Origin: Clostridia bacterium
GTDB lineage: Bacteria; Bacillota; Clostridia; Oscillospirales; Acutalibacteraceae
Length of the DNA: 40,500 nucleotides
Assembly (NCBI GenBank): GCA_017434855.1
Contig: JAFRUA010000005.1
Coordinates: 1-40,500, forward strand
Reading direction: 5' to 3'
Each line of letters starts with the position of its first letter. Within the stretch, counting starts at the first letter, position 1. The position numbers were made by a program, and so were the translations under genes. The notes below the pieces were generated by a model. It did not search any database and was not told the DNA's origin. It worked only from the letters and a program-made list of their open reading frames with translations. Below, piece after piece: positions 1 to 40,500 of this stretch.

Positions 1-14
1 CAGCGCGCGGACAA

Positions 15-110
15 GCCGCCGCCGGGACAGCGCCGACAGCGGCGGCGCGCGCGCAAAGCTTGCGTTGCACGCTTGCAGGGCGGCAGGCCGCCCTGCGTCC
101 CGGCGGCGGC
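15..110. repeat. GC-rich nested inverted repeat
   Basis: Two 14-base arms (15-28, GCCGCCGCCGGGAC, and 97-110) are perfectly complementary. They enclose a second perfect hairpin with 9-bp arms at 75-83 and 88-96. No coding signal or ribosome site was found in bases 1-180. The folding is seen directly. Its role is unknown: it could be a structured RNA, or a BIME-like intergenic repeat downstream of the leftward phage genes. Confidence 0.5.
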
Positions 111-180
111 GTCCCAACCGCAAGGCACACAGCCGCAAACGTTGTTGCGGCCGTCAGATTTTTGTTTCGTCATCCCCAAA

Positions 181-209
181 GAGCACCCCCGTTTGGAGGT
201 GCTCTTTTT
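181..209. terminator. Hairpin terminator after the phage cassette
   Basis: A 7-bp stem (GAGCACC at 181-187, GGTGCTC at 198-204) is followed on the plus strand by five T residues. It lies 17 bases beyond the stop codon of the leftmost leftward phage gene, so it may end that operon, although the T-run is better placed for rightward transcripts. It may work in both directions. Confidence 0.5.
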
Positions 210-220
210 ATGTGTTCATG

Positions 221-1045
221 TCATTTCACCGCAACATAGGCATACGTTACGCCATATTCGTTCAGCGTGCGGGTGCTGCTGTTTTGCGGAACGGTCGTGT
301 TCTGGTGCACGGTGAACCCGCCGGCGGTGATGTGCAGGCAGTGGTTCGTGCTGCCGGGCCAGGTGAAATCAAAGCTGCATTTTGTGGTGCTGTTCACGCT
401 GTCCCAGGCAACGGCTGCCGCGTCTTCCGGAAAGACGGCCACAAACTTCGGCGCAAAATCCAGTTGAATCTGTACGTCGTTGTATGGACCGAGCCCGGTG
501 TAGGTTCCGGTCACAATGGGAACGCTGATGCGGTCGCGCTCGGCTTGCGTCAGGTGAACGCTGCCGTCTGTGACGTGGGTTTTGCAAAAGAAATCCGCAA
601 ACGGCCGCAGGATGGAATCGGTAATGTTGAACGCCGGGCACTGTTCAAACTGAAAGTGCATTTCACATGGGATCTTCAGCGCTTTGAGATAACTGTCGAT
701 CACAGCCTGGCCGATCGTGTAGCCGCTCATCATGCCGGCATACCGGGCGTTGACGCCCTCCAGAATGTTTTCGGCATAGGCACACACCGCGATGGCGCTT
801 TCGCCCGGCGGGGCATAGCAGTTCATCGAAACGTCCATTTTGATCAGTTGGCAGCATTCGTCGGTCCCGACGTTTTCCACACTGACATGGTCGCTGCCGA
901 TCAGGAACGCGAAATAGTACTTGTCCAGCGGGGCGGGAACGGTGCGGTCGTCAAACGACAGAATGGCCTCGCAGTCCGACGGATCGTCGATCAGGCTGCT
1001 GTTGATATAGTTCACGATGCCGCGAATGAGTTGCGCTGTGGTCAT
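221..1045 (-). CDS. Phage-cassette protein of unknown function, last gene of the capsid operon
   Basis: A 274-residue protein with no family I can name. The start is the ATG at 1045, which overlaps the upstream stop as ATGA and is preceded by GGAGGA about 7 bases away. A TTG five codons further upstream is unlikely. The sequence is rich in short beta-like stretches, has no signal peptide or membrane segment, and ends in a Ser/Thr/Val-rich region (PGSTNHCLHITAGG) like those of structural virion proteins. Its place after portal, protease, capsid, connector and closure genes suggests a neck, tail or decoration protein. That role is inferred from order only. The operon seems to end here, because a hairpin and non-coding GC-rich DNA follow. 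Confidence 0.72.
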   Translation of the reverse strand: MTTAQLIRGIVNYINSSLIDDPSDCEAILSFDDRTVPAPLDKYYFAFLIGSDHVSVENVGTDECCQLIKMDVSMNCYAPPGESAIAVCAYAENILEGVNARYAGMMSGYTIGQAVIDSYLKALKIPCEMHFQFEQCPAFNITDSILRPFADFFCKTHVTDGSVHLTQAERDRISVPIVTGTYTGLGPYNDVQIQLDFAPKFVAVFPEDAAAVAWDSVNSTTKCSFDFTWPGSTNHCLHITAGGFTVHQNTTVPQNSSTRTLNEYGVTYAYVAVK

Positions 1046-1398
1046 GGCGCTGTCCTCCAATCGTTGTTCTGGTGCACGATCGCCCAGTAATACAGCGGTC
1101 GTTCACCGAAAAAGACCTTTTCGCAGTGGTCCACGCAAAAGCTGTCATCCCCGGCGCGCAGCAGCACGTTGATGCCGTCCACGGCGGTGATCTCAATGTC
1201 GATGGGGCAGATCAGCACAAACTTGCGCAGGGTATCGTATCCGATCTCGGTCAGGTGATCGGAAAGATACATCTTGTTTTTGAACCGCAGCGGCTGCAAG
1301 AACGCCCGAAACGCGGTGATCACGCCGTCGCGCTCATAGGTCAGGGTGCGCCCGTATTTTTGAAAATACGCCTTGACGCGCTGCTCAGACACTGCCAA
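1042..1398 (-). CDS. Probable head-closure / minor capsid protein
   Basis: A 118-residue protein. The start is probably the TTG at 1398, preceded by a G-rich ribosome site (CAGGGGG), with GTG at 1392 as an alternative. It overlaps the preceding gene by 14 bases and the next by 4 (ATGA), so translation is probably coupled. There is no recognisable catalytic motif and no transmembrane segment. Its size and its position directly after a connector-like gene match the stopper or head-closure slot of HK97-type head modules. This is inference from gene order, and the sequence itself gives only weak family evidence. Confidence 0.6.
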   Translation of the reverse strand: MAVSEQRVKAYFQKYGRTLTYERDGVITAFRAFLQPLRFKNKMYLSDHLTEIGYDTLRKFVLICPIDIEITAVDGINVLLRAGDDSFCVDHCEKVFFGERPLYYWAIVHQNNDWRTAP

Positions 1399-1744
1399 AG
1401 AAAAACCCCCTGTCCGTCAGGATCTCTGCCGCCCGGGTGAGCGCCTCCTCCAGGAGGAGACGCTCCAGGGCCAGCTCTTTTTGGCTGTCCCGTGTGACGG
1501 AAAGATCGCCGGCTTTGAAGCTGTCGAACCGGTCCGCGTCAGATATGGTCAGTAAAAACAGGTGATACCGCGCGATGGCGGCCGCAGTGACCGCAATCAG
1601 GGGCGTGTCTTCGCTGACGTCCGGCTTGCACCGGGCGATGACGTCTTGCAGCGCCCGGTCACACTCCGAAAGAACCGTTTCGTCTGCCGGGAGCGGGAAC
1701 GCGACCCGCCCCTTCAGAAGTCCGAAAACATCGGTTGCGTTCAT
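1385..1744 (-). CDS. Probable phage head-tail connector protein (gp6-like)
   Basis: A 119-residue, mostly helical protein beginning MNATDVFGLLKGRV. The ATG at 1744 is chosen because AAGGAG lies 6 bases upstream; a longer in-frame reading has no ribosome site and would run into the capsid gene. The helical composition with a short DNA-packaging-adaptor size, and the position straight after the major capsid gene, are typical of gp6/connector proteins that form a ring under the portal. The gene lies 10 bases downstream of the capsid stop. The assignment rests on size, helicity and synteny. Confidence 0.6.
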   Translation of the reverse strand: MNATDVFGLLKGRVAFPLPADETVLSECDRALQDVIARCKPDVSEDTPLIAVTAAAIARYHLFLLTISDADRFDSFKAGDLSVTRDSQKELALERLLLEEALTRAAEILTDRGFFFGSV

Positions 1745-1754
1745 GGGCGGCTCC

Positions 1755-2768
1755 TTACGCGGTGAGCGACAGCGTCTTGGACGCGCCGTTAAAGAGCTTT
1801 GCAAAGCCGTAGATCGTGGTGATCGCGGCACGCTCCAACTGGCGGTCGATCAGCTTGTCAAACTCGGTCAGCACGCCGCCGGCCTGAACCATCTCCAGCG
1901 CGCAGGTCTTGTCCAGACCGATCAGCAGTCCGCCCGTCACGGCGCTGTGCTTGAGCAGGTCGGCGCCAAAGGGCGTGATCATGCTGCCCGTGCCGTGGAA
2001 CGCCAGGCCGGACGTACCGTCGCGCAGCTCCTGCAGCTTCAGGATCGCTGCCATCATCGACGGTGAGGCCACAATGGTGTTGAGCGTGTACGGATCAAAG
2101 CTGTTCCAGAAGTTGACCAGATCGTTGTAGCTGAGCGTGTTGGCCGTGGCCACAACCGTGTTGGCTGCGGGGTTTTCGTTGCCGTCGCCGTTGATGAGGA
2201 CGTTCACGGCGTCCTGCACGCGGGCCTTTGCAATGTATGCGCCGATCTGACGCAGAATGACGGTGAACAGGTCCAGCCGCTGAAAGCGCAGGGTCTCATA
2301 CGACGCAGACAGCAATCGGCCGCGCTTTTGCAGATTGACCAGGCTGCCCTGGGCCGCGACCACGGTTTCGGGGATGTTGGCGCGCTCTGCAACGGCGGCA
2401 AACGCGGTGCCCTCTTCCGACGGCAGCGACGTGACCGTGCGGTAGTCCATGCCGTCAATCTGGGTGGTGGTCGCGATCAGCTTCGGCAAAATGTCATTCT
2501 CTTCCATACCGGCGCTGACGGCGCGGCTGACATATTCCGGGAACAGGGCCGCGGAATCGGTGGACTGAAAGAACTTTTCCACCATGTCGCTGCCCTTGCC
2601 GCTGACGCGGATGTCAAAGCGTTTGAGCTGGCGCTGATAGGCGTCCAGCCCTTCCAGCGCCGTGCCGACATAGTTTTCAGACGGGTCCAGCTGCTCCAGC
2701 GCTTCGGTGAAGCTTTTGCCGGTGGTGTAAAGGCCTTTTTCAAGTTTCAGATGTTCATAGGTTGCCAT
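1755..2768 (-). CDS. Phage major capsid protein (HK97-fold type)
   Basis: A 337-residue protein. The ATG at 2768 is preceded by AAGGAGGA at good spacing; the TTG two codons earlier is less likely. The N-terminal 100 residues (GLYTTGKSFTEAL onward) are followed by regions typical of capsid P- and A-domains: a mid-protein stretch with AERANIPETVV, a strongly helical spine, then VNVLINGDG and NTIVASPSMMAAILKL. The length matches small HK97-like capsids. It sits directly downstream of the protease/scaffold gene, as is usual. The reading frame is intact, so the protein may still be made. There is no obvious N-terminal delta domain, because scaffold sequence is carried by the protease gene. Confidence 0.82.
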   Translation of the reverse strand: MATYEHLKLEKGLYTTGKSFTEALEQLDPSENYVGTALEGLDAYQRQLKRFDIRVSGKGSDMVEKFFQSTDSAALFPEYVSRAVSAGMEENDILPKLIATTTQIDGMDYRTVTSLPSEEGTAFAAVAERANIPETVVAAQGSLVNLQKRGRLLSASYETLRFQRLDLFTVILRQIGAYIAKARVQDAVNVLINGDGNENPAANTVVATANTLSYNDLVNFWNSFDPYTLNTIVASPSMMAAILKLQELRDGTSGLAFHGTGSMITPFGADLLKHSAVTGGLLIGLDKTCALEMVQAGGVLTEFDKLIDRQLERAAITTIYGFAKLFNGASKTLSLTA

Positions 2769-2783
2769 GTGCAAAATTCCTCC

Positions 2784-3725
2784 TTAAATACAGAACGGGG
2801 TGTTGTCGTGATTTGGTTTGTTGCTTTGCGGGCGCAGCTGCACCAGCGGGGGCAGCGCCTCGGCTGCCTGGGCTTCCAGCGCGGTGCGCATGGCCTTGAG
2901 CTGGTCGGTGGGCATCGCCTTGCATGCCAGACCAAAGGCGTGAGCGTCCACCTTTGGCAACGCGACGGCGACAAATTTTTCAACGTCGGTGACCAGTTGC
3001 CGGCGATAGGCTGCGCCCTCGGCCGCGGCGGTTTCCAGCGCGGCAAGCTGGGCCTGCAGTTCGCGGACCTGCGCCGCAGAAAGCGTGAGCTGATCCGCTG
3101 CGGATTTGACGGTACTGATGATGGATCCCGTGGGGATCGCCTCCTTTTGAAATGATTTGGTGACGCCGGCTTCCCGTTGTGCGGGCACGGCGACAAACGA
3201 CCATTCATAGGCGTCGGCCGCGTCGGCAAGGATGTCATAACAGACCTTGCCGTTGTATGTTTCGCCGGGGCGGTGGGCGCAGCCGGCGGTGCGGCGGTCG
3301 CTGCCGCAGATCGAGCAGGTCACGCGGTTCACCGCGCAGCCCACGCTGACCTCCTTTTTGATGCCGCCCTCGATCTCTGCGATCAGGGCCTTGTTCTCGT
3401 CGGTGCGCACCATATAGGCGCGGGCACGCAGCCGGCGATACGGCGCGCCGTAGGCGGTCGTTCGGTTCGGGTCGTCCTCGACCCAGGTGCGAAAAATGCG
3501 GGCGGATTGGTGTTTGCTTTTCGGATCGTGGTCAAAGATGCCGCTTTTGCCTTCAAACAGCGGCGCCAACTGCTCCAGCGTTTTGGCAGAAAAGCATTCG
3601 TGGTCACGGTCGATCTCGTTGTCGCAAAGTGTCAGCGTGAAGCAATAGACTTCGTCGGCCGTCAGGTCCTTTCGGCTGTAGCGCCGGATCAGGTCCAGCT
3701 CCTGTTGCTCGTTGTGTTCGGTCAA
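2784..3725 (-). CDS. Prohead protease fused to scaffold-like region
   Basis: A 313-residue protein. It starts at TTG 3725, which overlaps the portal stop (TTGA) and has AAGGAGG about 9 bases upstream. Residues 1-190 resemble XkdF-type prohead proteases: an early FTLTLCDNEIDRD strand, the FDHD motif, KKEVSVGC, and a Cys/His cluster (CSIC...CAH...VCY) that may bind zinc. Residues 200-270 are a Gln/Ala/Leu-rich coiled coil (VRELQAQLAALE) suited to a scaffold. Such proteases mature the capsid and are cleaved themselves. The arrangement portal-protease/scaffold-capsid is the standard head module. The Ser/His pair looks conserved, but the catalytic residues cannot be proved from sequence alone. Confidence 0.78.
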   Translation of the reverse strand: MTEHNEQQELDLIRRYSRKDLTADEVYCFTLTLCDNEIDRDHECFSAKTLEQLAPLFEGKSGIFDHDPKSKHQSARIFRTWVEDDPNRTTAYGAPYRRLRARAYMVRTDENKALIAEIEGGIKKEVSVGCAVNRVTCSICGSDRRTAGCAHRPGETYNGKVCYDILADAADAYEWSFVAVPAQREAGVTKSFQKEAIPTGSIISTVKSAADQLTLSAAQVRELQAQLAALETAAAEGAAYRRQLVTDVEKFVAVALPKVDAHAFGLACKAMPTDQLKAMRTALEAQAAEALPPLVQLRPQSNKPNHDNTPFCI

Positions 3726-4900
3726 ACGGCGGTGCCTCCTTTCGGTTCGTTGGGTGCTCTGTCGGCGCAGTCGCGGCGCAGCTTTTCGGCCTGCGCGTCA
3801 TACAGTGCACTGCGCGACAGCTCGGTGATGTCCTGCAGCGTCAGGTCCTCCCATTGGATGCTGACGGGGGTCGGCGTGCCGTTCAGACGCAAAAACAGGT
3901 CGGCGATCTGCCGGATGACCGGCTCCAGCTCGCGGCGATAAAAGTCGATCTCGCTGGTCAGCAGGTCGGCCTGCTGGGTAGACATCCGCTCGGTGGACGA
4001 CCAGCTCAGGCCCAGCAAAAACGGCGGCACGCCCAGCTTTGCCACGATCTGCTCCAAAAGCTGACGCACCGGCACCGTGCTGTCCAGAATCTGGCTGTCG
4101 GCGCCGATGGCCCGGATCGACACGTCGCCCACGGCCACAAAGTCGCGCACCCCGGCGCCGGGGGCCATGGTTTTGCTCCACTCCTCTGCGATGCAGGCGG
4201 CGCGCTCTTTGGTATAGGCGCGGTCCACGGCGTCGTTCGGCGGCTGATAGGTCACGGCAAAGCGCACGTTGCCCGCGCGTTCCCAGTTCAGCCCCACGGT
4301 GTGAAAGATCTTCAGCAGCACGTCGCTCACAAACGGCAGGCCGCGCAGCACCGACGTCCCGTAGACGCGGCCCGGTTCAGGGGCGTGGGCGCATTTGAGG
4401 ATCAGCGCGGGGTACCGCACTGGTACCGGACGGCCCTGGTCGTCCCGCGTCAGCACTTCCACGTTCAGCGGGCTGTCGTCCGCGCGCAAGTGCACGCTTG
4501 CCGGGTCCGCGACATACAGGTGCGAAATCTGCCCGCCGGTCAGCGCCATTTCACCCACGGCGGTGCCGTAGGTCAGCAGCGTTTCAAAGAACGTGGACAA
4601 AAACGCCTGGATGCCCTGCTGCATCCCGCCCACGCGCACCGTTGCAAAAAAGTCCGTGAGGGCGCGCTCGGCGCTTTTGTTGGCGCATTCCACACGGAAC
4701 GTGCCCAGCAGCCGGGCCAGCTTGCCGATGGCGGCGTCGATGATCGGGACCCCTTCGCGCAGGCTGCGAAACAATTGCACCTGGGCCGTGCCGGGGATGT
4801 AGGCCGACAACGCGGTGAACGGGTGGCTGCTGCTTGCGGTCTGCAGCGCGGCGCAGGCGGGCGCCGCGGGGGCGTCTTTCGGTTTCTTTTTGATTGCCAA
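3722..4900 (-). CDS. Phage portal protein
   Basis: A 392-residue portal-like protein. The start chosen is TTG 4900 (LAIKKKPKD), because GAAAGGAG lies 7 bases upstream; a longer reading adds 13 residues without a ribosome site. A lysine-rich N terminus leads into a mixed alpha/beta body, and the C-terminal third has the portal stem/crown signature (ILDSTVPVRQLLEQIVAKLG followed by PPFLLGLSWSSTERMSTQQ). Portals form the dodecameric DNA gate of the capsid. It is the first real gene of the cassette. Upstream, where a terminase large subunit would be expected, there is only a repeat-rich control region and then pduL. Confidence 0.85.
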   Translation of the reverse strand: MAIKKKPKDAPAAPACAALQTASSSHPFTALSAYIPGTAQVQLFRSLREGVPIIDAAIGKLARLLGTFRVECANKSAERALTDFFATVRVGGMQQGIQAFLSTFFETLLTYGTAVGEMALTGGQISHLYVADPASVHLRADDSPLNVEVLTRDDQGRPVPVRYPALILKCAHAPEPGRVYGTSVLRGLPFVSDVLLKIFHTVGLNWERAGNVRFAVTYQPPNDAVDRAYTKERAACIAEEWSKTMAPGAGVRDFVAVGDVSIRAIGADSQILDSTVPVRQLLEQIVAKLGVPPFLLGLSWSSTERMSTQQADLLTSEIDFYRRELEPVIRQIADLFLRLNGTPTPVSIQWEDLTLQDITELSRSALYDAQAEKLRRDCADRAPNEPKGGTAV

Positions 4901-4904
4901 GGAA

Positions 4905-4988
4905 TCACTCCTTTCGGGATGGGTTCGTTTGCACGTCAAACGAAACGGGGATGAAGCTTCGGCTGCACGCGGTACGATGTACCTTCAA
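4905..4988 (-). CDS. Possible 27-residue leader peptide ahead of the portal gene
   Basis: A TTG at 4988 follows GGGAGGAGG by a few bases and opens a 27-codon frame (MKVHRTACSRSFIPV...) whose stop lies inside the ribosome-binding region of the portal gene, so translation could be coupled. It sits directly after the conserved control block at 4999-5048. It could equally be the remnant of a lost first gene. No homology is recognised. Confidence 0.3.
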   Translation of the reverse strand: MKVHRTACSRSFIPVSFDVQTNPSRKE

Positions 4989-4998
4989 AAACCTCCTC

Positions 4999-5048
4999 CC
5001 ATAATAAGGGCGGAAACGGCGTTTTGTTGCGCGTTTTGCGCGACTTTT
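4999..5048 (-). promoter_or_regulatory. Conserved upstream control block, copy A
   Basis: A 50-base block (CCATAATAAGGGCGG at one end, GTTTTGCGCGACTTTT at the other on the plus strand) that recurs at 30516-30565 with only 3 differences. In both places it lies just upstream of a leftward phage-type gene. Read leftward it ends in TATTATGG, a possible -10, but I see no good -35 element. Both copies are followed by long A/T runs. A regulator site or promoter is inferred. Confidence 0.6.
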
Positions 5049-5098
5049 GAAAAATTTTTTGAAAAAAATTTTTTCAATTCGCAATTCGCAATTAGAAA

Positions 5099-5173
5099 TT
5101 GATCGCAAGCGATCGGGGCGCAATTGATCGCAAACGATCGGGGCGCAATTGATTGCACGGAAACGGGGTGCAA
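5099..5173. repeat. Three 25-bp tandem repeats with a palindromic core
   Basis: Three consecutive 25-base units occupy 5099-5123, 5124-5148 and 5149-5173. The core of unit 1 is GATCGCAAGCGATC, an inverted repeat. Unit 2 differs by one base in the core, and unit 3 is more diverged. The spacing and palindromic core resemble iterons or an operator array. The repeats lie upstream of the phage portal operon. Confidence 0.8.
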
Positions 5174-5337
5174 TTGCAGCCGCAGGTCTGCATCTTTTGC
5201 GTTCTTTTTGGTACGCGCCGCCGTTACAGCGTGGTTCACTCCGTAGGCGCCGCAATCTGATAGCGGCGAAGTTCTCGGTTTCCGCCTCGGTCGGTGCTTT
5301 TGCTGCGCAAAGGTTGCCGCCGGCAACCCGCACCGTA
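5174..5337. other. Gene-free mosaic segment of control module A
   Basis: No gene is supported here. The segment contains the word CCGCCTCGGTCGGTGCTTTT and a hairpin (GTTGCCGCCGGCAAC), near 5264-5330. Both recur near 31060-31130 at the far end of module B. It appears to be the distal part of a composite region shared by the two phage-type loci. Confidence 0.55.
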
Positions 5338-5371
5338 CAAAAAAAGCGGCCGCAGAGATCATCTCCGCGAC
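5338..5371 (-). terminator. Terminator of pduL
   Basis: Read leftward, a stem (GCGGAGAT / ATCTCTGC plus flanking pairs) is followed by a run of T residues (A-run 5338-5345 on the plus strand). It lies about 40 bases beyond the pduL stop codon. Confidence 0.75.
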
Positions 5372-5378
5372 CGTCGTC

Positions 5379-5412
5379 AAATCTAATATCTAATATCTAA
5401 CGTCTAAAATCT
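5379..5412. repeat. Short degenerate tandem repeat (CTAATAT type)
   Basis: Imperfect copies of a roughly 9-base unit (TCTAATATC) directly follow the pduL stop. It belongs to a class of short slippage-like repeats that appears between genes throughout this window with different unit sequences. Confidence 0.6.
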
Positions 5413-5413
5413 A

Positions 5414-5989
5414 TCACGCAAGGATTTCGCCCATCATGCCGGGCACGCAGCACGCGGCGTTGGACTCGTCCGTGTCGATGTGCATTGCCAGCGAAAACTT
5501 CGGGCTCACGCGCACCACCACGTCGCCGAAAATCAGCGACCGCTCGGCGGTGTCCACCTTGACCGAAACGATCTGCTTGTCTTCGAGCTGATACTTTTCG
5601 GCATCCCCCGGCGTCATGTGGATGTGGCGCTTGGCGATGATCACGCCGTCGTTCAGCTCCACCTCGCCCTTCGGGCCGACCAGCTTGCAGCCTGCGCTGC
5701 CCTTCAGGTCGCCGGATTCACGGATGGGCGCCTTGACGCCGATGGTCCGCGCGTCGCCGGCAGACAGTTCCACCTGGCTTTCCGGACGGACGGGGCCGAG
5801 GATCGACACGGCGGGAAAGCTGTTTTTGGGTCCGATGACCTGCACGCGCTCTTCACAGGCAAACTGCCCGGGCTGCGACAGGTCCTTTTTCGACGTCAGC
5901 TCATAGCCTTCGCCAAACAGAATGTCAAGCACACGGCGGCTGACGTGGACGTGGCGCGCCGAGGTTTCGATCAAAACGGGTTTGTTCAT
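5414..5989 (-). CDS. pduL: PduL-type phosphotransacylase
   Basis: A 191-residue enzyme of the PduL family, which interconverts acyl-CoA and acyl-phosphate (acetyl or propionyl) and so links to ATP formation through acetate kinase. The family's histidine motifs are present: HVHVSR near residue 13, KRHIHMTPGDAEKY near 120, and MHIDTDESNA near 168; these supply zinc ligands. The ATG at 5989 has AGGAGGA upstream. No microcompartment shell gene or encapsulation peptide is in view, so it is probably the cytosolic phosphotransacetylase of fermentative acetate production, as in many clostridia lacking Pta. It is transcribed alone, with its own promoter and terminator. Confidence 0.93.
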   Translation of the reverse strand: MNKPVLIETSARHVHVSRRVLDILFGEGYELTSKKDLSQPGQFACEERVQVIGPKNSFPAVSILGPVRPESQVELSAGDARTIGVKAPIRESGDLKGSAGCKLVGPKGEVELNDGVIIAKRHIHMTPGDAEKYQLEDKQIVSVKVDTAERSLIFGDVVVRVSPKFSLAMHIDTDESNAACCVPGMMGEILA

Positions 5990-6019
5990 AGCATTGTCCT
6001 CCTAAAAAAATCTGGTCCT

Positions 6020-6048
6020 ATTGTACAACATCCCGCCCCGGATTGCAA
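6020..6048 (-). promoter_or_regulatory. pduL promoter
   Basis: Leftward -35 TTGCAA (6043-6048) and -10 TACAAT (6020-6025) are separated by exactly 17 bases, about 25 bases before the ribosome site of pduL. Confidence 0.75.
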
Positions 6049-6097
6049 GAGGCTTTGGAAAAAAACAGGGGAGAGGATCATGTTGACCGAGCGCCTT

Positions 6098-6328
6098 TTA
6101 TCCGAACAGGCCTTTTTTCGTTTCGATCGCGCCGCATTCAAAGCCCGCGCGCTCCACTGCCGCCTTGATCGCATCGTCGGTCACGTCGCCGCCCAAGGTG
6201 ACGACCGCGCGGTTGGCCTCGTGGTCAGCCTTTGCCTTTTTTACGCCGTCCAGCTTACACAGTTCTTTTTCCACAGCGGCGGCGCAATGGCCGCAGTGCA
6301 TGCCGTTCACTTCAATGATCTTTTTCAT
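6098..6328 (-). other. copZ: Possible internal translation start giving free CopZ
   Basis: Within copA the codon for the methionine of MKKIIEVNGMHCGHC (ATG at 6326-6328) is preceded by AGAAAGGAACGATGAACCC, a plausible ribosome site. Translation from here would give a 76-residue protein of normal CopZ length. The linker upstream reads like a former intergenic spacer. Independent translation is inferred, not shown. Confidence 0.4.
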
Positions 6329-8668
6329 GGGTTCATCGTTCCTTTCTGTATTTGTTGATTCTGTTTCAGAATTTTTGATGCGGTACGGTTCGGCCGTGTC
6401 GTCCGCCGGCAGCGGGGCGGTTTCTTCTGCCGTGGGTGCAAACCGGCGCAGTCGCAGCGCGTTCAGCACCACACAGACCGAGCTCATGCTCATCGCCGCG
6501 GCGCCGATCATCGGCGACAGATGCACGCCGAATGCCGGGTCAAACACGCCGGCCGCCAGCGGAATGGCAATGACGTTGTAAAAGAATGCCCAAAACAGGC
6601 TCAGCCGGATGTTGCGGATGACGGCACGCGACAGACGGACCGCCGTCACCAGTGTGCGCAGGTCCTTTCGCATCAGCACCAGGTCGGCGCTTTCAATGGC
6701 GATGTCGGTGCCGTTCCCGATGGCAACGCCCACATCGGCGCGCGACAGGGCGGGCGCATCGTTGATGCCGTCGCCCACCATGGCCACCACCTTGCCCTGC
6801 TTTTGCAGATCGCGCACAGCGGCGTCTTTGTTTTGCGGCAGCACGTCGGCAATCACGGTGTCGATGGCCAGCCGTTCTCCCACAGCGCGGGCGGTGCGGG
6901 CGTTGTCTCCGGTCAGCATCACGCTTTCCAGCCCCATGCCGTGCAGCGCATGCACGGTTGCTTTGGCGGTCGGCTTTTCGGCGTCCGCCACGGCGATCAC
7001 GCCCAGAAGCGTTCCGTCCCGTGCGATCAGCAGCGGCGTTTTGCCCTCGCCGGAAAACTGCGCACACAGCGCATCGGCCGCCGCCGGGTCAACGCCGTTC
7101 GTTTCCATCAATTTACGGTTGCCCGCAAAGCAGCGCACACCGTCCACCGTTCCGCCGATGCCAAACCCGGCAAAGGACGCAAAATCTTCCACCGTCGGCA
7201 GCGGCAGCCCTGCGGCTTTTGCCGCAATCGCCCGGCCCAGCGGGTGTTCGCTTTGCTGCTCCAGCGCGGCGGCCAGCGTCAGCAGTTCTTGCTTTGTGGC
7301 GGCAAACGCCGTGACGTCGGTCACCTGGGGCGTGCCGTTGGTCAGGGTCCCGGTCTTGTCAAAGACGATCGTGTCCACGTCGCGCAGGCGCTCCATGGCG
7401 GCGGCACTTTTAAACAGCAGGCCGTTTTTTGCCGCCTGACCGGTGCCGACCATGATGGCCACCGGCGTGGCCAGTCCCAGCGCGCACGGGCAGGAGATCA
7501 CCAGCACCGAGATCGCATAGTTCAGCGCCCGGGCAAAATCGCGCGTTGCGGCAAACCAGACGCCGAAGCACACCAGAGCCACGCAAATCACCGCCGGCAC
7601 AAACACGCGGCTGACCCGGTCCGCCAGACGCGAAATGGGGGCCTTGCTGCCCGCCGCCTCCAGCGACAGGGCGATCATCTGCGACAGCGTGGTGGCGTCG
7701 CCGACCCGCGTTGCCTCAAACTGAAACGCGCCGCTTGTGTTGACGGATGCGCACAGCACATCGTCGCCCACCGTTTTTTCCGCCGGCATGCTTTCGCCGG
7801 TCAGGGCGCTCTGGTCCAGATATCCGGTGCCGGACACGATCACGCCGTCGGCGGGTACCTTGGTTCCCGGCCGTACCACAACGATATCGCCCACGGCAAG
7901 GGCTGCCGCGTCCACGGTGACCTCTTCCCCGTCGCGCAGCACCTGCGCGGTCGCGGGTTTCAGCGCGGTCAGCAACTGCAGCGCCGCCTTGGTCCTGCCC
8001 TTGGAGCGTTCCTCCAGAAACTTGCCCACGTCCACCAGCGTGACGATCATTGCGGCGGATTCAAAATACAGGTTCCCGTGCAACTGCGCCACCCGGTCCA
8101 TGTCGCCGGCACGCATGGCCAGAATGATCTGCACCGTGACAGCCACGCCATAAAAGAACGCGGCGGACGCGCCCATGGCGATCAGCGAATCCATATTCGG
8201 GGCGCGTTTCAGCAGCGCGCGAAAGCCGTTCACAAAATATTGCCGGTTCACGATCAGTACCGCCAGCGTCAGCACCAACTGCACCAGCGCAAAGATGTGC
8301 GCGTGGTCGTGCCCTGTGAGAAACGACGGCAGCGGCGCGCCGACCATGTGCCCCATCGAAACGTACATGAGGGGCAGCAGCAGCCCCAGCGACAGCACCA
8401 GCCGGCGGCGTTTGGCTGCCTCTGCGGCGTCGTCGGGGTCGGCGGCGCTCTTTTTCGGGTCGTGCACCGCGGCGCCGTAACCGGCGGCCTTGACCTTCAG
8501 GATGATATCGTTCGGCGTCAGGGCCGTGTCGTCATACTCCACGGTCATGGAATTCGTCAGCAGGTTCACCTGCACGTCCGTGGCGGCCTCCAGAGTTTCC
8601 ACCGCCTTCTGCACGCGGGCGCTGCACGCCGCGCACGACATGCCCGTCACGTCAAATTGTGTTTTCAT
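6098..8668 (-). CDS. copA: Copper-exporting P1B-type ATPase with C-terminal CopZ-like domain
   Basis: An 856-residue Cu(+) exporter. The N-terminal metal-binding domain has GMSCAAC (Cys12, Cys15). About eight membrane helices follow, with the CPC transport motif (SCPCALGLATP), the phosphorylation motif DKTGTLTNG and the hinge GDGINDAPA. After the last helix a hydrophilic linker leads into a second complete heavy-metal domain (GMHCGHC) like the chaperone CopZ. The fusion at the C-terminal end is unusual. ATG 8668 is chosen over the one 11 codons upstream because GAGGTGAT precedes it, and the upstream ATG lies within an operator-like palindrome. It is transcribed alone, with no CsoR or CopY gene nearby. 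Confidence 0.95.
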   Translation of the reverse strand: MKTQFDVTGMSCAACSARVQKAVETLEAATDVQVNLLTNSMTVEYDDTALTPNDIILKVKAAGYGAAVHDPKKSAADPDDAAEAAKRRRLVLSLGLLLPLMYVSMGHMVGAPLPSFLTGHDHAHIFALVQLVLTLAVLIVNRQYFVNGFRALLKRAPNMDSLIAMGASAAFFYGVAVTVQIILAMRAGDMDRVAQLHGNLYFESAAMIVTLVDVGKFLEERSKGRTKAALQLLTALKPATAQVLRDGEEVTVDAAALAVGDIVVVRPGTKVPADGVIVSGTGYLDQSALTGESMPAEKTVGDDVLCASVNTSGAFQFEATRVGDATTLSQMIALSLEAAGSKAPISRLADRVSRVFVPAVICVALVCFGVWFAATRDFARALNYAISVLVISCPCALGLATPVAIMVGTGQAAKNGLLFKSAAAMERLRDVDTIVFDKTGTLTNGTPQVTDVTAFAATKQELLTLAAALEQQSEHPLGRAIAAKAAGLPLPTVEDFASFAGFGIGGTVDGVRCFAGNRKLMETNGVDPAAADALCAQFSGEGKTPLLIARDGTLLGVIAVADAEKPTAKATVHALHGMGLESVMLTGDNARTARAVGERLAIDTVIADVLPQNKDAAVRDLQKQGKVVAMVGDGINDAPALSRADVGVAIGNGTDIAIESADLVLMRKDLRTLVTAVRLSRAVIRNIRLSLFWAFFYNVIAIPLAAGVFDPAFGVHLSPMIGAAAMSMSSVCVVLNALRLRRFAPTAEETAPLPADDTAEPYRIKNSETESTNTERNDEPMKKIIEVNGMHCGHCAAAVEKELCKLDGVKKAKADHEANRAVVTLGGDVTDDAIKAAVERAGFECGAIETKKGLFG

Positions 8669-8684
8669 GGCATCACCTCGCAAA

Positions 8685-8702
8685 GTTGAATAATCATTCA
8701 AC
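8685..8702. promoter_or_regulatory. Operator-like palindrome in the copA leader
   Basis: A perfect 7-bp inverted repeat, GTTGAAT-AATC-ATTCAAC, lies just downstream of the copA -10 element and before its ribosome site. The TGAA-N6-TTCA pattern resembles ArsR/SmtB-type metal-sensor operators. The cognate regulator is not in this window. Confidence 0.6.
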
Positions 8703-8712
8703 CGTCTGCTTT

Positions 8713-8741
8713 ATTATAGTACGCGGCGCGGTGATTGTCAA
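8713..8741 (-). promoter_or_regulatory. copA promoter
   Basis: A consensus leftward promoter: TTGACA (8736-8741), a 17-base spacer, then TATAAT (8713-8718). It is very strong by match, which fits a gene held off by a repressor at the adjacent palindrome. Confidence 0.85.
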
Positions 8742-8772
8742 GAGGAATGAAGAATGAGGAATGGAACCGATG

Positions 8773-8803
8773 AAAACCCCGCCACGCAAGCAAAGCGGCG
8801 GGG
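8773..8803 (-). terminator. Terminator of the lipoprotein gene
   Basis: Read leftward, CCCCGCC (8797-8803) pairs with GGCGGGG (8777-8783) and is followed by TTTT. It lies 35 bases after the stop codon of the lipoprotein gene. A short GAGGAATGAAGAATG-type tandem repeat (8742-8764) follows. Confidence 0.75.
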
Positions 8804-8837
8804 AGGGGATGGTGCTCTGGAACGCAATGTGTTTAAT

Positions 8838-11435
8838 TTACGCTGCCGTAGAATAAATGGTCGTGCATTCTCCTGTCTCCAGATTCTTTTCAAACAGGGC
8901 ACATTTCTTGTATTTGAACATCGAACGCCAACCGTTATACTGCGTGAACACGCCACTTGTCAAAAGAACGTATTCTGTGTTGCCTATTTTTTCGTAATAA
9001 CCAACACTCAGTATTTCAGATTCATCGCCGAACGAGCCGAGTTCTGCGTTACTGAATCCAGCATAATCATCTTTGTTCAATGCATTTAAATGTTCAATAT
9101 TTTCTATGTAATTCTTATAAGCGATGACATCCTCGTCTGCGCTGTCAATATCAATCACTACAAACGTGCCGAGTTCTGTCTCAATCTCTCCTGGCACCTC
9201 TGTTGCTTCACCTGTCTCCATGTTCATACACATGATACGGAACGACTGCGTGTAATGGCCGCTGCCCGCAATGTGCTGATAAACATAGAAAAGCTTGTTG
9301 TTGACAATGAACGGGGCCGTGAAAGAAAGATATCCGTTAGTCGAATGCAACTGCTCTTGATTTTCGACAGAGGACAGCGTTTCGGCGTGTTCCTTGTGCA
9401 GCTGCGTTGATGATTGCCCGTTTCCGCTGACGGTATAGATGCTGGTTTCCATTCCGTCGCTGCTTGTGCGATAGCAAACAACAGAGTGATCTGCGCAGAT
9501 CAAATATTCATCTTTGGAAATGATTGTCTTTTCCTGCGTCGTTGTGTTAATTGTAAAAATACTGTGTGTTTGATAATCAGCATCCTTTGCGACCAGATAG
9601 GTCCCGCCGTCGATCAGTCCAAGCAGAACGCCGTTGCCATGTTCTCTGCTGTCGCTGCCGTTGAGTGAACACGATTTCAACTTATAATTGTTGTAGCTGT
9701 AATCGACCGAGTTGGAATTATTCAGAAGTACCTGATAATAAATACGATCACCCCAAACGGCGATGTTTCCGGCGCCGGGTTCAGATAAAACAACGGTTTC
9801 CTCTCCGTTTCTGTTTCTGCAAATCAGTTGGTTTGCAGTATCGGAACGGAAATAATACGATCCGGACATGGTTTCGTCAGAGGTAAAAGAATCGTTGCGA
9901 TACTTCCAATAATATATGTTGCCGTCTTTATATACGACATTTCCAAACGCTGCCTTTGCGGCTTCTTCATTGCTCAGCGGCGGAACGTACCACTGAATGT
10001 CTGCGCCGCCGGCGGGTTCATAGCCGTCATAGCCGAATGCGCGATAACTCGTCAAAAGCAGGCTGCGCAAGGCCGCATCGTCGGCGCCTTCGATGTCAGA
10101 CTTCCAGACCTGGGACCAGGTCAGATGCAGGTCATCGCGGGCGGCAAAATAGTCTGCCTTGGCCTTTTCATAGGTTTCTTCAGACACGGGGTCGTCACCG
10201 AGCGCTGAAACGTAATAGATGTATTCTTCGCCGATCGTTGCGTCATAGACGCGGAAGAACAAATCATCGGCAACCACGGCGGTACCTTCCGTATGCAGAT
10301 CGCCATAAAATGTCCAGTTGCCCGCTCCGCCGGAGCGTTCAGTCCCGTGGCAGAAATAACGTGCTTCACCGGTCTTTTTGTCGCGCAGCAAAAGCGGCGT
10401 CTGTTCACCGTCAGGCGTGTTGGCGTCCGGAATAAAGTATTCATAGCCCGGGCCGCAATCCGGTTCGGATGAAAGGCTGTCTGCAAAACGGCACTGCATC
10501 GGAACCACAGTTTTGCTTGCCGGGTCAATGCGATAATAGAAATTATAATCGATCAGTCCGCTGCCGCCGGAATAGATATTGGTGTTCAGCTCAAGGACCC
10601 CGTCAAAATCAAGATCAAGGAAGATCAGGCTGTAGCTTCCGGTGTAAGAACTGTATTCTGCCAGATTCTGCATCCACACATCTCGGTTGTTCATATAAAT
10701 CGCCACGGCGTCTTCGGCAGACATGGCCGGTGCGCCCGGTTCGGCGTCGAATTCGATGGCGTCAAACTCCTGCATCGGCAGGGCGGCCTGCTTGTAGTCC
10801 TTTGCCGCGCGGTCATAGTCCGCCTGCGAAATCACTTCCAGATCGTCTGCATAGATTTCGCGCTCGTCGGCCGGCAGTTTTTCCGTCGTGCGATAGCAGG
10901 TGTTCATGCCGTCGATCATCATGCTTTCGTCACGGATGAGGGTTTCGGTTTCGGCCAGTTCGCCGTTCTGAATCTCATAGAACGTCGTGACGTCCAGGTG
11001 CGCATAATCGTCGTCTGTTTTCACCAGACGGTGGTCCTCGGCCAGGGTGAGCACGGTGTCTGCCGCCGTGTCGATCAACTGTTTGATGCTGCCGGCGTCA
11101 ACGGTAAACAGGTCATAGACCCTGGCGCTTTCGTCCTTGCGGCCGATGAACAGCTCCGGCGTCTTGTCGCCGTTCAGGTCCAGGAAGGCGAACGACGGCT
11201 CAGCCGTCTTTTCCAGCGTCGCAAGGTTCGGTGACAGGTTGTTTTCGATGAACTTTTCGCGCGGCCAGTTTTCGTCAAACGCCTGCTTGTACTTTTTCAG
11301 CACGGGAGCATAGAGAGTTTCATATTCCGCCGTGTCTTCCGGTTTGGCTTTGGTGCCGGATTTCTTTTTCACGCAGCCCGCAAACGACGTCAGCAGCAGA
11401 ACGAGGGTGAGCAGCAGGGCAAGGGTCCGTTTCAT
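8838..11435 (-). CDS. Large lipoprotein with EF-hand-like loops and DUF5050-like repeats
   Basis: An 865-residue exported protein. ATG 11435 has GAAAGGAG upstream. Residues 1-21 form a lipoprotein signal ending in LTSFAGC, so it is probably anchored on the outer face of the membrane through Cys21. Two acidic loops (DLNGDKTPELFIG near 85; DLDFDGVLELN near 275) resemble calcium-binding EF-hand or VCBS loops. The C-terminal half has repeated motifs such as YKDGNIYYWKY and WGDRIYYQV, typical of DUF5050 beta-propeller-like proteins of Firmicutes. No catalytic residues are recognised. It is monocistronic, with its own promoter and terminator. A surface binding or sensing role is a guess. Confidence 0.82.
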   Translation of the reverse strand: MKRTLALLLTLVLLLTSFAGCVKKKSGTKAKPEDTAEYETLYAPVLKKYKQAFDENWPREKFIENNLSPNLATLEKTAEPSFAFLDLNGDKTPELFIGRKDESARVYDLFTVDAGSIKQLIDTAADTVLTLAEDHRLVKTDDDYAHLDVTTFYEIQNGELAETETLIRDESMMIDGMNTCYRTTEKLPADEREIYADDLEVISQADYDRAAKDYKQAALPMQEFDAIEFDAEPGAPAMSAEDAVAIYMNNRDVWMQNLAEYSSYTGSYSLIFLDLDFDGVLELNTNIYSGGSGLIDYNFYYRIDPASKTVVPMQCRFADSLSSEPDCGPGYEYFIPDANTPDGEQTPLLLRDKKTGEARYFCHGTERSGGAGNWTFYGDLHTEGTAVVADDLFFRVYDATIGEEYIYYVSALGDDPVSEETYEKAKADYFAARDDLHLTWSQVWKSDIEGADDAALRSLLLTSYRAFGYDGYEPAGGADIQWYVPPLSNEEAAKAAFGNVVYKDGNIYYWKYRNDSFTSDETMSGSYYFRSDTANQLICRNRNGEETVVLSEPGAGNIAVWGDRIYYQVLLNNSNSVDYSYNNYKLKSCSLNGSDSREHGNGVLLGLIDGGTYLVAKDADYQTHSIFTINTTTQEKTIISKDEYLICADHSVVCYRTSSDGMETSIYTVSGNGQSSTQLHKEHAETLSSVENQEQLHSTNGYLSFTAPFIVNNKLFYVYQHIAGSGHYTQSFRIMCMNMETGEATEVPGEIETELGTFVVIDIDSADEDVIAYKNYIENIEHLNALNKDDYAGFSNAELGSFGDESEILSVGYYEKIGNTEYVLLTSGVFTQYNGWRSMFKYKKCALFEKNLETGECTTIYSTAA

Positions 11436-11469
11436 AAAAGTCTCTCCTTTCAGTGAAAACACTGCGTTC

Positions 11470-11498
11470 ATTTTATCATACCGTGCCGAAATTTGCAA
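11470..11498 (-). promoter_or_regulatory. Promoter of the lipoprotein gene
   Basis: Leftward TTGCAA (11493-11498), 17-base spacer, TAAAAT (11470-11475). Confidence 0.7.
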
Positions 11499-11520
11499 GC
11501 GCCTTTTCGTGTACGCCAAA

Positions 11521-11592
11521 AACGTCGAGAAAAGAAAAACAAAATTCGGGTATGGGCGCAGCCCGTCCAAAGAAAGCACAAAAACAGGGCGC
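11521..11592. repeat. 72-bp dispersed intergenic repeat, copy 1
   Basis: This 72-base stretch (beginning AACGTCGAGAAAAG) recurs at 40284-40355 in the same orientation with 4 differences. It contains a GGGC-rich hairpin near 11555-11569. Read leftward both copies could encode a similar short peptide, but there is no ribosome site and the frames diverge at the edges, so it is treated as a non-coding repeat. Confidence 0.8.
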
Positions 11593-11685
11593 AGCGTTTT
11601 CTCTGCGTCCTGCTTTCGATCAATCTGTTGTTTTTCTTTTGGCTTTTCGCGAAATGCGACAGCCCCGTTCGGTTTTGTTGTACGC

Positions 11686-13128
11686 TTAATACGCTTTACC
11701 CCAATAGACCATGTGCTTTGCCGGCTTGCCGCAGCAGACGCACACGTCGCTCAGGTGCTCCTGCGCAAAGGGGATGCACCGCGAACCCACGCCGGTGACT
11801 TCCTTGACCTTGTCTTCGCAGGCTTCGTCGCCGCACCACATGGCTTTGACAAAGCCGTCGCCGTGTTCGTTCAGCGCGGCGGTGATCTCGTCCATCGTTG
11901 TGCAGGCATAGGTTCTGCGCTCGCGGTTTTCCAGTGCGCTTTGATACAGTGCGTCGCGCACCTCGCCGAGCTTTGCCTTCACGGTGTCGGCCAGATTGTC
12001 CAGCGAAGCGACCGTCTTTTCGCGGTTGTGGCGGGTGACCAGCACGCAGGCGTTGTTTTCGATGTCGCGCGGGCCAAGCTCGATGCGCACGGGCACGCCC
12101 TTCATTTCATATTCGGCAAACTTCCAGCCGGGGCTGTTGTCGCTGCTGTCCAGCTTGACGCGGATGCCGCCCGCTTCCAGCGCGGCTTTGACCTCGTTGG
12201 CCTTTTCCAGTACGCCGGGCTTGTGCATCGCCACGGGCACGATGACCGCCTGGATGGGCGCGACCGCCGGCGGCAGCACCAGGCCGTTGTTGTCGCCGTG
12301 GGTCATGATGACGGCGCCGATCAGCCGGGTCGTGACGCCCCACGACGTCTGGTGCGGATATTCCAGCTTGTTTTCTTTGCTCTGGTACTGGATGCCGAAG
12401 GCCTTTGCAAACCCGTCGCCGAAGTAGTGCGACGTGCCGGCCTGCAGCGCCTTGCCGTCGTGCATCAGCGCCTCGATCGCATAGGTCGAGACCGCGCCGG
12501 CAAACTTGTCGCTTTCGGTCTTTTGCCCCTTGACCACGGGCATGGCGAGGTACTGTTCACAGAAATCGGCATAGACGTTCAGCATGCGCTCGGTCTCTTC
12601 CACCGCTTCTTCGGCCGTGGCGTGGATGGTGTGGCCTTCCTGCCACAGGAACTCGCGCGAGCGCAGGAACGGGCGGGTGGTCTTTTCCCACCGCACGACC
12701 GACACCCACTGGTTATACAGCTTTGGCAAATCGCGGTGCGACTGGATGATGTTGGCATAGTGCTCGCAAAACAGCGTTTCGCTTGTCGGACGCACGCAAA
12801 GGCGCTCTTCCAGCTTTTCGTTGCCGCCGTGCGTCACCCACGCGACCTCCGGCGCAAAGCCTTCCACATGGTCCTTTTCCTTTTGCAAAAGGCTTTCCGG
12901 GATGAACATGGGCATGCAGACGTTCTCATGCCCAGTCGCCTTGAACATGCCGTCCAGGATTTTCTGCATGTGCTCCCAGATGGCGTAGCCGAAGGGGCGA
13001 ATGACCATGCAGCCCTTGACAGAGGTGTATTCGATCAGCTCTGCCTTTTTGACGATGTCGGTGTACCATTTTGCAAAATCTTCTTCCATGGACGTGATAT
13101 CGTCCACCATTTTCTTTTGTTGAGCCAT
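11686..13128 (-). CDS. proS: Prolyl-tRNA synthetase, eukaryote/archaea-type short form
   Basis: A 480-residue class II synthetase that charges tRNA-Pro. The ATG at 13128 has GGAGGTTTAT upstream. Family features are seen in order: motif 2 region VRPTSETLF and [22 protein letters not shown]; motif 3 region [18 protein letters not shown]; the anticodon-binding domain from about 290; and a C-terminal extension with paired cysteines (CGDEAC, CVCCGK) that binds zinc in this type. It lacks the editing INS domain of the long bacterial form, matching the type found in many clostridia. It lies downstream of ileS, separated by an inverted repeat. Confidence 0.96.
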
Positions 13129-13151
13129 AGATAAACCTCCGGTTTATTATC

Positions 13152-13291
13152 GTGTGCAGTTTGCAGTGTGGAGTGTGCAGTTGTCGCGCGGCGCAAATCG
13201 TCTTCATTTATGTGTTCTTGCGCCGGTGATGTTTTCCTTTGTTCGCGGGGCTGCGCGTGTAACTGCACATTGCAAACTTCACACTGCACAC
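13152..13291. repeat. Imperfect inverted repeat between ileS and proS
   Basis: Arms of 31 bases at 13152-13182 (GTGTGCAGTTTGCAG...) and 13261-13291 are reverse complements with several mismatches, enclosing about 78 bases. Each arm is itself built from tandem TGCAGT-like units. A large cruciform or RNA hairpin could form between the two synthetase genes. Confidence 0.65.
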
Positions 13292-13296
13292 TGATG

Positions 13297-13314
13297 AAAA
13301 GGCTTACGCCTTTT
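13297..13314 (-). terminator. Short hairpin at the ileS stop codon
   Basis: Read leftward, AAAAGGC-GTAA-GCCTTTT is a perfect 7-bp stem whose GUAA tetraloop contains the ileS stop codon, ending in a short T-run. It is a possible weak terminator or mRNA end stabiliser. Confidence 0.4.
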
Positions 13315-16300
13315 TTACGCCGATCGTCACCACCGCATCGGCAATGTCGACATCTTTGCTCAGGTCGGCGTCGGAAATCGGATCAAAGGAAAGCGTGTCT
13401 GCCAGCAGCTCGGCGGCCATGTGGTTGCTGCTGTCTTTCAGCGCGGCAAGGATGGCGGCGTCGGCCGTGGTCAGCGACAGGGTGATGTGCTGCTCCACCT
13501 CATAGCCCGCTTCTTTGCGGATAAGCTGGCACTGACGCACCGTGTCGCGCACGATGCCTTCCTTGACCAGCGCGTCGGTCAGCACCACGTCCAGGGCCAC
13601 CACGGTCTTGTCGGCCGTTTCGGTCGAAACGATGCCGGCCTTGGTTTTGGTGGCGATGTTGAAGATCGCCGGGGGATATGCTTCGTCAAAGCCCTTGACC
13701 AGCACGTTGTCGCCGTTCTTCGCCGCGGCCACATAAGAAGCCATCTCGTCGGCGTCGGCAGCTTCCAGCGCCTGCTTCATCCGGTTGACGTTCTGTTTCA
13801 GCACGGCGCCGGCCGCACGGAAGTTCAATGTCAAAAAGCTGTCTTCCAGTTTGGCGGTGTCGGTCACATGGACCAGCGTCTTGATGTTCAGCTCGTCCAG
13901 GATGTTCTTTTCAAACACGGAAAGCTGCGCCATCTTGGCGTCGTCACAGGCCACAAACAGCGTTGCCAGCGGCTGGCGGACCTTGATCTGGTGCTCGTTG
14001 CGCAGACGCATCGCCACGGCGATGACCTCGCGCGCATCGGCGGTCTGCTGCAGAATGCCGTCGTCGGCAAAGCCTTCCAGCGGCTTTGGCCAGTCGGCCA
14101 GGTGGATGCTCAGCGGCGCGTCCGGCGTCACGCGGCGGATCATGGTCTGCCAGATCTCTTCGGTCATGAAGGGGATGATCGGCGCCATCACCAGCGCGCA
14201 GGTACGGATCGCATGGAACAGCACCCAATAGGCCAGCGTCTTGTCGGCCTCGTCGCCTGTCTTCCAGAAGCGGCGGCGGTTGGTGCGGATGTACCAGTTG
14301 GAAATGTCGTCCACAAAGATTTCAAAGTCCTTGATGACGTTGTACGCCTTGAAGTCGTCCATCTGGGCGGTGGCCTTTTTCAGGAACTCGTTGGTGCGGA
14401 TGACGAGCCACTTGTCGGTGACGGTCATCTTCGCCTTGTCGGGCACATAGCCCTCCAGGTTCGGCTTGTCGATCTTTGCATACGTCTCAAAGAAGGTATA
14501 GGCGTTCCAGAACGACAGCAGCTTGCGGCGGGCCTCGTCGCCGAGGTTGAAGCCGAAGCGCACGTCGTTGGCCACCGGCGCGCCGGCGTACATATAACGC
14601 ACGGTGTCGGCGCCGATCTTTTCGGCCGCTTCGTCAAAACGGATCATGAACCCGGTCTTGGAGAATTTTGCGCCGCTTTCCTGTACCACGCTGCTGTGGC
14701 AAAGCACGCGCTCATAGGGCGCGCGGTCCTCGAGGACGACGCTCATGAACAGCAGGGAATAGAACCACAACCGCACCTGTTCGCGCATCTCGACGACCCA
14801 GTCGGCCGGATAGTTCTTTTTCCATTCCTCTTTGTCGCTGAAATACCCGGTCGTGGAAAACGGCACGATGCCGGCGTCCAGCCACACGTCGCCGATCTCG
14901 CTGATGCGCTGCACCGGCGCGCCGCACTTCGGGCACTTGATCTTGATCTCGTCGATCCACGGGCGGTGCAGCTCCGGCAGGGCGTCCACCTGTGCCGGGT
15001 CCACCGCGCGCTCGCGCAGCTCCGCTTTGCTGCCGATCACATGGACGTGGCCGCATGTTTCACACACATAGAACGGCAGCGGCATACCGTAATAACGCTT
15101 TCTGGAGATGTTCCAGTCGCCCATGTTGTTGAGCCAGTCGATCATGCGCTTGCCGTTGGATTCCGGCTCCCACTTGACGGCGTTTGCCGCTTTGATCAGG
15201 CGCGGCTTCAGCTCGGCGGTGCGGATGTACCACGCGGGCACCAGACGGAAGATGACCTCGCTCTTGCAGCGCCAGCAGACGGGGTAGCTGTGCTCGATGG
15301 GCACGATTTTATAGAGCTTTCCGCGCGCTTCCAGTTCGTCAAAGACCAACTGCGCGACCTCGCCGGTGCCGTGGCCGGTCATGAAGCCGAAGCCCGGCAG
15401 AATGACGCCCATGTCGTCCACGGGCATGACCTCCGGCAGACCGAGCTGCTTGCCCAGCTCGTTGTCTTCGATACCGCAGCCCGGGGCGATGTGCACCACG
15501 CCCACGCCCTCTTCGGCGTCCACGTCGCTCCACGCGACGATCCTGTGGGTGAAGCCCTGCTGCTTTTCAAATTCGGGGAAGCAGGTCTCATATTCCAGCC
15601 CGACCAGCTCGCTGCCCTTGAACATGCGCAGCACCGCCTCTTTGTCGTCGCCGAGGTACTTGATCGCGTTCTTCGCGAGGAAGAGCGTACCTTCGTCGCT
15701 CTTGACCTTCACTTCCACATAGTCGATCTCGGGGTTCACGGCCAGCGCCACGTTGGACGACAGGGTCCACGGCGTCGTGGTCCAGACCATGATCTTGCTG
15801 TTTGACCCCACGATCGGCAGCTTAAAGAATACGGAGTTGTGGGTGATGTTTTTATAGGAGCCGGTCATCTCGTGCTCGCTCAGCGAGGTGCCGCACCGCG
15901 GGCACCACGGCATCGGCTTGTATTCGCGCTGGATCCAGCCGTTGTCGTCGCACTTTTTGAGGAAGTGCCAGATGCCGCCGATGTTGACGTCGGTGTTGGT
16001 GAAATAGGAGTTGTCCCACTGCATCCACTGGCCCAGGCGCTTCGACTGTTCGGTGATGATGCCGGAAAAGTGACGCACGCGCTCCTTGCACTGCTCGGTG
16101 AACTTGTCCATGCCATAGTTTTCGATGTCCTTTTTCGTGGCAAAGCCGAGCTGTTTTTCCACCTCCACCTCGACCCACAGGCCCTGCGAGTCAAAGCCGT
16201 TCTGGCACCGGCAGTATTTGCCGCGCATGGACTGATAGCGGATGAACGTATCCTTCAGCGTGCGGCCCCAGGCGTGGTGGATGCCCATCGGGTTGTTGGC

Positions 16301-16444
16301 CGTGATCGGCCCGTCGATGAAACGGAACCGCTCTTTGCCGGCGTTCTTTGCCTGCCGCTTGCCAAAGCAGTCGTTTTTCTCCCAAAAATCAAGGATGCGG
16401 TGCTCCATGTCAATGAAGCTGTTGCTCTTTTCAATTTCAGCCAT
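13304..16444 (-). CDS. ileS: Isoleucyl-tRNA synthetase, type 2, with swapped HIGH motif (GIHH)
   Basis: A 1046-residue class I synthetase. The ATG at 16444 has GGAGGAATCAAC before it. The usual PHIGH is replaced by MGIHHAW: residues 54-57 read GIHH (codons at 16274-16285), so the first and third HIGH residues are exchanged. The KMSKS loop reads KFSKT (593-597). The CP1 editing domain and a C-terminal tRNA-binding extension are present, and CPRCGTSLSEHE is normal. Type 2 enzymes are eukaryote-like and known for mupirocin resistance. No T-box leader was found. It is transcribed from its own promoter, probably with proS downstream. Confidence 0.96.
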   Translation of the reverse strand: MAEIEKSNSFIDMEHRILDFWEKNDCFGKRQAKNAGKERFRFIDGPITANNPMGIHHAWGRTLKDTFIRYQSMRGKYCRCQNGFDSQGLWVEVEVEKQLGFATKKDIENYGMDKFTEQCKERVRHFSGIITEQSKRLGQWMQWDNSYFTNTDVNIGGIWHFLKKCDDNGWIQREYKPMPWCPRCGTSLSEHEMTGSYKNITHNSVFFKLPIVGSNSKIMVWTTTPWTLSSNVALAVNPEIDYVEVKVKSDEGTLFLAKNAIKYLGDDKEAVLRMFKGSELVGLEYETCFPEFEKQQGFTHRIVAWSDVDAEEGVGVVHIAPGCGIEDNELGKQLGLPEVMPVDDMGVILPGFGFMTGHGTGEVAQLVFDELEARGKLYKIVPIEHSYPVCWRCKSEVIFRLVPAWYIRTAELKPRLIKAANAVKWEPESNGKRMIDWLNNMGDWNISRKRYYGMPLPFYVCETCGHVHVIGSKAELRERAVDPAQVDALPELHRPWIDEIKIKCPKCGAPVQRISEIGDVWLDAGIVPFSTTGYFSDKEEWKKNYPADWVVEMREQVRLWFYSLLFMSVVLEDRAPYERVLCHSSVVQESGAKFSKTGFMIRFDEAAEKIGADTVRYMYAGAPVANDVRFGFNLGDEARRKLLSFWNAYTFFETYAKIDKPNLEGYVPDKAKMTVTDKWLVIRTNEFLKKATAQMDDFKAYNVIKDFEIFVDDISNWYIRTNRRRFWKTGDEADKTLAYWVLFHAIRTCALVMAPIIPFMTEEIWQTMIRRVTPDAPLSIHLADWPKPLEGFADDGILQQTADAREVIAVAMRLRNEHQIKVRQPLATLFVACDDAKMAQLSVFEKNILDELNIKTLVHVTDTAKLEDSFLTLNFRAAGAVLKQNVNRMKQALEAADADEMASYVAAAKNGDNVLVKGFDEAYPPAIFNIATKTKAGIVSTETADKTVVALDVVLTDALVKEGIVRDTVRQCQLIRKEAGYEVEQHITLSLTTADAAILAALKDSSNHMAAELLADTLSFDPISDADLSKDVDIADAVVTIGVKKA

Positions 16445-16481
16445 GTTGATTCCTCCGTTTGCAAAACGATATACAAAAATC

Positions 16482-16510
16482 ATTATACTATAAGAGAAAG
16501 AGAATTGCAA
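16482..16510 (-). promoter_or_regulatory. ileS promoter
   Basis: Leftward TTGCAA (16505-16510), 17-base spacer, TATAAT (16482-16487). The leader is too short (about 35 bases) for a T-box. Confidence 0.8.
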
Positions 16511-16665
16511 GATGAACGGAAAATTTTTTGGGGAATCAGGCGCAGCGTTACAATTGATGTGAGACAAAAAGGTGATTGAGTTCTGATAAATAAAGCCACC
16601 ACACAAAATTCAAATCAGGAGGACCCAACCACCGTGAAGAGTAAAGAAACCCTCCTTTGTTTTGA

Positions 16666-16881
16666 TTTCATGCAAAGCGCGGAATCCGTGTCAATCGATT
16701 GGCAAACATGAGTAATCTGAACCAGTCAACACTGAACAACATTATCCGTGGGATCACGAAGAATCCGCATGTAATGCCGCTTCACAAGGTTGCCAATGCC
16801 TTTGGAATGACACTGGCAGAGTTTTTGGATTTTGAAGAGCTGAATGATTTTTCGTTTGATGAAGCTGAAAGAAGTGAATAA
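16666..16881 (+). pseudogene. Remnant of an XRE-family HTH repressor
   Basis: The open frame after a TGA at 16663-16665 encodes about 71 residues containing a Cro/C1-type helix-turn-helix (RGIRVNRLANMSNLNQSTLN, then GITKNPHVMPLHKVANAFG) and an acidic tail. Intact relatives usually begin 10-15 residues earlier with a start codon. Here there is none with a ribosome site in frame. GGAGG at 16618-16622 precedes a GTG at 16634 in another frame, which suggests a frameshift or deletion at the 5' end. A short functional product from TTG 16699 cannot be excluded. Confidence 0.6.
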
Positions 16882-16889
16882 CAAGCCAG

Positions 16890-16926
16890 CAGCCGCGACC
16901 TTTTCGGTTCGCGGCTGTTTTTTTCG
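16890..16926 (+). terminator. Terminator after the XRE remnant
   Basis: A perfect 9-bp stem (CAGCCGCGA at 16890-16898, TCGCGGCTG at 16909-16917) is followed by seven or more T residues. The same stem recurs at 17726-17751. Confidence 0.85.
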
Positions 16927-16993
16927 TTTCTCCTAATACCACATTGATAAGTCAAGTGCAATTTGGTCAATCATACCTGACTTTTTTATAACC

Positions 16994-17374
16994 TTACTTC
17001 TTACGGTGTTGTCTGACCCATGAGAGCAAATCATCATATTTCATTGACCCGTCTGCAACAGAAAGACCGATATGAATGATCTCTTCATTTGTCGCCTCGA
17101 TTCGGATTCCGTTCATTTCCAAAAACGTCATCATGAGATAAACGCCGATCCGCTTGTTCCCATCCACAAAAGCATGGTTGGAAATAAGCGCATAGCCGAG
17201 CCGTGCGCCTTTTTCTTCTTTCGTTGGGTAAAGATCAACCCCGTCAAAGGTTGCAAAGCAGCTTTCCAGTGCGGATTCCAGCAATGCCGTGTCCCGAACC
17301 CCAACGCTGCCGCCGGTTGCTTCGGCCATCAACTGATGCAGCAGCAATGCTTTTTCTTTTGAAATCCTGATCAT
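16994..17374 (-). CDS. doc: Doc-type toxin (Fic-fold)
   Basis: A 126-residue protein of the death-on-curing family. Its core motif HAFVDGNKRIGV (near residue 67) is the Doc version of the Fic motif (HxFxxGNKR), used by phage P1 Doc to phosphorylate elongation factor EF-Tu and stop translation. The early region LMAEATGGSVGVRDTALLESAL is also typical. It overlaps the upstream antitoxin by four bases (ATGA), so the two are translationally coupled. The motif residues are all present, so the toxin is probably active when freed from its partner. Confidence 0.93.
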   Translation of the reverse strand: MIRISKEKALLLHQLMAEATGGSVGVRDTALLESALESCFATFDGVDLYPTKEEKGARLGYALISNHAFVDGNKRIGVYLMMTFLEMNGIRIEATNEEIIHIGLSVADGSMKYDDLLSWVRQHRKK

Positions 17375-17616
17375 TTTGCCAACTCCTTGAATGCAGGCAG
17401 ATACCGGTGCAGGATACGGTTTGCCGCGATGTCGATCTTTTCATCATCTGTCAGATCAAACAGATATTCATTCGTTTCTGCGTCCAGGACAAAGTATTTC
17501 GGTTTGTTATTCTTGAAAATAACGGCTTCGCCTTTCTGATCCACGGTACGGGCAACCTGAGAAAAGTTCTGATTCGCCTGTGTCATGGAAAAAATAGTGT
17601 CGCTGTTGATCATCAT
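17371..17616 (-). CDS. phd: Phd/YefM-type antitoxin
   Basis: An 81-residue protein. The ATG at 17616 is preceded by GGGAGG 8 bases away. The N-terminal half (FSMTQANQNFSQVARTVDQKG) is the DNA-binding fold of the Phd/YefM family, and the segment AVIFKNNKPKYFVLDAE is the usual second strand. The acidic C-terminal part (DLTDDEKIDIAAN) would wrap around Doc. Antitoxin first, toxin second is the standard order. It probably represses its own promoter through the palindrome that spans its start codon. Confidence 0.92.
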   Translation of the reverse strand: MMINSDTIFSMTQANQNFSQVARTVDQKGEAVIFKNNKPKYFVLDAETNEYLFDLTDDEKIDIAANRILHRYLPAFKELAK

Positions 17617-17687
17617 AGGATGCGCCTCCCGGATTTATAGTATAGATTCATCCTATTTATTATATGCGGACTTGAATAAAAAGTCAA
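17616..17687 (-). promoter_or_regulatory. phd-doc promoter and probable operator
   Basis: Leftward TTGACT (17682-17687), 17-base spacer, TATAAT (17659-17664). A 7-bp inverted repeat, TAGGATG (17616-17622) and CATCCTA (17649-17655), spans the region between the -10 and the start codon, as expected for autorepression by Phd. Confidence 0.75.
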
Positions 17688-17725
17688 GTGTTTTTTGAGA
17701 ACCTAAAAGCCTCTGATAAAGTCAA

Positions 17726-17756
17726 CAGCCGCGACCTTGTGATCGCGGCTGTTTTT
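17726..17756. terminator. Terminator after the 50-residue peptide gene
   Basis: A perfect 9-bp stem (17726-17734 with 17743-17751) begins 8 bases beyond the leftward stop codon. The T-run (17752-17756) is on the plus-strand side, so it may act in both directions. The stem sequence equals that of the hairpin at 16890-16917. Confidence 0.65.
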
Positions 17757-17758
17757 GA

Positions 17759-17911
17759 TTATCTGATCTTGTTCTTTTTCAACTGAAGCTTTTGGGCCTT
17801 CTTGCTGCTCGGGCAGCCGTAATAGTCCACCACTTCTTTGCCCTTCTTTTTGGAAAGCAGCGCAATCAGTTTTTGGAACAGCGATTTCAAAAAAGCAATC
17901 ACAGATGCCAT
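17759..17911 (-). CDS. Small cationic amphipathic protein, 50 residues
   Basis: A short gene supported by a consensus promoter, a ribosome site (GAGGTGATACGCC) before the ATG at 17911, and a hairpin right after the stop. The product starts with an amphipathic helix (MASVIAFLKSLFQKL) and continues into a lysine-rich tail with one cysteine in YYGCPSSKK. There is no signal peptide cleavage site. Net charge is strongly positive. A membrane-associated or nucleic-acid-binding peptide is possible. No family is recognised. It is the next leftward unit upstream of phd-doc, but has separate transcription signals. Confidence 0.65.
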   Translation of the reverse strand: MASVIAFLKSLFQKLIALLSKKKGKEVVDYYGCPSSKKAQKLQLKKNKIR

Positions 17912-17942
17912 GGCGTATCACCTCGTTTCAACTTCTATGAGG

Positions 17943-17971
17943 ATTATATCACCGCCCTGGCGGCCTGTCAA
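17943..17971 (-). promoter_or_regulatory. Promoter of the 50-residue peptide gene
   Basis: Leftward TTGACA (17966-17971), exactly 17 bases, TATAAT (17943-17948). This is a full consensus match, so strong expression is likely. Confidence 0.8.
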
Positions 17972-18044
17972 TCATTATAACGCCCTGCCAGGGATGCAAA
18001 ATTTCGGCGACACCCTTTGTAAGGAGGCGCCGCCGGACGGATTT

Positions 18045-19565
18045 TTATGCTTTGTGTGCGTCGACGCCTTCGACATAGGCGTTGATACGCTTGTTGCGCA
18101 TCTGGGCAAGTTCCAGATACATCTGCGCTTCTCTCGTCTTGGAAAGCGGCCACAGCAGTTTCGGGATAATACCGAGGATGCTCGTCACAAACGGGACAAT
18201 CGTGCAAAGCGCGAACAGCCAAAATTTCGTGCGCTCGTCCTGGGTACCGAACTTCGCGCCCTGGACATAGCCGATCTTCTTCATCACCAGCAGTCGCACC
18301 GAGTTCATGCCGATCGACTGCAGCTTTAGGACAAGGTTCCTGGCGACGCTGGTGGTTGCCTCCATACGGTAGCCATGTTTCCATTCACAGTAGTCCATCG
18401 CCTGATTCCAAAGGTCGGCGTTGATGACCTTGTTGACGCCGAACAACAGCTTCGCAAAGATTTCGCGGAAGCCGTAGGCGACCAGCATGGGCCAGACCTT
18501 GAGGTAGTTCTTTTTGTACATCCCGAAGGCAAAGAAGCTGAGCGTCACCATGTCGCCGTAGAAGTCGGCGCCCGCCCACAGAAAACGGGAGGAAAACCGC
18601 TTGCGCAGCGGCGCAACAAAGGCGTAGCTGATGGAGCCGATGGGGCCGGAAACAAGACCGAAAACGGATTTCAGCAGATTGATCATATGCGTGCTGCCAT
18701 GGACGTCGATCCAGTAGTTTTGCTCGTCTGTCCCGACGCCGAATCCGCCGAGAAAGTCGGATAAACACATCAGCAGCACCGGGTAGTTCGTGAATACGGC
18801 CTTCAGCCCTTCCTTCACGCTCGGCTTTTCAATCGACTGCGGCACGCGCTCCTTCGATTGCAGGAAGAACCAAAACGTGAAGACGCAGGAGACAACCCCG
18901 CAGCCGACGCCCATGCACATGAAGATCGTGCGCAGCTTGACGCTGATTCTGCCGGTGGTGACAAAGTCATACAAGATGCCCATGAAGTAGCCCGGCATAT
19001 CTTCGCCCATGTAGCCTGTGAGCAGTTCGGCAAGGGTGATCAGCCGGATACGCTCGTTCGGATTGGGCGTGATCGTGGACATGTAGCCGCCGCGGGCAAG
19101 GCCGGTGAAGGTTCCGGCGGTTTCGGTGATCACGTTAAAGATGAAAAAGAAAACCAGCTTCGGCACATAGGTGCCCGAGGTATTCGGAAAGAAATACGGA
19201 ATAAACCAATAGAGCAGACCGATCAGTGACAGCGGGATCTGCATCATCACGAGGTAGGGGCGGAACTTGCCGATTCTCGTACGGGTGCTGTCGACCAGAC
19301 CGCCGATCAAAATATCATTCAGTACGTCCCATACGCCGGTGAAGATGTTGACGATGGCTTCGACGCCGAAGTCGATCTTAACAACGTCCCATTTAAAGCG
19401 GGTGTTCCAGCCGCCGATGTTGAACGCGTTGGACCAGTCGTTGAACAGATAGGCGATGGTCTCCTTGGTACCGACATAGTTATAGCTGCGGTAGATATTG
19501 TCTTTACGGCTCTGAATCTCCGATTCGATATCCGTCGTCTGCGTCGTGGCTTTCTGCTCTGCCAT
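18045..19565 (-). CDS. GPH-family MFS sugar/glycoside transporter
   Basis: A 506-residue transporter with about twelve membrane helices, of the glycoside-pentoside-hexuronide:cation symporter type within MFS. ATG 19565 is chosen for the AGGAGGTG upstream; the longer reading has no ribosome site. Seen features: an N-terminal helix after GTKETIAYLFND, the loop motif GGLVDSTRTRIGKFRPYL (residues about 90-107) with the Asp and Arg pattern typical of GPH proteins, and a central loop SKERVPQSIEKPSVKEGL. The substrate is unknown, as no glycosidase is adjacent. It has its own promoter and lies downstream of the AmmeMemoRadiSam and PPDK genes in the leftward block. Confidence 0.82.
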   Translation of the reverse strand: MAEQKATTQTTDIESEIQSRKDNIYRSYNYVGTKETIAYLFNDWSNAFNIGGWNTRFKWDVVKIDFGVEAIVNIFTGVWDVLNDILIGGLVDSTRTRIGKFRPYLVMMQIPLSLIGLLYWFIPYFFPNTSGTYVPKLVFFFIFNVITETAGTFTGLARGGYMSTITPNPNERIRLITLAELLTGYMGEDMPGYFMGILYDFVTTGRISVKLRTIFMCMGVGCGVVSCVFTFWFFLQSKERVPQSIEKPSVKEGLKAVFTNYPVLLMCLSDFLGGFGVGTDEQNYWIDVHGSTHMINLLKSVFGLVSGPIGSISYAFVAPLRKRFSSRFLWAGADFYGDMVTLSFFAFGMYKKNYLKVWPMLVAYGFREIFAKLLFGVNKVINADLWNQAMDYCEWKHGYRMEATTSVARNLVLKLQSIGMNSVRLLVMKKIGYVQGAKFGTQDERTKFWLFALCTIVPFVTSILGIIPKLLWPLSKTREAQMYLELAQMRNKRINAYVEGVDAHKA

Positions 19566-19641
19566 CGCGCTGCACCTCCTGCTGCGTGATTTGAACTTCC
19601 AGGAACCGGTTTCGTTGATTTGTCCGACGTTTTTCAGTTCT

Positions 19642-19670
19642 ATGATACAGAATCGCCGCCCGAAAAGCAA
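19642..19670 (-). promoter_or_regulatory. Promoter of the GPH transporter
   Basis: Leftward TTGCTT (19665-19670), 17-base spacer, TATCAT (19642-19647), about 75 bases before the start codon. Confidence 0.6.
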
Positions 19671-19735
19671 GTATCTATACGGAAAAAGCCGTTCGGGTGC
19701 GCCAACATCCCATGATTGCACGCCGAAGAAACGGT

Positions 19736-20584
19736 TCAGCAGTTCCCCGTGTACACGTATTCCAGATGCTCCCTTGCAACCTCTGCCAGGCGGTAAACCG
19801 TGCGGACGTCCGTGGCTTTCCGGTCCTGCATATGGAACCGTGGAAAGAACCGGGAAATGTGCAGCGGAACGCTGCTGCCGTCGGGGAGACGCAGCCCGCC
19901 GGCCCACCGGGACAGCGCGCGCAGTTCTGCTTCGCTGTCGTTTTCGCCCGGGACGATCAGGGTCGTCAGCTCCACATGGCAGAACCTGACCGCGGCTTCG
20001 ATGAACGCCATGACCTGCTGCCGGTTGCCGCCGAGGACGTCGCTGTAGTAACGGTCGGTGAAGCCCTTGAGGTCAATGTTCATCGCGTCAATATGCGGCC
20101 GCAGTTCTTCCAATACGGCAAGCTCTGCGGTGCCGTTCGTGACCATGACGTTTTTCAGCCCCTCGGCGTGTGCGAGCTTCGCCGTGTCGCGCACGAATTC
20201 ATAGCCGATCAGCGGCTCGTTATAGGTAAACGCGAGACCGATGTTTCCTTTCGGCCGCGTTCTCAGGGCAAGATCCACCAGCTCTTCCGGGCTGAGGGTT
20301 TCCGCCGTGTCCGCAAAGGCGTTCGCCTGCCTGGACCAGGAGATCTCGTGATTCTGGCAGAACGGACAGCGCAGGTTGCAGCCGAAACTGCCCACGGAAA
20401 GGATCCTGCTGCCGGGGAAGAACCGGGCCAGCGGCTTTTTCTCAATGGGGTCCAGCGCGAGCGCGGTGATCCGGCCGTAGTTATATGCTTCCACCCGACC
20501 GATTTTGGCGATGCGGCCGCCGCAGAAGCCGATCTGCCCTTCCGCAAGTTCGCAATGCCGGAAGCAAACGCCGCAGGTTGCCAT
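19736..20584 (-). CDS. amrS: AmmeMemoRadiSam system radical SAM enzyme
   Basis: A 282-residue radical SAM protein. The cluster motif CNLRCPFCQ (CxxxCxxC, near residue 69) would bind the [4Fe-4S] centre. An N-terminal cysteine set (CGVCFRHC...GFCGGR) precedes it, as in PflA-like and AmrS proteins. TYNEPLIGYEF and NIDLKGF follow in the usual order. The ATG at 20584 has a modest ribosome site (AGAAGGTG) and lies 15 bases after the MEMO/AMMECR1 gene, so the two are co-transcribed. The family occurs with MEMO and AMMECR1 partners in many anaerobes and archaea. Its reaction is not established to my knowledge. Confidence 0.9.
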   Translation of the reverse strand: MATCGVCFRHCELAEGQIGFCGGRIAKIGRVEAYNYGRITALALDPIEKKPLARFFPGSRILSVGSFGCNLRCPFCQNHEISWSRQANAFADTAETLSPEELVDLALRTRPKGNIGLAFTYNEPLIGYEFVRDTAKLAHAEGLKNVMVTNGTAELAVLEELRPHIDAMNIDLKGFTDRYYSDVLGGNRQQVMAFIEAAVRFCHVELTTLIVPGENDSEAELRALSRWAGGLRLPDGSSVPLHISRFFPRFHMQDRKATDVRTVYRLAEVAREHLEYVYTGNC

Positions 20585-20599
20585 GCTGCACCTTCTCTC

Positions 20600-21985
20600 T
20601 TAATCATGACGCACAACTTCAAACCGTTCCAGTTTGTACGGTTCGTTTTTGCCGATGCCGCCCTTTTGCCGCGCAATGGCGATCTGCGCCTCCACGGTGT
20701 CCACGCCGTCCAGATTCGGCAGCAGCAGGCCGCGCTTTGCGCCGTGGCTGACAACGACGCCGTAGCGTTTCACGTCGAGTTCCGCCGGGGACTCGATGGG
20801 CTCCAGTTCGCCCAGAACGTCCACACTGATCTCCAGCGCGGCAAGCTCCTCCGCGGTGACCGGAGAAAAGCGCGGGTCGCGGGCGCAGGCGCTGATGGCG
20901 TTCCGGATGATCTCTTCGGCAACGCTTTTCTTCGTCGCCATGATCGTGCCGATGCAGCCGCGCAGTTGACCGCTCTTGTGCAGCGAGACGAAGGCGCCCG
21001 CCCGGCGTGTCAGCATCTCATCGGGCAGACTGGCCGGAACGACAAGGCGTTCGTGCCGCAGCACCCAGGCTTCGATGGCGGCCCTTGCGAGCTTCACGTA
21101 ATCGTCGCTGTGCGCTGCTTTTTCGCGGCAGGTTTGCTCGATCTTTTCCTGCCGGGTTTTCAAAAAGTGACGGGTTTCATCTTCCCCGTCGGGATAGAAC
21201 GTACAGACGCCGTAGCCCACGCCGGTCACGTCCTGATGCGACAGCACCGTTGCCTTCACACGCAGGCCGTCAAACGCGCCGGCCAGGATCACAAACGAGC
21301 GATGCCCGCACTCGGCGGCCTTGTCGCAGAAGGCTTCGTCAAACTCGAACAGTTCGCCGAACGCGGCTCTGCCGCAGACGTCCATGATCCGGCGGTCATA
21401 TTCCGGCCCTTCCTTGGCAAATCCGTAGGGGCCGTAGGACTGCAGCTTGTGAGAAAGGTCGCCGCTGGCGACCAGCACCGCCCGCCGTCCGGTGCTTTCC
21501 ACGGCTTTGGCGATGAGCTGCCCCAGGCGGTAATGCTCGGTCAGCGGCAGGCCGGACAGGCCGATGCGCACGAGCTTCCCTTTGGCGTACTTGTTCCGGA
21601 TGAACCACAGCGGCACCATTGTGCCGTGGTCAAGGTCTTTGTCCCGTTCGCCGAGCGTTCCGGCGGGAAGGTGCTCCGCGTCCGCCAGTTCGCAGATGCG
21701 GTTCACCAGCTCTGTGTCATACTGCTCCGCAAACCGGACGCCGGGCGCGCGGAACTGACGGAAGGAGCCCTCCGCTTTGCTGCCGGGGGAGATGTGGAAG
21801 TAATCCGCATACATTACAGAATGCGGACTTGTGATAATCAGCGTGTCGGGCTGCAGCGCGGCGATCTCCTCGGCCACACGTTCATAGGCTCTGGTTGTTT
21901 CAAGAATCTGTTCCTCGCCGCCCTTCCCGATGGCCGGGACGATCAAAGGCGGGTGGGGAACCATAAATCCGGCAAGGATCGGCAT
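20600..21985 (-). CDS. AmmeMemoRadiSam protein: MEMO-like domain fused to AMMECR1 domain
   Basis: A 461-residue two-domain protein. Residues 1-265 match the MEMO/class III extradiol dioxygenase-like fold, with HPPLIVPAIG at 11-20, TSPHS near 53 and GDLSHKL near 190 supplying candidate metal-binding histidines. Residues about 290-461 match AMMECR1: GAFVSLHKSGQLRGCIGT near 330 and RDPRFSPVTAEEL near 365 are family hallmarks. ATG 21985 has AGGAGGAACCC upstream. Encoded with the radical SAM partner 15 bases downstream, it completes the three-part system in two genes. Function is unknown; a metal-dependent modification is often proposed. Confidence 0.9.
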   Translation of the reverse strand: MPILAGFMVPHPPLIVPAIGKGGEEQILETTRAYERVAEEIAALQPDTLIITSPHSVMYADYFHISPGSKAEGSFRQFRAPGVRFAEQYDTELVNRICELADAEHLPAGTLGERDKDLDHGTMVPLWFIRNKYAKGKLVRIGLSGLPLTEHYRLGQLIAKAVESTGRRAVLVASGDLSHKLQSYGPYGFAKEGPEYDRRIMDVCGRAAFGELFEFDEAFCDKAAECGHRSFVILAGAFDGLRVKATVLSHQDVTGVGYGVCTFYPDGEDETRHFLKTRQEKIEQTCREKAAHSDDYVKLARAAIEAWVLRHERLVVPASLPDEMLTRRAGAFVSLHKSGQLRGCIGTIMATKKSVAEEIIRNAISACARDPRFSPVTAEELAALEISVDVLGELEPIESPAELDVKRYGVVVSHGAKRGLLLPNLDGVDTVEAQIAIARQKGGIGKNEPYKLERFEVVRHD

Positions 21986-22050
21986 GGGGGTTCCTCCTGA
22001 CGCGTGTTTTCTGCATTCTTCGTTTGATTTCCTTTTTTCGTTACAACTTC

Positions 22051-22079
22051 ATTCTACACAAAAAAAAGGCGTGCGTCAA
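22051..22079 (-). promoter_or_regulatory. Promoter of the AmmeMemoRadiSam operon
   Basis: Leftward TTGACG (22074-22079), 17-base spacer with a T-run, TAGAAT (22051-22056). The rest of the gene-free stretch 21986-22297 holds only this promoter, the PPDK terminator and no visible gene. Confidence 0.7.
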
Positions 22080-22234
22080 GGAGATTTTTGCGCGGAACAA
22101 GGAAAGTGCGGATGCATGATTCGTCTGACGGGGAACAAATCAAGCCGCAGGCCGGACATGCGTACTTGCCGAGGGGGCGTTTGTGATTGACATAAGAAAC
22201 CGTGCGAAAAAGCGTGTAATCTTTCCTCACACGC

Positions 22235-22263
22235 AAAAACGCCGCCGGATGATCCGACGGCGT
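22235..22263 (-). terminator. Terminator of ppdK
   Basis: Read leftward, a 9-bp GC-rich stem (22254-22262 with 22240-22248, one mismatch) is followed by TTTTT. It lies about 35 bases past the ppdK stop codon. Confidence 0.8.
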
Positions 22264-22297
22264 TCGTTTTTGTTGTGTTGGTTGTCTGTTCTCAGAC

Positions 22298-24925
22298 TCA
22301 GCCTTCGCTGATCGCAGCCTGCGCGGCGGCCAGTCTTGCAATGGGCACACGGAACGGGGAGCAGGAGACATAGTCCAGGCCGATCTTGTGGCAGAACTCG
22401 ACGCTCGACGGGTCGCCGCCGTGCTCGCCGCAGATGCCGCAGTGCATTTCGGGACGGACTTTCTTGCCCATTTCAACAGCCATTTCCATCAGACGGCCGA
22501 CGCCGATCTGGTCCAGCTTCGCGAACGGATCGTTCTCAAAGATCTTGGCGTCATAGTAGGCGTCAAGGAACTTGCCCGCGTCGTCACGGCTGAAGCCGTA
22601 GGTCATCTGGGTCAGGTCGTTGGTGCCGAAGCAGAAGAACTCGGCGTCCTTTGCGATCTCGTCGGCAGTCAGGGCTGCGCGCGGAATCTCGATCATGGTA
22701 CCGACTTCATACTTGAGGTCGGAGCCGGCCTTCGCGATCTCGGCGTCCGCGGTCTCAACGACAAACTTCTTGACGTACTTGAGCTCTTTGGTGTCGCCCA
22801 CCAGCGGGATCATGATCTCGGGCACGATGGTCCAGTCCGGATGCGCCTTCTGCACATTGATGGCGGCGCGGATGACGGCGGCCGTCTGCATCTTGGCGAT
22901 CTCCGGATAGGTGACGGCCAGACGGCAGCCACGGTGACCCATCATCGGGTTGAACTCGTGCAGGCCCTGGATGATGCCCTTGATGGTCTCAACGCTCTTG
23001 CCCTGCGCGGCGGCAAGGGCAGCGATGTCGGCCTCTTCGGTCGGGACGAACTCATGCAGCGGCGGGTCCAGGAAGCGGATGGTGACCGGGCAGCCTTCCA
23101 GCGCTTCATACAGCTTTTCAAAGTCGGACTGCTGCATCGGCAGAATCTTGGCCAGGGCGGCCTCGCGCTCTTCAACGGTGTCGGCGCAGATCATCTCGCG
23201 GAACGCGGCGATGCGGTCGGCCTCAAAGAACATGTGCTCGGTACGGCAAAGACCGATGCCCTCGGCGCCCAGCTCACGGGCCTTCTTCGCGTCGGCCGGG
23301 GTGTCGGCGTTGGTGCGGACCTTCAGCTTGCGATATTTGTCGGCCCAGCCCATGACGCGGCCGAATTCGCCGGCGATGGTGGCGTCCACGGTCGGGATCG
23401 CACCGTCATAGATGTTGCCGGTGGAACCGTCGATGGAAATGACGTCGCCTTCGTGGAATTCTTTGCCCGCAAGGGTGAACTTTTTGTTTTCTTCGTCCAT
23501 GACGATGTCGGAGCAGCCGGAAACGCAGCAGGTTCCCATGCCGCGGGCCACAACGGCCGCGTGGGAGGTCATGCCGCCGCGCACGGTCAGGATGCCCTGG
23601 GAGGCTTTCATACCGGTGATGTCTTCCGGAGAGGTCTCCAGACGGACCAGGATGACTTTCTTGCCGTCGGCCTTCCAGGCGGCGGCGTCGTCGGCGGTGA
23701 AGACGATCTGGCCGCAGGCAGCGCCCGGGGACGCGCCCAGACCCTTGCCCATCGGGGACGCGGCCTTGAGGGCCTTCGCGTCAAACTGCGGGTGCAGCAG
23801 AGTGTCAAGGTTGCGCGGGTCGATCATCAGAACGGCTTCCTGCTCGGTACGCATGCCTTCGTCCACCAGGTCGCACGCGATCTTCAGCGCGGCCTGCGCG
23901 GTGCGCTTGCCGTTGCGGGTCTGCAGCATATACAGCTTGCCGTGCTCCACGGTGAACTCCATGTCCTGCATGTCTCTGTAGTGGTTTTCAAGCTTGTGGC
24001 AGACGTCCTTGAACTGTGCAAACGCTTCGGGGAACTTCTCTTCCATTTCGCTGATGTGCATCGGGGTACGGACGCCGGCGACGACGTCTTCGCCCTGGGC
24101 GTTGGTGAGGAACTCACCAAACAGGCCCTTGCTGCCGGTGGCGGGGTCGCGGGTGAACGCAACGCCGGTGCCGCAGTCGTCGCCCATGTTGCCGAACGCC
24201 ATGGCCTGCACGTTGACGGCGGTACCCCAGGAGTACGGGATATCGTTGTCGCGGCGATAGACGTTGGCGCGCGGGTTGTCCCAGGAACGGAACACGGCCT
24301 TGATGGCCTCAAAGAGCTGCTCTTTCGGATCGTCCGGGAAGTCCTTGCCAAGCTGAGATTTATACTCCGCCTTGAACTGGCCGGCCAGGGTCTTGAGATC
24401 GTCGGCGGTCAGCTCGACGTCCTGCTTGACGCCCTTTTCTTCCTTCATCTTGTCGATGAGCTGTTCAAAATACTTCTTGCCGACTTCCATGACGACGTCA
24501 GAGAACATCTGGATGAAGCGGCGATAGCAGTCCCACGCCCAGCGCGGATTGTTTGATTTTTCCGCAATGACGTTGACCACGCGCTCGTTGAGACCGAGGT
24601 TGAGGATCGTGTCCATCATGCCCGGCATGGACGCACGCGCACCGGAGCGGACAGAGACCAGCAGCGGGTTCTCTTCATCGCCGAACTTTTTGCCGGTGAT
24701 TTCTTCCAGCTTCGGAATGGTGGCCATGATCTCGGCGACGATGTCGTCATTGATCTTGCGTCCGTCCTCGTAGTACTGGGTGCAGGCCTCGGTGGTGATG
24801 GTGAAGCCCTGCGGAACGGGGAGGCCGAGGTTGGTCATTTCGGCCAGGTTTGCACCTTTGCCGCCAAGCAGCTCTCTCATGTTCGCGTTGCCTTCCGAGA
24901 ACAGATAAACGAATTTCTTGCCCAT
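22298..24925 (-). CDS. ppdK: Pyruvate, phosphate dikinase
   Basis: An 875-residue PPDK, the usual family length. It interconverts pyruvate, ATP and Pi with PEP, AMP and PPi in the cytosol. Domains in order: an ATP-grasp nucleotide-binding region (GGKGANLAEM at the start, SVRSGARASMPGMMDT near 90), the phosphohistidine domain with GGMTSHAAVVARGMG, and the PEP/pyruvate barrel with GLCRTEHMF and GTNDLTQM, ending in the CGICGEHGGDPSS motif. ATG 24925 is chosen for AGGAGG 9 bases upstream. In clostridia this enzyme commonly serves PPi-linked glycolysis. It is monocistronic. Confidence 0.97.
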   Translation of the reverse strand: MGKKFVYLFSEGNANMRELLGGKGANLAEMTNLGLPVPQGFTITTEACTQYYEDGRKINDDIVAEIMATIPKLEEITGKKFGDEENPLLVSVRSGARASMPGMMDTILNLGLNERVVNVIAEKSNNPRWAWDCYRRFIQMFSDVVMEVGKKYFEQLIDKMKEEKGVKQDVELTADDLKTLAGQFKAEYKSQLGKDFPDDPKEQLFEAIKAVFRSWDNPRANVYRRDNDIPYSWGTAVNVQAMAFGNMGDDCGTGVAFTRDPATGSKGLFGEFLTNAQGEDVVAGVRTPMHISEMEEKFPEAFAQFKDVCHKLENHYRDMQDMEFTVEHGKLYMLQTRNGKRTAQAALKIACDLVDEGMRTEQEAVLMIDPRNLDTLLHPQFDAKALKAASPMGKGLGASPGAACGQIVFTADDAAAWKADGKKVILVRLETSPEDITGMKASQGILTVRGGMTSHAAVVARGMGTCCVSGCSDIVMDEENKKFTLAGKEFHEGDVISIDGSTGNIYDGAIPTVDATIAGEFGRVMGWADKYRKLKVRTNADTPADAKKARELGAEGIGLCRTEHMFFEADRIAAFREMICADTVEEREAALAKILPMQQSDFEKLYEALEGCPVTIRFLDPPLHEFVPTEEADIAALAAAQGKSVETIKGIIQGLHEFNPMMGHRGCRLAVTYPEIAKMQTAAVIRAAINVQKAHPDWTIVPEIMIPLVGDTKELKYVKKFVVETADAEIAKAGSDLKYEVGTMIEIPRAALTADEIAKDAEFFCFGTNDLTQMTYGFSRDDAGKFLDAYYDAKIFENDPFAKLDQIGVGRLMEMAVEMGKKVRPEMHCGICGEHGGDPSSVEFCHKIGLDYVSCSPFRVPIARLAAAQAAISEG

Positions 24926-25006
24926 GGGAATCATCCTCCTGAAAATGATATACGAAAATAAAGTTGACGCAAACGGCAGAACTGACACGCCATTTACATT
25001 CAGTAA

Positions 25007-25035
25007 ATTTTAACAAATTTCGCCGCCTTTGTCTA
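25007..25035 (-). promoter_or_regulatory. ppdK promoter
   Basis: Leftward TAGACA (25030-25035), 17-base spacer, TAAAAT (25007-25012). The gene-free stretch 24926-25281 also has a symmetric AT-rich hairpin near 25071-25088 (AAATTTTT / AAAAATTT) between the divergent ppdK and ABC units. No gene was seen in it. Confidence 0.65.
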
Positions 25036-25281
25036 TTGCTTATTTCCATATAGATTCCGGGATTATTTCAAAATTTTTGTAAAAATTTACATATGCGCCA
25101 AAACAGGGCCGCCAAAGGGGATGAAAATTTACAAAATTCGGGCGAAGATTTTTTAGAATTGGGTAGAAATTTTGAGGATCTTATGATACAATTAGAATGT
25201 TATATTTTGCGTGCCGGGAGAAACGTTTGTCATCCAAGCGGCCCTTCCGTGATCGAATACTCAAACAAGGAGATACAGATT

Positions 25282-25983
25282 ATGAGCTTTATCGAGTTTG
25301 ATTCCGTTTACAAGCGTTACACCGCCGGCGAGGTCATCATCCCCGCCGTGGACGGCGTATCCTTTCAGATTGAGCAGGGTGAGTTTTGCCTGATCGTCGG
25401 CACATCCGGCGCGGGCAAGTCCACTGTGCTGAACATGCTGGGCGGCATGGATTCCTGCGACGACGGCAAGATCCGCGTGGCGGGCCGGCTGATCAACGCC
25501 CTTTCCAAGGACGAGCTGGTCAATTACCGCCGCTATGACGTGGGGTTTGTTTTTCAGTTTTATAACCTGGTGCCGAACCTGACGGCGCTGGAAAACGTGG
25601 AGCTTGCCAGCCAGCTCAACCGCAAGTCGCTGGACCCGCGCATGGTCCTGGAAAAGGTCGGTCTGCGCGACCGGCTTGACAACTTTCCGTCGCAGCTGAG
25701 CGGCGGCGAGCAGCAGCGCGTTTCGATCGCGCGCGCCCTGGCCAAGAACCCGAAGCTGCTGCTGTGCGACGAGCCGACCGGCGCGCTGGATTATCGCACC
25801 GGCAAACAGATTTTGCGTCTGCTGCAGCGTACCTGCCGCGAAACGGGCACCACCGTCATTGTCATCACCCACAACTCCGCGCTGGCGGGCATGGCGGACC
25901 GCATCATCACCATGCGTTCCGGCCGTGTGGCGCAGATCGCCGTCAACGACCACCCGGTCTCTGTTGACGTGCTGGAATGGTAA
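25282..25983 (+). CDS. ABC transporter ATP-binding protein (MacB/LolD type)
   Basis: A 233-residue ATPase of the family that pairs with FtsX-like permeases. Seen in order: Walker [10 protein letters not shown] (near 40), a Q-loop in FVFQFYNL, the signature [15 protein letters not shown] (near 140), Walker [13 protein letters not shown] and the H-loop VITHN. ATG 25282 is chosen because AAGGAGATACAGATT precedes it; an upstream extension would add unrelated residues. It is followed 43 bases later by its membrane partner. Such pairs drive mechanical or efflux-type export of lipids, peptides or antibiotics rather than solute uptake. The substrate is unknown. Confidence 0.94.
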
Positions 25984-26026
25984 TCTGTTTCCCGGTCCCT
26001 GAACCTATCTTTTTTGGAGTGACATC

Positions 26027-29000
26027 ATGAACAAAGCTTTGCTGAGAGACACTTTCAGAACCATTGACCGCACCAAGTCAAGGTTCATTTCGCTGGTGGC
26101 GATCGTTGCGCTGGGCGTCAGCTTTTTTGCCGGCATCAACGCGACCGCGCCCGATATGCGCGACACGGCCCGGCAATACTATATTGACACAAACGCCATG
26201 GACCTGCAGGTCATTTCGACCGCCGGGCTCACGGCAGACGACGCCTATATCCTCAGCACCATCAACGGGGTTGAGGCCGTCAGCGGCGAAAAATTTGTGG
26301 ACGGTGTGCTGCTGGTCGACAAGCAAAAGGTCAGCGACGTGGACGGCGCCGAGCTGATCGTGCGCGCCTATTCACTGGACGTTGCCAAGGCGATCGACGC
26401 GGAAAACGGCGTGGACGACCGGTCGTTTTTGAACCGGCCGCAATTGATCGAGGGCAGTTGGCCGACCCAGCTCAACCAGTGCCTGGTGGACGCCAGCAAT
26501 CTTTCCACACCGGAGGAATTCAAGATCGGCGCCACCGTGACGCTGCAGGGCGCGGGCACCGATATGGCCGGCACCCTGGTCAACACCGATTATACCATCA
26601 CGGGCATCATCCGTTCGCCGCTGTATATTTCTTTTGACCGCGGCAACACGACCATCGGCACCGGCAAGCTGGGCTGCTTTGTCTATGTGCCGCAGGAAAA
26701 CTTCAAGACCGACTATTACAGCAGCCTGTCGATCAAGCTGGAAGGGACCGACCGGATGGACCCGTATTCCGAAGCTTACAGCGATTATGTCACGCCGTAT
26801 GTGGAATACATTTCTTCCATTGCAGAGGAGCGCCTGGCGCCGCGCGTGGCGTCGCTGCGCAGTCAATACACCACCCTGGTCACCCAGGGCGAGGCCGATT
26901 ACAACGAGGCCAAGACCCGCATCGACCAGCAGATCGCCGCGGGCGCCGAACAGGTCGCCCAGATCCTGGACCTGGCGCAGAACGGCGATGCCCAACTGGC
27001 CGAATACAAACGGCAATATAACGAAAAAGCCGCCGAGGTCAGCGCCAAGATCGGTTCCAGCAAATATGAGCATTCCACGCAGTATGCCACCTGGGAAGAA
27101 AAGAACCGCCAGTATCAGGAAACCCAGGCGATGCTGCAGCAATATTCCAATGCAAAGACCGAATATCAACTGGCCAAAACGGAATACGAGACCGCCAACA
27201 ATCAGGTGCAGAGCCTGCTGCAGATGGTGAATTATCTGGAGCAGCTGGTGGCCACCACCCGCGCGGCCATCACCCAGCTCCACGCCACGCAGGACAACGC
27301 CGTGGACGCTACCATCGGCCGGTTCCTGGCATCCGGTTTGGTGGGCAGCGAGGTGGATTCCATCGTCAACTCGGTCCGGTCGCTGACCGCCGTCGGCACG
27401 GCGGAAGAGATCGCCGCCTATCTGGAACCGCAGCTGCAGTCGATCGAGCTGCAGCTTGCAAACACCCGTGCCCAGCTTCAGCAGACGCAGGCGCAGCTTG
27501 CACAGAAGAAAGTCGAGCTGGACAACGCCGCCGCCATGGTCGCCCAGTTGGAACAGACCCAGGCCCAGATGAACGCCGCCAAAGCCGCGCTGGACGACGC
27601 GGAGCGCGCGCTGGCCAGTGCAAGCAGTGATATTCAGGAAGGGGAAATGCACGCCCTTCTGGAACTGGCCCAGGCCAAAAGCGACATCACCGCGTATGAA
27701 ACCAACCTGCGCCTGGCAAAGGCCCAGGCCGCAACCGCCGAGGCCGCGTTTGAAGAGCAAAAAGCCGCCGCTTATGCCGAACTGGACGAGGCCAGGAACA
27801 AGCTGGAGGATGCCAAAACCTTTTTGATGAACCTGGACAACGCCAAGTGGTATGTCAACGACCGCAACGACGCGCTGCGCGGCTATGACGAATACGGCAG
27901 CACCGCCGACCGCACGGCGGCCCTGGCCATCGTGTTCCCGTGGTTCTTCTTTATCGTGTCCAGTCTGGTCTGCCTGAACACCATGACCCGTATGGTCGAG
28001 GATGAGCGCACCCAGCTCGGCACGCTCAAGGCGCTCGGTTTCACCAACAAAGAAATCGTGTTCAAATACATCTTTTATGCCCTGCTGGCGTCGGTCATCG
28101 GCGGTGTGACGGGCATGCTGATCGGGTCGGTGCTCTTCCCGTTTGCACTGACCAAGGCGTATGCCATCATGTTTGCCGTGCCGCCCACGGTGCTGAGGAT
28201 CCGCCCGCTGTATGCGATCATCGGCCTTGCGACCTCCATCGGCACCACGGTCTTTGCGGCCTATGGCGCCTGCCACCGCAGCCTGACGGCAGTGCCCTCC
28301 ACCCTGATGCGCCCCAAGGCGCCCAAGGGCGGCAAGCGTGTGCTGCTGGAACGCTTCCCCGCGCTCTGGAGCCGGTTCAACTTTACCTGGAAGGTCACGC
28401 TGCGCAACGTGTTCCGCAACAAAAAGCGCTTCATTATGGCCGTCATCGGCGTGTTTGGCTGCACAGCGCTGCTGGTCGCCGGCTTCGGGCTGGACAAGAG
28501 CATCAACACCAGCCTGGAAAAGCAGTTCACAGACAGCGACAGCATCTTCCGCTATGATCTGCAGATCGTCACCAACGGCAGCGACGCCGAAACCACGGCC
28601 AACGCCCTGAACTTTGTGCGGTCCCGGCCGGAGATCGCCGCGGCGAACCTGACCTATATGAAGGTCTATAACACCGTCAGTCAAAAGGAACCCGACAAGC
28701 GAATGGAAACCTATATCGTTGCGCCGGACGACGACGCCTGCTTCCAGAACTATATCTATCTGCGCGACTACAAGACCGGCGAATTCCTGCCGCTGCAGCA
28801 GGACGGCGCCATCATCAGCAGAAAGCTGGCCAAACGGCTGGACCTGGACGTCGGCGACAACATCTATGTGGACCTGGACGACGGGACCTTCCTGCCCATT
28901 CAGGTCGCCGCCGTTGCCGAAAACTACATTTTCCACTACATCTATCTGTCTCACGGCGCTTATGTGTCCATCTTCGGCGCCGAACCGCAATACAACTATG

Positions 29001-29539
29001 TATCGGCGCGGCTGGCCTATGACCTGTCGCCCGAACAGAAAGAGAATCTGTCCCACGACCTGATGGATGAATACTCCATCAGCGCCCTTGCCTATCAGGA
29101 CGATATCCAGCGCTCGTTTGAAAGCATCTTTGACTCGCTGGGCTACATCGTCATCGTGCTGGTCGTGTCGGCCGGTCTGCTGTCGCTGATCGTGCTTTAC
29201 AACCTGTCAAGCATCAATATCCATGAGCGTACCAAAGAGATCGCGACCATCAAGGTGCTCGGCTTCACCCCGCGCGAGGTCTCGTCTTACATCTTCCGCG
29301 AAAACATCCTCATCGGCATCATCGGCACACTGCTCGGCCTTTTGGGCGGCGTCGGGCTGCACCGTATCGTCATCATGGTGGGCGAGGTCGATATCATCAT
29401 GTTCGGGCGCGACGCCGGCGTCATGGCGTTTGTCTATGCCACCGTGCTGTCGATGGCCTTTACGCTGCTGGTGAACCTGATCCTGCGCCGCAATCTCAAC
29501 AAGGTCGATATGGTCGAGTCGCTGAAGTCGATTGAATAA
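26027..29539 (+). CDS. Large FtsX/MacB-type ABC permease with extracytoplasmic coiled coil
   Basis: A 1170-residue permease. One N-terminal membrane helix (residues 20-40) is followed by a MacB-like extracytoplasmic domain. Residues about 285-605 form a long Gln/Ala/Glu-rich coiled coil (for example AQLQQTQAQLAQKK) outside the membrane. The first FtsX core lies at about 630-745 (GTLKALGFTNKEIVFKY), another helix near 800 opens a second extracytoplasmic domain, and the second FtsX core is at about 1040-1165 (ATIKVLGFTPREVSSYI). The coiled coil may span the cell wall or bind a partner. The start at ATG 26027 has TTGGAGTGACATC before it. It is co-transcribed with the ATPase. Confidence 0.93.
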   Translation: MNKALLRDTFRTIDRTKSRFISLVAIVALGVSFFAGINATAPDMRDTARQYYIDTNAMDLQVISTAGLTADDAYILSTINGVEAVSGEKFVDGVLLVDKQKVSDVDGAELIVRAYSLDVAKAIDAENGVDDRSFLNRPQLIEGSWPTQLNQCLVDASNLSTPEEFKIGATVTLQGAGTDMAGTLVNTDYTITGIIRSPLYISFDRGNTTIGTGKLGCFVYVPQENFKTDYYSSLSIKLEGTDRMDPYSEAYSDYVTPYVEYISSIAEERLAPRVASLRSQYTTLVTQGEADYNEAKTRIDQQIAAGAEQVAQILDLAQNGDAQLAEYKRQYNEKAAEVSAKIGSSKYEHSTQYATWEEKNRQYQETQAMLQQYSNAKTEYQLAKTEYETANNQVQSLLQMVNYLEQLVATTRAAITQLHATQDNAVDATIGRFLASGLVGSEVDSIVNSVRSLTAVGTAEEIAAYLEPQLQSIELQLANTRAQLQQTQAQLAQKKVELDNAAAMVAQLEQTQAQMNAAKAALDDAERALASASSDIQEGEMHALLELAQAKSDITAYETNLRLAKAQAATAEAAFEEQKAAAYAELDEARNKLEDAKTFLMNLDNAKWYVNDRNDALRGYDEYGSTADRTAALAIVFPWFFFIVSSLVCLNTMTRMVEDERTQLGTLKALGFTNKEIVFKYIFYALLASVIGGVTGMLIGSVLFPFALTKAYAIMFAVPPTVLRIRPLYAIIGLATSIGTTVFAAYGACHRSLTAVPSTLMRPKAPKGGKRVLLERFPALWSRFNFTWKVTLRNVFRNKKRFIMAVIGVFGCTALLVAGFGLDKSINTSLEKQFTDSDSIFRYDLQIVTNGSDAETTANALNFVRSRPEIAAANLTYMKVYNTVSQKEPDKRMETYIVAPDDDACFQNYIYLRDYKTGEFLPLQQDGAIISRKLAKRLDLDVGDNIYVDLDDGTFLPIQVAAVAENYIFHYIYLSHGAYVSIFGAEPQYNYVSARLAYDLSPEQKENLSHDLMDEYSISALAYQDDIQRSFESIFDSLGYIVIVLVVSAGLLSLIVLYNLSSINIHERTKEIATIKVLGFTPREVSSYIFRENILIGIIGTLLGLLGGVGLHRIVIMVGEVDIIMFGRDAGVMAFVYATVLSMAFTLLVNLILRRNLNKVDMVESLKSIE

Positions 29540-29542
29540 GCT

Positions 29543-29568
29543 GTCAGCAGTCAGCAGTTAGCGGTTAG
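29543..29568. repeat. Short degenerate tandem repeat (GTCAGCA type)
   Basis: Imperfect 7- to 8-base units (GTCAGCAGTCAGCAGTTAGC...) directly follow the permease stop. Another such tract, ATTCGCAATTCGCAATT, lies just beyond. Both are like the short repeats scattered between genes elsewhere in the window. Confidence 0.6.
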
Positions 29569-29670
29569 TACGCGGGGGACGTGGGCGACTGTGTAAGGTT
29601 CGTGCCGCGAAAAATTCGCAATTCGCAATTGATGTCGCGGGGAACCTTTCCTCTGCTGAAAGATTTCATC

Positions 29671-29787
29671 CGCAAAGGGACGCGCAGGTGACGATTGTGT
29701 TTCTGTTTGGTACGCGGGGAAGGTTGCCGCTGCCGCAAGCAATGCCCCGCCGATTCCACGCGGCGGTGTGGAGAGCGTGTTTTAGGC
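29671..29787 (+). repeat. 117-bp inverted repeat, left arm
   Basis: Bases 29671-29787 are the reverse complement of 31142-31258 with a single mismatch. Weaker similarity continues inward for about 40 bases (CCCC...GGGGCTGCGGGT). The arms bound a 1.35-kb segment carrying a phage-type gene. Each arm contains an open stretch that reads the same in both copies, but no ribosome site supports a gene. Confidence 0.92.
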
Positions 29788-30047
29788 GCCCCCGGTTGAT
29801 TGGGGCTGCGGGTGTCCGGCGGACGCCTCGCGAAGCGAAGCAACGACCGGGTTGCGGGTTGCCACCGGCAATCCACGCGGCAAAGCGCCGCTTTCGGTTG
29901 CGGAGCCGTGCGGCATGGACCGAAAAGGGACATAAAGACCCCTTGTGCACCCCTTCGCGGACGGAACCCTTTGGCAGAGAAACGCTTTCCGCGCGACCGC
30001 AATGATTCATTTTTCAGTCTTCGGTTTTCCGTTTTCAGTTCCGCATT
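29788..30047. other. Gene-free GC-rich stretch inside the inverted-repeat island
   Basis: No gene is supported between the permease stop (29539) and the stop of the winged-helix gene (30048). The stretch contains the phrase GAAGCAACGACCGGG near 29845, which recurs near 30940 in the same orientation, and several short GC-rich hairpins. It appears to be mosaic intergenic repeat material. Confidence 0.5.
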
Positions 30048-30491
30048 TCACTCTTCCCGCAGGCCGATCGCAGTCCTGGCATAAGCCTCCAGGTCATAGG
30101 AGGCGTCGCTGCGATAGACGCTTTCCTTCCGGTCCTTCGCACGCTGCGGTCTTCGGGCGGGGGCAGCTGCGGTGGATTGCTGATCTTCCACCACAGTGAT
30201 CAGACGGCCGCGTGGAGACTTTGTCTGAACGATCAGTCCCGCGCTTTCAAAGCGATCCAGAACGCGCGCCACCTTTGACTTGCTCAGGCGCAGACGTTCC
30301 GCAATGCGGTTGGCGCCTGTCACAAGCTGACCGACCTCCAGCCGGACGGGCGTTCCGTCAAAGACGGCGTCGTGTGTCTCATAGGCCGCATGCGTCTTCA
30401 GATCCCACCAGATGATAAAATGGACCGGGTCCGCACAGATCACATGATTCGCCCAAACGCTTCGTTCAAATTTAACCCAGTTTCCCGCCAT
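30048..30491 (-). CDS. Phage-type winged-helix / replication-initiator-like protein
   Basis: A 147-residue protein. ATG 30491 has GGAGGGATCGCG upstream. The layout is that of N-terminal domains of phage replisome organisers: an opening FERSVWANHVICADPVHFIIWWDLKTHA-like segment (about 8-35), a beta turn (VRLEVGQLVTG), then a winged helix (IAERLRLSKSKVARVLDRFE, 62-81, with wing LIVQTKSPRGRLITVV). The C terminus is basic (PARRPQRAKDRK) and ends with SYDLEAYARTAIG, a tail common in such phage proteins. It stands alone, between long inverted repeats, behind a control block shared with the capsid cassette. DNA binding is likely; replication initiation is inferred. Confidence 0.72.
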   Translation of the reverse strand: MAGNWVKFERSVWANHVICADPVHFIIWWDLKTHAAYETHDAVFDGTPVRLEVGQLVTGANRIAERLRLSKSKVARVLDRFESAGLIVQTKSPRGRLITVVEDQQSTAAAPARRPQRAKDRKESVYRSDASYDLEAYARTAIGLREE

Positions 30492-30515
30492 CGCGATCCC
30501 TCCAAAAAAGTCCTT

Positions 30516-30565
30516 CCATAATAAGGGCGGAATCGCCGTTTTGTTGCGTGTTTTGCGCGACTTTT
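30516..30565 (-). promoter_or_regulatory. Conserved upstream control block, copy B
   Basis: Identical to 4999-5048 at 47 of 50 positions and in the same orientation relative to the downstream leftward gene, with an A/T run following in both. Here it lies 25 bases from the start codon of the winged-helix gene. Read leftward it ends with TATTATGG, a possible -10. Confidence 0.6.
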
Positions 30566-30658
30566 CCGAAAAAAGTTAAAAAAATTTTTTTCGCGTGCGC
30601 GCGTCACGTGTGTGATTCTTTACCTTCTTTCCTTCTTTCTTTCTTTATTTATTATTAC

Positions 30659-30801
30659 GGTTCACTTGCGATTCACTTGCGATTCACTTGCGATTCAGTT
30701 GCGATTCACTTGCGATTCAGTTGCGATTCAGTTGCGGTTCACTTGCGGTTCATTTGCGGTTCATTTGCGGCGCAGTTGGGGCGCATTTGCGGTGCAGTTT
30801 G
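30659..30801. repeat. Tandem array of thirteen 11-bp units
   Basis: Thirteen consecutive 11-base units with consensus GATTCACTTGC run without interruption. Variation is graded: GATT units to 30735, GGTTCA units to 30768, then GGCGCA/GGTGCA units. The period is close to one helical turn, so bound proteins would line up on one face. It lies upstream of the winged-helix gene in the position held by the 25-bp repeats in module A. Confidence 0.9.
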
Positions 30802-31141
30802 TCCGAGCACGCAGTGCAAAGTCGATCACCGATCGGCACGACAAAAGCACCCCGTTTTGAGGTCTGTTTCAGCCCGCAGCGCCGAGCCGGCTGATAGGTG
30901 CGGGTCTCCGGTGGGGACCTCTCAAGGCAAAGCCTTGAGAAGCAACGACCGGGCCGGCCGGCGAGAACGCGGAAGCGGAGAACGACCACTACGGGCGCCG
31001 GGCTGTTATTTTGCCCCCTCAGCTTCGCTGCGCTCAGCAGCTCAGTCTCGCCTGCCGTTCTCGGCTCCCGCCTCGGTCGTTGCTTTTGCGGCGTTGCCGC
31101 AAAGGTTGCCACCGGCAACCCGCAGCCCCGCAAGCAGGGGA
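30802..31141. other. Gene-free mosaic segment of control module B
   Basis: No gene is supported. The segment contains hairpins (CTCAAGG-CAAAG-CCTTGAG near 30920; TTGCGGC-GTT-GCCGCAA near 31087; GTTGCC-ACC-GGCAAC near 31106) and the phrase CCGCCTCGGTCGTTGCTTTT, also found in module A near 5270. The whole gene-free span from 30492 to 31383 is built of repeats. Confidence 0.5.
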
Positions 31142-31258
31142 GCCTAAAACACGCTCTCCACACCGCCGCGTGGAATCGGCGGGGCATTGCTTGCGGCAGC
31201 GGCAACCTTCCCCGCGTACCAAACAGAAACACAATCGTCACCTGCGCGTCCCTTCGCG
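31142..31258 (-). repeat. 117-bp inverted repeat, right arm
   Basis: The reverse complement of 29671-29787 with one difference. The conservation is much higher than in the surrounding intergenic DNA, which suggests recent duplication, gene conversion or constraint. Confidence 0.92.
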
Positions 31259-31298
31259 GCGCAAACCTGACGGTTGCCCGATCGTGTCAGCGCGACCT

Positions 31299-31333
31299 CA
31301 ATTCTCCATTCTTCATTCTTCATTCTCCATTCC
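31299..31333. repeat. Short degenerate tandem repeat (ATTCTCC/ATTCTTC type)
   Basis: Units of 7-8 bases (ATTCTCC, ATTCTTC) run just before the ribosome site of the aldolase gene. A tract at 34488-34512 has the complementary unit (GAGAATG), so the two tracts bracket the iol-like operon in opposite orientation. Confidence 0.6.
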
Positions 31334-31383
31334 ACGTTCCACGCTTCACTCTATCCTATTTGCCCCGGAAAGGTCTGATTTCT

Positions 31384-32229
31384 ATGCCGCTTGTCAACAT
31401 GAAAACCCTGCTTGCCGACGCGCAAAAGGGCAACTACGCCGTCGGGTCGTTCAGCGTTGCCAATATGGAGATGATCCTCGGCGTCGTCAAAGCTGCCGAA
31501 GAACTGAACGCGCCCATCATTCTGCAGATCGCCGAGGTGCGGCTGAACCATTCGCCGCTGGCGCTGATCGGGCCCACCATGCTGGCCGCCGCCCGGCGCG
31601 CCAAGGTCCCCGTGGCCGTGCATCTGGACCACGGCACCACCCTGCCATGTATCAAACAGGCGCTGGACCTCGGTTTTACCTCTGTCATGTTTGACGGGTC
31701 CCATCTGCCGCTGGAAGAAAACATCCGCCTGACCAAAGAGGTCGTCGCCATGGCGAAGCCTTACGGCGCGGCGGCGGAGGCCGAGATCGGCTGTGTCGGC
31801 GGCAGCGAAGACGGCAGCGAAGACATTGCCATGCGCTGCACCTCGCCGGACCAGGCCGTGCTGTTTGCCCGTGAAACCGGGGTGGACGCCCTGGCGGTCG
31901 CCATCGGCAACGCCCACGGCAACTATAAAGAAACGCCGCACCTGCGCTTTGACATTCTGGAAGAGATCAAAGACCGCGTGTCGGTCCCGCTGGTGCTGCA
32001 CGGCGGCACGGGCATTTTGCCCGAGGAGTTCAAGCGCTGCTTTAAAACCGGGATCAAAAAGATCAACATTGCCACCGCCACCTTTGACCGGGTGGAACAG
32101 ACCGTCCGCGCGGCCTATTCAGCCGGAACGATCAAAGGGTACTATGACCTGCATCAGGCCGAGATCGCCGGCGCGTACCAAAACGCGAAGCTGCACATTG
32201 AAATCTTTGAAACGGAAGGACACGCATAA
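31384..32229 (+). CDS. iolJ: Class II aldolase, IolJ-like (DKGP aldolase) or fructose-bisphosphate aldolase
   Basis: A 281-residue zinc-dependent class II aldolase. Seen: HLDHGTT (near 80; metal His and catalytic Asp), SVMFDGSHLPLEENI, the EAEIGCVGG segment, IGNAHGNYK (metal His), VLHGGTG (metal His) and NIATATFDR. The family includes fructose-bisphosphate aldolase and IolJ, which splits 2-deoxy-5-keto-D-gluconate 6-phosphate into DHAP and malonate semialdehyde. The IolC-like kinase two genes downstream makes IolJ the better call, but sequence alone does not separate the two. ATG 31384 follows GAAAGGT. It is the first gene of a three-gene operon. Confidence 0.85.
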   Translation: MPLVNMKTLLADAQKGNYAVGSFSVANMEMILGVVKAAEELNAPIILQIAEVRLNHSPLALIGPTMLAAARRAKVPVAVHLDHGTTLPCIKQALDLGFTSVMFDGSHLPLEENIRLTKEVVAMAKPYGAAAEAEIGCVGGSEDGSEDIAMRCTSPDQAVLFARETGVDALAVAIGNAHGNYKETPHLRFDILEEIKDRVSVPLVLHGGTGILPEEFKRCFKTGIKKINIATATFDRVEQTVRAAYSAGTIKGYYDLHQAEIAGAYQNAKLHIEIFETEGHA

Positions 32230-32256
32230 GGTCCTTTTTAGAAAGGAGCATTCCCC

Positions 32257-33468
32257 ATGAAACACACCATGAAACGCGCGCTTGCCGTGCTGATGGCGGC
32301 GCTGCTGCTTTTGACCTGCTGGGTCACGGCTGCGGCCGAGGACGCCGCGCCGGCCGGCAAAACGCTGAAATTCGGCAGCGACGGCAAGTTCACCATCCTG
32401 CACGTCAGCGACCCGCAGGACGACCAGTACCCCGCGCACGCGCTGGGCAGCTTTTTGGCACAGGCGATCAGCATGAGTCAGCCCGACCTGATCATCTTCA
32501 CCGGCGATATGGTGGAGGACACCCGCTGGGGCGACCCGGGCGTGGATGACTTTCCGCTGTGGGAAGGCGTGGTGGTGCCCGGCAGCACCGCCAAGACCCG
32601 CGCGAACGCCTTCAAGGCGGCGGACTATGTGCTGTCGATCCTGAACAGCTGCGGCATCCCCTTTGCCGTGACGCAGGGCAACAACGATTACAAGGTCAAG
32701 GTCAGCAACAGCGACTGGCTTGATTTCTATGCGCAGTACGAAAACAACGTGACCGTGGACATGAGCGACAACAGCGAAGGCATTGACTACCGCCTGCCGA
32801 TCTACGGCAGCGACGGCAGCGAGGTCAAGTTCAACATCTATTGCATGGACAGCGGCGAGCACATGACCGGCGCCGCATCCGTGGACTGGTATGTTGCCGA
32901 CAGCAACGCCCAGAAGGAAGCGAACGGCAAAACCGTGCCGGCCTTTGCGTTCCAGCACATTCCCGTGGACGAGCTGCATCACCTGTTTGTCACCTGTGAC
33001 AAAAACGACCCGGACGGCGTGCTGGCCGCGGGCTTTGACGGCTTCAGGTATTATAAGCTGGCCGACGGCGCGCACGGCTACTTCAGCAGCGTATACTACG
33101 GCGACACCGGTGAAAGCGACGAGTTCAAAAGCTGGAAACAGCAGGGCGACGTGATCGCCGCCTTCTTTGGCCACATGCACCAGGACGGCTTCAGCGGCGT
33201 CTATGACGGCATCGAGCTGAACATGACCTATGGCTGCGAGTTTGCAAAAAGCGGCCCCTATGGCGTGCGCGTCATCACCCTGGATGAAAACGACGTCACA
33301 AACTATGAAAACACGATCTACAGCTTTGACAAGAATGCTGCGGACTGCGGCTTTTCGGCGGACCCGTATGACGCGCCGCAAAGATCATTTATGGATAAGG
33401 TCAAGCTTTTCATTGACAGCTTGCTTTATATTGCAAAAACTATGATTAAGAAGGTGCTGCCCGTATGA
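32257..33468 (+). CDS. Secreted metallophosphoesterase (calcineurin-like)
   Basis: A 403-residue exported enzyme. ATG 32257 has AGAAAGGAG upstream. Residues 1-28 are a signal peptide (KRALAVLMAALLLLTCWVTAAA). The dimetal phosphoesterase motifs follow: HVSDPQDD (near 50), GDMVED, GNND in place of GNHD, FQHIP and GHMHQDG (near 305). The C terminus is a short amphipathic helix (VKLFIDSLLYIAKTMIKK) that could hold it at the membrane. The stop overlaps the start of the iolC-like gene (ATGA), and the aldolase ends 27 bases upstream. This tight placement inside a sugar-acid kinase/aldolase operon suggests it frees a phosphorylated substrate outside the cell. Confidence 0.88.
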   Translation: MKHTMKRALAVLMAALLLLTCWVTAAAEDAAPAGKTLKFGSDGKFTILHVSDPQDDQYPAHALGSFLAQAISMSQPDLIIFTGDMVEDTRWGDPGVDDFPLWEGVVVPGSTAKTRANAFKAADYVLSILNSCGIPFAVTQGNNDYKVKVSNSDWLDFYAQYENNVTVDMSDNSEGIDYRLPIYGSDGSEVKFNIYCMDSGEHMTGAASVDWYVADSNAQKEANGKTVPAFAFQHIPVDELHHLFVTCDKNDPDGVLAAGFDGFRYYKLADGAHGYFSSVYYGDTGESDEFKSWKQQGDVIAAFFGHMHQDGFSGVYDGIELNMTYGCEFAKSGPYGVRVITLDENDVTNYENTIYSFDKNAADCGFSADPYDAPQRSFMDKVKLFIDSLLYIAKTMIKKVLPV

Positions 33469-34481
33469 AGTACATCGAATTCGACCAAAGCAAACCCCTT
33501 GACGTGATCCCCATCGGCCGCGTCGCCATCGACTTCAACCCCACAGACATGAACCGTCCGCTGGCGGAAAGCTGCAACTTTAACAAGTATGTCGGCGGTT
33601 CCCCGGCAAACATCGCCGTCGGCCTGGCCCGCCTGGGCAAAAAGGTCGGCTTCATCGGCAAGGTCAGCGACGACCAGCACGGCGATTATGTTGTCAACTA
33701 TTTCAACAACGAAGGCATCGACACGTCCAACATCTTCCGCGCCGCCGGCGGCGAAAAGCTGGGCCTGACCTTTACCGAGATCAAAAGCCCGACCGAAAGC
33801 AGCATCCTGATGTATCGCGACGGCGTGGCCGACCTGATGCTGCACCCGTCCGAGGTCAGCGAAGCTTATGTCAGCAGCGCCAAGGCCATCGTCATTTCCG
33901 GTACCGCACTGGCGCAGTCGCCGTCCCGCGAAGCGGCGCTGAAGGCCATGATGCTGGCAAAGAAGAACGGCGTGGTCGTGATCTTTGACATCGACTATCG
34001 CGCCTATACCTGGAAGAATGCGGACGAGATCTCGATCTATTATTCCATGGTCGCCCGCAATGCCGACATCATCCTCGGTTCCCGCGAGGAATATGACCTG
34101 ACGGAAGCGATCACCGGCGTGTGCAAATCCGACGAAGAAAGCGCCGCCCTGTGGCAAAGCTACGGCGCAAAGATCGTCATCATCAAGCACGGCAAAAAAG
34201 GCTCCACCGCCTATACCAACGACGGCAAGAGCTATTCCATCAAGCCCTTCCCGGTCAAGACGCTCAAGGGCTTCGGCGGCGGCGACGGCTATGCCTCGGC
34301 GTTCATCCGCTGCCTGCTGGAGGGGTATGAGATCATCGACGCGCTGGAATTCGGCACGGCAAGCGCCTCCATGCTGGTGTCGGCCCACTCCTGCTCCGCC
34401 GCGATGCCCACCGTCAAAGAGGTCGAAGACTTTATCAAGGCGGAAAAGGCCGAATACGGCGAGATGGTCGCAAGAGTCTAA
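33465..34481 (+). CDS. iolC: 5-dehydro-2-deoxygluconokinase (IolC-like, PfkB family)
   Basis: A 338-residue PfkB-family sugar kinase. The N-terminal segment YVGGSPANIAVGLARLG and the middle SGTALAQSPSREAALKAM, DIDYRAYTWK and IIKHGKKGS closely resemble what I know of Bacillus IolC. The catalytic motif is FGGGDGYASAF, so the usual GAGD is GGGD, but the base aspartate is kept. IolC phosphorylates 2-deoxy-5-keto-D-gluconate in myo-inositol breakdown, making the substrate for IolJ. The start overlaps the phosphoesterase stop by four bases. The upstream iol enzymes (IolG, IolE, IolD, IolB) are not in this window. Confidence 0.9.
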   Translation: MKYIEFDQSKPLDVIPIGRVAIDFNPTDMNRPLAESCNFNKYVGGSPANIAVGLARLGKKVGFIGKVSDDQHGDYVVNYFNNEGIDTSNIFRAAGGEKLGLTFTEIKSPTESSILMYRDGVADLMLHPSEVSEAYVSSAKAIVISGTALAQSPSREAALKAMMLAKKNGVVVIFDIDYRAYTWKNADEISIYYSMVARNADIILGSREEYDLTEAITGVCKSDEESAALWQSYGAKIVIIKHGKKGSTAYTNDGKSYSIKPFPVKTLKGFGGGDGYASAFIRCLLEGYEIIDALEFGTASASMLVSAHSCSAAMPTVKEVEDFIKAEKAEYGEMVARV

Positions 34482-34487
34482 TTAAAA

Positions 34488-34512
34488 ATTGAGAATGGAG
34501 AATGGAGAATTG
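34488..34512. repeat. Short degenerate tandem repeat (GAGAATG type)
   Basis: Units of ATTGAGAATGGAGAATGG directly follow the iolC stop, mirroring the opposite-orientation tract before the operon. No terminator hairpin was found here. Confidence 0.6.
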
Positions 34513-34676
34513 TCTGAAATTTATTGGCAGTTTTCAACAAAAAATCCATCGCGTTCTTGTTTCTGTACGACGAAAATTTGAAAAAATCATTTTGAATTCA
34601 CAAATCCGTAACAATTCTTCCGAATATTTCGATTATAATGATTCCAAAGAGATGAAAAGAAAGGAGATGTGCGCGC

Positions 34677-34787
34677 ATGATTACTGTCATTTCCATGATC
34701 GTCCATGCCATCATCGCCGCCGTGAAACTCGGTGTGCTCGGCATCAAATTTGACATTCTGCTTGCAAAACTCGGCTTCATCCTGTAA
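34677..34787 (+). CDS. Small hydrophobic peptide, 36 residues
   Basis: A short gene with a good ribosome site (AAAGGAGATGTGCGCGC) before the ATG at 34677, and TATAAT at 34634-34639 upstream (no clear -35). The product (MITVISMIVHAIIAAV...) is almost entirely hydrophobic, with two lysines, an aspartate and a histidine, and would form one membrane-spanning or strongly membrane-binding helix. It ends 34 bases before the next gene and is probably co-transcribed with it. It could be a toxin-like peptide or a small membrane subunit. No family is recognised. Confidence 0.55.
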   Translation: MITVISMIVHAIIAAVKLGVLGIKFDILLAKLGFIL

Positions 34788-34821
34788 GCCACGCAAACGC
34801 CATTATGGAGGTAATGATTCT

Positions 34822-35271
34822 ATGAAAAAACTGATTGCTGTTCTGCTGGCTGTTTTGATGCTGTTCTCAGTGATAAGCATCATCGCTGCCGCCGAAGATG
34901 AAGAGACGGTCACCTATCTCGTTGTCTTCAAGGATCATGACGGCACCGTGCTTTCGGAGCAGACGGTGGAGTCCGGAAAGTATCCCACGCAGCCCACCCC
35001 GCCGACGCGTCCGCAGGATGAAGACGGCACGACCTATGTGTTCACCGGCTGGTACTCTTCCGCCGATCACCAGACCTATAAGGCCGGCACCGTGCCCGTG
35101 GTAAAAGAGGATGTGACCTACACCGCGACTTATCAGGCCAGCGCCGCTGAGGAAGTCGGGACCACACTTTTGAGCTTCTTTGCGTCGATCTTTTCACGCA
35201 CAAGCCGCATCTTTGAGCAGATCACCAAGATCTTTGAGGACCTGAAGGCGCAGCTTGACAAGCTGTTCTAA
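34822..35271 (+). CDS. Small secreted protein with a Listeria-Bacteroides (Flg_new) repeat
   Basis: A 149-residue exported protein. ATG 34822 has GGAGGTAATG upstream. A signal peptide covers residues 1-24 (LLAVLMLFSVISIIAAAE). Residues 28-105 form one InlB B-repeat/Flg_new-like unit: VVFKDHDGTVLSEQTVESG, a Pro-rich turn, then YVFTGWYSSADHQTY and VTYTATYQ. A single copy is unusual, since most family members carry several copies plus other domains. The C-terminal 38 residues are an amphipathic Phe/Ile-rich helix (LLSFFASIFSRTSRIFEQI) that may bind membrane. A terminator follows. Surface binding is plausible. Confidence 0.78.
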   Translation: MKKLIAVLLAVLMLFSVISIIAAAEDEETVTYLVVFKDHDGTVLSEQTVESGKYPTQPTPPTRPQDEDGTTYVFTGWYSSADHQTYKAGTVPVVKEDVTYTATYQASAAEEVGTTLLSFFASIFSRTSRIFEQITKIFEDLKAQLDKLF

Positions 35272-35285
35272 GACAAACCAATAAG

Positions 35286-35315
35286 AAACGTCCGGTCAAA
35301 GCCGGGCGTTTTTTC
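35286..35315 (+). terminator. Terminator after the secreted repeat protein
   Basis: The stem AACG-CCGG / CCGG-CGTT (35287-35295 with 35302-35310, one bulge per side) is followed by TTTTTT. Confidence 0.75.
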
Positions 35316-35357
35316 GCAGGTTCATCTTAAAAACGTGAAAAAAAACAGAAAAACCCC

Positions 35358-35386
35358 TTGACAAACGCTTTTTTATTTGATAAAAT
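35358..35386 (+). promoter_or_regulatory. Promoter of the redox/metal operon
   Basis: TTGACA (35358-35363), 17-base AT-rich spacer, TAAAAT (35381-35386), about 95 bases before the glutathione peroxidase start. Confidence 0.8.
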
Positions 35387-35484
35387 AATATTGCATAAAA
35401 GATACATGCCGCACGGTCAGACATGCCGTCTGCAAACGCATGCATCCGTTTTGCAAAAATCACAACAAACAGGAGGCAAAGCAA

Positions 35485-36033
35485 ATGCGCACGATCTATG
35501 ATTTCACAGTCAAGGACAGAAAGGGAAACGACGTCAATCTTTCCGCGTATGCGGGCAAGGTGCTTCTCATCGTCAACACCGCCACGGGCTGCGGCTTCAC
35601 CCCGCACTATGAACCGCTGGAGGCGATGTATCAGGACCTGAAGGACAGGGGCTTTGAAATTCTTGACTTCCCCTGCAACCAGTTTGCCAACCAGACGCCC
35701 GGCGACGCCGACGAAATTCATCAGTTCTGCACGCTGAAATTCGGCGCGGACTTTCCGCAGTTCAAAAAGATCAACGTCAACGGCGACGAGGCGGAACCGC
35801 TCTTTGCCTTTCTGGCGACGGAAAAGCCGTTTGAAGGCTTCGGCAGAGGCATCAAAAACGCCGCGCTCAACACGTTTGCCAAGGCCAACAACAAAAAATT
35901 CGGCGACAAGGCGTACATCAAATGGAACTTCACCAAATTCCTGATCGACCGCGAGGGCAAGGTCGCTGCGCGCTTTGAACCGACCGTTGATATGAAAGAG
36001 GTCCGGGCGGCTGTGGAAGCGCTGCTCGGCTAA
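35485..36033 (+). CDS. Glutathione peroxidase-like thiol peroxidase
   Basis: A 182-residue peroxidase of the GPx family, with cysteine in the place of selenocysteine (TATGCGFTP, near residue 38). The partner residues are present in FPCNQF (Gln) and KWNFTKFL (Trp/Asn). Bacterial members usually draw electrons from thioredoxin, and a thioredoxin gene lies 2 kb downstream. ATG 35485 has AGGAGGCAAAGCAA before it. It is the first gene of a likely four-gene unit with a CDF metal exporter (13 bases on), a flavodoxin and a ferritin-like protein, under a strong promoter. Confidence 0.93.
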   Translation: MRTIYDFTVKDRKGNDVNLSAYAGKVLLIVNTATGCGFTPHYEPLEAMYQDLKDRGFEILDFPCNQFANQTPGDADEIHQFCTLKFGADFPQFKKINVNGDEAEPLFAFLATEKPFEGFGRGIKNAALNTFAKANNKKFGDKAYIKWNFTKFLIDREGKVAARFEPTVDMKEVRAAVEALLG

Positions 36034-36046
36034 AGAGGAGGGCGCC

Positions 36047-37186
36047 GTGAACGAACAAAGCAATGATATCGCCGTTCTTGCGGCAAACCGTGAACGGACC
36101 ATCGTCCGGACCAGCGTCATCGGCATTGTGACAAACATTCTGCTGGTCGCGTTCAAGGCGTTTGTCGGTCTGATGTCCAATTCGATCGCCGTGATCCTTG
36201 ACGCCGTCAACAACCTGTCCGACGCACTTTCCTCGGTCGTCACAATCATCGGGGCGAAGCTTGGCGCAAAACCGCCGGACAAAAAGCATCCGCTCGGTTA
36301 CGGCAGGATTGAATATCTCAGCTCCATGATCGTCGCCGCGCTGGTGCTCTATGCTGGCATTACGTCCCTTGTGGAATCCGTGAAAAAGATCATCATGCCG
36401 GAGGCTGCCGATTACGGCACGGTTTCCATCATTATCATTTCTGTTGCCATCGCGGCAAAGCTGATCCTCGGAACCTATGTGAAGCGCCAGGGGAAAAAGG
36501 TCAATTCCGGCGCGCTTGTCGCCTCCGGCTCGGATGCTTTGTTTGACGCGATTCTTTCTGCCTCGGTGCTTGCCTGTGCCATCGTCTATCTGATTTGGGG
36601 AATCTCTCTGGAAGCGTATATCGGCGTTGTGATCGCCCTCTTTATCATGAAAGCCGGCATAGAGATGATGATGGAAACGCTGAACGAGATCATCGGCAAG
36701 CGTGAGGACACGAAAACAACGAAGGAACTGAAAGCGATCATCTGTTCCGAAGAAGCCGTGCGCGGCGCGTATGACGTGACGCTGTTCAATTACGGGCCGA
36801 ATAAGAACTACGGCTCTGTGCATATCGAGCTTCCGGACACGCTGACCGTAGACGACGTGGACCGGATCACCCGCCGCATCCAGACCGACGTCTTTCAAAA
36901 GACCGGCGTGATTCTCACAGGCATCGGCGTCTATTCGTTCAACACGTCAAACGATGAGGCGGCGCAGATGCGCAACGCCGTGCAAAAGGCGGTCATGACG
37001 CATGACTGGGCACTGCAGATGCACGGGTTTTATGCGGACACCGAAAAGAAAACCCTTCGCTTTGATGTGGTTTTGAGCTTTGAGATCGACAGGCAGGACG
37101 CAATCAAAACGCTGCACAGCGAAGTCTGCGCCCTTTATCCGGACTATGATGTGATGATCGTTCCGGACGTGGATATTGCCGACTGA
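36047..37186 (+). CDS. Cation diffusion facilitator, probably manganese-type
   Basis: A 379-residue CDF transporter. It begins at GTG 36047 with GAGGAGG upstream. Six membrane helices are expected. The metal site in helix 2 reads NNLSD (Asn55, Asp59) and that in helix 5 reads DALFD (Asp163, Asp167); the NxxxD/DxxxD quartet is the pattern of Mn(2+) exporters such as MntE, whereas zinc exporters use histidines. The cytoplasmic domain (220-290) is followed by a roughly 80-residue C-terminal extension longer than usual. Manganese export next to peroxidase and ferritin-like genes suggests metal balance under oxidative stress. The metal is predicted, not proved. Confidence 0.88.
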   Translation: MNEQSNDIAVLAANRERTIVRTSVIGIVTNILLVAFKAFVGLMSNSIAVILDAVNNLSDALSSVVTIIGAKLGAKPPDKKHPLGYGRIEYLSSMIVAALVLYAGITSLVESVKKIIMPEAADYGTVSIIIISVAIAAKLILGTYVKRQGKKVNSGALVASGSDALFDAILSASVLACAIVYLIWGISLEAYIGVVIALFIMKAGIEMMMETLNEIIGKREDTKTTKELKAIICSEEAVRGAYDVTLFNYGPNKNYGSVHIELPDTLTVDDVDRITRRIQTDVFQKTGVILTGIGVYSFNTSNDEAAQMRNAVQKAVMTHDWALQMHGFYADTEKKTLRFDVVLSFEIDRQDAIKTLHSEVCALYPDYDVMIVPDVDIAD

Positions 37187-37223
37187 TTATCCATGAAAAA
37201 AGAATCTTCTGGAGGAATTGATT

Positions 37224-37637
37224 ATGAAGTGTGCCGTCAGATACTATACCAAAACCGGCAATACCAAACGGTTGGCAGAGGCCGTTGCCGCTGCGCTCGG
37301 TGTGGAGGCCTTGCCCATCAGCGCACCTGTCAGCGAACCGGTCGATCTGCTGTTTCTCGGCAATTCTTACTACGCGTTCAGCATTGACCCTGAGGTGCGC
37401 CACTTTGTGCAGTCACTTGACAAAACCAAGGTGGGTAAAATCGTCAACTTCGGTTCTGCAGCCATGCTGAACTCCACCTATAAAAAGGTGAAGGCCGAAG
37501 CGGACAAGGTCGGCATCCCGATGGAAAAAACGGAATTTCACTGCCGCGGTGAATTCAAAGGTGTGCATAAGGGCAGGCCGAACGCAGACGACATAAACGA
37601 GGCTGCCGCATTTGCAAAAGCGTTTCTTGACGCATAA
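37224..37637 (+). CDS. Flavodoxin-family protein
   Basis: A 137-residue flavodoxin-like protein. ATG 37224 has GGAGGAATTGATT before it. The FMN phosphate loop is YYTKTGNTKRLAEAV (8-22), and the later segments LFLGNSYYAFSID and VNFGSAAML match the isoalloxazine-contacting loops of the fold. The length is at the short end of the family. It would carry electrons in the cytosol, perhaps to the ferritin-like or peroxidase proteins encoded beside it. It is 37 bases after the CDF gene and 15 before the next gene, so probably the same transcript. Confidence 0.88.
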   Translation: MKCAVRYYTKTGNTKRLAEAVAAALGVEALPISAPVSEPVDLLFLGNSYYAFSIDPEVRHFVQSLDKTKVGKIVNFGSAAMLNSTYKKVKAEADKVGIPMEKTEFHCRGEFKGVHKGRPNADDINEAAAFAKAFLDA

Positions 37638-37652
37638 GGAGTGTGTGAACAT

Positions 37653-38039
37653 ATGAAAAAAGTCGATATGAAAACCTTGCTGAAAGCCCAGCAGGGCGAG
37701 CTGGACGCGGTACTGATGTATCACGCGCTGGCCGACAAGGTCAAAGATAAACATGATGCCGAAACCTTCCGCCGTCTTGCAGCGGAAGAGGGGCACCACG
37801 CGGCTGTGTTCAAAAAGCTCACGCAGCAGACGCTGAAACCGAAAAAGACGCTGGCAACACTGGTCCCGGTTTTGTATAAGCTCCTCGGCAAAAAACGGCT
37901 GTATCCGATCATTGCCAAATTTGAGTACGGCGCTGTCAACACCTATGCGCCGGTGGCCGAAAGCTATCCCGAAGTGCAAAGCGTGAAGGACGACGAACAG
38001 CGCCACGGCGACACGGTGGCGGGCTTGCTGAAAACCTGA
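37653..38039 (+). CDS. Rubrerythrin/ferritin-like di-iron protein
   Basis: A 128-residue helical protein. ATG 37653 is chosen; the GTG four codons earlier is possible. Carboxylate/histidine positions suited to a di-iron four-helix bundle are seen: GELDAVLMYHAL (Glu near 16), AAEEGHHAAVF (EExxH near 47), FEYGAVNTYAP and DEQRHGDTVA. There is no C-terminal rubredoxin CxxC domain, so it is the short ferritin-like form. Such proteins reduce peroxide or bind iron in anaerobes. It is the last gene of the redox/metal unit; trxA follows with its own promoter. Confidence 0.85.
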   Translation: MKKVDMKTLLKAQQGELDAVLMYHALADKVKDKHDAETFRRLAAEEGHHAAVFKKLTQQTLKPKKTLATLVPVLYKLLGKKRLYPIIAKFEYGAVNTYAPVAESYPEVQSVKDDEQRHGDTVAGLLKT

Positions 38040-38047
38040 AAATCTTA

Positions 38048-38075
38048 TTTACTTTTTACATTTTTGTGGTATAAT
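38048..38075 (+). promoter_or_regulatory. trxA promoter
   Basis: TTTACT (38048-38053), 16-base spacer, TATAAT (38070-38075), about 30 bases before the start codon. Confidence 0.65.
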
Positions 38076-38105
38076 AAATAAAACGAAACGAAAGGTGGTT
38101 CTTCT

Positions 38106-38417
<312 letters not shown>

Positions 38418-38454
38418 GCAAAGCACAAAATCTTTTTTACGGCGTGCGGAACGC

Positions 38455-38483
38455 TTGACAATCCGGCGCGAATCCTGTAAAAT
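38455..38483 (+). promoter_or_regulatory. Promoter of the ion-transporter leader
   Basis: TTGACA (38455-38460), 17-base spacer, TAAAAT (38478-38483). Predicted transcription would start near 38490, right at the base of the long-stem structure. Confidence 0.8.
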
Positions 38484-38488
38484 ATAGG

Positions 38489-38755
38489 AGCCGAACAGGG
38501 GTGTGCTTCGCAAGAAAGAGCCGCCCGCAAAGCGACTCTTTTCCGCGATAACGGCATTAAAAATTTGCCCAAGGCGTCAGGTTTTCAAGAATTCTGGCAC
38601 AGCATTTTGGAAAATTTGCTTTCAAAAACCGACGCTTTCTTGCGAAGCACACCCCAAGGAGTCTGTCATGGGACCGCAAAGGTCGCATTGTTCGGCTGCT
38701 TCAGATGAATGGATCCTGAAACAAAGGCAGAGGCACATGCTCTGCCTTTTTGTTT
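38489..38755 (+). ncRNA. Candidate structured leader RNA / riboswitch
   Basis: The roughly 315-base leader opens with a 21-bp perfect stem (38498-38518 with 38635-38655). The enclosed region can form a hairpin near 38516-38540 and a second stem (GCGTC-A-GGTTTT, 38574-38585, with 38625-38635), giving a junction. Next come a small hairpin (GACC-GCAAA-GGTC near 38675) and an intrinsic terminator about 50 bases before the coding start. The order promoter, folded domain, terminator, ribosome site is that of a transcriptional riboswitch. I do not recognise a known class; a MITE-like palindrome is the alternative. The gene-free stretch 38418-38805 holds nothing else. Confidence 0.55.
38724..38752 (+). 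terminator. Attenuator-like terminator before the ion transporter
   Basis: The stem GGCAGAG / CTCTGCC (38726-38732 with 38740-38746) is followed by TTTTTG. It lies inside the transcript leader, before the coding start at 38806, so it would block the gene unless antiterminated. Confidence 0.75.
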
Positions 38756-38805
38756 TGGTGCCGGTCTGCGGTGCCGCAAAACGAAGTCACTTTGGAGGGA
38801 TTGCC

Positions 38806-40167
38806 ATGCCAACCATCACCATCATTGCCCTGGCGCTGTTTGCCGCGACCTATATCGTCATGATCGTGTCGCAAAAGCTGCGCCCCTATGCCGCCGTCAC
38901 GTCGGCCGTTGTGTTCATCGTGCTCGGCCTGGTTTCGATGCTGAAGCCTGGGCTGTTCGTCGTCAACGGCGCCGATTTCAGCTACACGGCGCTGCAGGCA
39001 CTGAAAGAGATCGACTGGAACGTCATCATGATGATCGCCGGTACGATGGGTACGGTCTACTTTTTCATCGAATCCAAGATGCCCCAGCTCATGAGCGACA
39101 TCCTGATCTCACACATGCCAAACGTCAAGATGGCCGTGGTGGTGCTGTCGCTGTTTGCGGGCATCGTGTCGGCGTTCATCGACAACGTGGCCACCGTGCT
39201 GATGATTGCTCCCGTGGCGCTGGCATTCTGCAAACGGCTGAAGCTTTCGCCCGTGCCGTCCATCATCTGCATCGCCATCTCGTCCAATCTGCAGGGCGCG
39301 GCGACGCTGGTGGGCGACACCACGTCCATCCTTTTGGCCAAGGCCGCGCATCTGGACTTTTCCGATTTCTTTGTGGACGAGGGCAAGCCCGGCATGTTCT
39401 GGGTGGTGGAGGCCGGCGCCCTGGCCAGCGCGGCGCTGATCTTTTTCTATTTCCGCAAAGAGAACGGCAAGATCAACTTTGACAACCGCACCAGGGTGGA
39501 AGACAAGGTGCCGTCGTTTCTGCTGCTGCTGACGGTGCTGCTGCTGATCGCCGTGTCGTTCATTCCGTACAAGGACGCCGCCGAACCGGGCCAGTTCTAT
39601 AAGCCGGACATGATCAACGGCTTCATCTGCATGGGCATTTTCCTGATCGGCGTGGTGCGAGAGCTTTGCCGCAAGAACACAGACGCGATCAAGGGCGCGT
39701 TCAAAGAGATCGACTATTACACCATCATCCTGCTGACGGGCCTGTTCGTCGTCATCGGCGGCATCAAGAGCGCCGGCGTGATCGACGTCATTGCCGATTT
39801 CATCGCCAAGGCCGGCTCCGGTTCGGTGTTTGTGGTCTATACCATGATCGTGTGGCTGTCTGTGCTGTTCTCCGCCTTCATTGACAACATTCCCTACACG
39901 GCAACCATGCTGGCCATCGTGCCCGGCATCGCGGCCAACCTGGGCGGCGCCATCGACCCCAAGCTGCTGTTTTACGGCCTGCTGTGCGGCGCCACGCTCG
40001 GCGGCAACCTGACGCCCATCGGCGCCAGCGCCAACATCGCCGGCATCGGCATCCTGCGCAAAGAGGGCTATGAGGTCAAGGCCGGCACGTTCATGAAGTA
40101 CGGCATTCCCTTCACCCTGGCCGCCGTGACGGTCGGCTATCTGATGATCTGGTTCATCTGGAAATAA
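38806..40167 (+). CDS. ArsB/NhaD-superfamily ion transporter
   Basis: A 453-residue membrane protein with about eleven helices, in the ion-transporter superfamily that includes NhaD Na+/H+ antiporters, ArsB and SLC13 carriers. ATG 38806 is chosen because TTGGAGGGATTGCC precedes it; the frame is open further upstream, but through the structured leader. The two pseudo-symmetric repeats are visible: SAFIDNVATVLMIAP (about 122-136) with SSNLQGAATLVGD, and SAFIDNIPYTATML (about 350) with GATLGGNLTPIGASANI. The ion is unknown; sodium or an anion is likely. Control by the leader suggests it answers to a small ligand or ion. Confidence 0.85.
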   Translation: MPTITIIALALFAATYIVMIVSQKLRPYAAVTSAVVFIVLGLVSMLKPGLFVVNGADFSYTALQALKEIDWNVIMMIAGTMGTVYFFIESKMPQLMSDILISHMPNVKMAVVVLSLFAGIVSAFIDNVATVLMIAPVALAFCKRLKLSPVPSIICIAISSNLQGAATLVGDTTSILLAKAAHLDFSDFFVDEGKPGMFWVVEAGALASAALIFFYFRKENGKINFDNRTRVEDKVPSFLLLLTVLLLIAVSFIPYKDAAEPGQFYKPDMINGFICMGIFLIGVVRELCRKNTDAIKGAFKEIDYYTIILLTGLFVVIGGIKSAGVIDVIADFIAKAGSGSVFVVYTMIVWLSVLFSAFIDNIPYTATMLAIVPGIAANLGGAIDPKLLFYGLLCGATLGGNLTPIGASANIAGIGILRKEGYEVKAGTFMKYGIPFTLAAVTVGYLMIWFIWK

Positions 40168-40174
40168 GTGCTAT

Positions 40175-40244
40175 AAAACGCCGCTGCGGGGATCAGGCGT
40201 CAGGTAACCGCTGATTCATTCTGCGTGTGAAGACGGCGTTTTCT
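40175..40244 (+). terminator. Possible long-stem terminator after the ion transporter
   Basis: AAAACGCCG (40175-40183) pairs perfectly with CGGCGTTTT (40234-40242), enclosing about 50 bases. The T-run is short (TTTTCTT). It lies 8 bases after the stop codon. Confidence 0.45.
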
Positions 40245-40283
40245 TCGACCGAAGGCTGTACAACAGTACGCCGAAGGAGAAAA

Positions 40284-40355
40284 AACGTCGAAAAAAGAAA
40301 AACAAAATTCGGGTATGGGCGCGGCCCATCCAAAGAAAGCATAAAAACAGGGCGC
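40284..40355. repeat. 72-bp dispersed intergenic repeat, copy 2
   Basis: It matches 11521-11592 at 68 of 72 positions in the same orientation. It ends 11 bases before the left terminus of the insertion sequence, so the element may have landed beside or within a longer copy of this repeat. Confidence 0.8.
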
Positions 40356-40366
40356 GGAGTTTGAAA

Positions 40367-40500
40367 TGCACCCCAAAAGTTAGACAATGTGGTATAATGT
40401 CTAACAAGGGGGTGCATTTTTCATGCCAAAAGGAATACCGAACAAGAGGTATACAGGAGAATTCAAACAAAAAGTTGTAGAAACAATGCAACAGGAAAGG
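40367..40500 (+). mobile_element. IS3-family insertion sequence, left end
   Basis: The terminal sequence TGCACCCCAAAAGTTAGACA at 40367 looks like an IS3-family inverted-repeat end and is followed 56 bases later by a transposase OrfA start. Two nested inverted repeats (40367-40374 with 40409-40416; 40379-40386 with 40398-40405) span the -10 TATAAT (40393-40398) and the ribosome site. The right end lies outside the window. Confidence 0.8.
40423..40500 (+). CDS. IS3-family transposase OrfA, N-terminal fragment (cut by window end)
   Basis: The first 26 codons are visible (MPKGIPNKRYTGEFKQKVVE...). The YTGEFKQKVVETM pattern is the start of the helix-turn-helix domain of IS3/IS150-type OrfA, which binds the element's ends. 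ATG 40423 follows AAGGGGGTGCATTTTTC. The frame is open to the last base of the window. A second gene, OrfB with the DDE catalytic domain, is expected beyond the edge, usually read by a -1 frameshift. Confidence 0.82.
   Translation, partial: MPKGIPNKRYTGEFKQKVVETMQQER

Follow-up and report, generated by a model that had tools for sequence, protein, structure and literature searches.

The window, 40,500 nt in all (positions 1-40,500 of contig JAFRUA010000005.1, assembly GCA_017434855.1), comes from an uncultured gut Clostridia bacterium of the Acutalibacteraceae and contains two phage-type loci on the minus strand. The first is a head operon that begins with a portal protein gene (3722..4900; PHROG portal protein, E 7e-127). 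We place its TTG start at 4900 on account of the ribosome-binding site; Pfam Phage_portal fell just under the cut-off in the longer frame. The next gene (2784..3725) encodes a putative head maturation protease, labelled mainly from its position between portal and capsid, which matches a PHROG family of unknown function (E 3e-100) and, weakly, a 'major head and protease' family (E 1.5e-4). The major capsid protein gene follows (1755..2768; Pfam Phage_capsid_4; PHROG major head protein, E 1.5e-98), then g6 (1385..1744) and g7 (1042..1398), two small gene calls conserved in position, and finally g8 (221..1045). The top PDB matches of the g8 model (mean pLDDT 79.9, pTM 0.46) are phage neck and tail-terminator proteins (E 2.7e-5), suggesting a protein of this kind. 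The second is a gene for a 147-aa winged-helix protein (30048..30491), which matches the PHROG DnaD-like helicase loaders (E 7e-16) and, just under the cut-off, a MarR-type HTH. Its predicted structure is a winged-helix fold with a disordered tail; a PDB search with this model gave nothing at E <= 0.001, the best matches being generic winged-helix proteins.

An earlier note on this DNA reported a 50-base match between 4999-5048 and 30516-30565, and exactly 47 of the 50 positions are identical. The likeness reaches beyond the block, with 83% over 94 nt (4982-5075 and 30499-30592). Both copies read on the minus strand, copy 1 towards the portal gene and copy 2 towards the winged-helix gene. A search of the window with a model of the element returned just two full-length sites, copy 1 at 4995..5052 (60.2 bits) and copy 2 at 30512..30569 (53.2 bits); copy 1 was in the training set of the model, and copy 2 was outside it but had a close sister in it. 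The block is promoter-like, with an inverted repeat (5026-5044 in copy 1, 30543-30561 in copy 2) upstream of a TATA-like box (~5000-5007 and ~30517-30524, respectively). No sigma-70-type promoter was found in the region of copy 1 (4800-5450), and the shared promoter is probably activator-dependent. A known structured RNA was ruled out (0 Rfam matches at gathering score). Between copy 1 and the phosphate propanoyltransferase gene (5414-5989) lies a terminator-like hairpin (5347..5373, minus strand).

The earlier note had further joined the block to tandem arrays and a hairpin segment as a single composite module. The arrays are present on the plus strand (25-bp at 5097..5176, 11-bp at ~30658..30801), and the CCGCCTCGGTCG/GTTGCC-GGCAAC segments (5271..5332 and 31057..31124, plus strand) are homologous, with a local score of 86 compared with 30 for the best of 200 shuffles. 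The arrays, however, are not counterparts of each other: their best local match is a mere A/T run with a score of 27 (200 shuffles: 95% value 23, maximum 29). In addition, the array segment of copy 1 and the hairpin segment each have >10 other matches in the genome, and most of these matches have no 50-base block on their contig or none at such a distance. We therefore reject a single composite module. The 25-bp array is a dispersed intergenic repeat, the hairpin segment is a genome-wide repeat, and we do not count these two or the 11-bp array as part of the element; the specific part of the shared module is the 50-base block only.

This genome contains 10 copies of the block. Phage-type genes lie behind five of them, namely the portal-capsid operon, an adhesin-endolysin-holin-terminase operon, a VapE helicase gene and two winged-helix genes; the other five are orphans. 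The proposal of a dispersed element family thus applies to the block and, separately, to the unspecific repeats beside it. Within the genus, the architecture is common to relatives upstream of the small-terminase (TerS) gene. Of the 34 genus genomes, 33 have the element at E <= 1e-3, and all but one of these 33 had supplied training sites. Sites outside the training set lie upstream of replication-initiator-like or helicase genes, and element matches also occur in 22 of 52 TerS leaders whose genomes had no part in training, 7 of these at E <= 1e-3; in the whole TerS leader set, the element is present in 30 of 60.

The earlier note had named a refuting outcome, many copies in front of housekeeping genes, which would mark a general intergenic repeat. 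This outcome applies to the arrays and the hairpin; of the block, five of the 10 copies in this genome have no phage-type gene behind them. If the block were such a repeat or a terminator, with no regulatory role, its orphan copies, the generic repeats that adjoin it and the terminator-like arms with A and T runs in some genomes (for example, G044 and G047) would be accounted for. We nevertheless consider this highly improbable, given that none of 196 other genomes from the order contains a match to the strict element pattern, that the element is positioned upstream of TerS in the genus and in half of the leaders, and that many sites have the opposite run polarity, with T before and A after.

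The inverted repeat has an approximate consensus of TTTGTTGCA-n7-TGCAACAAA. Its centre is located 26-28 nt before the TATA-like box in 44 of 60 sites, as opposed to 0-8 of 60 in 20 shuffled rounds, with TATA-like anchors picked by eye; in the remaining 16 sites, including both copies in the window, the script favoured a different repeat. Changes on both sides were observed in 9 of 10 pairs, a count reached in 26 of 500 shuffles, and the covariation score was 0.313 compared with 0.165 in shuffles (0 of 500). This pattern fits a palindromic protein site and a hairpin alike and cannot separate the two. Repeats of the same genome were 91.5% alike and those of different genomes 64.6% (0 of 20000 permutations); the corresponding values for the box region were only 89.4% and 81.9% (98 of 20000 permutations). 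A repeat that is alike within and different between genomes is what a single cognate regulator in each genome would produce. In three of nine genomes (G001, G004 and G019), the repeat of the head operon resembles the winged-helix repeat of a close relative no less than that of its own genome, so part of the pattern is due to shared descent or duplication.

The winged-helix protein is a candidate for the regulator of the element copies in this lineage. All 8 genomes that have the short pattern contain strong members of its family, as do 2 of the remaining 26. A strong relative is absent from 24 of the 34 genus genomes, and the protein thus cannot be the regulator everywhere. The earlier suggestion of one regulator common to two phage-type genes is thus supported for the 50-base block, but not for the arrays and the hairpin.

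The head genes are collinear in most genus genomes. The capsid gene is present once per genome and without internal stops in 33 of 34 genomes (contig ends cut it in G010), and TerL is likewise present in 33 of 34. Capsid and TerL are under purifying selection (dN/dS 0.03-0.43), and their distances correlate with those of host Mfd (Mantel r 0.74-0.90; nine genomes, one host gene). In an order-wide sample, 21 of 197 genomes, counting the source genome of the window, have the capsid gene, again one per genome, so that the system extends beyond a single genus. Cultured bacteria with this capsid family include Caproiciproducens galactitolivorans and Ruminococcus bromii. Of 50,697 phage records, only 6 have a match to the capsid, and uncultured faecal contigs make up 5 of the 6. 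Close baseplate-J relatives were not found in the genus, in which 4 weak matches occurred in 3 of 34 genomes. The TerS-TerL locus of this genome is separate from the portal-capsid locus, which agrees with the 'split' in the split satellite envisaged earlier; a satellite fits less well with a near-universal single capsid gene, mostly collinear head genes, purifying selection and co-divergence with Mfd. Together, these features form the pattern of a domesticated GTA-like (gene-transfer-agent-like) system.

The same features bear on whether the copies are remnants of ordinary prophages or satellites with a phage promoter in common and no present host function. Orphan copies in this genome, stop codons in one winged-helix gene copy each of G041 and G022, and an element inside an apparent prophage replication operon in G044 are in line with debris. 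The single capsid gene without internal stops, the low dN/dS values, the co-divergence across nine genomes and the rarity of the capsid among phage records are not, and we regard this explanation as quite unlikely.

Our preferred interpretation, which we hold with somewhat better than even confidence, is a dispersed regulon of domesticated phage origin, most likely GTA-like, with the block as its promoter/operator. The sequence shows the element in front of the head operon, an adhesin-lysis-terminase operon, VapE-like helicase genes and winged-helix genes of replication-initiator-like type, all apart on the chromosome. If the TATA-like box is the -10 element, the repeat would fall at about -40, a position from which an activator would contact RNA polymerase. 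One cognate regulator per genome would fire every copy together, and in this lineage it would probably be the winged-helix protein, regulating itself as well. As a consequence of joint firing, head, packaging and lysis proteins would arise from separate loci in one burst, and by likeness to known GTAs the particles would carry host DNA.

Alternatively, the element could be a replication origin or packaging start at which chromosome segments are amplified or cut before packaging, with the helicase-loader-like winged-helix protein and VapE/DnaC-like ATPases acting there. This would suit the match of the winged-helix proteins to DnaD-like helicase loaders, the VapE-like or IstB/DnaA-type ATPase genes behind several copies, and the example of Bartonella (PMC2697382), in which a phage-derived run-off replication is reportedly linked to a GTA, as it may be here. 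The element is, however, placed directly upstream of genes, with its TATA-like box at a near-constant distance in the fashion of a promoter, and lysis and head operons bear it besides replication genes. An origin thus appears unlikely to us.

GTAs are defined, in the available part of the source, by tailed-phage-derived particle proteins, a fully endogenised genome often spread over several loci and mostly vertical inheritance with diversification alongside the host, and further by packaging of mostly random host DNA and never of the full own genome, delivery to other cells and loss of replication (PMC9662315). Portal, major capsid, TerL, TerS and neck-like g8 are particle proteins of this origin. 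The loci are surrounded by host genes and are found on different contigs (of draft assemblies), and the phage-type parts of this genome are non-contiguous, a single contiguous, excisable unit with an integrase being a trait of prophages and satellites. Vertical inheritance is indicated by the presence in 33 of 34 genus genomes and by the correlation with Mfd (nine genomes, one host gene). As for the loss of replication, the observation here is that helicase and initiator-like genes bear the element.

Similar to the present system, FpGTA of Faecalibacterium prausnitzii is described, in the accessible text, as having one phage-derived operon for head and packaging and another, far from it, with fibre, receptor-binding and lysis genes, in a gut Oscillospirales-type host and near-universal in its genus (PMC12946183). 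FpGTA particles were shown, whereas the present system is known from genes and compared with FpGTA by description (PMC12946183). FpGTA is reported there to be without replication genes, unlike the present set, and replication-type genes, said to be absent from known GTAs, are a point against a GTA-like regulon (FpGTA: PMC12946183). The main text, as available, never uses the word 'promoter' (PMC12946183), whereas the present set has a shared operator; a further difference is the lack of a close baseplate-J relative among our 34 genomes. No named Faecalibacterium sequence is among the 80 loci that we kept. According to the same partial source, GTA-like packaging is published for Ruminococcaceae and Oscillospiraceae, with a gene cluster for Faecalibacterium only and the switch undescribed (PMC12946183). 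Among the matches listed in our literature search, with unsystematic coverage of bioRxiv, we found nothing besides the FpGTA paper on GTAs of these hosts.

In alphaproteobacterial GTAs, a dedicated DNA-binding activator, GafA or GafY, boosts expression of the GTA cluster and of itself; a domain of GafA resembles the replication initiator DnaA, and GafY acts at ~20 promoters in all, according to the parts of these papers available (PMC6363796, PMC11150451). The likeness would lie in a dedicated activator that stimulates itself and the cluster, a role for which the winged-helix protein is the candidate here. The present candidate differs in resembling DnaD-like helicase loaders, and its putative site would be a palindrome near -40.

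In conclusion, the element looks like the common control of a domesticated virus long inherited by this bacterium and its relatives. More speculatively, and with low probability, these genes may constitute a new, old Oscillospirales-type GTA lineage, with a fast-evolving regulator derived from a phage helicase loader that would fire the scattered operons, a species-specific operator 'lock' and co-fired helicase/initiator genes that would amplify chromosome segments before packaging. The conserved operator provides a sequence handle that finds unlinked parts, such as the lysis operon, the helicase and the candidate regulator, which head-gene likeness alone would miss, and it makes the joint firing of scattered GTA-like operons in Gram-positive bacteria testable.

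The promoter-like block of about 50 nt, in which an inverted repeat lies upstream of a TATA-like box, is read on the minus strand at both places in the window. The copy at 4999-5048 lies upstream of the genes for the portal, a putative protease, the major capsid protein (MCP) and g6, g7 and g8, the last three genes of the head operon (4900 to 221), and the copy at 30516-30565 lies upstream of a 147-aa winged-helix gene (30491-30048). The two blocks are identical at 47 of 50 positions, with 83% likeness over the 94 nt around them. The earlier note had proposed that the same composite module stands at both places. This holds for the block, but not for its surroundings: an alignment of the window segments revealed no homology between the 25-bp (5097-5176) and 11-bp (30658-30801) tandem arrays, and the array and hairpin segments (hairpins at 5271-5332 and 31057-31124) are independent repeats, each with many copies of its own in the window's genome. 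One shared composite module upstream of the blocks was therefore rejected. The hairpin segment is shared by other genomes of the genus and by G029, which belongs to another family. Inverted repeats of 138 nt, 94% complementary (29661-29798 and 31131-31268), enclose the winged-helix gene together with its element and the array and hairpin segments. Stretches of these inverted repeats are found again elsewhere in the genome, and they could be a sign of a moved cassette. A direct repeat of 82 nt, 93% alike (11518-11599 and 40281-40362), bears no relation to the element.

The TATA-like box was placed by eye at 60 sites, and the best upstream inverted repeat was measured by script. Its centre was 26-28 nt upstream of the box at 44 of the 60 sites and at 26 of 30 leaders of the small terminase (TerS) gene, compared with 0-8 of 60 sites when the upstream sequence was shuffled 20 times. 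At the other 16 sites, including both window copies, a different repeat scored better; these sites align in register with the others and have imperfect arms. In an alignment of 47 sites, 77% of cells were paired, both-side changes occurred in nine of the ten pairs of the repeat (a count reached by 26 of 500 shuffles), and the covariation score was 0.313 versus 0.165 in shuffles, none of 500 reaching it. This pattern would be compatible with a palindromic protein site and with a hairpin alike.

A search with a short pattern, allowing up to two mismatches, identified 10 core copies in the window's genome and matched 8 of 34 genus genomes; at one mismatch, none of 196 other genomes from the order was matched. 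Phage-type genes follow five of the ten copies: one precedes the portal operon, one a VapE-domain helicase, two a winged-helix gene each, and one an operon encoding fibre-like, BspA-type leucine-rich-repeat and endolysin-like proteins, two small membrane proteins, TerS and the large terminase (TerL). In this last operon the fibre label is a weak PHROG match and the endolysin label a PHROG match, and CHAP and holin matches are taken from the homologous operon of G022, another genus genome. The other five copies have no phage-type gene downstream; one of these orphans (L002, contig C27) lies 449 bp upstream of groES-groEL. Near glmM, a shared host site, the element is accompanied by a winged-helix gene in G004 (L031, C33), and stands without one in G041 (L021, C33) and G019 (L036, C65), as if the gene had been lost and the promoter had remained.

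A model trained on the element matched 33 of 34 genomes at E <= 1e-3, largely by construction; 13 further main-strand sites are not explained by construction. Five of these lie upstream of genes for replication initiators or helicases (two sites in G044 and one each in G021, G018 and G047), and six (L246-L251; in G039, G011 and G017) adjoin, at 140-170 bp, a divergent small gene of about 92 aa, which is DUF6291 in the two cases tested. A site on contig C28 of G004 runs to the contig end with no recognised gene, and one on contig C18 of G016 is at threshold, without a phage-type gene. At a G044 site that was not among the training sites (L243, contig C47, 2626-2684), genes for an ERCC4 nuclease, a winged-helix protein and a DnaB-type helicase follow, in what looks like a prophage replication operon. 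The model was also run on 63 other capsid-bearing loci, 60 of them with a TerS leader. Upstream of the extrapolated start of TerS, at a distance of no more than 450 bp, 30 of the 60 leaders had a match (15 at E <= 1e-3), eight of the 30 being from genomes used in training; at eight more loci a match lay just inside that start. Three of all 46 matches at E <= 1 were neither at leader positions nor opposite a leader match.

The capsid gene was found by profile search as a single copy in 33 of 34 genus genomes (cut by contig ends in G010), and TerL in the same 33, four of which (G003, G006, G020, G021) hold extra TerL relatives or pieces; in G045 these searches found neither. For the genes found, the order TerS-TerL-portal-protease-MCP-g6-g7-g8 is kept in 31 genomes. 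Neither g6 nor g8 was detected in G040 or G046, and contig ends interrupt the order in G010 and G021, ambiguously in G021, where TerL sequence occurs on two contigs. In some members of the genus, a 111-aa gene that matches no family precedes MCP. In the window's genome and G022, the TerS-TerL locus is separate from portal-g8, and the element is present at both halves. The two element loci of the window are 25 kb apart with host genes in between; the genus genomes are draft assemblies, at least some of them metagenome bins, and do not give distances between contigs. Across seven genome pairs, head-gene dN/dS was 0.03-0.43, highest for TerS, and dS was equal to or somewhat above that of host genes in the three pairs in which the latter was measurable. 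In nine genomes no more than 6 kb separates the head cluster from mfd, and in two of them the relative orientation is reversed. Based on these nine genomes and this one host gene, protein distances correlated with those of Mfd (r 0.90 for TerL, 0.74 for portal, 0.84 for protease and 0.78 for MCP; at most 6 of 20000 permutations), and TerL changed at about the rate of Mfd. Other clusters are located at different sites, and the operon has therefore moved at times. Presence in 33 of 34 genomes, low dN/dS and correlation with Mfd speak against the split satellite suggested earlier; judged from these comparisons, the head and terminase genes constitute a core gene set of the genus.

To look beyond the genus, 197 genomes from across the order were searched; 21, the window's own included, had one capsid gene each. 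Among the best 80 of 187 capsid-bearing stretches in named genomes were Ruminococcus bromii, Caproiciproducens and Anaeromassilibacillus, with baseplate-type genes downstream of the head genes. The capsid had six matches among 50,697 phage records: uncultured faecal contigs accounted for five, and the sixth was an Enterococcus phage, 32% identical across 39% of the query. By contrast, TerL had 428 phage relatives, mostly below 60% identity. A viral contig collection held 275 capsid-encoding stretches, those kept (L121-L200) mostly on contigs of about 3-15 kb; capsid clusters of this type are probably filed as phages in collections.

A two-operon system resembling a gene transfer agent, FpGTA of Faecalibacterium, was published in January 2026 with particles shown (PMC12946183). 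Its operon 2 is similar to the fibre-lysis operon here in content; the word "promoter" is absent from the FpGTA main text (PMC12946183).

Strong members of the winged-helix family occur in 10 of 34 genomes, among them all eight with the short pattern. The family has PHROG matches to DnaD-like helicase loaders, one member also just reaches the threshold for a CRP-like DNA-binding domain, and the predicted structure has a winged-helix fold and a tail that is disordered. The genes evolve faster than the head genes (dN/dS 0.16-0.54). Their C-terminal motif also closes larger open reading frames, some 350-400 aa long, in several genomes (for example, contig C45 of the window's genome, 40711-40851), perhaps host DnaD-like proteins. 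In nine genomes, the element of the head operon was set against those of the winged-helix genes. Elements from the same genome were 91.5% alike in the repeat and elements from different genomes 64.6%, a difference that none of 20000 permutations of the labels reached; in the box region the values were 89.4% and 81.9% (98 of 20000). A close relative's element was the best match in three of the nine, and descent and duplication therefore contribute to the within-genome likeness. Faster change in the repeat than in the box would be expected if the repeat is recognised by a specific protein that itself changes, and the box by a general sigma factor. Genomes without this winged-helix family must have a different regulator; candidates for it are the other initiator-like genes adjacent to the element.

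GafA and GafY are known activators of gene transfer agents (PMC6363796 and PMC11150451). GafA, whose DNA-binding portion resembles the one in DnaA, activates its own gene; the targets of GafY are its own operon, the main cluster and some 18 promoters besides. The activator action proposed here would be comparable. The element is most likely an activator-dependent promoter, at which a self-regulated winged-helix protein would bind the repeat near -40 and jointly switch on the head, packaging, lysis and helicase loci.
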